In this document: piece by piece, positions 1 through 64,000 of the stretch | Layout: every line of letters begins with the position of its first letter | Numbering within the stretch: the first letter of the stretch is position 1 | Assembly: GCF_012396125.1 (NCBI RefSeq) | Contig: NZ_JAAXOX010000011.1 | Coordinates: forward strand, 1-64,000 | From: Cellulomonas denverensis | GTDB lineage: Bacteria; Actinomycetota; Actinomycetes; Actinomycetales; Cellulomonadaceae | Length of the DNA: 64,000 bases | Reading direction: 5' to 3' | The notes under the pieces: generated by a model | What the model was told of the DNA's origin: nothing | Databases searched by the model: none | The model's input: the letters and a program-made list of their open reading frames with translations, nothing else | Translations under genes and position numbers: made by a program

Positions 1-118
1 GCCGGTACTCGCCGATCGCCCCGGCACCGGCGGCGGCCAGCGCGTCGACCAGGGCCCCGGCCTGCTCCACCGGGACGAAGACCACGTGCTTGTCCAGCGC
101 CTGCGCCGGGGCGGGCAC
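1..118 (-). pseudogene. Nif3-like protein fragment (runs off the left edge, N-terminal domain missing)
   Basis: The minus strand reads VPAPAQALDKHVVFVPVEQ and then AGAGAIGEYR before leaving the window. This matches the junction between the N-terminal metal-binding domain and the PII-like insertion domain of Nif3/YqfO-family dinuclear metal proteins. The first in-frame GTG is at 118. Upstream (to the right) the frame is open but encodes only Pro/Arg/Ala/Ser/Thr low-complexity sequence, with no further ATG or GTG, and the roughly 130-residue N-terminal domain expected in full-length members is absent before the next gene. It is either a 5'-truncated gene, a standalone insertion-domain protein starting at 118, or an assembly artefact in repeat DNA. 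The family call rests on about 39 residues. Confidence 0.45.
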
Positions 119-533
119 CAGCGGGCGAGGCGGTGCGGGCGAGGCGGTGCGGGGTGAGGCGGTGCGCGGCGGCGCGGACGAGGCGGCGCGGAGGGGGCGG
201 TGCGGAGGGGGTGGTGCGGGGTGAGGCGCGGCGGGGCGGTGCGGCGATAAGGCGCGGAGGAGGCGGCGCGGCGGTGAGGTGGGATGGTGCGACTTCGGTG
301 CTCCGGCCGCGAGGTCGGCGGCGCGGGTACCGAAGTCGGAGCGGGAGTGCCGAACTCGGCGCTGCGGGGGTGAGCCTGGGTGGGCGGTGAGCCTGGGTGG
401 GCGGTGAGGCGAGGCAGGCAGTGAGGCGAGGTGGAGCCAGGTAACGCAGTCCGCCGGGGGCGAGCGCGGGGGAGTGAGCGCGGGGGAGCCAGCGCGGGGG
501 CGCGGTGCCCTCGCCCGGCGGGCCGGTGCGGGG
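119..533. repeat. GC-rich low-complexity region between Nif3 fragment and TetR gene
   Basis: About 415 bases with no credible gene. The plus strand is built from degenerate units such as GCGAGGCGGTGCGG, and later GGTGAGCCTGGGTGGGC given twice around 370-400. No minus-strand stop codon (TTA, CTA or TCA read on the plus strand) is visible in the whole stretch, so open frames here mean nothing. It contains the better defined 76-bp repeat at 286-361. Confidence 0.6.
286..361 (+). repeat. 76-bp interspersed repeat, copy 1
   Basis: A 76-bp block matches the reverse complement of 21141-21216 at 71 of 76 positions; all five differences are transitions. It contains the perfect 10-bp inverted pair CGACTTCGGT (290-299) and ACCGAAGTCG (329-338), so it could fold as DNA or RNA. 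There are no coding signals and no flanking target-site duplication that I can recognise. Confidence 0.75.
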
Positions 534-1109
534 TCAGTCGAAGGCGCCCGCGACCGGGGCCAGGGCGCGGGTGAGCAGGTTCGGGAGGCTGGTGCGGTCG
601 GCCCCGGCGCGGGACCACTCCTGCACCGCGGCGATCAGCGCGCCGGACCAGGCGGTGGCGGCGACCCGGGCGTGCAGCGGGTCCAGGCCGGCGGCGGCGG
701 GCAGCAGGGCGTCCGCGACGGCGAGGGTGCGGCGGGCGGCGGCCAGGTGCAGGTCCTCGCCGAGCCCCATCGCGTCGGACTGGGTGAAGGCGAGTGCGAC
801 GTGGTCGGCGGGCAGGTCGCCGGCCAGTCGGAGCAGGGCGGTGCGGGCCGCCGAGCTCCCGGCGCCGGCCGTCGGGGCGGCCAGGTCGGCGCGCAGCCGG
901 GTGACCAGGTCGTCGAACCCGGCCCACAGCAGGTCGGACTTCTGGTCGAAGTAGTTGAAGAAGCTGGACCGGCTGACCCCGGCGCGCTGGGTGATGTCCG
1001 CGACCGAGGTGGCGTCGTAGCCCCGCTCCAGGAACAGTTCCCCGGCGGCCTCCTCCAGCATGGCCCGGGACGAGGCGCGGGGGCGTCCGCGGCGTGTGGG
1101 CATGGTCAC
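534..1109 (-). CDS. TetR/AcrR family transcriptional regulator
   Basis: A 191-residue one-component repressor. The N-terminus carries the TetR DNA-binding domain: Arg-rich start (RRGRPRASS), then ERGYDATSVADITQRAGVSR and SSFFNYFDQKSDLL, the typical helix-turn-helix followed by the F-x-Y-F-x-x-K motif (about residues 15-62). The C-terminal ligand domain is alpha-helical and not diagnostic. It is divergent from a peptide/nickel-type ABC importer that starts 82 bp away, so the importer is its probable target. The GTG at 1109 lies six bases after a TACCAT -10 element (1116-1121), which suggests a leaderless mRNA; the ATG at 1103 is the alternative start. The ligand is unknown. Confidence 0.9.
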   Translation of the reverse strand: MTMPTRRGRPRASSRAMLEEAAGELFLERGYDATSVADITQRAGVSRSSFFNYFDQKSDLLWAGFDDLVTRLRADLAAPTAGAGSSAARTALLRLAGDLPADHVALAFTQSDAMGLGEDLHLAAARRTLAVADALLPAAAGLDPLHARVAATAWSGALIAAVQEWSRAGADRTSLPNLLTRALAPVAGAFD

Positions 1110-1115
1110 GTGCTC

Positions 1116-1121
1116 ATGGTA
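1116..1121 (-). promoter_or_regulatory. -10 element of a probable leaderless promoter (TetR gene)
   Basis: TACCAT on the minus strand, six bases before the GTG at 1109, so transcription would start at the start codon. No Shine-Dalgarno sequence lies between. A possible -10 for the divergent importer, TATTCT, is at 1145-1150. Confidence 0.4.
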
Positions 1122-1191
1122 GGTGCCGGGCCGAAGGTCCCCCTTATTCTTGGATCCGGTTCAACAATCCCGAGTCGAAGGTGGAGCCCCC

Positions 1192-2817
1192 GTGGCCCGT
1201 CAGTCCGTCCTGGTCCTCGCCGCCGCCCTGCCGGTGCTGCTGGTCGCCGCGTGCACCGGTGGTGGCGGCAGCACCGCCACCCCCACCGCGCAGGACGGCG
1301 GCACCCTGGTGTACGCCAGCGGCGACGCCGAACCGACCTGCCTGGACCCGCACGTCGGCGGCAACTACCCGCAGGCGCTGATCAGCACCCAGTACCTGGA
1401 GCCGCTGGTCGGCCGGGCCGAGGACGGCACGATCCTGCCCTGGCTCGCCACCGACTGGCAGACCAGCGATGACGGTCTGACCTGGGACTTCACCCTCGCC
1501 GACGGGATCGAGTTCACCGACGGGACGCCCTTCGACGCCGAGGCGGTCCGGGCCAACATCGAGCACCTGCAGGACCCGGACACCGGATCGTCCACCGGCT
1601 ACCTGGCGGTGCAGAAGGTGGCCTCGGTGGAGGCGGTCGACGCCACCCACGCCCGGTTCCACCTGACCGAGCCGGACTCGGCGCTGCTGGAGTCGCTCAG
1701 CCAGCAGTGGACCGCGATGCAGTCCCCGGCCGGCATCGCGCGCGGGATGGAGGAGAACTGCGCCGCACCGGTCGGCACCGGACCGTTCATCGTGGAGCGC
1801 TGGATCCCGCAGCAGCAGGTCGACCTGGTCCGCAACGACGACTACGCCGGGCTGGACCCCGAGGCCGGGCACGACGGCACCGCGCACCTGGACGGCCTGA
1901 CCTGGCGGTTCATCCCGGATGCCGCCACCCGCTACGCCGCGCTGCGCTCCGGTGAGGTGCAGGTGATCGACAACCCGCAGCCGGATGCGGTGGCCGCCGC
2001 CGGTGGGGACATCACGCTGATCGACGCCCCGCGCCCCGGCGCCTCCAACCGGATCGAGCTGAACTCCGCCCAGGCGCCCTTCGACGACATCCGGGTCCGG
2101 GAGGCCTTCATCCGGGCGGCCGACGTGGATGCCGGGATCGAGACCCTGTTCGCCGGGACGGTCGAGCGCTCCACCTCGGTGCTGTCCAGCGTCGAGCCCG
2201 ATGTGCTTTCCGACCCCGGCCTGTTCGGGGCCGACCTGGACCGGGCGAACGAGCTGCTGGACCAGGCGGGCTGGACCGAGCGCGACGCCGACGGCTACCG
2301 CACCCGGGACGGTGAGCGGCTGACCGTGCGTTTCCCGGTCAGCACCAACCAGTCGGTCGCCGCGGAGCAGTCGCTGTTCGAGCAGATCCAGGCCGGGGCC
2401 AAGCAGGCCGGCTTCGACGTGGTGCTGACCCCGCTGGACCTGTCCGGCTGGTACACCGCGCTCGGGGCGAACGAGTACGAGGCGGTCAGCGCGCCCTACA
2501 CCAAGGTCGGCCCGGACGTGCTGCGGATCCTCTACCACTCCGACGGCACGATCCCGGCGCCCAGCGGGTACTTCGCCAACCACGCCCAGCTCAAGGACCC
2601 CGCACTGGACGACCTGCTGGACCGCGCCGTGGCCACCGCCGACCCGGACGAGCGCGCCGGCCTCTACCAGCAGGCGCAGCAGATCATCCTGGACAGCTAC
2701 ACCGTGCTGCCGCTGTACGACCAGCTGAACCGGTTCCTGGTCAGCGGCGCCGAGGGCGTGCGCACCCTGAACACCGTGGCGACGCCGACCTTCCTCGACG
2801 CCCGCCTGGTTTCCTGA
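1192..2817 (+). CDS. ABC transporter substrate-binding lipoprotein, SBP_bac_5 (peptide/nickel) family
   Basis: A 541-residue extracellular solute-binding lipoprotein that captures a peptide-like or metal-chelate ligand for the permeases encoded next. The GTG at 1192 was chosen because it gives a clean lipoprotein signal (VLLVAAC, lipidated Cys21) and follows AAGGTGGAG; an upstream ATG at 1123 would add 23 residues ahead of the signal peptide. After a Gly/Thr linker the mature protein has features of the DppA/OppA/NikA class: DGGTLVYASG start, PWLATDWQTSDDGLTWDFTL, GTGPFIVERW, and the long C-terminal lobe. First gene of a four-gene operon with 3-bp or overlapping junctions. The substrate cannot be told from sequence. 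Confidence 0.93.
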   Translation: MARQSVLVLAAALPVLLVAACTGGGGSTATPTAQDGGTLVYASGDAEPTCLDPHVGGNYPQALISTQYLEPLVGRAEDGTILPWLATDWQTSDDGLTWDFTLADGIEFTDGTPFDAEAVRANIEHLQDPDTGSSTGYLAVQKVASVEAVDATHARFHLTEPDSALLESLSQQWTAMQSPAGIARGMEENCAAPVGTGPFIVERWIPQQQVDLVRNDDYAGLDPEAGHDGTAHLDGLTWRFIPDAATRYAALRSGEVQVIDNPQPDAVAAAGGDITLIDAPRPGASNRIELNSAQAPFDDIRVREAFIRAADVDAGIETLFAGTVERSTSVLSSVEPDVLSDPGLFGADLDRANELLDQAGWTERDADGYRTRDGERLTVRFPVSTNQSVAAEQSLFEQIQAGAKQAGFDVVLTPLDLSGWYTALGANEYEAVSAPYTKVGPDVLRILYHSDGTIPAPSGYFANHAQLKDPALDDLLDRAVATADPDERAGLYQQAQQIILDSYTVLPLYDQLNRFLVSGAEGVRTLNTVATPTFLDARLVS

Positions 2818-2820
2818 CCC

Positions 2821-3795
2821 GTGGTCTGGTGGCGGTGGCTGCTGGGCCGGATCGGCTCGGCGCTGCTGGTGGCCTGGGTGGTCGCCACCGCGGTGTTCTT
2901 CGCCCTGCGCGCGGCCGGTGGTGACCCGACCGAGGCGATCCTCGGCGGACCGGGCTCGCAGGCCGGACCGGAGGCGGTGGCGGCGGCCCGGGAGCAGTAC
3001 GGGCTGGACCGGCCGCTGGTGGTGCAGTACCTGACCCAGTTGTGGCGGGTGGTCACCCTGGACCTCGGCGACTCCTACGCCCGCCGGATGCCGGTGAGCG
3101 AGCTGCTGGCCGCACAGCTGCCCGGCACCTTCCTGCTGGCGGTGCTGGCGTTGGTGCTGGCCTGGGTGCTGGCGCTCGCGGTCGCCACCGCCGCGACCCG
3201 GGCGCACGGGCCGGTGGGCCGGGCCTGTGCGGCGGTGCTGCGCGGCGCCGAGGTGGTCGCCGCCGTGGTGCCGCACTTCTGGTTGGGCGCGGTCTTGATC
3301 GGCGTGTTCTCCACCGCCCTGGGCTGGTTCCCGGCGACCAGTGCCGGCGACGACCCGGCCTCACTGGTGTTGCCCACCGTCACGCTGGCGGTGCCGGTCG
3401 CCGGGTTCCTCGGCCAGCTGATCCGGGACTCGGTCGCCGAGGCGGAGGCGGCGCCGTTCGCGGTCACCGCCCGGGCGCGCGGCGGCTCGGCGGTCGGGGT
3501 GCTCTGGCGGCACAGCCTGCGGCACGGTGTGCTGCCCGCGGTGTCGCTGTCCGGCTGGGCCTTCGGTTCGTTGCTGTCCGGGGCGGTGGTGGTGGAGACG
3601 TTGTTCGGGCGGCCGGGTCTGGGCCGGTTGCTGCTGGACGCCACCCTGAGCCGGGATGTGCCGGTGGTGATCGGTGCGGTGCTGGTGGTGGCGCTGGCCT
3701 ATGTGGTCGTGATGACGGTGGTCGACCTGATCGAACGCCTGCTCGACCCGCGGACCGCCCCGGTCACCGCGGTGGTGCCGGAGGTGGTGGCATGA
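2821..3795 (+). CDS. ABC transporter permease, DppB/NikB type
   Basis: A 324-residue inner-membrane permease. It opens with the conserved membrane helix of this family (LLGRIGSALLVAWVVATAVF) followed by the periplasmic GGDPTEAILGG segment, and carries the EAA-like cytoplasmic loop around RARGGSAVGVLWRHSLRHG (about residues 218-236), which contacts the ATPase. Several further hydrophobic segments follow. The GTG start is 3 bp after the stop of the binding-protein gene, and the end overlaps the next permease as ATGA, indicating translational coupling. It pairs with the following permease to form the transmembrane channel. Confidence 0.93.
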   Translation: MVWWRWLLGRIGSALLVAWVVATAVFFALRAAGGDPTEAILGGPGSQAGPEAVAAAREQYGLDRPLVVQYLTQLWRVVTLDLGDSYARRMPVSELLAAQLPGTFLLAVLALVLAWVLALAVATAATRAHGPVGRACAAVLRGAEVVAAVVPHFWLGAVLIGVFSTALGWFPATSAGDDPASLVLPTVTLAVPVAGFLGQLIRDSVAEAEAAPFAVTARARGGSAVGVLWRHSLRHGVLPAVSLSGWAFGSLLSGAVVVETLFGRPGLGRLLLDATLSRDVPVVIGAVLVVALAYVVVMTVVDLIERLLDPRTAPVTAVVPEVVA

Positions 3796-4586
3796 CCGGC
3801 CGGGTCGCCACCGTGCTCGCCGCGGTCGTGGTGGGCCTGATCGCGGTCGCCGTGGTCTGGCCCGGCCTGCTGGCCCCGGGCGACCCCACCGCGATCGACC
3901 CGTTGCACAGCTTCCTGCCGCCCGGGCCCGGTCACTGGCTCGGCACCGACGAGTCCGGGCGCGACCTGTGGACCCGGGTGGTGCACGGCGCGCGCGCCTC
4001 GGTGGGCATCGGGGCGGCGGCCACCGCGATCGGGGTCGGGGCCGGACTGGTGCTCGGGCTGGCCGCCGGACTCGGTCCGCGCTGGCTGGACGCCGCGGTC
4101 GGCCGGGTGCTGGAGGTGCTGTTCGCGCTGCCCACCCTGGTGCTGGCGCTGCTGCTGGTCGCGGTGCAGGGCGCCGGGGTGCGGTCCTCGGTGCTGGCGG
4201 TCGGGGTGGCGACCGCCCCCGGCTACGCCCGGATCCTGCGCGCCCGGGTCCGTACGGTGGCGGCCTCCGGCTATGTGGAGGCGGCCCGGCTGGAGGGACA
4301 TGGGCCGGTGCGGGTGCTCGGCCGGCACCTGCTGCCGAACACGCTGTGGCCGCTGGTGTCGGTGGCCACGCTCGGGATCGGGCAGGCGGTGGTCTGGGTG
4401 TGCGCGCTGAGCTTCCTCGGCCTCGGCGCCCTGCCCCCGTCGCCGGAATGGGGCGCGATGCTGAACGCCGGCCGGCTCTACCTGGACTCGGCCTGGTGGC
4501 TGACCGTGATGCCGGGCACCGCGATCACCCTGACCGCAGCGGCGCTGACCGTGCTGGGCCGCCGGATCGGCCGGGTGGCGACATGA
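3792..4586 (+). CDS. ABC transporter permease, DppC/NikC type
   Basis: A 264-residue second permease of the importer. The family signature HWLGTDESGRDLWTRVVHGA lies near residues 44-63, and the EAA loop (SGYVEAARLEGHGPVRVLGR) near residues 159-178. About five membrane helices are visible. The ATG overlaps the stop of the upstream permease by four bases; the frame is open far upstream but that part is antisense-like composition in another frame of the previous gene. It is shorter than many DppC proteins because the N-terminal cytoplasmic extension is missing. Confidence 0.92.
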   Translation: MTGRVATVLAAVVVGLIAVAVVWPGLLAPGDPTAIDPLHSFLPPGPGHWLGTDESGRDLWTRVVHGARASVGIGAAATAIGVGAGLVLGLAAGLGPRWLDAAVGRVLEVLFALPTLVLALLLVAVQGAGVRSSVLAVGVATAPGYARILRARVRTVAASGYVEAARLEGHGPVRVLGRHLLPNTLWPLVSVATLGIGQAVVWVCALSFLGLGALPPSPEWGAMLNAGRLYLDSAWWLTVMPGTAITLTAAALTVLGRRIGRVAT

Positions 4587-6148
4587 CCGCGCCGGTGCTC
4601 GACGTCGCCGGGCTGCGGGTGGCCTTCGGCCGCCCGGTGCTGCACGGGATCGACCTGCGGATCGACCCGGGGGAGTGCCTGGCCGTGGTCGGTGGCTCCG
4701 GGGCCGGCAAGTCGGTGCTGGCCCGGGCGCTGGTCGGTCTGGAACCGTCCACGGCGGACACCTTCTCCCTGCTCGGCCGGGACGCCCGTGCCTTCGGGCC
4801 GCGGCAGTGGCGGGCGGCCCGGGGCCGGGACGTCGGACTGGTGCTCCAGGACGCCCTCGGCTCGCTGGACCCGCTGCGCACGGTGGGCGCCGAGGTGGCC
4901 GAGACCCTGGCGATCCGGCGCCCGCGCGACGACTCCGGCCGCCCGGCCCCCCGGCTGCCCCGCGCCGCCCGCCCGGCCCGGGTGCACGAGCTGCTGGCCC
5001 GGGCCGGGCTGCCCGAACCGGAGCTGCGCGCCCGGCAGCGTTCCGGCCAGCTCTCCGGCGGGATGCGGCAACGCGCGCTGATCGCCGCCGCCCTGGCCGC
5101 CGATCCGCCGCTGCTGATCGCCGACGAGCCGACCACCGCGCTGGACGCCACCGTCGCAGCGCGGGTGCTGGACCTGCTCGCCGACCTGCGCGACGCCGGC
5201 ACCGCCGTGCTGCTGATCACCCACGACCTGGCCGCGGTGTCCCGGGTCGCCGACCGGGTGCTGGTGATTGACGACGGCCGGGTGGTGGAGTCCGGCCCGG
5301 TCGCCGAGGTGGTCGGCGCGCCCCGGCACGCGGTCACCCGGCGACTGGTCGCCGCCGCCCGGCTGCCGGACGGACCCGGCCCGATGCCCGCACCCGGCGA
5401 CCCGGTGCTGACCGGACGCGGACTGCGCCGGGTGTTCCCGCTGCCCGGTGGCCTGCACCTGCCCGCGGTGGACGGGGTGGACGTGCAGCTGCGCGCCGGC
5501 GAGGCGATCGGGCTGGTCGGTGAGTCCGGCTCCGGCAAGACCACGCTGGCCCGCCTGCTGCTGGCCGCCGACACCCCGGGCGCCGGAACGGTGGAACTGG
5601 ACGGTGGCCCGTGGTCGGCGCTGCCCGAGTCCCGCCGTCGTGCGCAGCGGGGAGCGATCCGGTGGGTGCCGCAGGACCCGCTCGGCTCGATGGACCCCCG
5701 GCTGACCGTCGGCGCCGTGCTCCGCCAGGCCCGGACCGGCGACTCCTCGCCCACGGTCGAGCAGCTGCTGGCCGCCGTGCATCTGCCGCCCGAACTCGCC
5801 GCCCGCCGCCCACGCACCCTCTCCGGCGGGCAGCGGCAGCGGGTCGCGATCGCCCGGGCGCTGGCGAGCGATCCCCGGGTGCTGGTGCTGGACGAGCCGG
5901 TCTCCGCCCTCGACGTTCAGGTGCAGGCCGCGGTGCTCGAGCTGCTGGTGGAGCTGCGGCGATCCGCCGGGCTGTCACTGGTCCTGGTCTCGCACGACCT
6001 CGGGGTGATCCGGCGGGTGTGCGACCGGGTGCTGGTGATGAGCGGGGGGCGGGTGGTCGAGCAGGGGGCGGTGGCGGAGGTGTTCGCCGCGCCGCGGCAT
6101 CCGGTGACCCGCGAGTTGCTGGCGGCCCGGGCGATGCCGACCGGATGA
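4583..6148 (+). CDS. ABC transporter ATP-binding protein, fused DppD-DppF type
   Basis: A 521-residue protein with two complete nucleotide-binding domains in one chain, powering the upstream permeases. Domain 1: Walker A GGSGAGKS (37-44), signature LSGGMRQR (from 157), Walker B LLIADEPT (from 177). Domain 2: Walker A GESGSGKT (from 313), signature LSGGQRQR (from 413), Walker B VLVLDEPV. Most Dpp/Opp systems encode the two ATPases as separate genes, so this is a fusion variant. The start overlaps the preceding stop as ATGA. Last gene of the operon; no hairpin is obvious before the following lacI-type gene. Confidence 0.93.
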   Translation: MTAPVLDVAGLRVAFGRPVLHGIDLRIDPGECLAVVGGSGAGKSVLARALVGLEPSTADTFSLLGRDARAFGPRQWRAARGRDVGLVLQDALGSLDPLRTVGAEVAETLAIRRPRDDSGRPAPRLPRAARPARVHELLARAGLPEPELRARQRSGQLSGGMRQRALIAAALAADPPLLIADEPTTALDATVAARVLDLLADLRDAGTAVLLITHDLAAVSRVADRVLVIDDGRVVESGPVAEVVGAPRHAVTRRLVAAARLPDGPGPMPAPGDPVLTGRGLRRVFPLPGGLHLPAVDGVDVQLRAGEAIGLVGESGSGKTTLARLLLAADTPGAGTVELDGGPWSALPESRRRAQRGAIRWVPQDPLGSMDPRLTVGAVLRQARTGDSSPTVEQLLAAVHLPPELAARRPRTLSGGQRQRVAIARALASDPRVLVLDEPVSALDVQVQAAVLELLVELRRSAGLSLVLVSHDLGVIRRVCDRVLVMSGGRVVEQGAVAEVFAAPRHPVTRELLAARAMPTG

Positions 6149-6235
6149 CGGGTGCGGCGCGTTGACCTCCGTGCGGCCGGTTGAGCAGCGATGATGGAAC
6201 CGGTTGTTCTGGATCGGTCGCTAAGGGGTCGCGGT

Positions 6236-7252
6236 ATGGCAGCAGGTGGCGAGCCGCGCCGCCCCTCGCTGAAGGATGTCGCCCGCGAGGCGGGGGTGTC
6301 GTACCAGACCGTCTCCCGGGTGGTGAACGGCGGCCCGCGGGTCTCCCAGGAGACCCGGTCGCGGGTCCAGGACGTGATCGCCCGCCTCGGGTACCACCGC
6401 AACGACACCGCCCGTGCGCTGGTGACCAGCCGGTCCCGGACGATCGGGATCATCGCCGACGCCTCGCCGCGATACGGCCCGGTCAGCACGCTGGCGGCGG
6501 TCGAGGCGGCGGCGCGGGAGGCGGGCTACACCGCCGTGGTGACCACGCTGCGCGCGCCGGACTGGCAGATCGCGGTCCGGGCGTTCTCCTCGTTCATCGA
6601 ACGGGGGGTGGAGGGGATCGTGGTGATAGCGCCACGGATGCCGCTGGACAAGGTCACCCAGGAGATCACCATCCCGGTGCCGGTGGTGCTGTTGGCCCCC
6701 GGCGAGACCAGCACCCCGAAGCTGACCGTGTTCTACGAGGACCAGGAGCTCGGTGCCCGCCTGGCGACCCGGCACCTGATCGAGCTCGGGCACCGGGAGA
6801 TCGCGCATCTGGCCGGGAGCCAGGACTGGCTGGACGGCCAGGTGCGGCTGCGCGGCTGGCTCGGCGAGCTGCGGGATGCCCGGATCCCCGCCCTGCCGGT
6901 GCGGTACGGCGACTGGACCGGGGACAGTGCGTACCGGATCGGGCAGCGGATGATCGCGGACGGTCTGCCCGGCTCGATCTTCATCGCCTCGGACCTGATG
7001 GCGCTCGGCTTCCTGCGGGCGATGTACGAGCACGGGGTGCGGGTACCCGACGACATCTCGGTGGTCGGCTTTGACGACAACGAGTTCGCCTCGCAGGTCT
7101 TCCCGCCGCTGACCACCGTGCGGCAGTCGTTCGTCACGGTCGGGACCAGGTGCATGGAGATCCTGCTGCGCCTGATCGACGGTGAGCCGGCCGACACCAC
7201 CCCGGCCCAGCCCGAGCTGATCGTGCGGGCCTCCACGGCTCCGCCCCGCTGA
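6236..7252 (+). CDS. LacI family transcriptional regulator
   Basis: A 338-residue repressor. HTH at about residues 11-31 (SLKDVAREAGVSYQTVSRVV), hinge helix around RSRVQDVIARLGYHRN, then a periplasmic-binding-protein-like effector domain ending in the conserved VVGFDDNEFASQVFPPLTTV. The ATG at 6236 is preferred over an upstream ATG at 6191 because AAGGGG sits seven bases before it and the HTH then begins at the usual distance from the N-terminus. It lies just upstream of, and in the same direction as, a sugar importer and GH35 operon whose promoter carries two GGGCGAACGTTC operators, so it probably represses that operon in response to a galactoside or a breakdown product. Confidence 0.93.
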   Translation: MAAGGEPRRPSLKDVAREAGVSYQTVSRVVNGGPRVSQETRSRVQDVIARLGYHRNDTARALVTSRSRTIGIIADASPRYGPVSTLAAVEAAAREAGYTAVVTTLRAPDWQIAVRAFSSFIERGVEGIVVIAPRMPLDKVTQEITIPVPVVLLAPGETSTPKLTVFYEDQELGARLATRHLIELGHREIAHLAGSQDWLDGQVRLRGWLGELRDARIPALPVRYGDWTGDSAYRIGQRMIADGLPGSIFIASDLMALGFLRAMYEHGVRVPDDISVVGFDDNEFASQVFPPLTTVRQSFVTVGTRCMEILLRLIDGEPADTTPAQPELIVRASTAPPR

Positions 7253-7323
7253 CACCGCCGCCCCGCCCGCCCCTCGGTCCACCGCCCTCGCCGGCCCGTC
7301 TCCGATCCACACTTCGCGCTGGG

Positions 7324-7406
7324 CCCACCCGTCCCGTGGGCCCACCCGTCCCGCGGCCCACCCGTCGCGCCGCCCACCCGTCCCGCGGGCCCACCGTCCC
7401 GCTGGG
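7324..7406 (+). repeat. Five tandem 16-17-bp repeats downstream of the LacI gene
   Basis: Units starting CCCACCCGTCCCG at 7324, 7341, 7357, 7373 and 7390, with variable CGG/TGG ends. They lie in a 360-base gap (7253-7613) that otherwise holds the operators and promoter of the next operon and no gene. No spacer-like unique segments, so this is not a CRISPR array. Confidence 0.6.
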
Positions 7407-7461
7407 TCCCCGCTCCACCCATCCCGCTGCCCCCTCCCCGGCCGTCGCTCGTCCCATGTTT

Positions 7462-7512
7462 GGGCGAACGTTCGCCTAGATCCTTGACGGCGATAGGGCG
7501 AACGTTCACACT
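7462..7512 (+). promoter_or_regulatory. Promoter with two LacI-type operators ahead of the GH35 sugar operon
   Basis: Operator 1 contains the perfect 14-bp palindrome GGCGAACGTTCGCC (7463-7476). Operator 2 repeats GGGCGAACGTTC (7496-7507) but is imperfect on its right side. The two 12-base cores are 34 bp apart, about three helical turns. A TTGACG -35 (7484-7489), 17-bp spacer and CACACT -10 (7507-7512) place operator 2 inside the promoter spacer, the expected site for repression. Confidence 0.6.
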
Positions 7513-7616
7513 GGCGTAGTCATCGGCCTCGACGCGGAGGCGATGACCGGGCCGGACCTCCGGGGGTGGGTCGCCCGGCCGGACCATCCAGCTTCACCGA
7601 TCAAGGGAGATTGATG

Positions 7617-8771
7617 ATGTTGCGCACGTGGAAGTGGGCGGCCCCGGTCGCCGTGGCCGCGCTGGCTCTGGCGGCCTGCTCGTCGGAGGCGGATGACACC
7701 GCCGCGGACGACTCGGGCGTCTCCGCCCAAGCCGACGCGGCGCTCGCCGAGCTGGCGGACCAGGTGCTGGCCACCGGCCCGCACGGGGAGGAACCGTCAC
7801 CGGCGGAGGTGGCCGACCTCAGCGACGAGGAGGTGGCTCAGGTGGCCGACCTCGGGGCCACGGCAGCGATCGTGATGCACTACGGCGGCAATGACTGGGC
7901 CAATGCTCAGATCGACGGCCTGAAGACCCGCTTCGCCGAGCTGGGCATCGAGGTGGTCGCCGTCACGGACGCGAACTTTGACCCCGGGCAGCAGGTGTCC
8001 GACATCGAGACCGTGATGGCCAAGAACCCGGACATCATCGTCTCGATCCCGACCGACCCGGTGGCGACCGCCGCGGCCTATCAGGCGGCGGCCGACGCCG
8101 GCATCAAGCTCGTGTTCATGGACAACGTGCCCGACGGCCTGGAGGCCGGCACGGACTACGTGTCGATGGTCTCGGCCGACAACTACGGCAACGGCGTCGT
8201 CTCGGCGCACCTGATGGCCAAGTCCCTCGGCGGCGCCGGGAAGATCGCGGTGATCTACCACGAGGCGGACTTCTTCGTGACCCAGCAGCGCTACGACGGG
8301 TTCATGACCACGATCGAGGAGCAGTACCCCGACATCGAGGTCGTCACCGAGCGGGGCATCGCCGGTCCGGACTTCGCCGGTGACGCGCAGAAGGTCGCCG
8401 ACGCCCTGCTCACCCAGAACGCCGACCTGGACGGCATCTGGGCCGTCTGGGACGTGCCGGCCGAGGGCGTGATGGCCGCAGCCCGGTCCGCGGGCCGCAA
8501 TGACCTGAAGATCGCCACCCAGGACCTGGGCACCAACGTCGCCATCGCCCTGGCGCAGGACGACATGGTGATCGGCCTGGGCGCCCAGCGGCCCTACGAG
8601 CAGGGTGTGACCGAGGCGAACCTCGCCGCGGGTGCGCTGCTCGGCCGCGAGGCACCGGCGTTCGTGGCACTCCCGGCGCTCCCGGTCACGCACGACAACG
8701 TGCTGGAGGCCTGGTCCACGGTCTACAACCAGGACCCGCCGAGCGACCTGGCCAACGCCTTCACCGACTGA
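7617..8771 (+). CDS. Sugar ABC transporter substrate-binding lipoprotein (ribose type, Peripla_BP_4)
   Basis: A 384-residue lipoprotein that binds a sugar outside the membrane and delivers it to the RbsC-like permease. The lipobox LALAAC places the lipidated Cys at residue 21. The mature part has the ribose/galactose-binding pattern: TAAIVMHYGGNDWANAQIDG, DIIVSIPTDPVATAAAYQAA, and DGIWAVWDVPAEGVMAAARS. Two ATGs are possible (7614 and 7617); 7617 is chosen for its better spacing from AGGGAGA. First gene of the operon downstream of the paired operators. The GH35 enzyme encoded three genes later suggests a galactoside-type ligand (inference). Confidence 0.92.
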   Translation: MLRTWKWAAPVAVAALALAACSSEADDTAADDSGVSAQADAALAELADQVLATGPHGEEPSPAEVADLSDEEVAQVADLGATAAIVMHYGGNDWANAQIDGLKTRFAELGIEVVAVTDANFDPGQQVSDIETVMAKNPDIIVSIPTDPVATAAAYQAAADAGIKLVFMDNVPDGLEAGTDYVSMVSADNYGNGVVSAHLMAKSLGGAGKIAVIYHEADFFVTQQRYDGFMTTIEEQYPDIEVVTERGIAGPDFAGDAQKVADALLTQNADLDGIWAVWDVPAEGVMAAARSAGRNDLKIATQDLGTNVAIALAQDDMVIGLGAQRPYEQGVTEANLAAGALLGREAPAFVALPALPVTHDNVLEAWSTVYNQDPPSDLANAFTD

Positions 8772-8805
8772 CCGTCCGCCCCCCACGACCACCGAGGAGG
8801 TGGAG

Positions 8806-10356
8806 ATGCCTTCCCCTGCTGCGCCCCGCACCGGGCATGGCGACCACACCACCGGCCCGGGCACGGTGCCCGCGGTCCGGATGCGGGCGATCGACAAGGC
8901 CTTCGACGGCGTACCGGTCCTGCGGGACGTGTCCTTCGAGGTCCTGCCCGGTGAGGTGCACGCGCTGGCCGGCGGCAACGGCGCCGGCAAGTCGACACTG
9001 ATGAAGATCCTGCAGGGCGTCTACCAGCGGGATGCCGGGACCGTCGAGGTCTTCGGCACCGACCTGCGGGCCAGCTCGATCCAGGAGGCCAAGGCCGCCG
9101 GGATCGGGATGGTCTTCCAGGAGTTCTCCCTGGTCAGCACCCTCACCGTCGCCCAGAACATCTTCCTGGACGACGAGCCCCGTCGCCGCGGACTGATCGA
9201 CGACGCCCGGATGCGCCGGGAGGCCGCCGCGCTGCTGCGCCGGATCGAGGTCGACATCGACCCCGGTGCGGAGGTGGGTGGCCTGCCGACCGCCCAGTGG
9301 CAGCTCACCGAGATCGCCAAGGCGCTCAGCCGGGACGCCCGGGTGCTGATCATGGACGAACCCACTGCGTCCCTGGCCAAGCACGAGGTCGACGCCCTGT
9401 TCGAGCTGATCGGCCGCCTGAAGGCCCAGGGCATCGCGATCATCTACATCTCGCACCGGATGGACGAGGTCGACCGGATCGCCGACCGGATCACCATCCT
9501 GCAGGGCGGGCGGCACCTGCTGACCGCACGGCTGGCGGACATCACCCCGCAGGAGATCGTCGCGGGGATCGCCGGGCGGGAGCTCGCCGCGGCGGGCCGG
9601 GCGGTCGGCGGTGTCCCGGCCGACGCCCCGGTGCTGCTGGAGGTGCGCGACCTGCACGCCCGCGGGGTACACGGCGCCGACCTGCGGCTGCACGCGGGGG
9701 AGGTGCTCGGCATCGCGGGCCTGATGGGCTCGGGCCGGACCGAGCTGGCGGGCGCCCTGTTCGGGGTGAACCCGATCACTGCCGGGACGGTCACCCGCGA
9801 CGGTCAGCCGCTGCGGATCGGCTCGCCGCGGGACGCGATCGCCGCCGGCATCGTGCTCGTGCCGGAGGACCGGCGGTTGCAGGGCCTGGTGCTGGACCAC
9901 TCGGTCCGCTCCAACCTGGTCCTGCCGCTGCTGCACCGGGTGCTGCGCCGGGGGCTGGTCGCCGTCGACCAGGTCCGGCGGCTCTCGGACGAACTGATCC
10001 AGCGGTTCTCGATCGCCGTGGCACGGCCGGACGCCCCGGCCCGCCTCCTGTCCGGCGGCAACCAGCAGAAGATCGTCATCGCGAAGTGGCTCGGGACGGC
10101 TCCCGACGTCCTCGTGATGGACGAACCCACCGCCGGCGTGGACGTCGGCACCAAGTCGGAGATCGTCCGGATCGTGCGCGAGCTCGCGCGGGACGGGAAG
10201 GGAGTTGTCGTGATCTCGTCCGAGTTCCCCGAGCTGATCGCCATGTGCGACCGGTTCCTGATCATGCGCGACGGGGTGGTGGTCGACAGCCTCGACGCCG
10301 CCGAGGTCGCCTCGGAGGTCGAGCTGGAGCTCGCGGTGCAGGGGCTGGCCGCATGA
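8806..10356 (+). CDS. Sugar ABC transporter ATP-binding protein (RbsA/MglA type)
   Basis: A 516-residue double ATPase that energises sugar import. The first domain has Walker A GGNGAGKS (56-63), a degenerate signature (LPTAQWQLTEIAKALS) and Walker B VLIMDEPT. The second domain keeps the LSGGNQQK signature and VLVMDEPT, while its Walker A region (GLMGSGRTE) lacks the usual GKS/T, as is normal for RbsA-family proteins. The start at 8806 follows GAGGAGGTGGAG. It overlaps the permease gene by four bases (ATGA). Confidence 0.94.
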   Translation: MPSPAAPRTGHGDHTTGPGTVPAVRMRAIDKAFDGVPVLRDVSFEVLPGEVHALAGGNGAGKSTLMKILQGVYQRDAGTVEVFGTDLRASSIQEAKAAGIGMVFQEFSLVSTLTVAQNIFLDDEPRRRGLIDDARMRREAAALLRRIEVDIDPGAEVGGLPTAQWQLTEIAKALSRDARVLIMDEPTASLAKHEVDALFELIGRLKAQGIAIIYISHRMDEVDRIADRITILQGGRHLLTARLADITPQEIVAGIAGRELAAAGRAVGGVPADAPVLLEVRDLHARGVHGADLRLHAGEVLGIAGLMGSGRTELAGALFGVNPITAGTVTRDGQPLRIGSPRDAIAAGIVLVPEDRRLQGLVLDHSVRSNLVLPLLHRVLRRGLVAVDQVRRLSDELIQRFSIAVARPDAPARLLSGGNQQKIVIAKWLGTAPDVLVMDEPTAGVDVGTKSEIVRIVRELARDGKGVVVISSEFPELIAMCDRFLIMRDGVVVDSLDAAEVASEVELELAVQGLAA

Positions 10357-11336
10357 CCGCCCCCGCCGCCCTGACCGGCGAGGTGGTCGCACCGAGCGGC
10401 TGGCGCGCGATCGCCGCCCGGATCGACTGGCGCCGGGACATCATCTACGTCGGGTTCGTGCTGGTGTTCTGCGTCTTCGCGCTGCTCCTGGGCGACCAGG
10501 GGTTCCTCAGCTCGACCAACCTGCTGAACATCCTGCGCCAGACCGCGATCGTGGCGATCATGGCGGTCGGCATGACCTTCGTGATCGCCGCCGCGGAGAT
10601 CGATCTGTCCGTCGGGTCGGTGGCCGGCCTGTCCTCGATCACCACGGCGATCACGATCTCGCACGCCGGACTGGTGCCGGGCATCGTGGCCGGGTTGGCG
10701 GTCGGCCTGCTGGTCGGCGCGATCAACGGTGCCCTGGTGGCCTACGTCCGGATCCCGTCCTTCCTGGTCACACTGGCCATGCTGGGCATCGCGGTCGGGG
10801 TCGCCCAGTGGGTGACGGCCTCCGCACCCCAACCGATCCTGGACAGCACCTTCAACACGGTGTTCGGCTCGGGCAACATCGGCCCGCTGCCGGGTCTGGT
10901 GGTCTGGATGGCCATCGTCGTCGCGATCGGCGCCGTGGTGCTGCGCAAGACCCGGTTCGGCCGGCGGGTGCTGGCGACCGGCGCCAACCGGGTGGCCGCC
11001 GAGTACTCCGGCGTCAACACCGCCCGGATCACCTTCCGGGTGATGCTCATCTGCTCGATGACCGCCGCCCTCGCCGGGATGCTCTACGCCGGCCGGCTGC
11101 ACTCCGGCCGGTTCCAGTGGGGCTCGGGCGACGAGATGAACGCGATCGCCGCGGTGATCCTCGGCGGCACCGCGCTCTCCGGCGGCAAGGGCTCGGTGAT
11201 CGGCACCCTGTTCGGCGCCCTGCTCATGGCCCTGATCAGCAACGGGCTGATCCTGGCGGGCCTCGATTCCAGCCAGCAGCAGGTCGTGCGGGGCGTGATC
11301 ATCGTGCTCGCGGTGGCGCTCGCCCGCAAGAAGTGA
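10353..11336 (+). CDS. Sugar ABC transporter permease (RbsC type, BPD_transp_2)
   Basis: A 327-residue integral membrane permease. The family hallmark GMTFVIAAAEIDLSVGSVAG is at about residues 72-91, and the cytoplasmic coupling segment TRFGRRVLATGANRVAAEYS around 200-220. About eight to ten hydrophobic segments are visible, and the C-terminus ends in VLAVALARKK. The ATG overlaps the ATPase stop. It works with the preceding ATPase and lipoprotein as one importer. Confidence 0.93.
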   Translation: MTAPAALTGEVVAPSGWRAIAARIDWRRDIIYVGFVLVFCVFALLLGDQGFLSSTNLLNILRQTAIVAIMAVGMTFVIAAAEIDLSVGSVAGLSSITTAITISHAGLVPGIVAGLAVGLLVGAINGALVAYVRIPSFLVTLAMLGIAVGVAQWVTASAPQPILDSTFNTVFGSGNIGPLPGLVVWMAIVVAIGAVVLRKTRFGRRVLATGANRVAAEYSGVNTARITFRVMLICSMTAALAGMLYAGRLHSGRFQWGSGDEMNAIAAVILGGTALSGGKGSVIGTLFGALLMALISNGLILAGLDSSQQQVVRGVIIVLAVALARKK

Positions 11337-11371
11337 CGTCAGCACCAATCCCCTCGATGAAAGGAAGAGCC

Positions 11372-13471
11372 GTGCCCCACAGCAGCGGTGCGCAGCGCCC
11401 TGTCACCATTTCCGACCACCGTCTCGCCCTCCATGGCGAACCGACCGCGCTCTACGGCGGCGCCGTGCACTACTGGCGCCTGGACCGTGACCGATGGGAA
11501 CCCATCCTCGACTCGGTCGCGGCGATGGGCTTCACGATGATCTCGATCTACATCCCGTGGGAGGTGCACGAGATCTCCCGGGGCCAGTTCGACTTCGGGC
11601 AGATCAACCCCTCGAACGACATCGATGCCTTCCTCACGCTGTGCGAGCGCAAGGGGTTCTCGGTCGTCGTGCGGCCCGGCCCGCAGATCAACTCCGAGCT
11701 CACCTGGTTCGGCTACCCGAAAAGGATCCTGGCCAACGAGCGCCTGCACGCCCGCAGCGCCCGCGGCTCCAAGGTGATCCTGACCCAGGTGCCCAAGCCG
11801 ATCCCGGCGCTGAACTACGCCAGCGAGGAGTTCTTCGAGGAGACCGCGCTCTGGTACGACGCGATCTGCGCGATCCTGGCCAAGCACGCCTACCCGCACG
11901 GTGGGATCGTCGCCGCCCAGGTCGACAACGAGATGGCCTACTTCTTCAACGTCAACGCCTACGCGGCCGACTTCTCCGAGGAGTCCATCGCGGGCTACCG
12001 GCAGTTCGTGCTGGACAAGTACGGCGACCTCGCCACCGTCGCCGCGGTCTACGGCCGGGCGTACACCGATCCGGCCCAGCTCGACCCGCCGCGTCGGTTC
12101 GCCGGCACCGAGCGCCAGGACATCCCCTGGTACACCGATTGGGCGGAGTACCGGGAGCGGTACCTGGTGACCTCGATGGACCGGCTCGGCGGCATGATGC
12201 GCGAGCGCGGCCTCGGCGGGATCGCCCTGTTCCACAACTACCCCCACCCGCTCGGCCCGGGCGGCGCGGCCTCCGGCTTCACCACGCCGTTCAACCTGAT
12301 GGGCCTGGAGGAGAAGCTGGACTTCGTCGGCTTCGACATCTACGCCCGCAAGGAGCTGTACTCGCACGTCAAGACCGTCGTGTCCTACGTGGTCGGGTCC
12401 AGCCGGTACCCGTACATCCCCGAGTTCATCGCGGGCGTCTGGCCCTGGTACCTCAACCCGGGCGACCTGTCCGACGAGGAGTTCGTCACCAAGGCGGCGC
12501 TGATGCACGGCATCAAGGGCTTCAGCCGCTACATGCTGGTCGAGCGGGACCGGTGGCTTGACTCCCCGATCCGGCGCGACGGCCGCGAGCGGGCGGACAA
12601 GGTCGAGATGTTCGGGCACGTCAACGCCCTGCTCAGCGAGAACGGCCTGGACCGGTACTCGCGTGAGGCGGACGCGCTGCTGCTCGCCAACCGCGACTAC
12701 GACCGGCTGGAGGCGGCTGCGGTGCTGGTGTCCTTCCCCGGGGACTTCCTGGAGACGCCCTCCGGCTTCTCGGAGTACGCGGGGCCGCTGACGGTCAGCG
12801 AGGAGCCGCTCGGCTTCGACCAGCCGGTGCAGCTGGCCAAGGGCACCTGGTTCACCGCGTTCTCGCAGGCGATGGCCGGCTCCGGGCTGGGCTACCTGCT
12901 GTCGGACACCGCCCTGGCGCCCGACCGCTGGGCCGGTCGCAAGCTGGTGGTGGTCACCACCCTCGACTACCTGGACGCCGGCCTGCAGCAGTCGCTGCTG
13001 CGGCACGCCGAGGCCGGGAACACCGTCGTGATGGGACCGAAGGCGCCCGCGCTGGACCAGACGATGCGACCGTGCACGATCCTGGCCGACGCCCTCGCCG
13101 CCGGCACGGAGACCGACGGCGTCCGGCGGGCCACCGTCGGCACCGGTCGGCTCGTGCTGGTCCGGGATCTCGACCGGGTGCCCGAGGTGGTCGCCGCCGA
13201 AGGACGGGACGCCGGGGTCACCGCCTGGACCGCCAACGACCCGGCGCTGGACGTCGCCATCCACGGCACCCCCGAGGACCCGGCGGCGAAGGTGGTGTAC
13301 GTGGCGAACCCGACCGACCGGGAGATCGCGGCCACCGTCCGCCCGGGCACCGTCACCGGCACGGTCACCGAACTGTGGTCCGGCCGCACGGTGCCCGTCG
13401 AGGACGGCGCGATCACGGACACGCTGCCGCCCTACTCCATCCACGTCTACCGGTGCACCGTCACCGCCTGA
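11372..13471 (+). CDS. GH35 beta-galactosidase-like glycoside hydrolase
   Basis: A 699-residue enzyme without a signal peptide, so probably a cytoplasmic exo-hydrolase acting on the imported glycoside. The N-terminal TIM barrel has the GH35 pattern LYGGAVHYWR, FTMISIYIPWEVHEISRGQF, and VVRPGPQINSELTWF. The putative acid/base is Glu187 in QVDNEMAYFF, and the putative nucleophile Glu351 in PEFIAGVWPWY, which aligns with the SEF-x-x-GW region of GH35 enzymes. A beta-galactosidase trimerisation-like and beta-rich C-terminal part follows. The GTG at 11372 is chosen for its AAGGAAG ribosome binding site; an in-frame ATG at 11357 is the alternative. Specificity (beta-galactoside versus another beta-glycoside) is unproven. 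Confidence 0.88.
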   Translation: MPHSSGAQRPVTISDHRLALHGEPTALYGGAVHYWRLDRDRWEPILDSVAAMGFTMISIYIPWEVHEISRGQFDFGQINPSNDIDAFLTLCERKGFSVVVRPGPQINSELTWFGYPKRILANERLHARSARGSKVILTQVPKPIPALNYASEEFFEETALWYDAICAILAKHAYPHGGIVAAQVDNEMAYFFNVNAYAADFSEESIAGYRQFVLDKYGDLATVAAVYGRAYTDPAQLDPPRRFAGTERQDIPWYTDWAEYRERYLVTSMDRLGGMMRERGLGGIALFHNYPHPLGPGGAASGFTTPFNLMGLEEKLDFVGFDIYARKELYSHVKTVVSYVVGSSRYPYIPEFIAGVWPWYLNPGDLSDEEFVTKAALMHGIKGFSRYMLVERDRWLDSPIRRDGRERADKVEMFGHVNALLSENGLDRYSREADALLLANRDYDRLEAAAVLVSFPGDFLETPSGFSEYAGPLTVSEEPLGFDQPVQLAKGTWFTAFSQAMAGSGLGYLLSDTALAPDRWAGRKLVVVTTLDYLDAGLQQSLLRHAEAGNTVVMGPKAPALDQTMRPCTILADALAAGTETDGVRRATVGTGRLVLVRDLDRVPEVVAAEGRDAGVTAWTANDPALDVAIHGTPEDPAAKVVYVANPTDREIAATVRPGTVTGTVTELWSGRTVPVEDGAITDTLPPYSIHVYRCTVTA

Positions 13472-13484
13472 AAGGACAAGGTCA

Positions 13485-14282
13485 ATGCTGCACAAGGACG
13501 TCCTCATGGCCGACATCGACGTCGACCAGTGGCGCAACGCCCAGTCCCTCCTCCTACGCTCGGCGAAGGCCGCCCGGCGGATCGTGGTCATCCATGAGGC
13601 CGGGCGGGTGCTCAAGCTCCGGCACACCGACGGGATCCCGGTGGCGGGCACGGTGACGACGGTCGACGACCCGGCCGGGGTCGCCCGGGAGCTGTACCGG
13701 GCCAACGCGGACACCACCGACCTGGTGGTGGTGCTCGACCGCGACGACGTCGACGCCTACTTCGCCTCGATCCAGGACGCCTGGGACATCGACGCCGACC
13801 TGGACGCCTTCGTCCAGAACACCTACGCCACGATCGACAGCTTCCCGGCCGGCATCGTGACCCACCCCGGCCCGGCCCGGTCGCAGCTCGGCCTGCAGTG
13901 GCGGATCGGCGCCTCGCTCCAGGAGGTGGAGGCCGCCGCCCGCGCCCACGTGGCACCCGGCACGACGGCGGTGCTCGGCGTGTACGACGCTGGGGCGCTG
14001 TGGACCTCCCTGGTCCTCGACCTGGACGAGGAGTGGAAGGTCACCTCGGTCACCACCGCCGACCCGTCGCTGGTCGACATCGCCGGGCCGCGGGACGAGG
14101 TGCTGGACCGGCTGGTGACCTGGCAGCGCGACCGGGGGCGGGAGGTGTCCTACGCGCTGCTGCTCGACCGGGCGGTGGCCGAGGAGTTCCTGGCGGCCAC
14201 CGGGGTGGACAAGGCGGCCGTGCTGACCGGCGCCCTGAGTTCGGGCACCGCGTCGATCCGGGAGGGCGCGGCGCGCGGCTGA
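13485..14282 (+). CDS. Conserved protein of unknown function linked to a sugar importer operon
   Basis: A 265-residue protein with no signal peptide or membrane segment. I do not recognise a named domain. It looks like a compact alpha/beta protein (RRIVVIHEAGRVLKLRHTDG near the N-terminus; VLGVYDAGALWTSLVLDLDE in the middle) with many acidic residues. It starts 13 bp after the GH35 stop with AAAGGACAAGG before the ATG, and is the last gene before a 16-bp terminator stem, so it is clearly part of the operon. A role in handling or sensing the imported glycoside is a guess from context only. Confidence 0.8.
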   Translation: MLHKDVLMADIDVDQWRNAQSLLLRSAKAARRIVVIHEAGRVLKLRHTDGIPVAGTVTTVDDPAGVARELYRANADTTDLVVVLDRDDVDAYFASIQDAWDIDADLDAFVQNTYATIDSFPAGIVTHPGPARSQLGLQWRIGASLQEVEAAARAHVAPGTTAVLGVYDAGALWTSLVLDLDEEWKVTSVTTADPSLVDIAGPRDEVLDRLVTWQRDRGREVSYALLLDRAVAEEFLAATGVDKAAVLTGALSSGTASIREGAARG

Positions 14283-14296
14283 CCTGGCGGTCCTCG

Positions 14297-14334
14297 GGGG
14301 TGTGGTGCGAGCGGGAGGGCTCGTGCCACACCCC
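14297..14334 (+). terminator. Hairpin terminator after the GH35 sugar operon
   Basis: Sixteen-pair stem (14297-14312 with 14319-14334) including two G-U pairs and a six-base loop GGGAGG, starting 15 bases after the last stop codon. There is no U-tract, as is common in high-GC actinobacteria. Confidence 0.65.
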
Positions 14335-14505
14335 GGGGGCGTGCGTCCGGGGTGTGGCGTGCGCGGACACCCACCACCCCATCCCCCCTTCCGACACCCT
14401 CATTCCGTGCACAGCCGGCACCCAGCGGCCCGGACCTGCCACCTCCCGGACAGCAAGGTCGGCCGCGCGCGGCACACCGTCGTGCGCGAACGAGGGGAAC
14501 GGGAC

Positions 14506-14666
14506 ATGGGTGGGATGCCCAGTGCAGGTCAGTCGCCGAGGTGAAGCCGGTGACCACGCTGGCGGCGACCGGCGTCCCGGCCCGGACGGCACTGATAGCC
14601 GCCGTGGCGAGCGTGCTGGCGGGCTGGGTGCTGCTGGTGATGCGGCGGCGGGCCCTGCGGCGCTGA
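14506..14666 (+). pseudogene. Deletion remnant of a sortase-anchored surface protein gene
   Basis: The segment starts ATG GGT GGG ATG, encoding MGGMPSAGQSPR and a stop. This resembles the starts of the two downstream genes (MRGWVSAGRGARV and MDGWMRAGRGLRV) and has the same CGAGGGGAACGG leader as the third gene. From 14541, in another frame, it continues as VTTLAATG, a hydrophobic helix and RRRALRR, a complete LPXTG-like cell-wall sorting signal. The 5' end and the 3' end of one gene therefore lie side by side with the body missing. The 41-codon frame from GTG 14541 could in theory be expressed. Confidence 0.6.
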
Positions 14667-14820
14667 TCGAGTCGGCGGCGCGAGCCGTCGCCCCTGGGTA
14701 GCGACCAGGAACGAGTGGCGCCCTCCCCTCAACTCGTCCACCATCACCACTCAGATCCGCCACCGAGGGCTTCCCGACCGGCACCATCGGGTCCGCGCGG
14801 TTACTCCTCCGCGCCTCGAG

Positions 14821-14836
14821 GCGTCGTCGACGACGC
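14821..14836. promoter_or_regulatory. 16-bp perfect palindrome upstream of a surface protein gene
   Basis: GCGTCGTCGACGACGC, centred about 26 bp before the ATG at 14855. It could be an operator or a small hairpin overlapping the translation start region. Function unknown. Confidence 0.3.
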
Positions 14837-14854
14837 GAAACAGGGGGAAGCTCC

Positions 14855-16120
14855 ATGCGTGGATGGGTCAGTGCCGGACGAGGCGCGCGGGTCGCCGCCG
14901 TGACCGGCGTGTTGCTGCTCGGATCGGGGGTCGCCACCACCGTGGCCGCCGAGGGGTCGCCTGCGACGGAACCGGTGGTCCAGCCGACCTCCGAGCCTGC
15001 CCCCGAGCCGGAGGAGTCCCTCGCACCGGATGCCGGCACGGTCCCCGCCGAGGAGGCAGAGCCCGCCACTCCGGCCGTGACCGCCACCGACGACCCGTCC
15101 CAGCCTGCCGTCACCGAAGAGACCGCGGTCACGTGGCTCACGGCCGTGCGGGGCCGCACGCAGATGGTGCCGTGGGCCGAGACCTTCGCGCAGCTCTACC
15201 CAGACGCAGGGGAGGTCACCCTGGTCGGTGTCAGCGGCCCGACCTTCGGCACGGCGTCGGTGGACCTCTCCGCCGGCACGATCGAGTACGTCGCTCCGGA
15301 CGAGACGCCGGGCACCGACGACCCGCTCACGGTGACGGTGCTCGCCGGCGGGACCGAGTATCAGGTCCTGTTCCTGGTGACGGTCCATCACGAGACGATC
15401 GGGGTTCCGATCCAGCGGTACACGCCGGCCGAGGTGCCTGTCACCTTCGGTTACGTCGCACCCGAGCGGAGTCCGGACGGAGCCGCTCAGACCGAGCCGG
15501 TTCCGGCGGCCGGAGCGGACGCGGCGGAGACCCGAGCCGCGGTTCCGCTGGCCAGTGCTGCGCTCGATCGCATCACGGCCATCGGCCCGGTCGATCCGGC
15601 CCACGGCTCGGCAGCACTGGACGCGGCCACCGGGCAGGTCACCTTCACCCCAGCGGCGGGCCACATCGGCGCCGTCCAGTTCCCCTACACGGTGACGGGC
15701 GTGGGTGGCGAGGCCACCGGCACGGTCCAGGTCGACGTCCTGCCACGGCTGGCCGACGCCGCCGTGCGCGTGGCTACCCCGGTGGACACCGCCGTGGTCG
15801 TCCACCCCGCTGCGGCCGCCGGGGGCAACGGCGTGGCCGTCGGGTCCACCTGGACCGACCCCGGGCACGGCACGCTGAGCGCACCACCGGCGCCGCACGA
15901 CCTGACGTACACCCCGGCCACCGGGTTCACCGGTCAGGACACGTTCGTGGTGACCGTGACCGATCCTGCTGGGCAGAACGTCCGGGTCACGGTGACGGTC
16001 GACGTCGGCGTGCTGCCGGCCACCGGTGTCCAGGTCGGGGCGGGGCTGGCCGTCGCCGGGGCGGCCGTCCTGGCCGGTGCCGGGCTGGTGCTCCTGCGCC
16101 ACCGGGCCCTGCAGCGCTGA
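14855..16120 (+). CDS. LPXTG-anchored surface protein with Ig/cadherin-like repeats
   Basis: A 421-residue secreted protein destined for covalent attachment to peptidoglycan by a sortase. It has an N-terminal signal peptide (hydrophobic VAAVTGVLLLGSGVATTVAA), a Pro/Glu-rich stalk at about residues 35-90, beta-rich modules of the Big_9/cadherin-like kind (for example LTYTPATGFTGQDTFVVTVT), and a C-terminal sorting signal LPATG at 387-391 followed by a hydrophobic helix and RHRALQR. AGGGGGAAG precedes the ATG. Flanked by a deletion remnant and a frameshifted relative, it is the only intact member. No sortase gene is in the window. Ligand unknown. Confidence 0.85.
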   Translation: MRGWVSAGRGARVAAVTGVLLLGSGVATTVAAEGSPATEPVVQPTSEPAPEPEESLAPDAGTVPAEEAEPATPAVTATDDPSQPAVTEETAVTWLTAVRGRTQMVPWAETFAQLYPDAGEVTLVGVSGPTFGTASVDLSAGTIEYVAPDETPGTDDPLTVTVLAGGTEYQVLFLVTVHHETIGVPIQRYTPAEVPVTFGYVAPERSPDGAAQTEPVPAAGADAAETRAAVPLASAALDRITAIGPVDPAHGSAALDAATGQVTFTPAAGHIGAVQFPYTVTGVGGEATGTVQVDVLPRLADAAVRVATPVDTAVVVHPAAAAGGNGVAVGSTWTDPGHGTLSAPPAPHDLTYTPATGFTGQDTFVVTVTDPAGQNVRVTVTVDVGVLPATGVQVGAGLAVAGAAVLAGAGLVLLRHRALQR

Positions 16121-16226
16121 ACCCAACCTTTCCGCCTCCCTGTACGTCATCTGAGTACCGCGGTCCACACGCTGCCGCGGACCAAACCGCCGGGATGCCG
16201 CACCGGCGCCGACGAGGGGAACGGCC

Positions 16227-17053
16227 ATGGACGGGTGGATGAGGGCAGGACGAGGGCTGCGGGTGGTCGCGGTGGCCGGAGTCATGGTGATCGGGACCGG
16301 CGCGGTGTCGGCCGTAGCGGCCGAGCCCACACCGCCGGTGCCGGAGGTGACCGCCGAGCAGCCCCTCGCGGAACCGGATCCCGGCTCGGTGCCGGACCCG
16401 GATGCCGGGGTGGGGGCGACCGATCCGGCGGAGGTGACCGAGCCCGGCCCGATCGACGAGGGGGAGACCGTCCTGCCGGATCCCGCCGGCCCGGACGGTG
16501 ATGTCGTGGCGGAGTCGCCGGCACCGGAGCCCGGCGCCGCCCCGCCGCAGGCTCCGGCTCCGGCAGCGGACACCGATCTGGGACTCGCACCGGCGGCCGT
16601 GGCCGAGTCGGCCTCGCTCGACCTGCTGGTGGCGGCGGGCGCTCCCACGGTGGTGGACTACCGGTCGGCGCTGCCCGCGTCCGGCCAGGACGAGTGGGCG
16701 GGGCAGCAGTCCGCGAGCTACACGGCGAACGGCGGCACCGTCGGCGGTCCCTGGCCAACGGGACGCTGCGCTACGTCCCGGCCGCGGACTTCGTGGGCAC
16801 GGACGTGTTCTCGGTGACGGTGCGGGACTACGCAGGACAGGTGGTGGAGGTCGAGGTCAGGGTCACGGTGACGGATCCCACGGTGGTGCCCCCGGCCGGC
16901 GAGGTCCCGCCGACGACCACGGCACCGCCGACCACCACGGTGCTGGCCGCCACCGGTGCGGGGGTGCCGGCCGGGCTGGCCACGGCGGGTGCCACGCTGC
17001 TCGCCGGGGCGGGTGCCCTGCTGCTGCGTCACCGGCTGCAGCGCCGGGCCTGA
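16227..17053 (+). pseudogene. Frameshifted sortase-anchored surface protein gene
   Basis: The first frame (16227-16817) encodes a signal peptide, a Pro/Glu/Asp-rich stalk and the start of a beta module, then runs out of register near 16745. The body resumes one frame over (SLANGTLRYVPAADFVGTD, then VFSVTVRDYAG) and ends with LAATG, a hydrophobic helix and RHRLQRRA at 17053. Restoring one base in the CCC at about 16749-16752 would read GGPLANGTLRY and rejoin the frames, so loss of a single C is the simplest explanation. The product would then be about 275 residues. A sequencing error is the main alternative to true decay. Confidence 0.7.
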
Positions 17054-17090
17054 GCCCCGGACCTGAGCCCCGGCAGCCCGGCGGCGGTGG

Positions 17091-18260
17091 TCACGCGATG
17101 AGCGCGTCCACCGCCTCCGGGCTGAGCACGTGGTCGACCGCCATCGCGCTGGCGCCGAGGATGCCGACCTGGGATCGGGCCTGCGAGGTGACGATCCGCA
17201 GGTGCTGGGTGGCCAGCGGGAGGGTGCGGGAGTAGACCACCTCACGGATGCCGGCGATCAGGTGTTCGCCGGCCTCGGCCAGGATGCCGCCGATCACGAT
17301 CATCGACGGGTTGAGCAGGCTGACGCAGGCGGCGAGCACGGCGCCGATCTCCCGCCCGGCCTGGCGCACGGCGCGGCTGGCGGCGAGGTCGCCGGAGCGG
17401 ACCAGGGCGACCACGTCGGCGCCGGTGGCGGCGGTCAGACCCTGGCGGGTGAGGGCGGCAGCGACCGCGTGGCCGGAGGCGACGGCCTCCAGGCAGCCGA
17501 CGTTGCCGCACCGGCAGGGCACGCCCTCGGCGCCCGGGACGGCGATGTGGCCGATGTCCCCGGCGGTGCCCTGGGCGCCGCGGCGCAGGTCGCCGTCGCA
17601 GATCACGCCGGAGCCGATGCCGGTGGCGACCTTGACGAACAGCAGGTCGTCCACGTCCGGCCAGGCGGTGCGGTGCTCGCCGAGGGCCATCAGGTTCACG
17701 TCGTTGTCGACCAGCACCGGGGCGTGCAGCTGGGCGGCCAGGATGCCGGGCACGTCGACGTCGTCCCAGGCGGGCATGATCGGCGGGTTGATCGGGCGGC
17801 CGGTGGAGTGCTCGACCGGTCCGGGCAGGCCGACGCCGACGCCGGCCAGGTCGCCGAGGTCGCGGCCGTGCTCGGCGAGCAGGGTGCGGGCGGCGGTGAC
17901 CACCCAGTCCAGGACGACCTGGGGGCCCTCGGCGATGGCGAGCGGTGACTCGGTCTCGGCCAGGACGGTGCTGCCCAGGTCGGTGATCGCGGCGCGGGCG
18001 TGGGTGGCGCCGAGCTCGACGGCGAGCACGACCTTGGCGCTGGGGCAGAACGCGAAGGTGGTCGGTGGCCGCCCGCCGGTGGAGGTGGCCTCCCCGGCGG
18101 GGGAGATCAGGCCGGCGGCCATCAGCATGTCGACCCGGGCGGCGATGGTGGAGCGGGCCTGTCCGGTGGCTGCGGCCAGGTCGGCCCGGGTCCGGGGCCG
18201 ACCGTCCCGGAGCAGCTGGAACAGCTCGCCGGCACCGGTGTGCCGCTGGGGGAGCTTCAC
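17091..18260 (-). CDS. ROK family transcriptional repressor
   Basis: A 389-residue XylR/NagC-like regulator. N-terminal winged HTH at about residues 20-48 (RTRADLAAATGQARSTIAAR), then a ROK kinase-like domain with the zinc motif CRCGNVGCLE and DNDVNLMALGEHR. The ATP-binding start reads AVELGATHARAA instead of the DxGGTK of active kinases, consistent with a regulator. The GTG at 18260 has AGGAC a few bases upstream; a GTG at 18272 is the alternative. It is divergent from the sugar importer that heads the ebo-containing region and is its most likely regulator. Confidence 0.9.
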   Translation of the reverse strand: MKLPQRHTGAGELFQLLRDGRPRTRADLAAATGQARSTIAARVDMLMAAGLISPAGEATSTGGRPPTTFAFCPSAKVVLAVELGATHARAAITDLGSTVLAETESPLAIAEGPQVVLDWVVTAARTLLAEHGRDLGDLAGVGVGLPGPVEHSTGRPINPPIMPAWDDVDVPGILAAQLHAPVLVDNDVNLMALGEHRTAWPDVDDLLFVKVATGIGSGVICDGDLRRGAQGTAGDIGHIAVPGAEGVPCRCGNVGCLEAVASGHAVAAALTRQGLTAATGADVVALVRSGDLAASRAVRQAGREIGAVLAACVSLLNPSMIVIGGILAEAGEHLIAGIREVVYSRTLPLATQHLRIVTSQARSQVGILGASAMAVDHVLSPEAVDALIA

Positions 18261-18563
18261 GACGTCCTGCACCCCGTCAGTGAACCACGAAGTGACGTCC
18301 GCGTCGGCCGCTTTCGTCCAAGCTGTGCGGCACTTGTGCTTGGCAAGCGGCAAAAGGTCCCGTACCGTCCTGCTTGTCCGACTCGTCCGAGTTCGACAGT
18401 TTGTCAGGGCCGCGATGACGCGCCCCGCCCGCAAGCCGGACCAAGCCCACCCCATGACCTGGGGTGCGCTGTCCCTCACTTCTGTCGGTCACGATCACAT
18501 AACGCGCCGACGAACTCCTGACTTTTGATTGACAGCCGACGAAACTCTGGTGAGGATCGCCAC
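18261..18563. promoter_or_regulatory. Divergent control region between the ROK gene and the sugar importer operon
   Basis: Three hundred bases without a gene, less GC-rich than the surroundings. It holds two short palindromes that could be ROK operators: GCTTGGCAAGC (18338-18348) and ACTCGTCCGAGT (18378-18389). A TTGACA is present at 18529-18534 but has no convincing -10 before the ATG at 18564. Assignments are tentative. Confidence 0.35.
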
Positions 18564-20090
18564 ATGGTCAACGACGACCCCCAGCCGCTGCTCCAGATGC
18601 GCGGCATCGTGAAGGAGTTCCCGGGTGCCCGGGCGCTCGACGGAGTGGACCTGGAGGTCCTGCCCGGCGAGGTGCACTGCCTGCTCGGGCAGAACGGCGC
18701 CGGCAAGTCCACCCTGATCAAGATCCTGGCCGGGGCGCACCAGCCCACCGAGGGCACCGTCCTGGTCGACGGCCGCCCGGTCACCATCGCCACCCCGGTC
18801 GCCGCGCTCAAGCTCGGCATCGCCACCATGTACCAGGAGCTGGACGTGGTCGGCGGGCTCACCGTCGCGGAGAACGTCTACCTCGGCCACGAGCTCGCCA
18901 CCGCCGGTGTCCAGCACCGCCGCGAGGCCCGCCGGCACACCCGGGAGCTGCTGCGCCGCCTCGGCCACGCCGAACTGTCACCCAACCGGGAGGTCGGCAC
19001 GCTGTCCGCCGCCGCCCAGCAGGTGGTGTCGATGGCCCGGGCGCTGTCCCACGACGCGCGGGTGATCATCATGGACGAGCCCTCCGCGGTGCTGGACTCC
19101 GACGAGGTGCAGAACCTGTTCCGGGTGGTGCGCGAGCTCACCGCGTCCGGGGTCGCCATCGTCTACATCTCGCACCGGATGGAGGAGATCCGGGCGATCG
19201 GCGACCGGATCACCGTGTTGAAGGACGGCCGCACCGTCGCCGCGAACCTGCCGGTGGCGGACACCCCCACTGCCGACCTGATCAAGCTGATGACCGGCCG
19301 GAACGTGGAGTACGCCTTCCCGGCCCGTGTCGCGCGCGACACCGAGGGCGCTGCGGCGCCGGTGGTGCTCGACGTCGAGGGGCTGGCCCTGCGCGGCGTG
19401 TTCCGGGACGTCGGCTTCCAGGTCCGCGCCGGGGAGATCGTCGGGCTGGCCGGCCTGGTCGGCTCCGGCCGCTCGGAGATCCTGGAGACCGTCTACGGTG
19501 CCCGCCGGGCCACCGCCGGGACCGTCCGGGTCGGCGAGCGCCGGCTCCGGCCCGGGTCGGTGGACGCGGCGGTCCGGGCCGGGATCGGGCTGGCCCCCGA
19601 GGAGCGCAAGAGCCAGGGGCTGCTGCTCGACGAGCCGGTCTACCGCAACATCACCCTCGCCAGCTTCGGCCGGTTCGCCAGCGGGGGACTGCTGAACGAG
19701 CGCGCCGAACGCGCCGCCGCCACCGAGCAGGCCCGGTCGCTCGACCTGCGCCCGGCCGGGGTGGACCGGCCGATCCGCACCTTGTCCGGCGGCAACCAGC
19801 AGAAGGCGATGCTCGCCCGCTGGCTGGTGCACGGCTGCCGGGTGCTGCTGCTGGACGAGCCGACCCGCGGGGTGGACGTCGGGGCCCGGGCCGAGATCTA
19901 CGCCCTGATCCGGCGGCTGGCGGACTCCGGCGCCGCCGTGGTGGTGGTGTCCAGCGAGATCCCCGAGGTGCTCGGTCTGGCCGACCGGGTGCTGGTGGTG
20001 TCCGAGGGCCGGGTGGTGCACACCGGGCCCGCCGATCAGATCGACGAGCACGCCGTGCTCGACATGGTGATGGAAGGAAGTGCGGCGTGA
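18564..20090 (+). CDS. Sugar ABC transporter ATP-binding protein (RbsA/MglA type)
   Basis: A 508-residue double ATPase. Domain 1 has Walker A GQNGAGKS (42-49) and Walker B VIIMDEPS; domain 2 has LSGGNQQK and VLLLDEPT, with the usual non-canonical second Walker A (GLVGSGRSE). The start at 18564 leaves GAGG about eight bases upstream; an ATG at 18525 would add 13 residues. First gene of the operon opposite the ROK regulator and overlapped by the permease gene by four bases. Confidence 0.93.
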   Translation: MVNDDPQPLLQMRGIVKEFPGARALDGVDLEVLPGEVHCLLGQNGAGKSTLIKILAGAHQPTEGTVLVDGRPVTIATPVAALKLGIATMYQELDVVGGLTVAENVYLGHELATAGVQHRREARRHTRELLRRLGHAELSPNREVGTLSAAAQQVVSMARALSHDARVIIMDEPSAVLDSDEVQNLFRVVRELTASGVAIVYISHRMEEIRAIGDRITVLKDGRTVAANLPVADTPTADLIKLMTGRNVEYAFPARVARDTEGAAAPVVLDVEGLALRGVFRDVGFQVRAGEIVGLAGLVGSGRSEILETVYGARRATAGTVRVGERRLRPGSVDAAVRAGIGLAPEERKSQGLLLDEPVYRNITLASFGRFASGGLLNERAERAAATEQARSLDLRPAGVDRPIRTLSGGNQQKAMLARWLVHGCRVLLLDEPTRGVDVGARAEIYALIRRLADSGAAVVVVSSEIPEVLGLADRVLVVSEGRVVHTGPADQIDEHAVLDMVMEGSAA

Positions 20091-21121
20091 GCGGTCAGAC
20101 AGCGGCGGCGCCCCCGGCGGCCGAGCAGGCCCGGGTGGAGAAGCAGGCGGCCCCGCACCAGCGGTTCAGCTTCGGCGGGGCCGGGATGCGCAACATCGGG
20201 CTGATCATCGCCCTGGTGGTGCTCGGGGTGATCGGGTACGCCACCTCCGGCACCCGGTTCGCCAGCCTGGACAACCTGACGGTGATCGTGTCCACCGCAT
20301 CGATCATCGGGGTGCTGAGCATCGGGATGACCTTCGTGATCACCGCCGGGGGGATCGACCTGTCGGTGGGGTCGGTGCTCGGACTGGCCTCGGTGTGGGC
20401 GACCACGCTGGCCACCCAGACCATGGCCGACCAGTACGGCTGGATCGTGATGGTCGGCTGCGCGCTGGCGGTCGGTGTGGTCGCCGGCCTGATCAACGGG
20501 GTGCTGATCGCCTACGGCAAGGTGGTCGCCTTCATCGCCACCCTGGCCATGCTGGTCGCCGCCCGCGGCCTGGCCGAGCTGATCGCCCAGCGCCGCACCC
20601 AGCTGGTCACCGTCGACAGCTTCGAGTCCACCTTCAAGGGCGACCTGCTCGGGGTGCCGAAGATCGTCTGGATCTTCGCGCTGGTCGCGGTCGCCGGCTG
20701 GTTCCTGCTCAACCGCACCACCTTCGGCCGCCGGACCGTGGCCGTGGGTGGCAACCCGGAGGCCGCCCGGTTGGCCGGCATCCCGGTCAAGCGGCACACG
20801 ATGCTGCTGTACGCGCTCGCCGGTCTGGCCGCCGGCATCGCCGCGGTGATGATGCTGGCCCGCACCGGCGCCGGTTCCTCCACCAACGGCCAGCTGTACG
20901 AGCTGGACGCCATCGCCGCGGTGGTGGTCGGCGGCACCCTGCTGGCCGGTGGCCGCGGCACGATCGTCGGCACGGTGCTGGGGGTGCTGATCTTCGCCAC
21001 CCTGACCAACCTGTTCATCCAGAACAACCTGGACTCCTCGGTCCAGGCCGTCGCCAAGGGCGCGATCATCATCGCCGCCGTCCTGCTGCAACAGCGCTTC
21101 GTCTCCCGCACCCCCGGCTGA
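20087..21121 (+). CDS. Sugar ABC transporter permease (RbsC type)
   Basis: A 344-residue membrane permease with GMTFVITAGGIDLSVGSVLG at about residues 84-103, and TFGRRTVAVGGNPEAARLAG in the cytoplasmic coupling loop. The cytoplasmic N-terminus is Ala/Pro/Gln-rich and longer than usual. The GTG start lies within the ATPase stop (GTGA). The 76-bp interspersed repeat follows in the gap before the binding-protein gene. Confidence 0.93.
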   Translation: MSGQTAAAPPAAEQARVEKQAAPHQRFSFGGAGMRNIGLIIALVVLGVIGYATSGTRFASLDNLTVIVSTASIIGVLSIGMTFVITAGGIDLSVGSVLGLASVWATTLATQTMADQYGWIVMVGCALAVGVVAGLINGVLIAYGKVVAFIATLAMLVAARGLAELIAQRRTQLVTVDSFESTFKGDLLGVPKIVWIFALVAVAGWFLLNRTTFGRRTVAVGGNPEAARLAGIPVKRHTMLLYALAGLAAGIAAVMMLARTGAGSSTNGQLYELDAIAAVVVGGTLLAGGRGTIVGTVLGVLIFATLTNLFIQNNLDSSVQAVAKGAIIIAAVLLQQRFVSRTPG

Positions 21122-21140
21122 CGCGCGCCCGCCCCTGCTT

Positions 21141-21216
21141 CGCCGAGTTCGGTACTCCCGCTCCGGCTTCGGTACCCGCGCCACCGACCTCGTGGCCGGA
21201 GCACCGAGGTCGCACC
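21141..21216 (-). repeat. 76-bp interspersed repeat, copy 2 (inverted)
   Basis: Reverse complement of the repeat at 286-361 with five transitions in 76 bases. Read on the minus strand it holds CGACCTCG and CGAGGTCG separated by 12 bases, a perfect 8-bp hairpin that has one G-T mismatch in copy 1. It sits between a permease gene and its binding-protein gene, 61 bp before the latter's ATG, so it would lie in the transcript. Confidence 0.75.
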
Positions 21217-21277
21217 GCCCCGACACGTCCCTACCCACCCCTGCCCGCATTCCGGACATCCATCGAAGGAGATCGTC

Positions 21278-22318
21278 ATGTCCGTCCGCCGTTTGATCCC
21301 CCTGGCCGCCGTGGCCGGGCTTGTCCTGGTCGGCTGCACGTCGAACACCCCCGCCGAGGACACCGACGACACCGGTGGCGGGGCGGTGAACCAGGCCGTC
21401 TCCGACAACGACGAACCCGGCGACACCGTCGTGATCGGCTTCTCCGCCCCGGCCGCCGACCACGGCTGGATGGGCGCGATCACCACCGCCGCCCAGGCCG
21501 AGGCCGACACGTACGAGGACGTCGAGCTCCGGGTCGCCGAGGGCACCAACGACGTGAACCTGCAGATCAGCCAGATCGAGCAGTTCATCAACGACGACGT
21601 CGACGCCATCGTGCTGCTGCCCTTCGACGGGGGCGCCCTGACCGACGTCGCCACCAAGGCGATGGACGCCGGCATCCCGGTGATCAACGTCGACCGGGAG
21701 TTCTCCAGCCCGTTCGCCTCCCGCACCACGGTGCTGGGCGACAACTACGGCATGGGCGTCTCGGCCGGGACCTACATCTGCGAGCAGCTCGGCGACCAGC
21801 CGGACGCGGTGGTGGCCGAGATCGCCGGCATCGACTCGCTGCCGCTGACCCAGGACCGGTCGCAGGGCTTCGCCGACGCGCTGGACGGTTGCGGGCTGGA
21901 GGTCGCCAACCGGGTGGCCGCCGACTTCACCGTCCAGGGCGGGGAACAGGCGGCGGCGAACCTGCTGCAGGCCGCCCCGGAGATCGACGCGATCTGGAAC
22001 CACGACGACGACCAGGGTGTCGGCGTGCTGGCCGCGATCGAGAACGCCGGCCGGGACGAGTTCTTCCTGGTCGGTGGCGCGGGCTCGGCGAACATGATGC
22101 GCGAGATCCAGGACCCGGAGTCGGTGGTCAAGGCCACGGTCATCTACCCGTCCACCCAGGCCGCCGACGGCATCAAGCTCGCCCGGCTGGTGGCGCACGG
22201 CGACCGTTCGCTCAGCGACCTGGCCTCGTTCAGCGTGCCGCGCACCGTGCAGCTGTACGCCCCGGTGGTCACCGAGGAGAACGTCGACGAGTACATCGAC
22301 TCGGCCTTCGAGTCCTGA
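21278..22318 (+). CDS. Sugar ABC transporter substrate-binding lipoprotein (ribose/YtfQ type)
   Basis: A 346-residue lipoprotein: signal peptide with lipobox LVLVGC (Cys20), then an acidic linker and a Peripla_BP_4 fold (VVIGFSAPAADHGWMGAITT, DAIVLLPFDGGALTDVATKA, and IPVINVDREFSSPFASRT). The IPVINVDRE pattern recalls galactofuranose and inositol binders, but ligand specificity cannot be fixed by eye. AAGGAGA precedes the ATG. It completes the importer of the ROK-controlled operon and is followed by a 15-bp hairpin. Confidence 0.92.
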   Translation: MSVRRLIPLAAVAGLVLVGCTSNTPAEDTDDTGGGAVNQAVSDNDEPGDTVVIGFSAPAADHGWMGAITTAAQAEADTYEDVELRVAEGTNDVNLQISQIEQFINDDVDAIVLLPFDGGALTDVATKAMDAGIPVINVDREFSSPFASRTTVLGDNYGMGVSAGTYICEQLGDQPDAVVAEIAGIDSLPLTQDRSQGFADALDGCGLEVANRVAADFTVQGGEQAAANLLQAAPEIDAIWNHDDDQGVGVLAAIENAGRDEFFLVGGAGSANMMREIQDPESVVKATVIYPSTQAADGIKLARLVAHGDRSLSDLASFSVPRTVQLYAPVVTEENVDEYIDSAFES

Positions 22319-22321
22319 GCT

Positions 22322-22358
22322 GGTGCCCCGGGCCGGGGAGGGACCGGCCCGGGGCACC
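22322..22358 (+). terminator. Hairpin between importer and oxidoreductase genes (terminator or attenuator)
   Basis: Perfect 15-bp stem (22322-22336 with 22344-22358) and loop GGAGGGA, starting four bases after the binding-protein stop and only 21 bases before the next start codon. It may limit read-through so that importer and downstream enzymes are expressed at different levels. Confidence 0.6.
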
Positions 22359-22379
22359 GACCACGGAAGGAGCCCGTCG

Positions 22380-23561
22380 ATGGACGAGGCACACGGCGGC
22401 CGCACGCTCGGCGTCGGGATGGTCGGCTACGCCTTCATGGGCGCGGCGCACTCCCAGGCCTGGCGGACCGCACCCCGGTTCTTCGACCTGCCGCTGGCCC
22501 CGCGGATGCGGGTGCTGGCCGGCCGGGACCCCGGCGCGGTGAAGGCCGCGGCGGAACGGCTCGGCTGGGAGCAGACCGTCACGGGCTGGCCCGAGCTGCT
22601 GGACCGCGACGACGTGGACCTGGTGGACATCTGCACCCCGGGCCACACCCACGCGGAGATCGCGATCGCCGCCCTGGACGCGGGCAAGCACGTGCTGTGC
22701 GAGAAGCCGTTGGCCAACACCCTGGCCGAGGCGGAGGCGATGGTGGCCGCCGCCGAGCGTGCCGCCGCCCGCGGGGTGCGCTCGATGGTGGGCTTCACCT
22801 ACCGCCGGGTGCCCGCGGTGCAGCTGGCCCGCCAGCTGGTGGCGGACGGGCGGCTAGGCGAGATCCGGCACGTGCGGGTGCAGTACCTGCAGGACTGGCT
22901 GGTCGACCCGCAGGCGCCGTTGACCTGGCGGCTGGACAAGCAGCTGGCCGGCTCCGGTGCCCTGGGCGACATCGGGTCGCACGCGGTGGACCTGGCCCAG
23001 TTCGTCACCGGGCAGGCGCTGACCGGGGTGGCCGCCGCGCTGGAGACCTTCGTCACCGAGCGGCCCTACCCGGCCGGCGGTCCCACCGGTGGGCTGGTGG
23101 CCGCGCCCGGCGACACCACCGGGCCGGTCACGGTCGACGATGCCGCGGTGTTCCTGGCCCGGCTGTCCGGCGGGGGACTGGGGGTGTTCGAGGCCACCCG
23201 GTTCGCCACCGGGCGCAAGAACGCGCTGCGGATCGAGGTGAGCGGGTCGGCGGGGTCGCTGGCCTTCGACTTCGAGGACATGAACGTGCTGCAGTTCTTC
23301 GACGGGCAGGACGACGTGCAGGGTTTCCGGCGGGTGCTGGTCACCGAGCCGCAGCACCCGTACATCGCCGCCTGGTGGCCCGCCGGTCACGGCCTGGGCT
23401 ACGAGCACGCCTTCACCCACCAGGTGGTCGACCTGGTGGGCGCGATCGCCGCGGGCACCGACCCGGCACCGTCCTTCGCGGACGGGCTGGCGGTGCAGCG
23501 GGTGCTGGACGCCGTGGAGCGTTCGGCCGCCGACGACAGCCGCTGGACGGCGGTCGGCTGA
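22380..23561 (+). CDS. Gfo/Idh/MocA family NAD(P)-dependent oxidoreductase
   Basis: A 393-residue sugar or cyclitol dehydrogenase. The Rossmann start is GVGMVGYAFMGAAHSQAWR (about residues 10-28), followed by the family motif CEKPLANTLAEAE with its catalytic Lys-Pro. DIGSHAVDLAQFVTG lies in the substrate-binding sheet. Members oxidise or reduce hydroxyls on sugars, myo-inositol or glycosides; with adjacent TIM-barrel proteins this recalls inositol catabolism and 3-keto-glycoside chemistry (inference). GGAAGGAG precedes the ATG at 22380. Confidence 0.92.
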   Translation: MDEAHGGRTLGVGMVGYAFMGAAHSQAWRTAPRFFDLPLAPRMRVLAGRDPGAVKAAAERLGWEQTVTGWPELLDRDDVDLVDICTPGHTHAEIAIAALDAGKHVLCEKPLANTLAEAEAMVAAAERAAARGVRSMVGFTYRRVPAVQLARQLVADGRLGEIRHVRVQYLQDWLVDPQAPLTWRLDKQLAGSGALGDIGSHAVDLAQFVTGQALTGVAAALETFVTERPYPAGGPTGGLVAAPGDTTGPVTVDDAAVFLARLSGGGLGVFEATRFATGRKNALRIEVSGSAGSLAFDFEDMNVLQFFDGQDDVQGFRRVLVTEPQHPYIAAWWPAGHGLGYEHAFTHQVVDLVGAIAAGTDPAPSFADGLAVQRVLDAVERSAADDSRWTAVG

Positions 23562-23726
23562 GTACGTCCGTCAGTCCCGAGCCCACAACGACGTGGAAGG
23601 AGCAGGTGTGCGACCCCGCCGGCGACGGAGCCGGTGGCCCCTGTCATGACGAGGTCGGGTGCCGTTGCCGCTGCACGACCCGGACCCGACCCCGGCGACC
23701 AGACCCCCTGAGGAGCTGCATCACCC

Positions 23727-26700
23727 ATGAAGGATATCCAGCCGCGAGCTCATCGCGGCCGACGGCCGATCGCCGCCATCCTGGCGACGGTCCTGGCGGG
23801 AACGGCGTTCGCGCTGATCGGAGCACCCGCCCAGGCCCACGACGGCGTCGACCACGAGGCCGAACCGGGTGCCGAGGCGGCACTCGATTGGAGCAACTAC
23901 GAGAAGGTCACCCTGACCAAGGACGTCGGGGAGCCGATCGACCTGGCGGTGCTGCCCGACGGGCGGGTGCTGCACACCGCCCGCAACGGCGACGTCCGGC
24001 TGACCGACCCGGCCACCGGCGTCACCAGCATCGCGAACTCGATCCCGGTGTACGCGAACTCCGAGGACGGCCTGCAGTCCATCGGCATCGACCCGGACTT
24101 CGAGGAGAACGGCTGGGTGTACTTGGTGTACGCCCCGCCCGGGAACACCCCGGCCGGGAACGCCCCGAACACCCTGCCGGCCGGCGCGGACGAGTCCTAC
24201 TGGGACCAGTGGGTCGGCGTGAACCGGCTGTCCCGCTTCCAGTGGACCGGTGATGCGCTGGACCTGGCCAGTGAGCAGAAGATCCTGGACGTCGAGGTGC
24301 AGCGCGGTCAGTGCTGCCACGTCGGCGCCGACTTCGACTGGGACGCCGACGGCAACCTCTACCTGGGCACCGGGGACAACACCCCGGCGAGCACCCCGGG
24401 CGCCAACGGCTTCGCCCCCAACAACGACGCGCCGGGGATGAACCCGGGCTTCGACTCCCGCCGGGGTGCGGGCAACACCAACGACCTGCGCGGCAAGATC
24501 CTGCGGATCCACGTCGAGGAGGACGGCAGCTACACCATCCCGGAGGGCAACCTCTTCCCGGAGGGCACCGAGGGCACCCGCCCGGAGATCTTCGTGATGG
24601 GCGTGCGCAACCCGTTCAAGCTCGACGTCGACCCGGAGACGAACTCGCTGTCCTGGGGCGACTACGGCCCGGATGCCACCAAGGCGGTCGCCGACTCCGC
24701 GGGCCGGGGCCCGATGGGCCTGGTGGAGTGGAACGTCACCAGCCTGGACGACCCGCACAACGCGGGCTGGCCGTATGTCACCGGTGACAACTTCGCCTAC
24801 AACGACTGGGACTTCGCCACCGCGACCCCGGGGGCGTTCTTCGACCCGGAGAACCTGGTCAACGACTCGCGCTGGAACACCGGCCTGACCGAGCTGCCCC
24901 CGGCCAAGCCGGCCACGCTCTACTACGGCGACAGCCCCGGCGACCAGCCGTGGGACGAGCTGGTGAACTTCGGCACCGGGAACGGCCAGGGCCCGATGGG
25001 TGGTCCGGTCTACCACTACGACCCCGAATCGGGGGACAGTGCGTGGCCGGAGTACTGGGACTCCAAGGCGTTCTTCGGCGAGTTCTCCCAGGACTACATC
25101 GCCGCCTTCACCGTCGACTGGGACACCTTCGAGGTCACCCACATCGAGGACGTCACGCCGAATGCGGTGATCGGTTCGGAGGACTTCCCGCCGATCGACA
25201 ACCCGATGGACATCGAGTTCGGGCCGGACGGGTCGATGTACGTCCTGGACTACGGCGACGGCTTCTTCCGGGCCAACCCGGACGCCGGGCTGTACCGGAT
25301 CTCCTACGCGGAGGGGAACAAGTCGCCGCGGGCGGAGTTCACCGCCACCCCGGCCTCGTCCTCCGCCGCACCGCTGGAGGTCGCGTTCGACGCCGCGGAC
25401 TCCGCCGACCCGGAGGGGGCCGCACTGACCTACCAGTGGGACTTCGACGGGAACGGGACCTGGGACGCCGAGGGCGTCACCGCGTCGTACACCTACACCG
25501 AGCTGGGCCTGTACACCGCCCGGCTGCGGGTGACCGACCCGCAGGGCAAGTTCACCCTGACCAGCCACCCGATCTCGGTCGGCAACCAGGCGCCCGAGGT
25601 CACGCTGCAGTACCCGGCCGACGGCGGGTTCTTCGACTGGGGCCAGGCGGTGCCGTTCAAGGTGACCACCGCCGACGCCGAGGACGGCACCGAGACGGTG
25701 TGCAGCCGGGTGTCCTGGACCTACGGTCTGGGCCACGACGAGCACGCCCACCCGGAGAGCTCCGGCACCGGCTGCCAGGGTGCCTTCGCCACCGACCCGA
25801 ACTCCCCGGAGCACGGGCCCGGCGCGCTGCTGTACGGCGCCGTGGTGGTCAACTACACCGACGCCGGTGCCAACGGTGTCCCGGCCGCCCGCGGTGAGGT
25901 CACCGCCCGGCTGAACCCGAAGACCCAGCAGGCCGAGCACGCCGCACGCCAGGGCGTCACGGTCTACGCCGACGAGTCTGCCTCCGGCGGGAACGCTGTG
26001 CGCGGCCTGGGCACCGGGGACACGCTGACCTTCCGCCCGGTCAACTTCACCGGCATCACCGGTGCGGTGGTCCGGGCCAACGGCGGCGGGCAGATCCAGC
26101 TGCGCTGGGGTGGGGCCGACGCCCAGCCCTTCGCCACCGCCACCATCCCGGCCGGTGCCGGATGGAAGGACGTGGAGATCGCGTTCACCGCACCGGAGGG
26201 CACCGGCGATCTGGTGATCACCAGCGGCGACGATCTGGCGCTGGACTCGATCACCATGGTCGGCGCGGGCGTCGCGGACGTCACCGCCCCCACCGTGGCG
26301 CACACCCTCACCCCGGCCGAGCCGACCGGTGTGGGCGGCGTGTTCACCGAGCCGGTCCGGTTCACCGTGCAGCCCACCGACGACGGTGCGCTCCGCTCGG
26401 TGCAGTACAGCCGGGACGGCGGTGCCACCTGGATCACCCTGGCCGCGAACCAGCAGTACGGGGTGACCTTCGGTGAGAACGGGGTGTACGACCTGCGGTA
26501 CCGGGCCACCGACACCGCCGGCAACGTCTCCGAGATCGGCCAGGTCGCCTTCACCGTGGACCTGGACGCGCCGCAGGAGCCGACCGTCGACACCAGTCTG
26601 ACGGCGACCGTCGCCGCGGGCCGGGTCGGCTACGGCGACCCGGGCGTGGTCACGGTCGCGGTCGCCGCAGACGAGGGCACCGCCGATGGCGAGGTGGCGG

Positions 26701-27164
26701 TTCTGCTCGGCGACACCGAGGTGGGCCGTGCCCCGCTGACCGAGGCGGGCACCGCCGACGTGCCGCTCGCCGCGGATCTGGCGGTGGGCAGCCACACCCT
26801 GCGGGTGGTCTACGCCGGCGGCGAGGTGTTCAAGCCGTCCGAGGCGACCGTCCGCCTGACCGTCGCCCGCACCACCTCCACCGTCACCGCCACGGCGCCG
26901 CAGGTGAAGCCTGCCGTCGCCGCGAAGGTCTCGGTGCAGGTGCAGTCGGCGACCGGGATCGTCCCGGCCGGCGACGTCACGGTCACCGTCAAGCGCAACA
27001 ACGCCACGGTGGCGACGGTCACCGGGACCCTCGACGCCACCGGCGCGAGCGTCGTCACCCTCGGCAAGCTCGCCGCGGGCACGTACCAGGTCCAGGTCGC
27101 CTACGGCGGCTCGGCCGGTATCGCACCGAGCAGCACCAGCACCACCCTCACCGTCCGCAGCTAG
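23727..27164 (+). CDS. Secreted sugar-dehydrogenase-like beta-propeller protein with PKD and Ig-like modules
   Basis: An 1145-residue secreted protein. Signal peptide 1-37 ends APAQA. Residues of about 50-525 form a glucose/sorbosone dehydrogenase (PQQ-type) propeller: PIDLAVLPDGRVLHTARNGD, DGLQSIGIDPDFEENGWVYL, GTRPEIFVMGVRNPFKLDVD and MYVLDYGDGFFR. A PKD domain follows (TYQWDFDGNGTWDAEGVTAS). Then come a carbohydrate-binding-like module (about 740-850), a segment with sequence like VQYSRDGGATWITL, and two Ig-like Big_3-type domains to the end. There is no sorting signal or membrane anchor. It probably acts outside the cell on sugars or polysaccharides; cofactor binding is not provable by eye. 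TGAGGAG precedes the ATG. Confidence 0.85.
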   Translation: MKDIQPRAHRGRRPIAAILATVLAGTAFALIGAPAQAHDGVDHEAEPGAEAALDWSNYEKVTLTKDVGEPIDLAVLPDGRVLHTARNGDVRLTDPATGVTSIANSIPVYANSEDGLQSIGIDPDFEENGWVYLVYAPPGNTPAGNAPNTLPAGADESYWDQWVGVNRLSRFQWTGDALDLASEQKILDVEVQRGQCCHVGADFDWDADGNLYLGTGDNTPASTPGANGFAPNNDAPGMNPGFDSRRGAGNTNDLRGKILRIHVEEDGSYTIPEGNLFPEGTEGTRPEIFVMGVRNPFKLDVDPETNSLSWGDYGPDATKAVADSAGRGPMGLVEWNVTSLDDPHNAGWPYVTGDNFAYNDWDFATATPGAFFDPENLVNDSRWNTGLTELPPAKPATLYYGDSPGDQPWDELVNFGTGNGQGPMGGPVYHYDPESGDSAWPEYWDSKAFFGEFSQDYIAAFTVDWDTFEVTHIEDVTPNAVIGSEDFPPIDNPMDIEFGPDGSMYVLDYGDGFFRANPDAGLYRISYAEGNKSPRAEFTATPASSSAAPLEVAFDAADSADPEGAALTYQWDFDGNGTWDAEGVTASYTYTELGLYTARLRVTDPQGKFTLTSHPISVGNQAPEVTLQYPADGGFFDWGQAVPFKVTTADAEDGTETVCSRVSWTYGLGHDEHAHPESSGTGCQGAFATDPNSPEHGPGALLYGAVVVNYTDAGANGVPAARGEVTARLNPKTQQAEHAARQGVTVYADESASGGNAVRGLGTGDTLTFRPVNFTGITGAVVRANGGGQIQLRWGGADAQPFATATIPAGAGWKDVEIAFTAPEGTGDLVITSGDDLALDSITMVGAGVADVTAPTVAHTLTPAEPTGVGGVFTEPVRFTVQPTDDGALRSVQYSRDGGATWITLAANQQYGVTFGENGVYDLRYRATDTAGNVSEIGQVAFTVDLDAPQEPTVDTSLTATVAAGRVGYGDPGVVTVAVAADEGTADGEVAVLLGDTEVGRAPLTEAGTADVPLAADLAVGSHTLRVVYAGGEVFKPSEATVRLTVARTTSTVTATAPQVKPAVAAKVSVQVQSATGIVPAGDVTVTVKRNNATVATVTGTLDATGASVVTLGKLAAGTYQVQVAYGGSAGIAPSSTSTTLTVRS

Positions 27165-27170
27165 TGGTCG

Positions 27171-27200
27171 CGCGGGGCCGGGCATCCGTCCGGCCCCGCG
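27171..27200 (+). terminator. Hairpin after the sugar-dehydrogenase-like gene
   Basis: Perfect 11-bp GC stem (27171-27181 with 27190-27200), loop GCATCCGT, beginning seven bases after the stop codon. The next gene starts 27 bases later, so it may act as a partial terminator. Confidence 0.5.
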
Positions 27201-27227
27201 GGACCCCGCGAGTCTCGAAGGAGAGAC

Positions 27228-28226
27228 ATGCACCAGCACGAGACAATCCCGGCCCGGCCCATGAGCCGTCGCTCGGTGATGAAGGCCCTGGCCGCCTCCA
27301 CGGTGGCCGTCGGTGTGGGCACCGCGCTCGGCGTCCAGACGGCCGGAGCGCTCACACCCACCGCCGCGGCGCCCGGCCGTGGCGGGCAGAAGCTGGTCCC
27401 GGCCAACCGGATCGGCATCCAGCTCTACACCCTGCGCGACAAGGTGTCCTCGGTCGGCTTCCGCGTCGTGTTCGAGGAGCTCGCCGCGATGGGCTACTCG
27501 GAGATCGAGTTCGCCGGGTACACCCAGGGGAACGTCGGGGCGATCACCCCGCAGGAGATCCGCACCCTGCTGGACGACAACGGGCTGCGCGCCGTCGGCA
27601 CCCACGTCAGCACCAGCCTGTTCCGCACCGACCTGGCCAACCAGATCGAGATCGCGCACATCCTCGGCCTGCCGCACCTGGGCACCGGGAACGCCCCGAC
27701 CAACACCGCCACCAAGGAGGGCTACCTGGCCGCCGCCGAGGAGTGGAACGGCTGGGGCGAACAGGTCAAGGCCGCCGGGATGAAGATCTACCAGCACAAC
27801 CACGACGGGGAGTTCCGCTTCGACCCGGTCGACCCGTCGGTCCGGCTCTACGACGTGTTCTACGACAACACGGACCCCGACCTGGTCTACCTGGAGATGG
27901 ACATCTACTGGGCCTACGTCGGGCAGCACAAGTACCCCGGCTTCGAGCCGATCGACTACATCCTGCGCAACCCGCGGCGCTACCCGCTGCTGCACCTGAA
28001 GGACGGCAAGGCCAACGAGGCCAGCGCCAACGGCTACGACATCATCGAGTTCGGCGCCGGTGACCTGCCCTACCAGTCCTTCCTGTCCCAGTTGCGCACC
28101 CGGGGCCAGCACTTCGGCCTCTACGAGCAGGACAACGCGGCCACCACCGCCGTCCCGCCGCACCCGCTCGACTCCTTCGGCAACGCCGACCGGAGCTACG
28201 ACGCCATCGCCGGTCTGCGCGGCTGA
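27228..28226 (+). CDS. Tat-exported sugar phosphate isomerase/epimerase-like TIM-barrel protein
   Basis: A 332-residue AP-endonuclease-2-fold protein. The N-terminus has a twin-arginine signal (MSRRSVMKALAASTVAVGVG), which is unusual because most members are cytoplasmic; it implies folding with metal before export. The barrel begins RIGIQLYTLRDKV and shows likely metal ligands in KIYQHNHDGEFRF, VYLEMDIYWAYV and YPLLHLKDGKA. A role as isomerase, epimerase or lyase of an oxidised sugar is possible; the substrate is unknown. AAGGAGAG precedes the ATG. Confidence 0.9.
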   Translation: MHQHETIPARPMSRRSVMKALAASTVAVGVGTALGVQTAGALTPTAAAPGRGGQKLVPANRIGIQLYTLRDKVSSVGFRVVFEELAAMGYSEIEFAGYTQGNVGAITPQEIRTLLDDNGLRAVGTHVSTSLFRTDLANQIEIAHILGLPHLGTGNAPTNTATKEGYLAAAEEWNGWGEQVKAAGMKIYQHNHDGEFRFDPVDPSVRLYDVFYDNTDPDLVYLEMDIYWAYVGQHKYPGFEPIDYILRNPRRYPLLHLKDGKANEASANGYDIIEFGAGDLPYQSFLSQLRTRGQHFGLYEQDNAATTAVPPHPLDSFGNADRSYDAIAGLRG

Positions 28227-28243
28227 GGCGGGGAGAGGAAACC

Positions 28244-29521
28244 ATGAAGCGCATGTGGAAGATCCCGGCCGTGCTGGTCGGGACGTTCGCCCTCACCGCG
28301 GTGGCGGTCCCGGTGGCCCAGGCGGCCGGCACCGACTGCAGCACCGACCTGGGCGACCAGACGATCACCGGCGACCTGGTGGTCCCGGCGGGCGCGGACT
28401 GCGTGCTCGGCGGCGCGACCGTCGAGGGCTCGGTGATCGTCGAGGCGGACGGCTGGCTGGACGCCACCTCGGCCACCATCACCGGCGACGTGGTCGCCAC
28501 CGACCCGTACGGCGTGCTGATCGACGGCACCAGCGTCGGCGGCGACATCAGCGTGTACGCCGCGGACACCCGGGTCGGGTTCCTGTACCTGAACGACCTG
28601 GCCGTGGGCGGTTCGGTCGCCACCGGCGGGGTCGACGTGGAGATCACCGACTCCCGGATCACCGGCGGCGTGCTGGCCCAGGCGCCGACCTACCTCGACC
28701 TGGTGCGCACCGGGGTGGACGGCGACGTGACCGTCGAGGACGCCGACTTCGGGGCGCTGGTCTCCGGTGCGGTGGTCGGCGGCACGGTGTCGGTCACCGG
28801 GTCGTCCCGGGACGTGCTGATTGGTGCGAACGCCGACGGCACCGCCGGGGCCTGGGGCAACACGATCGGCAAGGACCTGGTGCTGAGCGGCAACACCGCG
28901 AACCTGCGGGTCGCCCAGACCACCGTCCTGGGGGCCATCCGGCTGGACGGCAACGACCCGGCGGCCGCCTTCGGTCCCGGGGTGAGCGCCGGGTCGGTGG
29001 AGGGCGACTTCACCGGCGAGCAGCCGGGCGAGGCCGTCGCCGGCGACCAGGCGATCGCGGTCACCGTGCCGGACCAGCGGGCCGGCGAGCTGATCTGGTC
29101 CCTGGAGGGTGGCAACGGCCTGGTGAACCTGGGCGTCGCCGAGGAGCTCCAGGACCGCTACCAGGCCACCGGGGAGATCGTGCCGGTGCGGGTGCAGGAC
29201 ACCCGGGCCGGTGACCCGGTCTGGTCGGTCACCGCGCAGGTGTCCGACTTCGCCGCGGGCGGCGAGTCGCTGTCCTCGGAGTACCTGGGCTGGACGCCCG
29301 AGGTGTTGGAGAACGAGGGCGATGCGGTGGCGGGTCCGCCGGTGGCCAGCGGGTTCGAGGACGGCGGCGAGGGCCTGTCGGTGGCCCGGACCCTGGCCTC
29401 GGCCGAGGAGGGTCACGCCCGTGGCTCCGCGCTGGTCGGCGCCGACCTCGACCTGCAGCTCCCGCTCGACTCCCCGTCGGGCACCTACACCGCGACGCTC
29501 ACGCTGACCGCGCTGAGCTGA
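28244..29521 (+). CDS. Secreted WxL-like surface protein with beta-repeat N-terminal part
   Basis: A 425-residue secreted protein with signal peptide ending VAQAA. Residues of about 35-230 are regular beta-helix-like repeats rich in Gly-Asp-Val (GDLVV, GSVIVEADGW, GGDISVYAAD, GGSVATGG). The C-terminal 190 residues resemble the actinobacterial WxL-like cell-wall-binding domain: VRVQDTRAGDPVWSVTAQVS followed by LGWTPEV and a final GTYTATLTLTALS. The next gene encodes a DUF916-type partner, the same pairing seen for WxL proteins in Firmicutes. There is no LPXTG motif. GGAGAGGAAA precedes the ATG. Confidence 0.75.
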   Translation: MKRMWKIPAVLVGTFALTAVAVPVAQAAGTDCSTDLGDQTITGDLVVPAGADCVLGGATVEGSVIVEADGWLDATSATITGDVVATDPYGVLIDGTSVGGDISVYAADTRVGFLYLNDLAVGGSVATGGVDVEITDSRITGGVLAQAPTYLDLVRTGVDGDVTVEDADFGALVSGAVVGGTVSVTGSSRDVLIGANADGTAGAWGNTIGKDLVLSGNTANLRVAQTTVLGAIRLDGNDPAAAFGPGVSAGSVEGDFTGEQPGEAVAGDQAIAVTVPDQRAGELIWSLEGGNGLVNLGVAEELQDRYQATGEIVPVRVQDTRAGDPVWSVTAQVSDFAAGGESLSSEYLGWTPEVLENEGDAVAGPPVASGFEDGGEGLSVARTLASAEEGHARGSALVGADLDLQLPLDSPSGTYTATLTLTALS

Positions 29522-29528
29522 CCGGCAC

Positions 29529-29570
29529 GCCGCCGTCCCGCCCGGGCACCGGTCCGGGTGGGACGGCGGC
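29529..29570 (+). terminator. Hairpin between the WxL-like gene and its partner
   Basis: Seventeen-position stem (29529-29545 with 29554-29570) with one G-U pair and an eight-base loop, seven bases after the stop codon. The partner gene starts 39 bases later. Confidence 0.5.
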
Positions 29571-29609
29571 ACCCCCAGCCCCGCCCACTCCCTCATCCAG
29601 GCGGTCCCC

Positions 29610-30773
29610 ATGTTCACCAGCCCTACCCGAACGAACGGCCACGACGACCTCGCCGCCCGCCCGTCGAGCACCGCCCTGCGCGTCGTGCTCCGGGTGGTCA
29701 TCCTCACCCTGACCCTCGCGCTGGCCGGGCTGTTCGCCTTCGCCCCCCGCTCCGGCGCGGCGACGCCCACCGACACCCCGGCGGACCCGGCCTCCCAGGT
29801 CTCCTGGGGCGTGCGCCCGGCGAACACCGTGCACGGCACCGACCGGCCCAACTTCGCCTACCGCCTGCCGCCCGGCGGCACCCTCACCGACGCGATCGTC
29901 GTCACCAACCGGGGCGCCGAGCCGCTGACCCTGGACGTGTACGCCGCCGACGGCTTCCTCACCTCGGACGGCACGCTGGACCTGCTGCCCGCCGGTGAGG
30001 AGTCCGAGGCACTGGGCGCCTGGACCGCGGTCGCCGGGAGCCCGGTGACGGTGCCGGCCGGGGAGTCGGTGGAGGTGCCCTTCACCCTGACCGTCCCGGC
30101 GGACATCCAGCCCGGGGACTACGCCGGGGGTGTGGTGTCCACGCTCCGGGTGGAGAACGCCGAGGGTGTCACCGTCGACCGGCGGCTCGGCTCCCGGGTG
30201 CACCTGCGGGTCACCGGCGCCCTGACGCCCGCGCTCACCGTCGACGACGTGCAGATCAGCTACCTGGGCGCCGGTGCGAACCCGCTCGCCCCCGGCACCG
30301 CCACGGTCAGCTTCACGGTCACGAACACCGGCAACGCCCGGATCGCACCGGGGGAGTCGGTCACGGTCGGCGGCCCGTTCGGCTGGGGCAGCACCCCGGC
30401 CGCCCAGGTGGACCTGCCCGAGCTGATCCCCGGTGCCACCGTGCAGCGCACCGCCACCCTGGAGGACGTCTGGCCGCTGCTGCTGGCCAGCGCGGAGGTC
30501 AGCGTGGGCGGCACCGTGGTCCCGATGTCCACCGGCGCCGACGCCTCCGCCGAGGACGTCGCCGTGCCCACCGCCACCGCCTCGGCCAGGGCCTGGGCGA
30601 TCCCGTGGACCTGGATCGCGGCCCTGCTGCTGCTGGTCGCCCTGATCGTCTGGCGCACCGGGGCCGGCCGGCGCCGGAAGGCTGCACAGCAGCGCGCGGT
30701 GGACGCCGCCGTCGCGGCGGCACTGGGCGGGTCCGGGCCGCCCGGTGGCGTGCTGCCGCCCCGCACCGCCTGA
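29610..30773 (+). CDS. DUF916-type WxL-interacting membrane protein
   Basis: A 387-residue membrane-anchored surface protein. An N-terminal signal or anchor helix (about residues 26-50) precedes a DUF916-like domain starting SWGVRPANTV with NFAYRLPPGGTLTDAIVVTN, LTLDVYAADGFLT and VPADIQPGDYAGGVVSTLRV, the pattern of WxL protein peptidoglycan-domain proteins. A second Ig-like segment (ATVSFTVTNTGNARIAPGES) is followed by a C-terminal membrane helix (IPWTWIAALLLLVALIVW) and an Arg/Lys-rich cytoplasmic tail. It presumably tethers the preceding WxL-like protein at the cell surface. Ribosome-binding site is weak (AGGCGGT). Confidence 0.8.
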   Translation: MFTSPTRTNGHDDLAARPSSTALRVVLRVVILTLTLALAGLFAFAPRSGAATPTDTPADPASQVSWGVRPANTVHGTDRPNFAYRLPPGGTLTDAIVVTNRGAEPLTLDVYAADGFLTSDGTLDLLPAGEESEALGAWTAVAGSPVTVPAGESVEVPFTLTVPADIQPGDYAGGVVSTLRVENAEGVTVDRRLGSRVHLRVTGALTPALTVDDVQISYLGAGANPLAPGTATVSFTVTNTGNARIAPGESVTVGGPFGWGSTPAAQVDLPELIPGATVQRTATLEDVWPLLLASAEVSVGGTVVPMSTGADASAEDVAVPTATASARAWAIPWTWIAALLLLVALIVWRTGAGRRRKAAQQRAVDAAVAAALGGSGPPGGVLPPRTA

Positions 30774-30862
30774 CCCCGATGCCGGACCTCGCCGGCTCCC
30801 GTCCCGTCCCGGGGCTCCGCCGCACCCACCGCGCGCCCCGTGCCCGCTTCGAAGGAGAAGAC

Positions 30863-31870
30863 ATGCGACCGATCACCCTGTTCACCGGCCAGTGGGCCGA
30901 CCTGCCGTTCGAGAAGGTGGCCGAGCTGGCCGCCGGCTGGGGCTACGACGGCCTGGAGATCGCCTGCTGGGGCGACCACCTGGACCCGTGGCGCTGGGAC
31001 GACGACGACTACCTCGACTCCCGGCGGGAGATCCTGGACCGGTACGGCCTGAAGGTCTGGGCGATCTCCAACCACCTGAAGGGCCAGGCAGTCTGCGACG
31101 ACCCGATCGACCAGCGCCACCAGGACATGCTCTCGCCGCGGGTCTGGGGTGACGGCGACCCGGAGGGGGTGCGCCGCCGGGCCGCCGAGGAGATGCAGCA
31201 CACCGCCCGGCTGGCCGCCAAGCTCGGCGTCGACACCGTGGTCGGCTTCACCGGCTCCGCGATCTGGAAGTACGTGGCGATGTTCCCGCCGGTGCGCGCC
31301 GAGACGATCGAGGCCGGCTACCAGGACTTCGCGGACCGGTGGAACCCGATCCTGGACGTCTTCGACGAGGTGGGTGTCCGCTTCGCGCACGAGGTGCACC
31401 CCAGCGAGATCGCCTACGACTACTGGACCACCGTGCGCACCCTGGAGGCGATCGGCCACCGCCCGGCCTTCGGCCTGAACTGGGACCCCAGCCACATGGT
31501 GTGGCAGGACCTGGACCCGATCGGCTTCCTGTGGGACTTCCAGGACCGGATCTACCACGTGGACTGCAAGGACACCCGCAAGCGGATGCGCAACGGCCGC
31601 AATGGGCGGCTCGGCTCGCACCTGCCCTGGGCGGACCCGCGCCGGGGCTGGGACTTCATCTCCACCGGCCACGGCGATGTCCCCTGGGAGGACGCCTTCC
31701 GGACGCTGAACACGATCGGCTACGCCGGCCCGATCTCGGTGGAGTGGGAGGACGCCGGGATGGACCGGCTGCTCGGTGCCCCGCAGGCGCTGGAGTTCGT
31801 CCGGTCACTGGCCTTCGACGCCCCCGACGCGGCCTTCGACTCGGCGTTCTCCACCCGGGAGGAGGCGTGA
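30863..31870 (+). CDS. Sugar phosphate isomerase/epimerase-like TIM-barrel protein
   Basis: A 335-residue cytoplasmic AP-endonuclease-2-fold protein. It begins ITLFTGQWADLPFEKVAELA and carries likely metal-binding stretches VRFAHEVHPSEIAYDY, AFGLNWDPSHMVWQ and RIYHVDCKDT, plus PISVEWEDAG near the end. It resembles IolE/YcjR-type isomerases or epimerases used in inositol and keto-sugar pathways. Start at 30863 with GAAGGAGAA. The last codons overlap the GTG of the next gene (GTGA), tying it to the inositol-phosphate-synthase-like and ebo genes. Confidence 0.9.
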   Translation: MRPITLFTGQWADLPFEKVAELAAGWGYDGLEIACWGDHLDPWRWDDDDYLDSRREILDRYGLKVWAISNHLKGQAVCDDPIDQRHQDMLSPRVWGDGDPEGVRRRAAEEMQHTARLAAKLGVDTVVGFTGSAIWKYVAMFPPVRAETIEAGYQDFADRWNPILDVFDEVGVRFAHEVHPSEIAYDYWTTVRTLEAIGHRPAFGLNWDPSHMVWQDLDPIGFLWDFQDRIYHVDCKDTRKRMRNGRNGRLGSHLPWADPRRGWDFISTGHGDVPWEDAFRTLNTIGYAGPISVEWEDAGMDRLLGAPQALEFVRSLAFDAPDAAFDSAFSTREEA

Positions 31871-32985
31871 GCACCGGCCTGTGGCTGATCGGCGCCCGCG
31901 GCTCGGTCGCCACCACCGCCGTGCTCGGCCTGGCCGCCCTGGCCCGGGGAAACGCCGGGCCGGAGGGCTGCGTCACCGCCGGCTGGCCCGGGCTGACCGA
32001 CTGGGACCGGATCGTGGTCGGCGGGCACGACGTCAGCCACGTGTCGCTGGTCAAGCGCGCCGAGACCCTGGTGGACGCCGGGATGATCCCGGCCGCCCTG
32101 CTGACCGCCGCCCGGGACGACCTGGAGCTGGCCGACGCCGAGGTCCGGCCCGGCTACGCCACCCTGCCGCCCGGCCGGTCGCAGCAGCAGGAGGCCGAAC
32201 GCCTGGCCGCCGACCTCGCCGCCTTCCGCGACCGGCACGGCCTGGCCCGGGTGGTGGTGATCGACCTGTCCTCCACCGAGCCGCCGCACGACACCACCGG
32301 CTTCACCGTCGAGGCACTGACCGAACCGGACCGGGTGGTGCTGCCGCCGTCCTCGGTCGCCGCCTGGGCGGCCCTGCTGGCGGGCAGCCCGTACGCCTGC
32401 TTCACCCCGTCCACCGGCATGGTCCCGCTGCTCGACCTGGCCCGGGAGTCCGGGGTACCGGTCGCCGGGCAGGACGGCAAGACCGGGCAGACCTGGCTGC
32501 GCACCGTGCTGGCCCCGGCCTTCACCGACCGGGGGTTGCGGGTGCTGTCCTGGGCCGGTGCGAACCTGCTCGGCGGCGGCGACGGTGCCACCCTGGCCGA
32601 CCCGGAGGCGGTCCGGTCCAAGCTGGCCTCCAAGACCCGCGGCCTGCGCGACCTCACCGGCACCGACGTCACCCCGCTGCACATCGACAACGTGCCCGAC
32701 CTCGGCGACGTCAAGGTCGCCTGGGACCACGTGCACGTGCAGGGCTTCCTCGGCTCCCGGATCACCCTGCAGACCACCTGGAGCGCCTACGACTCGATGC
32801 TGGCCGCCCCGATGGTGCTCGACCTGGCCCGGCTGCTCGACCTGGCCGACCGGGCCGGACTGGCCGGGGTGGTGCCGGAGCTGGGCTTCTTCTTCAAGGA
32901 CCCCTGGGCCAGCGACCAGCACCGGGCGGCCGATCAGGCGGCGGCGCTGCGGGACTGGGCGGAGCGGACGGCGGCCGCCCTGTGA
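31867..32985 (+). CDS. Inositol-3-phosphate-synthase-like NAD-dependent cyclase
   Basis: A 372-residue protein of the myo-inositol-phosphate synthase fold. Evidence: N-terminal Rossmann loop LIGARGSVATT (about 7-17), catalytic-type segment GQDGKTGQTWLRTVL, WAGANLLGGGDGATL and DNVPDLGDVKVAWDHV, and the C-terminal LAAPMVLDLARLLDLADRAG. The family converts glucose 6-phosphate to inositol 3-phosphate with NAD. Whether this divergent member makes inositol phosphate or another cyclitol is unknown. It starts within the stop of the TIM-barrel gene and its stop overlaps the prenyltransferase start. It stands in an ebo operon that lacks EboD, the dehydroquinate-synthase-like cyclase. Confidence 0.85.
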   Translation: MSTGLWLIGARGSVATTAVLGLAALARGNAGPEGCVTAGWPGLTDWDRIVVGGHDVSHVSLVKRAETLVDAGMIPAALLTAARDDLELADAEVRPGYATLPPGRSQQQEAERLAADLAAFRDRHGLARVVVIDLSSTEPPHDTTGFTVEALTEPDRVVLPPSSVAAWAALLAGSPYACFTPSTGMVPLLDLARESGVPVAGQDGKTGQTWLRTVLAPAFTDRGLRVLSWAGANLLGGGDGATLADPEAVRSKLASKTRGLRDLTGTDVTPLHIDNVPDLGDVKVAWDHVHVQGFLGSRITLQTTWSAYDSMLAAPMVLDLARLLDLADRAGLAGVVPELGFFFKDPWASDQHRAADQAAALRDWAERTAAAL

Positions 32986-34007
32986 CCGGACCGCTGCTGT
33001 ACGGCGACCCGGCCCGCTACCGCCCGGCGCCCACTCTGGCCGACCACCTGGAGCTGGTCCGGGCCCCCGCCGTGCTGACCGTCCTGGGCGACACCCTCGC
33101 CGGTTCCGCCGCCGCCGGGCACCCGTGGACCGTGCGCCGGGCCGCCCTGCCGCTGGCCTCGGCCTGCCTGTACTCCGGCGGGATGGCCCTCAACGACTGG
33201 GCCGACCGGGAGCTGGACGCCACCGAGCGCCCGGAACGCCCGATCCCCTCCGGCCGGGTCACCCCGCGGCGCGCGCTGACCGTGGCCACCGGGTTGGGTG
33301 CGGCCGGGATCGCGCTGGCCGCGGTCGGCGGTGGCGTCCGGTCGCTGGCGATGGCGGTGCCGCTGGCCACCGGGGTGTGGCTGTACGACGCCGTGCTCAA
33401 GGACGGTCCCGCCGGTCCCGCCACGATGGCCACCTGCCGAGGGCTGGACGTGCTGATGGGCGCCGGTGCCGGCCGGTTGCGCGCCGCCGCCCCCGCCGCC
33501 TTCACCGTCGCCGCGCACACCGCCGGGGTCACCTGGCTGTCCCGCGGCGAGGTGCACGGCAGCACGGTCCGGGACGCCCGCGCGGTGGCGGCGGTCAGCG
33601 CGGGTGTCACGGTGGCGACCGCCCTGGCCGCGCTCGGCAGCGTGCGCGCCGCTGGGCGTACGGCCGGCACGGGGCGCACGGCCGTCGCCGGGTCCGTCGC
33701 ATCGGCACTCGGCTCCCGGCCCGCCGTGGCCGGTCGTCGCCCCGTTCGCACCGCCGCCCGGGCCGGGGCGCTGGCCGCCACGGTCGCCTACGCCGCCGCG
33801 GTGCTCCCGCCGCAGCTCGCCGCCGCTCGGCGACCGACCGCCGACCTGGCCCGGGCCGCGACCGGTGCCGGCATCCGCGCGATGATCCCGCTCCAGGCCG
33901 CCTGGGCCGCCCGGTCCGGTTCCCCGGCCGCCGCCGCGGTGATCGGCGTGGCCGGTGCCGCGGGTGTCCTGCTTCGCCGCGGCACCCGGGCGGTGAGCGA
34001 GACATGA
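32982..34007 (+). CDS. eboC: UbiA-type prenyltransferase, EboC / SCO3242 family
   Basis: A 341-residue polytopic membrane protein of the UbiA superfamily, which transfers a prenyl group to an acceptor. The first Asp-rich motif reads LNDWADRELDATERPERPIP with the RPIPSGR continuation (about residues 64-88). A weaker second Asp motif is YDAVLKDG. About seven to nine hydrophobic segments are present. A Thr/Arg/Ala-rich loop around residues 215-255 is less conserved. It overlaps both neighbours by four bases. Its place between a cyclitol-forming enzyme and EboA suggests lipid attachment of the cluster's metabolite (inference). Confidence 0.85.
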   Translation: MTGPLLYGDPARYRPAPTLADHLELVRAPAVLTVLGDTLAGSAAAGHPWTVRRAALPLASACLYSGGMALNDWADRELDATERPERPIPSGRVTPRRALTVATGLGAAGIALAAVGGGVRSLAMAVPLATGVWLYDAVLKDGPAGPATMATCRGLDVLMGAGAGRLRAAAPAAFTVAAHTAGVTWLSRGEVHGSTVRDARAVAAVSAGVTVATALAALGSVRAAGRTAGTGRTAVAGSVASALGSRPAVAGRRPVRTAARAGALAATVAYAAAVLPPQLAAARRPTADLARAATGAGIRAMIPLQAAWAARSGSPAAAAVIGVAGAAGVLLRRGTRAVSET

Positions 34008-34900
34008 CCGCCTGGACCCTCGGCTACGGCACCAACGGCCTCGGCGACCACCCGCTGCCCCAGGCGCTGGACCTGATCGCCGACAAGGGCTATGGCGCGG
34101 TCGCGCTCACCCTCGGCTTCCCGCACCTGGACCCGTGGGCGCCACCCGGCGACCTGGACCGGCTGCGCCGTCGGCTGGACGCGCTCGGCCTGCGGGTGGT
34201 GGTGGAAACCGGCACCCGGTTCCTGCTCGACCCGCGCCGCAAGCACGCGCCGGCCCTGGTGGACGAGGACGCGGACGCCCGGATCGACTACCTGCGCCAG
34301 GCGATCCGGGTCGCGGGGCAGCTCGGTGCCACCACGGTGCAGTTCTTCTCCGGCGTGCTCGGCCCTGGCGACGACCCCGCGGCCGCCCACGACCGGCTGC
34401 GGCACCGGGTCGATGGGCTGGCGCGCGCTGCGGCCGAACAGGGCATCCGGCTCGCCCTGGAACCCGAACCCGGCATGGTGGTGCAGACCGTCGGCGACGC
34501 CCTGGCCCTGCGCGGCGCCCTCGGCGATCCACCCGCGCTCGGCCTGACCGTCGACATCGGCCACTGCCTGGTGGTCGAGCCCGGGGGAGTAGCGGGCGCC
34601 CTGGCCGCCGCCGCCCCGGCGCTCGCCCACGTCCAGATCGACGACATGCCCCGCACCCACCACGAGCACCGCCCGTTCGGCGAGGGCGACCTGGACCTGG
34701 CCGCGGCGCTCGCGACCTTGGACCGCACCGGCTACACCGACGTCGTCTCGGTCGAACTGCCCCGGCACTCCTGGGACGCCCCCCGCCTGCTGCAGCACAG
34801 CCGCGACGCCATCCGCGCCGCCACCGCGCCCACCCTTGCAGTGCCACCCGACGCCACCGCGTCGGCCGGTCCGATCGCGCCCGCGCCCGCGCCGCCCTGA
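34004..34900 (+). CDS. Sugar phosphate isomerase/epimerase-like TIM-barrel protein in the ebo operon
   Basis: A 298-residue AP-endonuclease-2-fold protein. It begins LGYGTNGLGDHPLPQALDLI; metal-ligand candidates lie in GIRLALEPEPGMVV, GLTVDIGHCLVV and LAHVQIDDM, and the end contains DVVSVELPRHSW. The last 30 residues are Ala/Pro-rich and probably disordered. The ATG overlaps the prenyltransferase stop. It could act on the same intermediate as the cyclase-like protein two genes upstream. It is separated from eboA by 47 bases. Confidence 0.88.
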   Translation: MTAWTLGYGTNGLGDHPLPQALDLIADKGYGAVALTLGFPHLDPWAPPGDLDRLRRRLDALGLRVVVETGTRFLLDPRRKHAPALVDEDADARIDYLRQAIRVAGQLGATTVQFFSGVLGPGDDPAAAHDRLRHRVDGLARAAAEQGIRLALEPEPGMVVQTVGDALALRGALGDPPALGLTVDIGHCLVVEPGGVAGALAAAAPALAHVQIDDMPRTHHEHRPFGEGDLDLAAALATLDRTGYTDVVSVELPRHSWDAPRLLQHSRDAIRAATAPTLAVPPDATASAGPIAPAPAPP

Positions 34901-34947
34901 TCCGGGACGCCCAACCGCCCACTCCCTCCGACACCCCAGGAGCAGCC

Positions 34948-35814
34948 ATGACGCCGACGACGCCGTCCCCGGCCCGCACCGACCACGACCCCGACGCCCC
35001 CGGCGGCCCGGCGGCCGGAACCGCCGCCGCGATGCCCGGCCCACGCCCCACCCAGGCCACCGCCCGGGCCGGAACCGCCGCCGCGATGCCCGGCCCACGC
35101 CCCACCCAGGCCACCGCCCGAGTCATCCCCGCGGCAGACCCGCCCCAGCCCCCGACCGCCGCCGCGCCGCCCGTGGTGACCGCCGCCCTCGCCCCGCCGG
35201 CCGGCTGGGCCGCCGAGGCCGTGGCCGCGGTGCGCCGGGACCCGAGCACCCTGGCCACCCACCTCGCCTGGGCCGCCCGGCGCACCTCGCGGGAGGCCCT
35301 GCGCCCCGCGACCGACCCCGGTGGGACGGTGCACGGCACGGTGGCCGACGCCGCCCGGGCCGCCCTGGTGGTCGCCGCCTTCGACTCCGGCCTGGACCCC
35401 GCCGCGTTGGCCGGCGAGCTGCGCGACCGGTACCGCGAGGGCGACTCCGGCGAGCGCCGTGGGGTGCTGCGCGGGCTGGACGCCCTGACCGTGCGCGGCC
35501 CGCTGCCGCCGGAGCTGGTCGCCGCCGGCCGGGAGCTGGCCGCCGACGCGCTGCGCACCAACGACCCGTCGCTGGTCGCCGCCGCCACCGGGCCGTTCGC
35601 CGCCGCCCACCTGGATCAGCACACCTGGCGGCACGCGGTGGTGAAGCTGGTGTTCCAGCAGGTCAGCCTGGACGCGGTGGCGGGCCTGACCGAACGCGCC
35701 GATGCCGAGCTGGCCCGGATGGCCGGCGATCTGGCCGCCGAGCGCCGCGCCGCCGGGCGCACCGTCCCCGATGACCTCGCCCGGATCGCCGGGCCCCGGA
35801 ACCAGGAGTCCTGA
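34948..35814 (+). CDS. eboA: EboA domain-containing protein
   Basis: A 288-residue soluble protein; EboA has no known biochemical activity but is part of the ebo metabolite-traffic module. The conserved part is about residues 100-280, ending with the family-like pattern TWRHAVVKLVFQQVSLDAV, RADAELARMAGDLAAERRAA and GRTVPDDL. The first 90 residues are Ala/Pro/Thr-rich and contain an exact duplication of an 18-residue unit (AGTAAAMPGPRPTQATAR). CAGGAGCAGCC precedes the ATG. The stop and the start of eboB share one base. Confidence 0.85.
   Translation: MTPTTPSPARTDHDPDAPGGPAAGTAAAMPGPRPTQATARAGTAAAMPGPRPTQATARVIPAADPPQPPTAAAPPVVTAALAPPAGWAAEAVAAVRRDPSTLATHLAWAARRTSREALRPATDPGGTVHGTVADAARAALVVAAFDSGLDPAALAGELRDRYREGDSGERRGVLRGLDALTVRGPLPPELVAAGRELAADALRTNDPSLVAAATGPFAAAHLDQHTWRHAVVKLVFQQVSLDAVAGLTERADAELARMAGDLAAERRAAGRTVPDDLARIAGPRNQES
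35014..35121 (+). repeat. Tandem 54-bp duplication inside eboA
   Basis: Copies 35014-35067 and 35068-35121 differ at a single base (the last). The unit is a multiple of three, so the frame is kept and 18 residues are duplicated in the disordered N-terminal extension. Confidence 0.9.
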
Positions 35815-36683
35815 TGCGCATCCTCGACCCGCACCTGCACATGACCAGCCGCACCACCGACGACTACGAGGCGCTGTACGCCGCCGGGGTCCGGGCGGTG
35901 GTGGAACCGGCGTTCTGGCTGGGCCAGCCGCGGACCTCGGTGGGCTCGTTCGTGGACTACTTCGACGCACTGATCGGCTGGGAGCGGTTCCGGGCCGCTC
36001 AGTTCGGGATCCGGCACCACGCCACCATCGGGCTGAACCCCAAGGAGGCGAACGACCCGCGCTGCCGGGAGGTGCTGGAGGTGATCCCGCGCTACCTGAC
36101 CAAGGAGGGCGTGGTCGCGGTGGGGGAGCTGGGCTACGACGCGATGACGCCGGAGGAGGACGAGGTCTTCGCCGCGCAGCTCGCGATGGCGCTGGACGCG
36201 GACCTGCCCGCGCTGGTGCACACCCCGCACCGGGACAAGCTGGCCGGCACCCGCCGCACCCTGGACGTGGTCCGGGAGGCCGGGCTGACCCCGGACCGGG
36301 TGCTGGTGGACCACCTGAACGAGACCACGGTCGGCCTGGTCCGGGAAGCCGGGGCGTGGGCGGGCTTCTCGATCTACCCGGACACCAAGATGGACGAGGT
36401 CCGGATGGTGGCGATCCTGCGCGAGTACGGGCTGGACCGGATGATCGTGAACTCGGCCGCCGACTGGGGGCGGTCGGATCCGCTGAAGACCTGGCGCACC
36501 GGGATGACGATGCTGGAGGCGGGCTTCACCGAGGACGACGTGGACCGGGTGTTGTGGCGCAACCCGGTGGAGTTCTTCGGGGCGAACCTGATCCTGGAGC
36601 CGGTGCCGGGGTTCGTCGCCGGGCAGGTACCGGCGCCGGCCGAGTTCGAGGGCTCCTCCGTGCTGCGCGGCGTGCGGGCATGA
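35814..36683 (+). CDS. eboB: TatD-like metal-dependent hydrolase, EboB
   Basis: A 289-residue amidohydrolase-fold protein. The N-terminal metal motif is DPHLHM (H7, H9), followed by Glu in VAVGELGYDAM, His in LPALVHTPHRDK and in VLVDHLNETTV, and Asp in VNSAADWGRSD, a full set of putative metal ligands of the TatD/PHP-like class. EboB proteins belong to the ebo module; their substrate is not established. Starts on the last base of the eboA stop (TGATG) and overlaps the following gene, so it is translationally coupled. Confidence 0.9.
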   Translation: MRILDPHLHMTSRTTDDYEALYAAGVRAVVEPAFWLGQPRTSVGSFVDYFDALIGWERFRAAQFGIRHHATIGLNPKEANDPRCREVLEVIPRYLTKEGVVAVGELGYDAMTPEEDEVFAAQLAMALDADLPALVHTPHRDKLAGTRRTLDVVREAGLTPDRVLVDHLNETTVGLVREAGAWAGFSIYPDTKMDEVRMVAILREYGLDRMIVNSAADWGRSDPLKTWRTGMTMLEAGFTEDDVDRVLWRNPVEFFGANLILEPVPGFVAGQVPAPAEFEGSSVLRGVRA

Positions 36684-36694
36684 GGGGGCGCGGG

Positions 36695-37885
36695 ATGTTG
36701 CTGTCCTACTGCACCAACGTGCACCCGGCCGAGGACCTGGACGGGGTGATCGCCCAGCTGGCGGCCTATGCCGGGCCGGTCCGCCGGGCTGCGGGGCTGG
36801 ACACCCTGGGCGTCGGGCTGTGGCTGCCGGCCGAGCTGGCGCACCGGCTGGACGGGTCGGCCGCCGACCGGGACCGGTTGCGCGATGCGCTGGCCGAGCA
36901 CCGGCTGACCGTGCACACCCTGAACGCCTTCCCGTACGGCGGCTTCCACGCCGACGTGGTGAAGCTGGCGGTCTACCAGCCGACCTGGGCGGATCCGGTG
37001 CGGGCGGAGTACACCCTGGCCTGTGCCCGGGTGCTGGCCGACCTGCTGCCCGAGGGGGCCGCCGGGTCGATCTCCACCCTGCCGCTGGGCTGGCGCGAGG
37101 GCTGGACGGCGCAGGACGACCAGGCCGCCACCGCCGCGCTGGCCCGGGTGTCCGCCGAGCTGCGCGCGCTGCCGCGGACCGTGCGGCTGGCGATCGAGCC
37201 GGAGCCGGGCTGCATCCTGGACACGGTGGACGACGTGGTCGACTGGCTCGCGGCCCGCACCGACCGGATCGACCCCGAGCTGGTCGGGATCTGCCTGGAC
37301 ACCTGCCACCTGGCGACCTCCTTCGCCGATCCGGTGCAGGCGGTGCGCCGGATCCGGGACGCCGGGCTGCGGGTGGTGAAGGTCCAGGCGTCGGCGGCAT
37401 TGCAGGTGGACGACCCGTCGGACCCGGCGGCCCGGGCAGCGGTGGCCCGGTTCGCCGAGCCGCGCTACCTGCACCAGACCCGGGAGCAGGGGGCGGACGG
37501 CGTGCTCCGGGTGGACGACCTGCCGCAGGCGCTGGACACCCTGCCCGCCGCCGGACCGTGGCGGGTGCATGTGCACGTGCCGTTGCACGCCCGGCCCGCC
37601 GCGCCCCTGTCCGCCACCACCGATGTGTTGCGCACCGCGGTCGGCGCGGTGGCCCGGACCCCGCACGGCGACGAGGCGCATCTGGACGTGGAGACCTACA
37701 CCTGGTCGGTGCTGCCCCCGGAGCTGGCGGCGCGTGCGGAGTCCGACCTGGTGGCCGGGATCGCGGCCGAGCTGCGCTGGGCGACCGAGCACCTGCTGCC
37801 CGCCGACCTGTGGGCCGCCGACCGGCCGGTCCGCCCGGTGCCGGTGCCCGAACCCGGTGCCTCGAAGGTCAGGAGGTCGGCATGA
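36695..37885 (+). CDS. eboE: Metabolite traffic protein EboE (TIM-barrel)
   Basis: A 396-residue AP-endonuclease-2-like protein characteristic of ebo clusters. It begins LLSYCTNVHPAEDLDGVI, has the conserved TVHTLNAFPYGGFHADVVK segment, AIEPEPGCILDTVDDVVDW, GICLDTCHLATSF and WRVHVHVPLH, giving several candidate metal ligands. The ATG at 36695 is preferred because AGGGGG lies six bases upstream and the family starts close to this point; an ATG at 36680 overlapping the eboB stop would add five residues. Cytoplasmic, no signal peptide. Confidence 0.88.
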   Translation: MLLSYCTNVHPAEDLDGVIAQLAAYAGPVRRAAGLDTLGVGLWLPAELAHRLDGSAADRDRLRDALAEHRLTVHTLNAFPYGGFHADVVKLAVYQPTWADPVRAEYTLACARVLADLLPEGAAGSISTLPLGWREGWTAQDDQAATAALARVSAELRALPRTVRLAIEPEPGCILDTVDDVVDWLAARTDRIDPELVGICLDTCHLATSFADPVQAVRRIRDAGLRVVKVQASAALQVDDPSDPAARAAVARFAEPRYLHQTREQGADGVLRVDDLPQALDTLPAAGPWRVHVHVPLHARPAAPLSATTDVLRTAVGAVARTPHGDEAHLDVETYTWSVLPPELAARAESDLVAGIAAELRWATEHLLPADLWAADRPVRPVPVPEPGASKVRRSA

Positions 37886-39288
37886 GACCGGTGCTGCTGC
37901 TCGACGTGGTCGGGCTGACCCCGCGCGCGCTGGCGCACATGCCCCGGCTGAGCCGGCTGGCCTCCGGCGGCTGGCAGTCCCGGCTGGACACCGTGCTGCC
38001 GGCGGTCACCTGCTCGGTGCAGTCGACGATGCTGACCGGCCTGGCCCCGGCGCAGCACGGCGCGGTCGGCAACGGCTGGTACTTCCGGGAGCTGGGGGAG
38101 GTGCACCTGTGGCGGCAGCACAACCGGTTGGTCACCGGGGAGAAACTGTGGGAGACCGCCCGCCGCGCCGACCCGGGCTACACCGCGGCCAACGTGTGCT
38201 GGTGGTACGCGATGGGGATGTCCACCGACGTCACGGTCACCCCGCGGCCGGTCTACCACGCGGACGGCCGCAAGTCGCCGGACGCCTACGTCCGCCCCCA
38301 GGCACTGCACGACGAGCTGACCGGGCGGTTCGGCGACTTCCCGCTGTTCCAGTACTGGGGCCCGACCGCCTCGATCGTCTCCACCCGATGGATCGTGGCC
38401 GCGACCCGGCACCTGCTGGCCACCCGGGACGACGCGCTGACCATGGCCTACCTGCCGCACCTGGACTACGACCTGCAGCGCTTCGGTCCGCTGGACCCCC
38501 GGGCCGATGCCGCCGCCGCCGAGCTGGACACCGCCCTGGCCCCGCTGCTGGACGACGCCGAGGCCCGCGGGATCACGGTGCTGGTGGTCTCCGAGTACGG
38601 CATCGAGCCGGCGACCACCCCGGTGGACGTGAACCGGTTGCTGCGGTCGGCCGGGCTGCTGGAGGTGTACGTCCAGGACGGGCGTGAGCAGCTGGACCCG
38701 TGGACCTCGCGGGCGTTCGCGGTGGCCGACCATCAGGTGGCCCACGTCTACGTCCGCGACCCCGGCGACCTGCCCCGGGTGAGCGCCCTGTTGCGCGGAC
38801 TGCCCGGGGTGGACCTGGTGCTGGACCGGGCGGCGCAGGCCGGGTTCGGCCTGGACCACCCGAATGCCGGCGAGCTGGTGCTGGTTGCCGAGCCCGGTGC
38901 CTGGTTCACCTACTACTTCTGGCTGGACGACGACCGGGCACCCGACTACGCCCGCGGCGTGGACATCCACCGCAAGCCCGGCTACGACCCGGCGGAGCTG
39001 TTCTTCGATCCGGGCGACCGGCTGGCGAAGGCCCGGGCCGGACTCAACCTGGTGCGCAAGAGGCTCGGCCTGCGCTACGCGATGTCCACGACACCGCTCG
39101 ATCCGAGCTGTGTCCGCGGCACCCACGGGCGGCTGCCGGCCTCCGACGCGGACGCCCCGGTGATCCTGTGCTCGCAGGCTGACGTGCCCCCGGTGGTGGC
39201 CGGCCGGCTGTCCTCCGGCGGGGTGCCGGCGGCGGCGGTGAAGGCTGCCGTGCTGGAGCTGCAGGGGCTCGGGACGCGGGTCGGCTGA
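37882..39288 (+). CDS. eboF: Nucleotide pyrophosphatase/phosphodiesterase-like protein, EboF
   Basis: A 468-residue alkaline-phosphatase-superfamily enzyme. The N-terminus LLLDVVGLTPRALAHMPRLS is followed by the substrate-entry pattern SVQSTMLTGLAPAQHGAVGN (nucleophile Thr/Ser region), YLPHLDYDLQRFGP with metal-ligand Asp/His, VVSEYGIEPA and FAVADHQVAHVYV. This is the phosphodiesterase-type member of ebo clusters. Cytoplasmic by sequence. It overlaps the eboE end, has AGGAGG before the ATG, and is the last gene of the operon, followed by a weak hairpin (39293-39318). Confidence 0.87.
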   Translation: MRPVLLLDVVGLTPRALAHMPRLSRLASGGWQSRLDTVLPAVTCSVQSTMLTGLAPAQHGAVGNGWYFRELGEVHLWRQHNRLVTGEKLWETARRADPGYTAANVCWWYAMGMSTDVTVTPRPVYHADGRKSPDAYVRPQALHDELTGRFGDFPLFQYWGPTASIVSTRWIVAATRHLLATRDDALTMAYLPHLDYDLQRFGPLDPRADAAAAELDTALAPLLDDAEARGITVLVVSEYGIEPATTPVDVNRLLRSAGLLEVYVQDGREQLDPWTSRAFAVADHQVAHVYVRDPGDLPRVSALLRGLPGVDLVLDRAAQAGFGLDHPNAGELVLVAEPGAWFTYYFWLDDDRAPDYARGVDIHRKPGYDPAELFFDPGDRLAKARAGLNLVRKRLGLRYAMSTTPLDPSCVRGTHGRLPASDADAPVILCSQADVPPVVAGRLSSGGVPAAAVKAAVLELQGLGTRVG

Positions 39289-39292
39289 GGCC

Positions 39293-39318
39293 GTTCCGGG
39301 GCCGCCGGGCGCCGGAAC
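39293..39318 (+). terminator. Weak hairpin after the ebo operon
   Basis: Seven-bp stem GTTCCGG (39293-39299) with CCGGAAC (39312-39318), a 12-base GC-rich loop, five bases after the eboF stop. Confidence 0.35.
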
Positions 39319-39394
39319 CCTGCAACAGAAAAGTGCCGATTCGCCCGAATTTGCCCATCATTTCGTCCCGATTCATCCGATGATGTAAGAGCCC

Positions 39395-39424
39395 TTGTGG
39401 CCGCGTTCCCGCCGTCGCTAGCGT
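39395..39424 (+). promoter_or_regulatory. Possible promoter of the pullulanase gene
   Basis: TTGTGG (39395-39400), 18-bp spacer, TAGCGT (39419-39424), about 60 bases before the GTG. The region upstream (39325-39390) is unusually AT-rich for this window and contains ATTCGCCCGAAT, a palindrome at 39339-39350 that could bind a maltodextrin-type regulator. Confidence 0.35.
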
Positions 39425-39485
39425 CGCCGAAATCCCCGGTCGTCATCCATGTTCCCGGGGCCCTCTCTGCGACGAAGGAGTCGAC

Positions 39486-43307
<3,822 letters not shown>

Positions 43308-43335
43308 CCCACACCGGGCGTCTCCCGGACCGGGC

Positions 43336-43433
43336 TCTCGCCCACGCCGGGTGGGACCCACGCCGGGGGTCGCCTCGCACGGGGCGTCACCCGCACCGGG
43401 GTCTCGCCCACGCCGGGTGGGACCCACGCCGGG
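43336..43433 (+). repeat. 32-bp direct repeat pair downstream of pulA
   Basis: An identical 32-base block at 43336-43367 and 43402-43433 (66-bp period), containing two copies of CCCACGCCGGG each. The intervening 34 bases are also GC-rich. No coding signals. Confidence 0.7.
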
Positions 43434-43484
43434 CGTCGCCGACCCCGGCCCCGGGCATCGCGCCCGGGCCGCACGGCGCACGGC

Positions 43485-43527
43485 CACCCGGGCCGGGCCG
43501 GTCAGCACGACCGGCCCGGCCCGGGTG
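43485..43527. terminator. Strong GC hairpin, terminator after pulA
   Basis: Perfect 19-bp stem (43485-43503 with 43509-43527) with loop AGCAC. It lies between the pulA end and the operators of the next operon, so it can insulate both. Confidence 0.65.
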
Positions 43528-43539
43528 CTGTTCCCGTGA

Positions 43540-43589
43540 TGTCAATCCCGTATTGACATCACCGGAGCGTCAAGCGATCCTTGACGTCA
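43540..43589 (+). promoter_or_regulatory. Promoter with two inverted-repeat operators, probable leaderless start
   Basis: IR1 TGTCAATCCCGTATTGACA (43540-43558) overlaps a TTGACA -35 (43553-43558). IR2 CGTCAAGCGATCCTTGACG (43568-43586) overlaps the GATCCT -10 (43576-43581, 17-bp spacer) and the start of transcription. Both are perfect 7-bp arms around five bases and share the form GTCAA-N7-TTGAC. The ATG at 43589 is seven bases after the -10 with no ribosome-binding site, so the mRNA is probably leaderless. The HTH protein of this operon is the likely ligand. Confidence 0.6.
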
Positions 43590-43867
43590 TGAGCACCCGG
43601 AAGCCTGCCCTCCGCCCGCTGGGCGACGCCGCCCCGGCTGGCCGCCCACTCCCGGCTACCGCCGCCCTGATCGCCCTCTCCGGCGTGATGACCCTGGTCG
43701 TCCCGCTCGCGCTCGGCACCGGTCCGGGCTGGGTCCGGGCGGTGGCGACCGTCGTGGCCCTGGTCTGCCTGGCCGCCGCAGGTGCCCTGCTCGGCCTCGC
43801 GGTCGCCACCTCGGCGCCCACCGGCCCCCGCCTGCTGCCGAAGGGCGGTCACGACGATGCCCGCTGA
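43589..43867 (+). CDS. Small membrane protein of unknown function
   Basis: A 92-residue protein with two hydrophobic helices (TAALIALSGVMTLVVPLAL and AVATVVALVCLAAAGALLGL) joined by a short loop. I do not recognise a family. The ATG at 43589 is favoured because it sits at the predicted transcription start; an in-frame upstream start at 43553 lies inside the operator. The 3' end overlaps the HTH gene by 11 bases, so the two are coexpressed. It might be the membrane partner or effector of that regulator (inference). Confidence 0.65.
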   Translation: MSTRKPALRPLGDAAPAGRPLPATAALIALSGVMTLVVPLALGTGPGWVRAVATVVALVCLAAAGALLGLAVATSAPTGPRLLPKGGHDDAR

Positions 43868-44453
43868 CCGGAACACCGGCGACGACCGGACCGCCGCCCG
43901 CGATGCCCTGCACGACCTGGTCGCCCGGGTCCGGCCGGAGCTGGTCCGGGCCCAGGACTCGGGCGACCGCGACGCGGGCCTCGACCTGGTCGCCTTCACC
44001 CAGGTGCTGTCCGAGGAGGCCGCCACCATGCGCGACGACGCGGTCGCCTCGGCCCGGCACCAGAAGACCAGTTGGGCCCAGATCGGCGACCGGCTCGGCA
44101 TGTCGCGCCAGGCCGCCCAGCAACGCTTCGGCGACCCCGGCCCCGACCACCACGACCGGGTGTCCGACCCCGCCCGGGCCGCCGTCGGCGAGGTGTGGCG
44201 GCTGTCCCCGGTGACCGCCTTCGACGAGATGGAGCAGCTCGACCACTACGGCCGGCAGGGCTGGCACTCGGTCGGCTACGGAATCCTGTTCCACGACCTG
44301 GTCAAGGACTCGGTCGCCTGGGAGCACCGCCGGGTGTCGGTCCTCGGCCCCGGACGCGCCCGGCTCGAGGCGGACGGCTGGCGGGTCGTCGGCGGCGGCT
44401 GGTTCCCCTGGTCGTACTACGCCCGCCCCACCGGCCGCCCGGCCGAGTCCTGA
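43857..44453 (+). CDS. HTH protein with C-terminal DUF-like domain, likely autoregulator
   Basis: A 198-residue cytoplasmic protein. The central part contains a helix-turn-helix: SWAQIGDRLGMSRQAAQQRF (about residues 69-88), preceded by two helices rich in Asp/Glu/Arg. The C-terminal 90 residues (EQLDHYGRQGWHSVGYGILF, DSVAWEHRRVSVLG, GGWFPWSYYARP) form a conserved-looking domain I cannot name. The ATG lies inside the end of the small membrane protein gene. It probably binds the paired GTCAA-N7-TTGAC sites upstream. Signal sensed unknown. Confidence 0.75.
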   Translation: MPADRNTGDDRTAARDALHDLVARVRPELVRAQDSGDRDAGLDLVAFTQVLSEEAATMRDDAVASARHQKTSWAQIGDRLGMSRQAAQQRFGDPGPDHHDRVSDPARAAVGEVWRLSPVTAFDEMEQLDHYGRQGWHSVGYGILFHDLVKDSVAWEHRRVSVLGPGRARLEADGWRVVGGGWFPWSYYARPTGRPAES

Positions 44454-44520
44454 CCGACCCCGCGAGTCCTGCTCGACCCGGCGAGTACTGACCGACCCGG
44501 CCGAGTCCTGCTCGGCCCGG

Positions 44521-44640
44521 CTCACCCGTGCTCGACCCGGCTCACCCGTGCTCGACCCGGCTCACCCGTGCTCGACCCGGCTCGCCCGTGCTCGACCCGG
44601 CTCGCCCGTGCTCGACCCGGCCCACCCGTGCTCGACCCGC
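44521..44640 (+). repeat. Six tandem 20-bp repeats
   Basis: Units CTCACCCGTGCTCGACCCGG at 44521, 44541 and 44561, variants CTCGCCC... at 44581 and 44601, and a degenerate sixth unit at 44621; diverged units extend from about 44460 to 44660. The array belongs to a 500-base gene-free gap (44454-44956) between convergent genes. Confidence 0.85.
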
Positions 44641-44680
44641 CCCCCGTGCTCGACCCGCCCCTCGGGCCCGACTTCCTCCT

Positions 44681-44738
44681 CGAGAGTGCACGAATGCACG
44701 CCTCCGGGGGCTGGGAGGCGTGCATTCGTGCACTCTCG
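44681..44738. repeat. Perfect 25-bp-stem hairpin between convergent genes
   Basis: Arms 44681-44705 and 44714-44738 are perfect reverse complements with loop GGGGGCTG. Each arm contains its own small palindrome GTGCACGAATGCAC, so alternative cruciform or double-hairpin folds are possible. It may be a bidirectional terminator for the HTH gene and the minus-strand fetB-like gene, but the stem is far longer than termination needs. Confidence 0.85.
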
Positions 44739-44900
44739 GCGAGGCGAGGCGAGGCGAGGCGAGGGGAGGCGAGGCGAGGGGAGGGGAGGCGAGGCGAGGG
44801 GAGGGGAGGCGAGGGGAGGCGAGGCGGGGGAGGCGGGAGGCGAGGTGAGGTGAGGCGGGGACGGGCGGGAGGCGCGAGGCGGGGGCGGGCAGGAGGCGAG
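44738..44900 (+). repeat. Purine-rich GAGGC/GAGGG repeat tract
   Basis: About 160 bases of 5-bp units GAGGC and GAGGG, almost pyrimidine-free on the plus strand apart from one C per unit. Open frames across it are low-complexity artefacts. No gene is seen here. Confidence 0.7.
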
Positions 44901-44956
44901 ACGGGGACAGACTGCGGCGGACGCTGGCGCACCCGCGGGCTACCCGGCCCCGACGG

Positions 44957-45706
44957 TCAGGTGTCCGCGGGCCGCAGGGCGCCGACCCGGGGGCCGAGCA
45001 GCCGGACGGTCAGGACGCCGGACACCGCCTGGGCGGCGAGCAGCCCGGCCAGCACCAGGAGCTGCACCTGGGCGGCCAGCGCGGAGGAGGCCCCGCCGAG
45101 CAGCAGGCCGACGAACGCGCCCGGCAGCGTGACAAGTCCGGCGCTGCGGGTCTGGTCGATGCCCGGCACCAGCGCCCAGCGGACGGCGTGCCGGGCCTGT
45201 TCGGCGACCGCCTGCCCGGGCCGGGCGCCGAGCGCGATCCAGCCCTCGACCTCGGCCCACTGGGTCCGGGCGTCCTCCCGGAGCCGGCCACCGCTGACGG
45301 CAGCAGCGGTCATCGCCCCGCCGATCATCTGCGCCGCGAACGGCAGCACGGTCTCCGGCTCGGTCGCGAGGGCTCCGCTGGCCAGCACGGCCCCGGCGGC
45401 CACGGCGGACCCGGCGGTGATCGCCAGCACCAGGTGCCCGGTGACCGCGCGGCCGAGCCCGATCCGGCGGGTCGCGGTGAACGCGGCGGCGACCACCATC
45501 ACCGGCAGGTAGACCGCGATGCCGGCCGGGTGCCGGAACACCCAGGCGATCACCAGTGCGACCAGCATCAGCTGCACCGCCCCGCGACCGACCGCCCAGA
45601 GGGTGTCCCGGCCGACCGGCACCCGCCCGGCGCGGGTCACGGCCAGGGCGATCCCGATCAGCACGGTCACCGCGAGCGCGGTGCGCAGCACCTCGGGCCA
45701 GGTCAC
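44957..45706 (-). CDS. fetB: FetB/UPF0014 family ABC transporter permease
   Basis: A 249-residue membrane protein with about six or seven hydrophobic helices. The family signature is clear: PGIDQTRSAGLVTLPGAFVG then LLLGGASSALAAQVQLLVL, and MVVAAAFTATRRIG earlier. In E. coli FetAB exports iron and protects from oxidative stress; the present substrate is not proven. No fetA ATPase gene adjoins it: the neighbours are the repeat-filled gap and a LacI gene, so the ATPase must be elsewhere if the system works. Its start is 10 bases from the end of that LacI gene. Confidence 0.85.
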   Translation of the reverse strand: MTWPEVLRTALAVTVLIGIALAVTRAGRVPVGRDTLWAVGRGAVQLMLVALVIAWVFRHPAGIAVYLPVMVVAAAFTATRRIGLGRAVTGHLVLAITAGSAVAAGAVLASGALATEPETVLPFAAQMIGGAMTAAAVSGGRLREDARTQWAEVEGWIALGARPGQAVAEQARHAVRWALVPGIDQTRSAGLVTLPGAFVGLLLGGASSALAAQVQLLVLAGLLAAQAVSGVLTVRLLGPRVGALRPADT

Positions 45707-45716
45707 GCCGAGCAGG

Positions 45717-46712
45717 TTAGCGGGCGAGCTCCGCGGTCGACCCGCGCCGCACCAGGGTGGTGTCCAGGCGGACGTGCATCGCGCCGGGCTGGTCCCCGCG
45801 CAGCAGGGTGAGCAGCATCGTGACCGCCTCGGCGCCGAGCCGCTGGATCGGTTGCCGCACGGTGGTCAGGGGCGGGGTGGCGCCGGCGGCCTCGGGCACG
45901 TCGTCGAAGCCGACGACGGACAGATCCTCCGGCACCCGGAGGCCGGCGGCCTGGGCGACCTCCATCGCGGCGATGGCGGAGATGTCGTTGGCGGCGAAGA
46001 CCGCGGTCGGCCGCTCGTCCAGTGCCAACAGTTCGGACATCGGGCCGCGTGCGGGTTCGGAGCGGTAGTCGCCGATCCGGATCAGCGACTCGTCCACGTC
46101 GATCCCGGCCGCCGCCATCGCCTGGCGGTACCCGGACTCGCGCAGGTGGGAGGACTCCAGGTCCGGCCGCCCGGCCAGGAAGGCGATCCGGCGGTGGCCG
46201 AGGGCGAGCAGGTGTTCGGTGGCCAGGCGTCCGCCGGTGAGGTTGTCCGAGTCGACGGTGGGGAAGCCGGTGGGCCCGGTGTGCGGGTCGACGGCGACCA
46301 CCGGGACCTGGGCCTCGGCCTCGACCACCGAGGGGGTGACCAGCACCGCGCCGTCGATCAGGGTGCCGCTGAGCCGGGACAGGTACCGCCGCTCCCAGCC
46401 CGGTCCGCTCATCGCGCCGGTGTAGGCGAGCAGCTCGTACCCGGCGTCGGCGACCGCGGCGGCGGCGCCCTTGAGGATCTCGGTGCTGAACGGTTCGAAC
46501 TCGGCGACCAGGATCCCGATCACCTGCGTGCGGTGCGACCGCAGCGAGCGGGCGACCAGGCTCGACTCGAAGCCGAGGTCGTCGATCACCTGCTGGACCC
46601 GGGCTGAGGTGGCCTGGGCCACGCCGTACCGGCCGTTGATCACCTTGGACACGGTCGCCACCGAGACATCGGCGGCCCGGGCCACATCCGTGATCGTCAC
46701 TCGACGAGACAT
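45717..46712 (-). CDS. LacI family regulator of the xylo-oligosaccharide locus
   Basis: A 331-residue repressor: HTH at about residues 5-25 (TITDVARAADVSVATVSKVI), hinge TSARVQQVIDDLGFESS, effector domain with VVGFDDVPEAAGATPPLTTV near the C-terminus. It is divergent from the importer, GH3 and GH43 genes. The intergenic region has the perfect palindrome CGTTATCGATAACG. The ATG at 46712 lies six bases after TAAGCT (46719-46724) without a ribosome-binding site, so its own mRNA is probably leaderless, and the operator would overlap its -35 region, implying autoregulation. The expected inducer is a xylo-oligosaccharide. Confidence 0.92.
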   Translation of the reverse strand: MSRRVTITDVARAADVSVATVSKVINGRYGVAQATSARVQQVIDDLGFESSLVARSLRSHRTQVIGILVAEFEPFSTEILKGAAAAVADAGYELLAYTGAMSGPGWERRYLSRLSGTLIDGAVLVTPSVVEAEAQVPVVAVDPHTGPTGFPTVDSDNLTGGRLATEHLLALGHRRIAFLAGRPDLESSHLRESGYRQAMAAAGIDVDESLIRIGDYRSEPARGPMSELLALDERPTAVFAANDISAIAAMEVAQAAGLRVPEDLSVVGFDDVPEAAGATPPLTTVRQPIQRLGAEAVTMLLTLLRGDQPGAMHVRLDTTLVRRGSTAELAR

Positions 46713-46718
46713 GCGAGG

Positions 46719-46724
46719 AGCTTA
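46719..46724 (-). promoter_or_regulatory. -10 element of a probable leaderless promoter (LacI gene)
   Basis: TAAGCT on the minus strand, six bases before the ATG at 46712. Confidence 0.45.
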
Positions 46725-46738
46725 CCCGGTTGCGAAAA

Positions 46739-46752
46739 CGTTATCGATAACG
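46739..46752. promoter_or_regulatory. LacI-type operator of the xylo-oligosaccharide locus
   Basis: Perfect 14-bp palindrome CGTTATCGATAACG with the central CG of LacI-family sites, in the divergent promoter region. A TTGACA begins two bases after it on the plus strand (46754-46759), though no good -10 follows at 16-18 bp. Confidence 0.7.
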
Positions 46753-46919
46753 GTTGACACACCCTCGGATCGTTAGGGAGGGTGGGCCCCACGAGCCGGT
46801 TGACGATGACGGGTTTCGCAAGGGCGAGGTCTGACGGCGGGCGCGACCCATCACGGGTCGGCCGCACGGGGGAGTGGGCCTCAACGCTTCTGTTCAACTC
46901 AACGAAGAGGACAGATTTC

Positions 46920-48209
46920 ATGAAGACAAGGAAGATGCTCGTGGCCTCGGCCGCCCTGATGGCCGGCATCCTGGGGCTCAGCGCCTGCGGCAGCGGCGGT
47001 TCGGGCGGCGGCGACGAGGACGGGCCGGTCACGCTCACGATCTGGCACAACTCGACCACGGGCCCCGGCAAGCAGTACTGGGTGGACGCGACCGAGGCGT
47101 TCACGGCGGACAACCCCGATGTCTCGTTCGACATCCAGACGATCCAGAACGAGGACATGGACGGCAAGCTGCAGACGGCGGTGAACTCCGGCGATCTGCC
47201 CGACATCTTCATGGCGCGCGGCGGCCAGAAGCTCGCCGACATCGTGGCCACCGGCAAGGTCAAGGACCTGACCGACTCCATCAGCGACGACGCCAAGTCG
47301 TCGATGGGTGCGGCCCTGTCGGCCTTCGAGGTCGACGGCAAGAACTACGCGGTGCCCACGGCCGTGCTCCCCGGCGGGATCTTCTACTCCAAGGACCTGT
47401 TCGCGCAGGCCGGGATCACCGAAGAGCCGAAGACGATGGACGACCTGAACGCCGCCGTCGACAAGCTCAAGGCCGCGGGGATCCAGCCGATCGCGCTGGG
47501 TGCCAAGGACGCCTGGCCGGCCGCGCACTGGTACTACTTCTTCGCGCTGCGGTCCTGCTCGCAGGAGACGATCAGCAAGGCGGCGGACGCCAAGGAGTTC
47601 GACGACCCGTGCTGGCAGACCGCCGGTGAGGAGCTGGAGGAGTTCGCCGGCACCAACCCGTTCAACCAGGGCTTCCTGACCACTCCGGCCCAGGAGGGTG
47701 CGGGCTCCTCGGCGGGCCTGATCGCCAACCACCAGGCCGCGATGGAGCTGATGGGTGGCTGGAACGTGGGCGTGATCGCGTCCCTGACCCCGGACGAGCA
47801 GCCGCTGCCCGACCTGGGCTGGTTCCCGTTCCCCGAGGTGGACGGTGGCGACGGTGACCCGACCGCCATGATGGGCGGTGTCGACGGGTTCTCCTGTGCG
47901 GCGGATGCGCCGAGTGCCTGCGAGGACTTCCTGAACTTCATCGCCACGAAGGACCAGCAGGAGGCGTACGCCGAGGCGTACCAGACGATCCCGGCGAACC
48001 AGGAGGCCCAGGGGGCCGTGGCCGACCCGGCGCTGGAGCCGATCATGACGGCGTACAACGACGCGGCGTACGTCATCACCTGGCTGGACACCGTCCTGGG
48101 CCAGAACGTGGGCAACTCCCTGAACACCGGCGTGGTCGACATGCTCGCCGGCAAGGGCGACGCGGACTCCATCGTCGCAGCGATGAACTCCGCAGCAGCG
48201 CGAGAGTGA
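46920..48209 (+). CDS. Sugar ABC transporter substrate-binding lipoprotein (SBP_bac_1, xylo-oligosaccharide type)
   Basis: A 429-residue lipoprotein with lipobox LSAC (Cys23) followed by a Gly/Ser linker. The mature part is a family 1 oligosaccharide binder: VTLTIWHNSTTGPGKQYW, GDLPDIFMARGGQKLADIV, VPTAVLPGGIFYSKDLFAQA and a C-terminal lobe ending in repeated Met/Ala segments. First gene of an operon with two permeases, GH3 and GH43, matching BxlE-type xylobiose binders by context. The ATG at 46920 follows GAAGAGGAC. A 160-base leader separates it from the operator. Confidence 0.92.
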   Translation: MKTRKMLVASAALMAGILGLSACGSGGSGGGDEDGPVTLTIWHNSTTGPGKQYWVDATEAFTADNPDVSFDIQTIQNEDMDGKLQTAVNSGDLPDIFMARGGQKLADIVATGKVKDLTDSISDDAKSSMGAALSAFEVDGKNYAVPTAVLPGGIFYSKDLFAQAGITEEPKTMDDLNAAVDKLKAAGIQPIALGAKDAWPAAHWYYFFALRSCSQETISKAADAKEFDDPCWQTAGEELEEFAGTNPFNQGFLTTPAQEGAGSSAGLIANHQAAMELMGGWNVGVIASLTPDEQPLPDLGWFPFPEVDGGDGDPTAMMGGVDGFSCAADAPSACEDFLNFIATKDQQEAYAEAYQTIPANQEAQGAVADPALEPIMTAYNDAAYVITWLDTVLGQNVGNSLNTGVVDMLAGKGDADSIVAAMNSAAARE

Positions 48210-48213
48210 CGTG

Positions 48214-49248
48214 ATGTCCGACTCCTCGGTTCTGCGCTCAGAATCCGTGGTGCCGGACGCCTCGAGCACCGTCGGGGGCGGCCACACGCCGCCCCCGACG
48301 GCGCGCAGGGCGTCGCGCCGCCGCGGAGGAGACTGGCGCAAGCGCGCAGAGATCACCGTGCTGTCCGGCCCGGCGATCCTCATGTTCCTGACGTTCGTGA
48401 TCGCCCCGATCCTGATGGCGGCCTACTACGGCTTCTTCAAGTGGAAGGGCTTCGGCCCGCCGACGGACTTCGCCGGGCTCGACAACTACGTCACGATCCT
48501 GACCGACCCGACGTTCCGGGCGGCCGTGGGGCACAACTTCGTCATCGCGATCCTGTCCCTGGTGCTGCAGGGTCCGATCGCGATCCTGTTCGCCCTGCTG
48601 ATGAACCAGAAGATCCGCGGCCGGTCCGTGATCCGGGTGCTGATCTTCGTCCCCTACGTGATCTCCGAGGTCATCGTCGGGACCGGCTGGTCGCTGATGA
48701 TGGCCGACACCGGAGCGGTGAACTCCCTGCTCGCCAGGATCGGCCTGGAGAACCTGCAGCAGTCGTGGCTCGCGGATCCCAACTTCGCGATGGGCACCCT
48801 GATGGTGATCCTGACCTGGAAGTACGTCGGGTTCGCGGTCATCCTGATGCTGGCCGGCCTGCAGTCCATCCCGGAGGAGCTGTACGAGGCGGCCTCGATC
48901 GACGGGGCCAGCTTCTGGCAGCAGCAGTTCCGGATCACGCTGCCCCTGCTCGGCCCGACGATCCGGATCTGGGCGTTCCTGTCCATCATCGGCGCGCTGC
49001 AGCTGTTCGACCTGGTCAACATCATCTGGGGCCAGTACGTGGCGGCCACCGCGGGCACCTCCACGATGGCGACGTACATGTACCTCAACGGTCACATGGC
49101 CGGGAACTACGGGTACGGCAACGCGGTCGCGGTCGTGCTGTTCTTGATCTCGCTCGTCGTCGCGCTGTTCTACCAGCGGTTCGTGCTGCGGCGGGACACC
49201 CAGGGCGCCCTGACCGGCCCCTCGGGTAGGAAGGGGAGGAAGAAGTGA
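48214..49248 (+). CDS. Sugar ABC transporter permease (MalF/BxlF type)
   Basis: A 344-residue permease with an N-terminal Arg-rich cytoplasmic tail, six membrane helices and the EAA loop ELYEAASIDGASFWQQQFRI at about residues 226-245. Start is either the ATG at 48214 or the GTG at 48211; neither has a strong ribosome-binding site, and coupling to the upstream stop four bases away is likely. It pairs with the next permease. Confidence 0.92.
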   Translation: MSDSSVLRSESVVPDASSTVGGGHTPPPTARRASRRRGGDWRKRAEITVLSGPAILMFLTFVIAPILMAAYYGFFKWKGFGPPTDFAGLDNYVTILTDPTFRAAVGHNFVIAILSLVLQGPIAILFALLMNQKIRGRSVIRVLIFVPYVISEVIVGTGWSLMMADTGAVNSLLARIGLENLQQSWLADPNFAMGTLMVILTWKYVGFAVILMLAGLQSIPEELYEAASIDGASFWQQQFRITLPLLGPTIRIWAFLSIIGALQLFDLVNIIWGQYVAATAGTSTMATYMYLNGHMAGNYGYGNAVAVVLFLISLVVALFYQRFVLRRDTQGALTGPSGRKGRKK

Positions 49249-50138
49249 GCGTCGCGACGACCGGGCGGTCCCGGCTGCCGGAGGCTGCTCCGGGGACCTA
49301 CGACCTGCGCCCGACCAAGAAGTTCTCCTGGGGCAGCCCGGTGACCTACCTGATCGCGATGGTGCTGATCACGGCGTGTATCGCGCCGGTCGCCTTCATC
49401 GTCGTCGGCGGCTTCCGGACGAACTCCCAGATCACGCAGGACCCCGCCGGGCTGCCGTCGCCCTGGGTGATCAGCAACTACGTCGAGGTGCTCCAGTCCA
49501 AGTCGTTCTGGACCGCGATGGGCAACTCCGCGATCTCGGCGCTGGGCACCACCGTAGGCGTGGTCATCCTCGGCGTGATGGCGTCCTACGTCATCGCCCG
49601 GTACAACTTCGCCGGCAAGGGCGTCATGTACTCCCTGTTCGCCGCCGGTCTGATGTTCCCGATGACCGTGGCCATCACCCCGCTGTACCTGATGGTGCGC
49701 ACCCTGGGGCTGACGAACTCGCTGGCCGGGATCATCCTGCCGCAGATCGCCTTCGCCCTACCGGTGACGATCATCATCCTGGTGCCGTTCCTGCGGGCGA
49801 TCCCGATGGAACTGGAGGAGGCGGCCTCGATCGACGGGGCCAGCCGGCTCGGGTTCTTCTGGCGGATGGTCATCCCGCTCTCGCTGCCCGGTGTGATCAC
49901 CACCGGGATCCTGGCGTTCGTCGGGGCGTGGAACGGCTACATGCTCCCGCTGTTCATCCTGTCCGACCCGAACACGTTCACCCTGCCGCTCGGGGTGGCG
50001 AACTTCGCCTCGCAGTACTCGGTGGACACGGCCAAGGTCCTGGCCTTCACGTCGCTGTCGATGATCCCGGCACTGATCTTCTTCTCGCTGTTCGAGCGGC
50101 GGATCGTCGGCGGGCTCACCGGAGCCGTCAAGGGCTGA
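49245..50138 (+). CDS. Sugar ABC transporter permease (MalG/BxlG type)
   Basis: A 297-residue permease with six membrane helices and the EAA loop MELEEAASIDGASRLGFFWR near residues 187-206. The GTG start overlaps the upstream stop (GTGA) after AAGGGGAGGAAGAA. No ATPase gene is in the operon, as expected for importers that share an MsiK-type ATPase encoded elsewhere. It is followed by an 83-base gap and the GH3 gene. Confidence 0.92.
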   Translation: MSVATTGRSRLPEAAPGTYDLRPTKKFSWGSPVTYLIAMVLITACIAPVAFIVVGGFRTNSQITQDPAGLPSPWVISNYVEVLQSKSFWTAMGNSAISALGTTVGVVILGVMASYVIARYNFAGKGVMYSLFAAGLMFPMTVAITPLYLMVRTLGLTNSLAGIILPQIAFALPVTIIILVPFLRAIPMELEEAASIDGASRLGFFWRMVIPLSLPGVITTGILAFVGAWNGYMLPLFILSDPNTFTLPLGVANFASQYSVDTAKVLAFTSLSMIPALIFFSLFERRIVGGLTGAVKG

Positions 50139-50221
50139 CCCAGCTGCACAACCTGGGCTCCGCGTTCGACGCGCGTGGAGCCGCAGACACTCGCGCGTCA
50201 TGACGAAGGAGAAGGGCCCCC

Positions 50222-52618
50222 GTGTCCGACGTCCCTGCTATGCCCAAGGTCTCCGAACGCGTGCGCGCGCTGCACTCGGAGATGACCCTCGAGGAGAAAC
50301 TGGCCCAGATCGTGGGCTACTGGATCGACCAGCACGGGACCGTCGCCCCGATGCAGTCCGAGATGGCTGCCGGCCAGCAGGCGTCGAGCGAGCTGACCGA
50401 CATCACCCGGCACGGCATCGGCCACTACACCCGGGTGTACGGCACCCGGCCGGTCGACCCGGCGGAGCGCGCCGCCTGGCTGTGGGACGAGCAGCGGCGC
50501 CTGCAGCGGGAGACCCGGCTGGGCATCCCGGCGCTGGTGCACGAGGAGTGCCTGACCGGACTGGCCGCCTGGCGGGCCGCCACCTTCCCGACCCCGCTGG
50601 CCTGGGGTGCGGCCTTCGACCCGGAGCTGGTCGAGCAAGCCGGGCGGGCGATCGGCGACTCGATGCGCCGGCTCGGCGTGCACCAGGGCCTGGCCCCGGT
50701 GCTGGACGTGATCGGCGACGCCCGCTGGGGCCGGGTCGACGAGTGCATCGGCGAGGACCCGTACCTGGTCGGCACGGTCGGCACCGCCTACGTGCGCGGC
50801 CTCCAGGACGCCGGGGTGCACGCCACGCTGAAGCACTTCGTCGGGTACTCGGTGTCGCGGGCGGGGCGCAACCACGCCCCGGTCAGCATCGGCCCGCGCG
50901 AGGTGGCGGACGTGCTGCTGCCGCCGTTCGAGATGGCGGTGCGCGACGGCGGGGCCAAGTCGGTGATGAACGCCTACGTCGACCTGGACGGCGTGCCGAT
51001 GGCTGCCTCGGAGGAGTACCTGACCCGGCTGCTGCACGAGGAGTGGGGCTTCGACGGGGTGGTGGTCGCCGACTACTTCGCGGTGGCCTTCCTGGAGGTG
51101 ATGCACCGGGTGGCCGGCGACCGCGGCGAGGCGGCCGAGTTGGCGCTGACCGCCGGGATCGACGTCGAGCTGCCCACCGGTGACGCCTACCTCGCGCCGC
51201 TGGCGGAGCGGATCCGGGCCGGCCTGACCGACGAGGCGATCGTCGACCGGGCCGTGCTGCGGGTGCTGGCGCAGAAGGAGGAGCTCGGCCTGCTCGACCC
51301 GGAGGCCTACGCCGGCGAGCCGCCCACGGAGCTGGATCTGGACCCGGTCGAACACCGGGCGCTGGCCCGGCTGCTGGCGCAGGAGTCGGTGGTGCTGCTC
51401 AGCAACGACGGCGTGCTGCCACTGGCCGCACGCAAGGTCGCCGTCATCGGGCCGAACGCCGACCGGGCCGAGGCACTGATGGGCTGCTACGCCTTCGCCA
51501 ACCACGTGCTGCCGTCCCACCCCGAGGTGCCGATGGGCATCGAGGTGCCGACCGTCGCCGAGGCGCTGCGTGCGGCCGGGCTCGACCTGACCGTCGTGGC
51601 CGGCTGCGCGGTCGAGGGGGAGGACACCAGCGGCTTCGCCGAGGCGGTGGACGCCGCCCGGGCCGCCGAGGTCGCGGTGGTGGTGGTCGGTGACCAGGCC
51701 GGGCTGTTCGGCCGGGGCACCGTCGGGGAGGGCAACGACGCCGAGTCGCTGGACCTGCCGGGGGTGCAGCGCCGTCTGGTCGAGGAGCTGGTCGCCACCG
51801 GCACCCCGGTGGTGCTGGTGGTGCTGACCGGCCGCCCCTACGTGCTCGACTGGGCGCTCGGCGACGGGCCGCGGCCGGCCGCGGTGCTGCAAGCGTTCTT
51901 CCCGGGTGAGGAGGGCGGCACGGCGATCGCTGACATCCTGACCGGCGCGGCCAACCCCTCCGGCCGGCTGCCGGTCAGCCTGCCCCGGTCCGCCGGTGCG
52001 CAGCCGTACCGGTACCTCACCCCGGTGCTCGGCGGTCCGTCGGACGTGACCTCCGCCGACTCGACCCCGGTGCGGCCGTTCGGCTTCGGCCTGTCCTACA
52101 CCAGCTTCAGCCACACCGAGCTGGTGGTGGACGACACGGTCGCCGCGGGCGGCGAGTTCACCGCCGAGGTCACCGTCACCAACACCGGCGACCGGGCGGG
52201 TGCGGACGTGGTCCAGCTGTACGGCCACGACGTGCAGGGCACGGTGGTGCGGCCGGTGGCCCAGCTGCTCGGCTACCACCGGGTGGAGTTGGCGCCGGGG
52301 GAGTCGGCACGGCTCCGGTTCGTGGTGCCCACCGCGCGGCTGGCGTTCAGCGACCGGTCGTTGACCCGGATCGTCGAGCCCGGCGAGGTGCAGATCTGGG
52401 TCGGCGACCACGCTGCCGCCTCGTCCGCCGGCACCGACGGCGCCCGGACCTCCACCTCCGGCACGATCACCAACCACCGCTCGGCGCAGGTCCGGGAGGT
52501 GCCCGGCACGGCGACCGAGCGGGCCACGCTGAGCGTGACCGGTGACGTCCACCGGGTGACCGCCGCCGACGGCCGCCTGGTCCGGGTGGAGCGCGTGGGG
52601 GTGCCCCAGCACGCATGA
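50222..52618 (+). CDS. GH3 beta-xylosidase/beta-glucosidase
   Basis: A 798-residue cytoplasmic exo-glycosidase. The GH3 N-terminal barrel includes HATLKHFVGYSVSRAGRNHA and the nucleophile Asp284 in VVVADYFAV. The GH3 C-terminal sandwich starts near ALARLLAQESVVLLSNDGVL and contains a loop with GEGNDAESLDLPG. A fibronectin-III-like domain follows (VTNTGDRAGADVVQLYGHD), then a roughly 70-residue tail. Association with a GH43 beta-xylosidase and importer suggests it removes xylose or a related sugar from imported oligosaccharides. GTG at 50222 with GAAGGAGAAGG upstream; its stop overlaps the GH43 start. Confidence 0.9.
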   Translation: MSDVPAMPKVSERVRALHSEMTLEEKLAQIVGYWIDQHGTVAPMQSEMAAGQQASSELTDITRHGIGHYTRVYGTRPVDPAERAAWLWDEQRRLQRETRLGIPALVHEECLTGLAAWRAATFPTPLAWGAAFDPELVEQAGRAIGDSMRRLGVHQGLAPVLDVIGDARWGRVDECIGEDPYLVGTVGTAYVRGLQDAGVHATLKHFVGYSVSRAGRNHAPVSIGPREVADVLLPPFEMAVRDGGAKSVMNAYVDLDGVPMAASEEYLTRLLHEEWGFDGVVVADYFAVAFLEVMHRVAGDRGEAAELALTAGIDVELPTGDAYLAPLAERIRAGLTDEAIVDRAVLRVLAQKEELGLLDPEAYAGEPPTELDLDPVEHRALARLLAQESVVLLSNDGVLPLAARKVAVIGPNADRAEALMGCYAFANHVLPSHPEVPMGIEVPTVAEALRAAGLDLTVVAGCAVEGEDTSGFAEAVDAARAAEVAVVVVGDQAGLFGRGTVGEGNDAESLDLPGVQRRLVEELVATGTPVVLVVLTGRPYVLDWALGDGPRPAAVLQAFFPGEEGGTAIADILTGAANPSGRLPVSLPRSAGAQPYRYLTPVLGGPSDVTSADSTPVRPFGFGLSYTSFSHTELVVDDTVAAGGEFTAEVTVTNTGDRAGADVVQLYGHDVQGTVVRPVAQLLGYHRVELAPGESARLRFVVPTARLAFSDRSLTRIVEPGEVQIWVGDHAAASSAGTDGARTSTSGTITNHRSAQVREVPGTATERATLSVTGDVHRVTAADGRLVRVERVGVPQHA

Positions 52619-54117
52619 GAGCCACCAACCCGGTGCTGCCGGGCTGCTTCCCCGACCCGAGCGTGTGCCGGGTCGGGGAGTGGTTCTACCTGGTGAACTC
52701 GACCTTCGAGTACCTGCCCGGCCTCCCGGTGCACCGCAGCCGCGACCTGGTGCACTGGGAGCCGGTGGGGCACGCGGTGACCGGGCAACTCGACCTGGCC
52801 GGGCTGGCGTCCTCCCAGGGGCTGTACGCGCCGACCCTGCGGCACCACGCCGGCCGGTTCTGGCTGGTGTGCACCGTGGTCGGCGGCGGCGGGCACCTGC
52901 TGTTGACCGCCGAGGACCCGGCGGGTCCCTGGTCCGACCCGGTCTGGCTCGCCGGTGAGGGGATCGACCCGTCGCTGTTCGTCGACGACGACGGCCGGGT
53001 CTGGTTCCATGCCACCCGCCCGGCCGCGGAGCCGGAGTGGCCGGGACAGACCGGGATCTGGCTCCGGGAGCTGGTCGACGGGGAGCTGACCGGCCCGGAG
53101 CACGTGCTGTGGACCGGGGCGGTGCGCGGCGCGGTCTGGTCCGAGGGGCCGCACCTGTACCGGGTCGGCGACCACTACTACCTGATCACCGCCGAGGGCG
53201 GCACCGAGTTCCATCACGCCGTGGCGGTCGCCCGGGCGGACCGGGTCACCGGCCCGTACACCGGCAACCCGGCGAACCCGGTGCTCACCCACCGTCACCT
53301 GGGCCGGGACGCCCCGATCGCCGCCGCCGGCCACGCCGACCTGGTGCAGGCGCCGGACGGGTCCTGGTGGGCACTGCTGCTCGGCGTGCGGCCCTACGGC
53401 GGCTTCCACCACAACCTGGGCCGGGAGACGTTCCTGGTGCCGGTGGTCTGGGAGGACGGCTGGCCGGTGTTCGCCCCGGGGGAGGGCCGGGTGCCGGCGC
53501 AGGTCGAGGTGCCTTTCGCCGGGCCGGACCCGTCGCCCACCGCCGGACCCGTCCCGTCGGCGACCGGACTCGTGCCGCCCGGCGACCCGGCCTGGTGCGC
53601 GCCGCGCCACCTGCCCACCGACCTGGCCACCCCCGATGGCGACGGCTGGCTGCTCCCGGCCCGCCCGGCCACCCTGGCGGACACCGCTCCGACGTCCTTC
53701 CTGGGCGTCCGCCAGCGGCACCGGGACTGCGAGGTGGTCGTCACCCTCGACTCGACCCCGGCGCCTGGCACCTGGGCCGGGCTGGCGGTGCGGCAGTCCG
53801 AGTCGGACCACCTGACCCTGCTCACCGACGGGTCCCGCACCCGGGCGGTGCTGCGCCGGGCCGGCCGGGAGCTCGCGCTGGGCGAGTTGCCCGCCGGTGC
53901 CACGGTCTGCGTGCTGCGCACCAGCGGGCAGGACTACGCCCTGCTGGCCGGGCCGGACACCGATCACCTGACCGAGGTCGCGGTGGCGGACGGCCGGAGC
54001 CTGGACTCGGTCAGCGCGGGCGGGTTCCTCGGCCTGTGGATCGGGGTGTACGCCACCGGCGACGGCGGGGCCACCCGGCTCACGCTGGGGTACCGGCCAC
54101 TGGCGACCGACCGGTAG
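52615..54117 (+). CDS. GH43 beta-xylosidase/arabinofuranosidase-like enzyme
   Basis: A 500-residue cytoplasmic five-bladed-propeller hydrolase. Predicted catalytic set: general base Asp14 in CFPDPS, pKa modulator Asp118 in GIDPSLFVDDDG and acid Glu177 in WSEGPHLY. The C-terminal 190 residues form the concanavalin-like beta-xylosidase domain (DTAPTSFLGVRQRHRDCEVV, GTWAGLAVRQSESDHLTLL). The arrangement matches GH43 beta-xylosidases. The ATG overlaps the GH3 stop, so both enzymes are made together. Confidence 0.92.
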   Translation: MRATNPVLPGCFPDPSVCRVGEWFYLVNSTFEYLPGLPVHRSRDLVHWEPVGHAVTGQLDLAGLASSQGLYAPTLRHHAGRFWLVCTVVGGGGHLLLTAEDPAGPWSDPVWLAGEGIDPSLFVDDDGRVWFHATRPAAEPEWPGQTGIWLRELVDGELTGPEHVLWTGAVRGAVWSEGPHLYRVGDHYYLITAEGGTEFHHAVAVARADRVTGPYTGNPANPVLTHRHLGRDAPIAAAGHADLVQAPDGSWWALLLGVRPYGGFHHNLGRETFLVPVVWEDGWPVFAPGEGRVPAQVEVPFAGPDPSPTAGPVPSATGLVPPGDPAWCAPRHLPTDLATPDGDGWLLPARPATLADTAPTSFLGVRQRHRDCEVVVTLDSTPAPGTWAGLAVRQSESDHLTLLTDGSRTRAVLRRAGRELALGELPAGATVCVLRTSGQDYALLAGPDTDHLTEVAVADGRSLDSVSAGGFLGLWIGVYATGDGGATRLTLGYRPLATDR

Positions 54118-54136
54118 GGATTCACCGGCGGCACGA

Positions 54137-54142
54137 TAGGGT
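54137..54142 (+). promoter_or_regulatory. -10 element of a probable leaderless promoter (HAD gene)
   Basis: TAGGGT, eight bases before the ATG at 54151 with no ribosome-binding motif other than a short G run. Confidence 0.4.
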
Positions 54143-54150
54143 CGGGGGCG

Positions 54151-55005
54151 ATGACTGGGAACCCCGCACACCGCCGGATCATCTTCCTCGATGTGGACGG
54201 CACCTTCGCCGACCACGGCGACGTGCCCCCGGGTCACGTGGCCGCGGTCCGGGCCGCCCGCAGCGCCGGGCACCGGGTGCTGCTGTGCACCGGCCGGCCC
54301 AAGTCGATGCTCCCGGAGCGGATCCTGGCGGCGGGCTTCGACGGCATCGTGGCCAGTGCCGGCGGCTACGTCGAGGTCGACGGGACCCTGCTGGCCGACC
54401 GCCGGTTCCCGCCGGAGATCGCCGCCCGCGCGGTGGAGGTGCTGCACCGGCACGACGCCGCCTACGTGCTGGAGGCCCCGGACGCGCTCTACGGCCCGCC
54501 GGACGTCCGCGAGCGGCTGCGCGCGGCGTGGACCGCGCGGATGCAGGCCGACCCGGAGGAGTCCCGGCACGAGGGACCGCTGGACATCCTGGACGGCCTG
54601 ATCGCCGACGCCGACCTGTCCACGGTCTCGTTCGCGAAGATCACCTGCTTCGACTGCGCGGTGCCGGTCACCCAGCTCGCCCGGGAGATGGGGCCGGAGA
54701 TCGCCGCGCTGCCCAGTTCGATCCCGGGCCTGGGCGAGCGGGCCGGGGAGATCTACGTCGCCGCGGTGGACAAATCGATCGGCATCCGGGACGTGATCGC
54801 CCACCTCGGCGTGCCCCGGGAGGACACCATCGCGGTCGGCGACGGACTGAACGACCTGGAGATGCTGGAGTTCGCCGGGATCGGGGTGGCGATCGAGGAC
54901 GGCGACCCGGCGGTGATCGCGGTGGCCGACCGCACCGCCCCGCCGCCGAGCGCCGAGGACCTGGTGACCGCCTTCCGTGACCTGGGACTGATCGACGGGC
55001 TCTGA
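54151..55005 (+). CDS. HAD family (Cof/HAD-IIB) phosphatase
   Basis: A 284-residue cytoplasmic phosphatase of the Cof type, which removes phosphate from small sugars or cofactors. Motif I FLDVDGTF (Asp14, Asp16), motif II LLCTGRPK, motif III Lys in the DKSIGIRDVI region and motif IV AVGDGLNDLEML. A C2-type cap lies between motifs II and III. Its promoter appears separate from the xylan operon. Substrate unknown. Confidence 0.92.
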   Translation: MTGNPAHRRIIFLDVDGTFADHGDVPPGHVAAVRAARSAGHRVLLCTGRPKSMLPERILAAGFDGIVASAGGYVEVDGTLLADRRFPPEIAARAVEVLHRHDAAYVLEAPDALYGPPDVRERLRAAWTARMQADPEESRHEGPLDILDGLIADADLSTVSFAKITCFDCAVPVTQLAREMGPEIAALPSSIPGLGERAGEIYVAAVDKSIGIRDVIAHLGVPREDTIAVGDGLNDLEMLEFAGIGVAIEDGDPAVIAVADRTAPPPSAEDLVTAFRDLGLIDGL

Positions 55006-55124
55006 TCGGCCCGGACCCGCCCGCGGGTGACCGGCCTGCACGGTCGCGGGTCGCGGCGCCCGCATCGGGACACCCCGTCGCCCGCGGCGTCGGTGAACGC
55101 GCTGTGAGCCGCCTCGGCGCTCGT

Positions 55125-55130
55125 TAGCTT
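55125..55130 (+). promoter_or_regulatory. -10 element of a probable leaderless promoter (SdrD-B-like gene)
   Basis: TAGCTT, seven bases before the ATG at 55138, with no ribosome-binding site between. Confidence 0.4.
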
Positions 55131-55137
55131 GCCGCGC

Positions 55138-56850
55138 ATGCGCAACCCGACCCGACTCCTCGCGCTGCCCACCGCCGCGGCCCTGTCCGCCGCACTGGTG
55201 ATCAGCGCAGCCCCACCCGCCTCCGCCGCCGCCGCGATCTACACGGTCAGCGGCACGGTCTACATCGATGCCGACGCCGACGGCACCTACTCGGTGGGCG
55301 ACCTCCCGCTGTCCGGCGCCAGCGTGGAGCTGTTCACCTCCGCCGAGGGCGCCGCGACCGGCGCCGACCCGGTGCGGACGCTGACCACCGGCCGGCTCGG
55401 CACCTATGCCGCGAGCCAGCTGACCGCCGGGACCTACTACACCGCGGTCCGCGCGGACGGGTACCGCTTCCCGCAGGAGCCGGCCGCCGTCAAGGTCAGC
55501 CTGACCAAGCCGCTCGGCATCGCGGACGTGCCCGCCACCCCGCAGACCACGCTGTCCGCCTCGGTGTTCGACGACGCGAACGGCAACGGCACCTGGGACG
55601 CCCAGGAGACCGCGGTCGACGGCAAGACCCTGATCTTCATCGACGTGCTCCGCACCCAGCAGGCGATCGCCGACGGGTCGCTGGGCAGCATCGACATCGG
55701 CTCGGCGATCCTCGGGGCGATCGGCGGCACCGTCGACCTGGGCGGTGCGATCCAGTTCCGCACCACCTCCGGCGGGCAGCCGATCACCTACCAGGACGTG
55801 CCCTCCGGCGCCTACGTGATCATGCGCTCGCCGTTCAACCTCACCCTGACCGACCTGCTCGGCGACATCTCCCGGATCACCGCCTTCATCGACCTGCTGT
55901 CCTCCGGCGACGCCACGGCGCTGCTGGCGATGGACCCCGCACTGCTGAGCACCGGCGACATCAGCACCACCCCGCGCAACGAGTACCTCCAGCAGCTCGC
56001 CTCCGCGTTGTCGTCGGCGGTGCGGGTGGTCGACGAGGCCGACACCGAGAAGCTGCTCGGCACCGAGCTGTCCGACCAGGTCAGCAAGGTCACCGGCACG
56101 GTCGCCCAGGTCGCCAACCTGATCGCCGCGCTGCCGGCCACGCACTTCGTCGCCGTGGACCGCTGGGGCGGCGGCTGGCAGCTGACCAACCTGCGGGTCA
56201 AGCGCACCACCAGCTACGAGTTCGGCGTCCGCAAGCCGGTCACCATCACCGGGTCGGTGTTCAACGACTCCAACGCCAATGGCACCAAGGACACCCTCGA
56301 CCTGGCCGAGTCCGTCACCCTGACCGCCTACGCCGCGGACGGCACGGTGCTGAGCAGCACCACCACCCCGTCGCTGGCCGGCTCGTACACCCTGCGGAAC
56401 CTGCCCTACGACACCGACATCTACCTGGCGCTGAGCGGCACCACCAAGTCGCCCTCGGTGCGCTGGGACGGTGAGGTGCCGCCCGCGCTCGCCGGCCTGA
56501 CCCTGATCGGCAGGTACCACCTGGCCGACGACGGCGACGTGAGCGCGATCAGCCAGAACATCGGCCTGGCGACGCTCACCGCCCCCACCGCCACCGTCGG
56601 CACCGTGGACGCCACCGGGTCGGCGACCCTGACCCTGTCCAACAAGAGTTCGGCGGTTCTCGCGGTGGAGTACGCGGTGAACGATGCGGCACCGATCGCG
56701 AGCACGGTCCCGGCCAAGACGCTGCTGACCAGCGCGGGCACCCGGACCGTGACGCTCACCGGCCTGGTGCCGGGGGCCAACGTGGTCACCATCGATTGGT
56801 CGGCCGGGGTCTACCGCGGCGACCGGCTCGTGGTCGAGATCACGCGCTGA
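55138..56850 (+). CDS. Secreted protein with SdrD-B-like repeats
   Basis: A 570-residue secreted protein with a signal peptide ending ASAAAA (about residue 30). Three segments have the calcium-loop style of SdrD_B/Cna_B folds: GTVYIDADADGTYSVGDLPL, SVFDDANGNGTWDAQETAVD and SVFNDSNANGTKDTLDLAE. Between the second and third lies a roughly 200-residue helical insertion (ITAFIDLLSSGDATALLAMD) unlike the rest. The C-terminus is a beta domain without LPXTG or membrane anchor, so the protein is released or held non-covalently. Role unknown, perhaps surface structure or adhesion. Confidence 0.8.
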   Translation: MRNPTRLLALPTAAALSAALVISAAPPASAAAAIYTVSGTVYIDADADGTYSVGDLPLSGASVELFTSAEGAATGADPVRTLTTGRLGTYAASQLTAGTYYTAVRADGYRFPQEPAAVKVSLTKPLGIADVPATPQTTLSASVFDDANGNGTWDAQETAVDGKTLIFIDVLRTQQAIADGSLGSIDIGSAILGAIGGTVDLGGAIQFRTTSGGQPITYQDVPSGAYVIMRSPFNLTLTDLLGDISRITAFIDLLSSGDATALLAMDPALLSTGDISTTPRNEYLQQLASALSSAVRVVDEADTEKLLGTELSDQVSKVTGTVAQVANLIAALPATHFVAVDRWGGGWQLTNLRVKRTTSYEFGVRKPVTITGSVFNDSNANGTKDTLDLAESVTLTAYAADGTVLSSTTTPSLAGSYTLRNLPYDTDIYLALSGTTKSPSVRWDGEVPPALAGLTLIGRYHLADDGDVSAISQNIGLATLTAPTATVGTVDATGSATLTLSNKSSAVLAVEYAVNDAAPIASTVPAKTLLTSAGTRTVTLTGLVPGANVVTIDWSAGVYRGDRLVVEITR

Positions 56851-56865
56851 TCGAGGGTCTCACCG

Positions 56866-56906
56866 CGGGGCGGTGGGTGGCCGGGTCCCGGTCACCTGCC
56901 GCCCCG
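56866..56906. terminator. Bidirectional terminator between convergent genes
   Basis: Outer stem CGGGGCGG (56866-56873) with CCGCCCCG (56899-56906), continued inward by a further run of Watson-Crick and G-U pairs almost to the loop. It lies between the SdrD-B-like gene and the minus-strand 65-codon gene. Confidence 0.6.
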
Positions 56907-56982
56907 TCGTCGTCCTGTCGCCGTCCCGGGCCGGGAGGGCGCCGTGGGCGCCGGGGGCGGGTGCGGGCCAGGGAGAGGGCAG

Positions 56983-57180
56983 TCAGCCGCGGGGCACCAG
57001 GTACGACCGGCCGTCCGCGCCGACCACCCGGACGAACCCGTCCTGCAACGCCTGGTCGCGCTCACGGTCCTCGGCCGGGATGTCCCGGTCCGGCGCGAGC
57101 GGGTCGCCGATCTGCGCCGGGCCGAACACGCTCAGCAGCGCCCGGGTGGTGCCGTCCTCGGCCTGGCCGATCACGCCCAT
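56983..57180 (-). CDS. Small conserved-looking protein of unknown function (65 aa)
   Basis: A 65-residue acidic cytoplasmic protein (MGVIGQAEDGTTRALLSVFG start; VRVVGADGRSYLVPRG end). GGAGGCAGGAC lies at good spacing before the ATG, and composition is gene-like rather than repeat-like. It starts 32 bases after the CtpE-like ATPase stop on the same strand, so it may be the last gene of that operon. I do not recognise the family. Confidence 0.65.
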   Translation of the reverse strand: MGVIGQAEDGTTRALLSVFGPAQIGDPLAPDRDIPAEDRERDQALQDGFVRVVGADGRSYLVPRG

Positions 57181-57212
57181 GTCCTGCCTCCCTCGCCGTC
57201 GTCCGGACGAGT

Positions 57213-59570
57213 CTAGGCCGCGGACGCCACCCGGCGGTCCGTGCGAGCCACCCGTCGCGCGACGAACCGCCGGACCGCCCACCGGGCCACCCGGCGCAGC
57301 ACCAGCCCGACCGCCGCCGCGCCGGCCGCGATCAGCAGCACCCGTCCGTCGCCGGGCTCCAGCAGGAACAGCCGCCGGCCGAGCGGGATCGCCACCACCG
57401 CCGTCATCGCCCCGATCATGGCGGCCAGCAGCGCGACCTTCCACGGCCGCAGCGGCCGCGCCACGTCGATCAGGATGTCGAAGGCCACCACCACCAGCGC
57501 CAGGAACGCCGCGGTGGAGGTCAGCACGGTGTCCGCCGATCCGGTGCCGATCACCGACCGCGCCACCGCGTACGCCCCGTAGGCGGCCACCGCCACCGCC
57601 AGGCCGCCCGGCAGCGCGGCGGTCAGCACCCGGCCGACGAACCCGTCCCGGGCCGGCTCCTTGTTCGGTGCCAGCGCGAGCACCGCCGCCGGGATGCCGA
57701 TGGTGAACCAGGCGATCAGCGTGATGTGCCGGGGCAGCAGCGGGAACGGCAGCGCGGTCAGCGCGACCACCAGGGCCAGCAGCACCGAGTACACCGTCTT
57801 GGACAGGAAGAGCGTGGCCACCCGCTCGATGTTCGCCACCACCCGGCGCCCCTCGGCGACCACGTACGGCAGGGTGGCGAAGGACGAGTCCAGCAGCACC
57901 AGCCGGGCGACCGCCCGGGCCGCCGGGCTGCCGCTGCCCATCGCGACCCCGACGTCGGCCTCCTTCATCGCGAGCACGTCGTTCACCCCGTCGCCGGTCA
58001 TCGCCACGGTCCGGCCGCGGGAGCTCAGCGCCCGGACGAGCTCGCGCTTCTGGTCCGGGCGGACCCGGCCGAAGACGCTGGACGCCTCGGCGACCCGGCC
58101 CAGCTCCTCCGGGTCGGTGGGCAGCTCCCGGCCGTCCACCGTGGCGTCGGCGTGTGGCAGCCCGACCTGGCCGGCCACCGCGCCCACCGCCACCGGTGCG
58201 TCGCCGGAGATCACCTTGAGCGTGACGCCCTGGTCCTCGAAGAACCGCAGCGTGTCCGCCGCCTCGGGCCGCACCCGCTGGTCCAGCACCACCAGGGCGA
58301 CCGGTGCGATCCCGCCGGGCAGGGCGTGACCGTCCAGCGGCGCGGCGGTGCGGGCCAGCGCGAGCACCCGGCGGCCCTGCCCGGACTCCGCGCTCGCCCG
58401 GGCCAGCACCGGGTCACCGGGCAGCAGCACATCCGGTGCGCCGACCAGCCAGGTGGTGCCGGCGGTGCGGGCGGCGGCCCAGCGGCGGGCGGAGGAGAAC
58501 GGCACCCGGGCCTCGGCCTCGGCGGCGACCGCTCCGGCGGTGCCCTCCAGGATCGCCTGCATGCTGGCGTTGGGCCGGCTCTCGCCCGCACCGATCGTCG
58601 CCAGGGCGGTGCGGGCCAGGTCGTCGTCGCCGTCCAGCAGCACCAGCTCGCGGACCCGCATCCCGTCCTCGGTCAGCGTCCCGGTCTTGTCGAAGCAGAC
58701 CACGTCCACCCGGGCCAGCGCCTCCATCGCGGGCAGGTCCTGCACCAGGCACTGCCGCCGGCCGAGCCGGATCACGCCGACCGCCATCGCGACGCTGGTC
58801 ATCAGCACCAGGCCCTCCGGCACCATCGGCACCAGGGCGGCCACCATCCCGCGCAGGGCGTCGCTCAGCGGCAGGTCGGTCTGGGTGAGCTGGTTCCAGA
58901 TCATCAGCGCGCCGACCGGGATCAGCACCCAGGTCAGGTAGCGCAGGATGGTGTCGATCCCGGCCCGCAGCCCGGAGGACGGCGCCGAGTACGCGGACGC
59001 CTCCCGGGCCAGCTTCGCCGCATAGGCCTGCTCGCCGACCCGGGTGGCCCGCAGCCGGCCGCTGCCCGCGACCACCACGCTGCCGGACAGCAGCGGCGCC
59101 CCGACCGCCGGCGCCAGCGCCTCGGACTCGCCGGTCAGCAGCGACTCGTCCACCTCCAGCCCGGTGGTGGCGAGCAGGTCGCCGTCCACCGGCACCTGGT
59201 CGCCCGCCGAGACCTCGACCACGTCGTCCAGCACGATCTCGGCCGGGTCGAGCGCCAGCGGCCCGTCCGCCCGGATCACGGTCACCGTGCTGGCGTTCAG
59301 GATCGCCAGCCGGTCCAGGGTCCGCTTGGCCCGGATCTCCTGCACCATGCCGACCGCGCTGTTCACCACGATCAGCAGGCCGAACAGCCCGTCGAACCAG
59401 GCGCCGGTGGACGCCACCACGCAGAACAGCACGAAGTAGATCGCGTTGACCCGGGTGAAGACGTTCGCGACCACGATGTCCCGGGCGCTGCGGCTGGTCA
59501 CCCGTTCGACCTGGTTCACCTGGCCACGTGAGACCCGGTCGGCGACTTCGCTGCTGGTCAGTGGCTGCAC
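57213..59570 (-). CDS. ctpE: Cation-transporting P-type ATPase, CtpE-like
   Basis: A 785-residue membrane pump. Phosphorylation site DKTGTLTEDG (Asp about 294), TGES in VDESLLTGESEAL, the TGDGVNDVLAMKEADVGVAM hinge motif, VPMVPEGLVLM in transmembrane segment 4, and a C-terminal helix bundle. Length and the PEGL motif fit the mycobacterial CtpE type, reported to take up calcium; ion specificity here is inferred. The GTG at 59570 (VQPLTSSEVADRV start) lies six bases after TACCCT (59577-59582), suggesting a leaderless transcript, although co-transcription with the lipoprotein gene 23 bases upstream is also possible. Confidence 0.88.
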   Translation of the reverse strand: MQPLTSSEVADRVSRGQVNQVERVTSRSARDIVVANVFTRVNAIYFVLFCVVASTGAWFDGLFGLLIVVNSAVGMVQEIRAKRTLDRLAILNASTVTVIRADGPLALDPAEIVLDDVVEVSAGDQVPVDGDLLATTGLEVDESLLTGESEALAPAVGAPLLSGSVVVAGSGRLRATRVGEQAYAAKLAREASAYSAPSSGLRAGIDTILRYLTWVLIPVGALMIWNQLTQTDLPLSDALRGMVAALVPMVPEGLVLMTSVAMAVGVIRLGRRQCLVQDLPAMEALARVDVVCFDKTGTLTEDGMRVRELVLLDGDDDLARTALATIGAGESRPNASMQAILEGTAGAVAAEAEARVPFSSARRWAAARTAGTTWLVGAPDVLLPGDPVLARASAESGQGRRVLALARTAAPLDGHALPGGIAPVALVVLDQRVRPEAADTLRFFEDQGVTLKVISGDAPVAVGAVAGQVGLPHADATVDGRELPTDPEELGRVAEASSVFGRVRPDQKRELVRALSSRGRTVAMTGDGVNDVLAMKEADVGVAMGSGSPAARAVARLVLLDSSFATLPYVVAEGRRVVANIERVATLFLSKTVYSVLLALVVALTALPFPLLPRHITLIAWFTIGIPAAVLALAPNKEPARDGFVGRVLTAALPGGLAVAVAAYGAYAVARSVIGTGSADTVLTSTAAFLALVVVAFDILIDVARPLRPWKVALLAAMIGAMTAVVAIPLGRRLFLLEPGDGRVLLIAAGAAAVGLVLRRVARWAVRRFVARRVARTDRRVASAA

Positions 59571-59576
59571 GCGACC

Positions 59577-59582
59577 AGGGTA
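59577..59582 (-). promoter_or_regulatory. -10 element of a probable leaderless promoter (CtpE-like gene)
   Basis: TACCCT on the minus strand, six bases before the GTG at 59570. Confidence 0.35.
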
Positions 59583-59593
59583 GACAACGCCGA

Positions 59594-60199
59594 TCAGCCC
59601 GCGGCGGCGCCCCGCTCGGTCAGGGTGAACACGCTCGCCGGGCTGGCCGGGTCGGGTTCGACCGCCACGCCGCCCTCCGGGTCGGAGACCAGGTAGCCGT
59701 TGGCGTTGGAGATGTTCACCTGCTCGGGCCGGTCGAGTGCGGTGACCTCGAACTGCTGCGCGGGGTCGGTGTCGTCGCAGGTGGCGACACTCACCACGTC
59801 GTCGCCGGGCAGGGCCAGGCACTGTTCCCGGTCGTCGGTGGTGGCGCTGGACCGCACCTGCACCATCCCGGTGGAGCCCGCAGGTTCGATCACCCAGGTG
59901 CTGGGCAGCTCGGAGCCGGCCGGGTCGTCGATGGTGGTGACCGCACCCTCCACGGTGGTCACCAGCCAGGTGCCCTCGTAGGTCCCGATGTCCACCAGGG
60001 TGCTGCCGTCGAGCAGGGCGTTCCCACCGCCGGCCGGGGTGTCCGGGGCGTCCGGGGTATCGGGAGTGTCCGGGGTGTCCTGCTGCGCCGGGGTGCTGCC
60101 GGCGGCGGTCGGCTCGGGGTCCGCCGTGCAGGCCGGCACCGCGACGGCGATCACCCCCGCGGCGAACAGGGTGACGGTGCGGCGGGCGGTCGTGGTCAT
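59594..60199 (-). CDS. Lipoprotein with ricin-like/RICIN-type C-terminal part
   Basis: A 201-residue lipoprotein: twin-arginine-containing signal peptide with lipobox AVPAC (Cys24), then a TPDTPDTPDAPDTP low-complexity linker. The remaining 140 residues show patterns of a small beta-trefoil-like ligand-binding domain (WVIEPAGSTGMVQVRSSATT, CLALPGDDVVSVATC, PAQQFEVTALDRP), including paired cysteines. The domain call is tentative. GGAGGGAT precedes the ATG. The gene is 23 bases upstream of the P-type ATPase gene and may work with it at the cell surface. Confidence 0.75.
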   Translation of the reverse strand: MTTTARRTVTLFAAGVIAVAVPACTADPEPTAAGSTPAQQDTPDTPDTPDAPDTPAGGGNALLDGSTLVDIGTYEGTWLVTTVEGAVTTIDDPAGSELPSTWVIEPAGSTGMVQVRSSATTDDREQCLALPGDDVVSVATCDDTDPAQQFEVTALDRPEQVNISNANGYLVSDPEGGVAVEPDPASPASVFTLTERGAAAG

Positions 60200-60272
60200 G
60201 GCGGGGATCCCTCCATCGGCTGACGGCTCCCCTCGAACGTATCGAGGACCCGCATGCCCGCAACCGGCGCCG

Positions 60273-61337
60273 TCAGTGCGGGGCGACCAGCACCTTGCCG
60301 GAGGAGTCCTCCGCGGCAGCGGCGAAGGCGGCGGCCACGCCGTCCAGCGGGTACACCGCCGACACCAGTTCCTCGACCGGGATCAGCCCCTCACCGGCGA
60401 TCCGCAGCGCAGTAACCACATCGACCTCGGTGTAGGCCGCACAACCCTGGATCCGCAGCTCCCAGTCCTGGATCTCCGGCATCGGCAGGCTCGCCGCCCG
60501 GGCGGGCACACCGACCACCAGCAGCGACCCGGCGCGGCGCAGCAGCCCGATCGCCTGCCGCAGCGACCGCTCGGAGGCGACGCAGTCGAACACCGCGTCG
60601 GCCGATCCGCCCAGCGCGTCGCGCACCCGCTCGTCGGCGTCACCGGCGGTGGCGGGCACGGCCGCATCGGCGCCGATCCGGGTCGCACGGGCCAGCTTGC
60701 CCGGGTCGTTGTCCGTCATCACCACCGTGGCAGCCCCGGCCCGCCGCGCGGCCACCGCGGTCAGCACGCCGATCGTCCCGGCGCCGAGCACCACCACCCG
60801 GGCACCGGTCAGGTCGCCCGCGATCCGCACCGCGTGCACCGGGGTGGCCAGGCACTCCACCAGCGCCGCGGTCCGGTCGTCGACCGCGTCCGGCACCGGG
60901 AACAGGTTCTCCCGGGGTGCGACGAAGCGGTCCGCCATCGCCCCGGCCCAGTGCCGGGACGGGTCGCAGCCGATCCAGCTCAGGCGCTCGCAGGCGTTCG
61001 TCCGCCCGGCGGCGCAGTTCACACAGGACCCGCAGGCGACATTCGGCTTCAGCAGCACCCGGGTGCCCACTGCCGGACCGTCCACCCCCGGACCCAGCGC
61101 GGTCACCACGCCGACCGCCTCGTGCCCGGGGACGTAGGGGCCGGTCAGGAACGGGTGTGCCCCGGCCAGGGCGTGGGTGTCGGAGCCGCAGATGCCGACC
61201 AGCGTGCCGGCGACCTGGACCTGGCCGGCGGCCGGCTCCGGCACCGGCTGGTTCTCCAGGCGCACGGCGCCCCGCGGTTCGGCCAGGGCGCGGCGCATGG
61301 TGACGGCGGGGGAGGGGATGGTCGTCATGCCCGTCAT
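60273..61337 (-). CDS. Zinc-binding alcohol/polyol dehydrogenase (MDR family)
   Basis: A 354-residue NAD(P)-dependent dehydrogenase. Catalytic zinc ligands are in GICGSDTHAL (Cys) and GHEAVGVV (His-Glu); the structural zinc site is CGSCVNCAAGRTNAC. The Rossmann motif is VLGAGTIGVLTAVA. Likely substrates are sugar alcohols or threonine-type alcohols (inference). Start is uncertain: ATG 61337, 61328 and 61298 are in frame and none has a strong ribosome-binding site. It is divergent from an AraC-family gene, whose product probably controls it. Confidence 0.9.
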   Translation of the reverse strand: MTGMTTIPSPAVTMRRALAEPRGAVRLENQPVPEPAAGQVQVAGTLVGICGSDTHALAGAHPFLTGPYVPGHEAVGVVTALGPGVDGPAVGTRVLLKPNVACGSCVNCAAGRTNACERLSWIGCDPSRHWAGAMADRFVAPRENLFPVPDAVDDRTAALVECLATPVHAVRIAGDLTGARVVVLGAGTIGVLTAVAARRAGAATVVMTDNDPGKLARATRIGADAAVPATAGDADERVRDALGGSADAVFDCVASERSLRQAIGLLRRAGSLLVVGVPARAASLPMPEIQDWELRIQGCAAYTEVDVVTALRIAGEGLIPVEELVSAVYPLDGVAAAFAAAAEDSSGKVLVAPH

Positions 61338-61447
61338 CGTCGGTGCCGCCCGCCGTCCGATCTAGCGGCCTCACGCACCGTCGACTGATACGAAATTGCT
61401 CCGTCGGCCCGCTCGACTGCCCCAGGCGTACGGCATCATGCGGGATT

Positions 61448-62362
61448 GTGCAGCCCTCCGCGCCGCTCCGACCCGGCCACCGCCCACCGGCCCGCGAACT
61501 CGTCGTGCCCGACGTGGACAGCACGATCCGGTGGCACACCCACTCCTACCCGCACCCGCTGGCCCGCTGGCACACCCACCCCGAGGCCGAGATCCACCTG
61601 ATCCGCTCCGGCACCGGACTGGCGTTCGTCGGCGACCACGTCGGACGGTTCGCGCCCGGGCACCTGGTGCTGGTCGGCGCCCACCTGCCGCACAACTGGA
61701 TCAGCGACCTCGGCCCCGGGGAGGTGATCGAGGACCGGGACGTGGTGCTCCAGGTGCACCCCGACCGGATGCGCGCCCTGGCCCGGGTCGCCCCGGAGAT
61801 GTCGGCGGCGGTCCGGCTGCTGGACGACGCGGCGCGCGGCATCGAATACGGCGGCCCCACCGCGATGGCCGCGGCGCAGGCACTGGAGACGGTCGGCCAC
61901 AGCACGGGAATCACCCGGCTGCGCGCGTTCCTCGACCTGCTCGACCACCTGATCCACGCTCCCGGGGCGGACCGCCGGGTCCTGTCCGGGCGCCCGGGTT
62001 CGGCTGGCGACGCGGCGGCACAGGACCGGATCGACCTGGTGCTCGACCACCTCACCGAGCACCTGACCGGGCAGCTCCGGTTGCCGGAGGTCGCCGCGCT
62101 GGTCGGCATGACCCCGCCGGCCTTCTCCCGGTTCTTCCGGCGCGCGGCCGGGCGCGGCTTCGCCGAGACGATCCGCCGGCTGCGGGTGATCCGGGCCTGC
62201 GCCCTGCTGGCCGAGACCACGATGCCGGTGGCGGAGGTCTGCTTCGCGGCCGGCTTCGGCAACCTGTCCAACTTCAACCGCCAGTTCCGGGCCGAGACCG
62301 GCACCACGCCGCGGGAGTACCGGCGGACCGCGCGGGCCGGGAACGGAGTCGCGCCGTCCTGA
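61448..62362 (+). CDS. AraC family transcriptional regulator
   Basis: A 304-residue regulator. The N-terminal cupin-like sensor has RWHTHSYPHPLARWHTHPEA and ends near GHLVLVGAHLPHNW; the C-terminal AraC HTH pair spans about residues 205-300 (LPEVAALVGMTPPAFSRFFR and VAEVCFAAGFGNLSNFNRQF). This layout is typical of sugar-responsive AraC proteins. The GTG at 61448 is preferred since upstream codons encode implausible sequence; CATCAT eight bases before it could be a leaderless -10. Probably controls the divergent dehydrogenase gene. Confidence 0.88.
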   Translation: MQPSAPLRPGHRPPARELVVPDVDSTIRWHTHSYPHPLARWHTHPEAEIHLIRSGTGLAFVGDHVGRFAPGHLVLVGAHLPHNWISDLGPGEVIEDRDVVLQVHPDRMRALARVAPEMSAAVRLLDDAARGIEYGGPTAMAAAQALETVGHSTGITRLRAFLDLLDHLIHAPGADRRVLSGRPGSAGDAAAQDRIDLVLDHLTEHLTGQLRLPEVAALVGMTPPAFSRFFRRAAGRGFAETIRRLRVIRACALLAETTMPVAEVCFAAGFGNLSNFNRQFRAETGTTPREYRRTARAGNGVAPS

Positions 62363-62372
62363 CCGTCGCGGA

Positions 62373-63044
62373 TCAGCCGTCTGCCGCCACGATCTGCCGC
62401 GCCACCTCGACCAGATCGGGTGCCACGATGTCCGGCTGCACCCCGAGCGGCAGCGGCGCGTTCCCGGGCCGGGCGACCAGCGCCGCCGACCAGCCGCAGG
62501 CCAGTGCACCGATCACGTCCCAGGTGTGGCACGCCACCAGGCGGAGCTCCCGCGGCCGGGCGCCCAGGTGCCGGGCGGCATGGGCGTACACCTCCGGCGC
62601 CGGCTTGGCCCGCCGCACCGCGTCCACCGACACCACGTCGGTGAAGAAGTCCAGGATCCCGGCGGTGGCCAGGCCCGCCCGCGCCGCCGGTGCCGCCGAG
62701 TTGGTCAGCGCCACCACCCGCAGCCCGGCATCGCGCAGCAGGCTGAGCGCCGGGACCACATCCTCGTGCGCGGGCAGCCTGGACAGCGCGCTCCGGAACT
62801 CGTCCACCGCCTGTTCGGACAGCGTGACGCCATGGGTCTGCGCGACCATCCGCAGCGTGGCCACCGCCAGCGTCGCGAAGTCGGTGTAGCCACCGGTGAG
62901 CGTCAGGGTGCCGGAGTACAGGATCTGCTCGGCGAACCACTGCCGCAGCACCCCGGGGTCGTGCAGGTGCCGGGCAAAGAACGGCCGCAGCGCGTCCAGG
63001 TCCAACAGGGTCTCGTTCACGTCCAGGACCACCGTGCCGCTCAT
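62373..63044 (-). CDS. Haloacid dehalogenase type II
   Basis: A 223-residue HAD-superfamily hydrolase. Motif I VVLDVNETLLDLD (nucleophile Asp8), motif II VVALTNSAAPAARA, motif III Lys in VRRAKPAPEVYAHAA and motif IV LVACHTWDVIGALACGW. The VNET/CHTWDVIGA pattern is that of type II haloacid dehalogenases, which remove halide from 2-haloacids, but physiological roles vary. TGGAGG precedes the ATG at 63044. It is convergent with the AraC gene, only 10 bases apart. Confidence 0.92.
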   Translation of the reverse strand: MSGTVVLDVNETLLDLDALRPFFARHLHDPGVLRQWFAEQILYSGTLTLTGGYTDFATLAVATLRMVAQTHGVTLSEQAVDEFRSALSRLPAHEDVVPALSLLRDAGLRVVALTNSAAPAARAGLATAGILDFFTDVVSVDAVRRAKPAPEVYAHAARHLGARPRELRLVACHTWDVIGALACGWSAALVARPGNAPLPLGVQPDIVAPDLVEVARQIVAADG

Positions 63045-63134
63045 GGCGACAGCCTCCACCCGCGCGGCGGACGCACACCACCACTCAGACACGACGAGGG
63101 CCCGGCCCCCACCGGGGAACCGGGCCTTCGGATG

Positions 63135-63207
63135 TGCCCTCGATAGGATTCGAACCTACGACCTTCTGCTCCGGAGGCAGACGCTCTATCCACTGAGCTA
63201 CGAGGGC
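63135..63207 (-). tRNA. tRNA-Arg (anticodon CCG)
   Basis: A complete 73-base cloverleaf on the minus strand: acceptor GCCCTCG/CGAGGGC, D arm GCTC/GAGC, anticodon stem TCTGC/GCAGA with loop CTCCGGA (anticodon CCG, reading CGG), T arm GTAGG/CCTAT with TTCGAAT loop, discriminator A. The 3' CCA is not encoded. Confidence 0.97.
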
Positions 63208-63269
63208 ATCTCGTCCCGACCGCGATCGGAACGAGGCATGACACTACCAGCCCCTCGGGGGTGGCTGCG

Positions 63270-63923
63270 TCAGTCCTCGCCGAGCAGGCCGGACAGGTAG
63301 TCCGAGGTCTCCTCCACCGCACCGGCCACGTCACCGCGGACGATGGCGTCCACCAGGCCGTCGTGGTTGTCCCCGTCCTGCAGCACCTGGGCGAAGTTGA
63401 ACCGGATGTTCTCGGTGATGGCGTCGATCAGGCTCTCGTACAGCGACAGCAGCACCGGGTTGCGGGCGGCCCGGGCGATCGCGCGGTGCAGCGCCAGGTC
63501 GGCGGCCACCATCCGGTCCAGGGCGTGGGCGGCGTAGGCCTCGGCCCGGGCGTCCCGCAGGGCGGTGATCGAGGCGACGTCGGAGGTGGTGCGGCGGCGG
63601 GCGGCCAGTCGGGCGGCCTCGACCTCCAGCGAGCGCCGCACCTCGACCACGTCGCGCTGGCGGGCGTCGGCGATCTGCCGGGAGAACGTCACCGCCAGCT
63701 CGGAGGCGCTGAGCACGTAGGTGCCCGATCCCTGGCGGCGTTCGACCAGGCCGGAGTGCACCAGCGACTGCACCGCCTCGCGCACGGTGTTGCGGCCCAC
63801 TCCGAGCAGTTCGACCAGGGCCGGCTCGGCGGGGATCCGGGTGCCCACCGGCCACTCGCCGGAGGAGATCCGCTCCCGGAGCTGGGCCACCGTCGAGTCG
63901 ATCAAACCGGTGCGTCGCATCAT
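63270..63923 (-). CDS. GntR family regulator, FadR subfamily
   Basis: A 217-residue regulator. Winged HTH at about residues 8-68: STVAQLRERISSGEWPVGTR, IPAEPALVELLGVGRNTVRE and ERRQGSGTYVLS. The helical FCD effector domain follows (VEVRRSLEVEAARLAARR, DLALHRAIARAARNPVLLSL) and contains the His/Asp positions that bind metal-organic acid ligands in relatives. ATG at 63923 with GGGAGAG upstream. Its target is probably beyond the right edge; nothing codable is seen in 63924-64000. Confidence 0.92.
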   Translation of the reverse strand: MMRRTGLIDSTVAQLRERISSGEWPVGTRIPAEPALVELLGVGRNTVREAVQSLVHSGLVERRQGSGTYVLSASELAVTFSRQIADARQRDVVEVRRSLEVEAARLAARRRTTSDVASITALRDARAEAYAAHALDRMVAADLALHRAIARAARNPVLLSLYESLIDAITENIRFNFAQVLQDGDNHDGLVDAIVRGDVAGAVEETSDYLSGLLGED

Positions 63924-64000
63924 GCGGGTACTCTCCCAGGTCAGGTGTGCGGCGATTCAACACGACGGTCCGCTTCGTCCGCCAGCCACACCGCCCGCCG

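Follow-up and report, generated by a model that had tools for sequence, protein, structure and literature searches.

A putative ebo operon variant adjoining sugar import and secreted sugar-oxidation genes in Cellulomonas denverensis

The window analyzed here, a 64,000-nucleotide stretch of the Cellulomonas denverensis genome (contig NZ_JAAXOX010000011.1, positions 1 to 64,000), carries a minus-strand gene for a ROK-family repressor divergent from 16 plus-strand genes spanning positions 18564-39288, which encode a sugar importer, a Gfo oxidoreductase, a secreted GSDH propeller, a Tat-TIM barrel, a WxL-like pair, the TIM barrel TIM1, a MIPS-like cyclase, UbiA, a further barrel (TIM2), EboA, EboB, EboE and EboF (Table 1). 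Importer, Gfo, TIM1 and GSDH genes adjoin ebo genes in other families as well, in different gene orders; the importer, Gfo and TIM1 form an independent module that is common without ebo, whereas the GSDH gene tracks ebo more closely. Our tentative reading, held with somewhat less than even confidence, is that a ROK-headed operon here unites a 3-keto-glycoside pathway, split between the outside and the inside of the cell, with a MIPS-type ebo module, the lipid product of which would serve a secreted dehydrogenase step.

Gene content of the cluster

The gene order of the initial annotation was confirmed, and all the genes it named were found, by open reading frames, codon-position G+C, Pfam and NCBIfam; its picture of short or overlapping junctions on nearly one strand was likewise borne out. 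Overlaps of 4 bases, taken from reading frame ends and starts, occur at rbsA/rbsC, TIM1/MIPS, MIPS/UbiA, UbiA/TIM2, EboB/EboE and EboE/EboF, EboA and EboB overlap by 1 base, and the remaining eight junctions are gaps of 17 to 165 bases. Between positions 20000 and 39700, a scan for sigma-70-like promoters returned zero matches (0.2 expected by shuffling), and a single terminator-like match was found, within TIM2 (2.6 expected). The divergent gene product combines a ROK domain with an N-terminal HTH; its GTG start at 18260 is assumed, the frame staying open to 18479.

Table 1. Features of the cluster, in window coordinates; secretion and Tat signals were called by eye from the sequence.
Feature	Position	Strand	Evidence
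ROK-family repressor with winged HTH	17091..18260	-	PF00480 197 bits; HTH_24 22.5 bits, cut-off 21.9
Operator-like inverted repeat ACTTYTG-N12-CARAAGT, 2 mismatches	18332..18357	.	copy at equivalent place in L038
Operator-like inverted repeat directly 5' of rbsA, 2 mismatches	18521..18546	.	relatives have better copies there
RbsA-type sugar ABC ATPase	18564..20090	+	PF00005; best NCBIfam AraG 525 bits, under cut-off 689
RbsC-type permease	20087..21121	+	PF02653 139 bits
RbsB-type sugar-binding protein	21278..22318	+	PF13407 143 bits
Gfo/Idh/MocA oxidoreductase, levoglucosan-dehydrogenase-like	22380..23561	+	NF052479 363 bits, cut-off 650; PDB 4h3v 601 bits, 6a3f 316 bits
Secreted GSDH beta-propeller, PQQ sugar dehydrogenase fold; also carries PKD, CBM6 and Ig-like domains	23727..27164	+	
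Xylose-isomerase-like TIM barrel (Tat-TIM), Tat-type signal, candidate 3-keto-glycoside lyase	27228..28226	+	PF01261 45 bits; PDB 8tcd 92 bits
Secreted protein, N-terminal beta-rich repeat model, weak C-terminal WxL-like part	28244..29521	+	Pfam WxL 16.7 bits, cut-off 25
WxLIP-like surface protein	29610..30773	+	PF06030 30.5 bits, cut-off 27.3
TIM1, candidate 2-hydroxy-3-keto-glucal hydratase	30863..31870	+	PDB 2zds 570 bits; 8ro4 119 bits
MIPS-like cyclitol-phosphate synthase	31867..32985	+	PF07994 140 bits; PF01658 102 bits
UbiA-family prenyltransferase (SCO3242 type)	32982..34007	+	NF045897 321 bits, cut-off 260
TIM2, xylose-isomerase-like barrel	34004..34900	+	PF01261 142 bits
EboA-domain protein	34948..35814	+	NF035938 140 bits, cut-off 50
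EboB, TatD-like metallohydrolase	35814..36683	+	PF01026 46 bits, cut-off 27
EboE	36680..37885	+	NF035939 414 bits, cut-off 250
EboF, type I phosphodiesterase	37882..39288	+	PF01663 198 bits, cut-off 23

An ebo operon is recognized here by EboE, an EboA domain, and an EboB-type TatD-like hydrolase and an EboF-type phosphodiesterase adjoining EboE. As in the EboA-F operon of cyanobacteria, Bacteroidota and eustigmatophyte plastids, EboA, EboB, UbiA, EboE and EboF are contiguous; unlike that operon, the cluster is devoid of EboD and features instead a MIPS-like cyclase, an extra TIM2 and the attached genes for sugar import and secreted sugar oxidation. Pfam and NCBIfam returned no EboD or DHQ-synthase-type match among the cluster proteins, and a tblastn of the L044 EboD against loci L023-L138 gave a match in L044 only. 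Because EboD was not found, the cluster is filed as an ebo variant distinct from the six-gene type, in which the MIPS-like cyclase appears to stand in for EboD. Such a swap for an unrelated cyclitol-forming enzyme would lend independent support to the isoprenoid-cyclitol product proposed for ebo genes, which are found across numerous phyla and also in the plastids of algae.

Active-site residues are kept in the cluster proteins. The MIPS-like protein has the NAD_binding_5 and Inos-1-P_synth domains of the myo-inositol-1-phosphate synthase superfamily, and its lysines align to those we take to be catalytic in the archaeal enzyme (A. fulgidus Ino1) and are invariant among 15 aligned sequences. 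The possibility that it is the housekeeping, mycothiol-type Ino1 was ruled out (TIGR03450 25.7 bits, cut-off 638), and a separate Ino1 gene lies elsewhere in the same genome (717 bits). The UbiA protein passes the SCO3242 model and falls below that for EboC (144 bits, cut-off 250); its NDxxD and YDxxxK positions are invariant among 13 aligned sequences, and these motifs are also present in the distant ebo UbiA proteins of L143 and L145. The secreted propeller retains H158 and R254-N255-P256, residues that are presumably of PQQ type and compatible with PQQ; its cofactor may hence simply be PQQ. Among 28 ebo-positive genomes, 2 have a PqqE match above the cut-off, PqqE being the sole marker of PQQ synthesis used.

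The prenylated cyclitol-type metabolite envisaged in the initial annotation remains plausible, in that a cyclitol cyclase and a UbiA protein fit such a product. The Ubi-297 prenyltransferase of marine bacteria, a UbiA member within ebo clusters, is reported to farnesylate quinolines such as 8-HQA (PMC9235831); the UbiA of the window is set apart by its match to the SCO3242 model. The MIPS-like gene is missing in 13 of 63 testable named loci, and at the thresholds applied none of those 13 has GSDH, Tat-TIM, TIM1 or Gfo either. Reading of long open reading frames by eye made no alternative cyclase evident before UbiA in 7 of these 13. L116, which is not among them, has no room for a cyclase before UbiA.

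Co-occurrence with ebo genes in other genomes

With EboE as the ebo marker, GSDH is present within the genus in 10/10 ebo-positive genomes vs 1/50 ebo-negative ones, and across the phylum in 15/19 vs 4/377, both sets of counts taking in the window's own genome. The phylum association has a Fisher p of 3e-20, a test that ignores kinship; the safer, genus-collapsed version gives 8/11 vs 2/226 (p 3e-11). There are four ebo-positive genomes without GSDH (G209, G377, G411, G440) and four GSDH genomes without ebo (G090, G317, G406, G412), and in G327 and G221 GSDH and ebo lie on different long contigs. Tat-TIM at an identity of at least 44% is found in 10 of 396 genomes, every one of them ebo-positive. 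The ebo set itself is patchy in the genus (10 of 60 genomes), and the six genus genomes with a long enough contig show one arrangement, with GSDH and ebo in one operon, so that joint presence there may reflect a single gain.

In relatives, the proposed link of importer and secreted-protein genes to ebo is partly supported: importer, Gfo, TIM1 and GSDH do recur beside ebo, but the importer set is also common without it, free-standing in L148-L152, L155, L157 and L159, with TIM1 present in 28 of the 50 ebo-less genomes of the genus. The WxL pair did not hold up as a conserved partner, each gene being found in 1 of 59 long named loci; the pair is also seen in G327, from a different genus of the same order. 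Of the two members, the product of the 29610 gene passes the WxLIP model, and that of the 28244 gene falls short of the WxL cut-off. The predicted structure of the latter is confident only at about residues 22-262.

Further afield, a plasmid stretch of Gemmatirosa (L187, Gemmatimonadota) holds MIPS, UbiA, TIM2, EboB, EboE and EboF together, along with two Gfo genes, TIM1 (57%), a cytochrome c, a further TIM barrel (34% against Tat-TIM), two 3-keto-disaccharide hydrolases and two DUF7133 proteins, one of them above the GSDH cut-off (26.6 vs 25). No sugar dehydrogenase is annotated in the ebo stretches of Roseivivax, Salipiger and Deinococcus plasmids; in Salipiger L183, an annotated PQQ-dependent dehydrogenase lies downstream of the ebo genes.

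An operator-like motif

The inverted repeat found twice beside the ROK gene recurs upstream of importer operons and of separate ebo operons, the latter in loci from four genera (Promicromonospora, Oerskovia, Microbacterium, Cellulomonas). At up to 2 mismatches, 35 sites were found in 2.89 Mb, one simulation giving 1; the window's own genome has 5 sites, vs 4 in a reversed control. The motif was derived from rbsA upstream regions, so matches before rbsA are circular, and the independent ones are those that precede MIPS or GSDH or lie close to Tat-TIM-like genes. The search gave no site 5' of rbsA in six Streptomyces-like genomes or 5' of the G327 ebo operon (L040). Control of importer and ebo genes by a single ROK repressor, as initially annotated, draws some support from a motif common to both kinds of operon, but no further site at up to 2 mismatches precedes gsdh or ebo within the window. 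By this motif, co-regulation of importer and ebo genes is suggested.

Proposed function and alternatives

Sequence relatives of the hydratase, dehydrogenase and TIM enzymes point to a possible 3-keto-glycoside (Lgd-like) sugar pathway. In Bacillus smithii and Paenarthrobacter, the levoglucosan (Lgd) pathway is reported to comprise an ABC sugar importer, a Gfo/Idh/MocA enzyme and xylose-isomerase-like TIM enzymes (PMC7676230, PMC10066097), all of which the window shares; it differs in its attached ebo genes and in a Gfo protein that falls under the levoglucosan dehydrogenase equivalog cut-off. The 8ro4 match of TIM1 is a 2-hydroxy-3-keto-glucal hydratase. A secreted dehydrogenase combined with a Tat-type TIM enzyme suggests that the first half of the route is extracellular, unlike in the Lgd pathway; were the sugar part correct, this would place it outside the cell in actinobacteria. 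The GSDH propeller would oxidize a glycoside at C3, the exported TIM barrel would cleave the 3-keto-glycoside by elimination, and RbsABC would import the product, which TIM1 might then hydrate in the cytoplasm, with the Gfo enzyme reducing the 3-keto sugar. In parallel, the MIPS-like enzyme would cyclize a sugar phosphate, UbiA would prenylate the cyclitol, and the prenylated product would be trimmed by the TIM barrels together with EboB and EboF. The resulting ebo lipid could assist the secreted dehydrogenase, whether as a carrier in the membrane, as a cofactor or by accepting electrons, and a steady secreted dehydrogenase partner, together with the operator-like motif, provides a setting where the role of ebo becomes measurable. 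Weighing against this reading are the genomes that carry just one of GSDH and ebo, the ebo cores in other settings such as the NRPS cluster of L147, the 13 MIPS-less loci and the possibility that PQQ is the propeller's cofactor.

A serious, if unlikely, alternative is metabolite export, in which a small molecule would cross the membrane outward on the ebo lipid, a mechanism put forward for scytonemin, and sugar import would be merely co-regulated; the cargo could be a substrate, a cofactor precursor or a secreted metabolite for the surface proteins. In the Nostoc scytonemin system, ebo genes are reported to work with the periplasmic ScyE, and ebo and scyE mutants to pile up the same monomer (PMC6282210). 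Both clusters pair ebo with a secreted partner, and export would suit the ebo core found inside an NRPS cluster in L147 and the one adjoining a ScyD/ScyE-family gene in Streptomyces. The window, however, has no scytonemin genes, its secreted partner is a GSDH propeller, no secondary-metabolite genes other than ebo were seen among the 16, and the partner that accompanied ebo most consistently is a sugar dehydrogenase. The initial annotation had instead seen the imported sugar or cyclitol as being oxidized and used as a building block of the prenylated cyclitol, which now seems quite improbable. Importer, Gfo and TIM1 do share the operon, some ebo operons share the motif, and TIM1 and Gfo bear a weak, below cut-off likeness to IolE and IolG; yet the importer set is common in ebo-less genomes, and MIPS enzymes use glucose 6-phosphate, so that special import would be unneeded. 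Least probable is a chance fusion of two unrelated modules by transfer, retained through linkage, which the single arrangement of the six genus carriers and the patchiness of ebo might suggest, but which we set aside given co-occurrence across several families in varied orders and orientations and partly on separate contigs, the motif before split operons and a similar gene mix in another phylum.

The split-pathway reading admits a broader version, which we regard as speculative and improbable as it stands: the ebo prenylated cyclitol might be a cofactor or membrane electron acceptor of secreted propeller oxidoreductases generally, with EboD and the MIPS-like enzyme interchangeable for the ring. 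If true, it would unite the scattered contexts of ebo genes. The propeller partners would then be GSDH here, ScyD/ScyE in the scytonemin and Streptomyces loci, and PQQ-type and DUF7133 proteins elsewhere.

Gene content and the ring-forming enzyme

The genome around the window amounts to 4.0 Mb in 21 contigs and is rich in G+C, and codon-position G+C together with ORF ends delimits one minus-strand gene, the ROK repressor, and 16 plus-strand genes (18564-39288). Between TIM1, a TIM-barrel gene like the later TIM2, and EboF, six of the seven junctions are overlaps of 4 or 1 bases, and the remaining one is a gap of 47 bases; no sigma-70-like promoter was found within 20000-39700. The arrangement put forward in the initial annotation, in which an ebo-type cluster is joined to a sugar importer, an oxidoreductase and surface proteins, is real and is conserved in parts across relatives. 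Pfam and NCBIfam agree with its gene identities, except for changes to UbiA, EboD and the protein at 28244: the prenyltransferase belongs to the UbiA family and clears the cut-off of the SCO3242 model but falls short of that for EboC, the supposed WxL-like protein at 28244 resembles WxL weakly, and neither database finds EboD among the genes of the cluster.

The ebo set of the window has a cyclase of the myo-inositol-1-phosphate synthase type (MIPS) and is tied to a secreted sugar dehydrogenase. In the main text of the paper defining ebo, the cyclitol-forming member is EboD, a sugar phosphate cyclase, the word inositol is absent, and an EboA-TIM barrel fusion in Actinobacteria is mentioned as data not shown (PMC5133447). 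Neither an exchange of EboD for MIPS nor a link to the dehydrogenase appears in any title or abstract found in the open-licence literature. In the window, the MIPS-like protein adjoins UbiA. Among solved structures it comes closest to 1u1i (179.5 bits), the myo-inositol-1-phosphate synthase of Archaeoglobus fulgidus. Four catalytic lysines of that enzyme, together with an asparagine and an aspartate, align with K252, K256, K283, K344, N233 and D309 of the window protein, which are invariant across a 15-sequence alignment. Identity with the housekeeping Ino1 is ruled out, the protein scoring 25.7 bits on the Ino1 model and a separate gene of the genome 717 bits.

Among named actinobacterial EboE loci (the top 80 out of 585 matches that were confirmed), 63 gave room to judge MIPS, which is present in 50 and missing in 13. 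A tblastn search with EboD found it in a single one of loci L023-L138, from a phylum-sample actinobacterium (L044), where MIPS has no match. Ten of 16 listed non-actinobacterial plasmid records were examined; nine stretches carry EboD and no MIPS match, and the tenth, from Gemmatirosa kalamazoonensis, carries MIPS and no EboD match. By these locus and plasmid tallies, the two cyclases were never seen together in the stretches compared.

Partners of the ebo genes in relatives

EboE is patchy in the genus (10 of 60 genomes), and in the phylum it occurs in 18 of 396 genomes above the cut-off, plus one (G338) below it, where it is split in two pieces. In six Streptomyces-like genomes from a single genus in the phylum sample (L043, L046, L047, L048, L049, L050) importer genes, the Gfo/Idh/MocA oxidoreductase (Gfo), TIM1 and the secreted propeller with a PQQ sugar dehydrogenase fold (GSDH) adjoin an ebo set of MIPS, TIM2, EboA, EboB, EboE and EboF, with UbiA matched in five of the six and a ROK gene (39-41% identity) farther upstream. 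Gene order and direction differ among the named loci: importer, Gfo and TIM1 lie downstream of ebo in Agromyces (L061), Microbacterium (L081) and Georgenia (L086), and Cellulomonas (L127) has GSDH, TIM1, Gfo and rbsB, reaching the stretch end. The arrangement is full or runs up to a contig end in six of the ten genus carriers (the window genome, G009, G015, G028, G037, G043) and is interrupted by short contigs in G017, G035, G038 and G041. A pullulanase-type gene adjoins EboF in the window and in genus loci L037 and L039.

The best 80 of 585 EboE matches include 59 loci of at least 21 kb, 46 with MIPS and 13 without. GSDH has a match in at least 31 of the 46, the Tat-signal barrel (Tat-TIM) in at least 27 (many weak, 25-45% identity), TIM1 at >=65% identity in at least 27, Gfo at >=58% in at least 15 and rbsB at >=48% in at least 13, all lower bounds because 21-kb stretches often stop short of the importer. 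In the 13 MIPS-less loci GSDH, Tat-TIM, TIM1 and Gfo all fall below the thresholds used, Gfo reaching 51% in L088.

The GSDH domain is found in 11 of 60 genus genomes, namely 10/10 with ebo and 1/50 without (p 1e-10, in a Fisher test that ignores kinship), the lone ebo-less case at 50% identity. Across the phylum it is found in 19 of 396 genomes (15/19 ebo-positive, 4/377 ebo-negative). GSDH occurs without ebo in G090, G317, G406 and G412, G317 and G412 being fragmented assemblies, and ebo without GSDH in G209, G377, G411 and G440, G377 being 82% complete. In G327, GSDH, Tat-TIM, the WxL pair and the importer share one contig (L162) and ebo lies well inside another (L040); GSDH and ebo are likewise apart on two long contigs in G221, and in G156 and G220 contigs are too short, or genes too close to contig ends, to judge linkage. 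Ten of the 396 genomes have Tat-TIM at >=44% identity, and every one of these is ebo-positive; weaker matches (35-39%) are present in eight further genomes, three of them ebo-positive.

The co-occurrence of importer and ebo genes holds in part: importer genes beside ebo recur, but the importer-Gfo-TIM1 set also stands free without ebo. In the genus, 38 of 60 genomes carry TIM1 (10/10 with ebo, 28/50 without; p 0.01, same test), and in the phylum 53 of 396 have a match to it at E 1e-60; at >=70% identity it is found in 15/19 ebo-positive genomes as opposed to 8/377 others. Free-standing sets of ROK, rbsA, rbsC, rbsB, Gfo and TIM1 occur in ebo-less genomes (L148-L152, L155, L157, L159), with GSDH and Tat-TIM matches absent; further TIM1 neighbourhoods of such genomes (L153, L154, L156, L158, L160) are partial or different.

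An operator-like motif

An inverted repeat (ACTTYTG-N12-CARAAGT) is common to rbsA upstream regions of the genus and some relatives, at about -43. With at most one mismatch it has 20 sites in 2.89 Mb of loci, as opposed to none in two Markov simulations, and with at most two it has 35, as opposed to 1 in one simulation. Within 600 bases downstream of 32 of these 35 sites lies a ROK, rbs, Gfo, MIPS, GSDH or Tat-TIM match, five of the 32 rows being the same site counted again in overlapping loci. The motif also precedes ebo operons transcribed apart from the importer (L059, L060, L081, L127), and its sharing suggests that these genes may be co-regulated in relatives. Against co-regulation, the two sites in the window have two mismatches each, sites of that quality are no rarer in its own genome (5) than in a reversed control (4), and the motif was not found before rbsA in the six Streptomyces-like genomes. 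The Lentzea loci listed below combine MIPS-less ebo sets with a sugar-type ABC importer that is more distantly related (rbsA 43-45%).

Motif sites and other located features (L, fetched locus; G, genome)
Source	Feature	Position	Remark
Promicromonospora sukumoe L059	motif	85 bases before MIPS match	one mismatch
Oerskovia flava L060	motif	217 bases before MIPS match	two mismatches
Microbacterium testaceum L081	motif	212 bases before MIPS match	one mismatch
Cellulomonas carbonis L127	motif	148 bases before MIPS match	two mismatches
G110	motif	86 bases before GSDH	
Lentzea L073	motif at ROK gene	2269-2294	
Lentzea L076	motif at ROK gene	2263-2288	
Window	GSDH domain residues 156-158	24312-24320	adjacent cysteines, then histidine; kept in >=90% of 27 aligned relatives
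Window	secreted pullulanase-type enzyme	39486-43307	downstream of EboF; TIGR02103, 1014 bits
Own genome, outside window	TIM1 paralogue	C7:63048-64043	67% identity; surroundings, L168
L044	type 2 isopentenyl-diphosphate isomerase	18621-19661	directly after EboF; EboD-type actinobacterial set
K. vulgare L142	UbiA of ebo set	11108-11955	annotated as two overlapping pieces
Streptomyces plasmid L146	ScyD/ScyE-family gene	5942-7141	NHL repeat match
Streptomyces plasmid L147	MIPS-type ebo core	1-25107	adjoins NRPS genes
Mycetohabitans L185, Aureibacter L186	long hypothetical and ferritin-like proteins before ebo	2054-5072; 3064-6124	two phyla

Other phyla and a possible role for the ebo lipid

Independent evidence that MIPS-type ebo may accompany 3-keto sugar chemistry is strongest in a single record, the Gemmatirosa plasmid stretch L187, which encodes TIM1 (57% identity), TIM2 (41%), MIPS (38%), UbiA (44%), EboF, EboB, EboE, two Gfo proteins, a cytochrome c, a barrel 34% identical to Tat-TIM and two 3-keto-disaccharide hydrolases. 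It also holds two DUF7133 proteins, one with HEAT repeats and the second over the GSDH cut-off (26.6 vs 25); tblastn with the window GSDH found no match in L187, nor was an EboA match found. The EboD-type set of Ketogulonicigenium, which includes a sugar isomerase as well as two Gfo genes, and a Salipiger plasmid (L183), with a PQQ dehydrogenase after ebo, point in the same direction. An annotated sugar dehydrogenase is absent from the stretches of Roseivivax, Azospirillum, Mycetohabitans, Aureibacter, two Deinococcus records and another Salipiger plasmid, though in Azospirillum the ebo genes have a sugar ABC importer nearby.

In Nostoc, the same monomer builds up in ebo and in scyE mutants, and in the former it remains cytoplasmic (PMC6282210). 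On a Streptomyces plasmid (L146), a ScyD/ScyE-family gene stands directly before a MIPS-type ebo core. A common thread might be an ebo lipid that a secreted propeller-type protein would require for a reaction taking place at the membrane or outside it; this lipid could be a carrier, a cofactor or an electron acceptor. A multicopper oxidase lies close to the ScyD/ScyE-family gene of L146.
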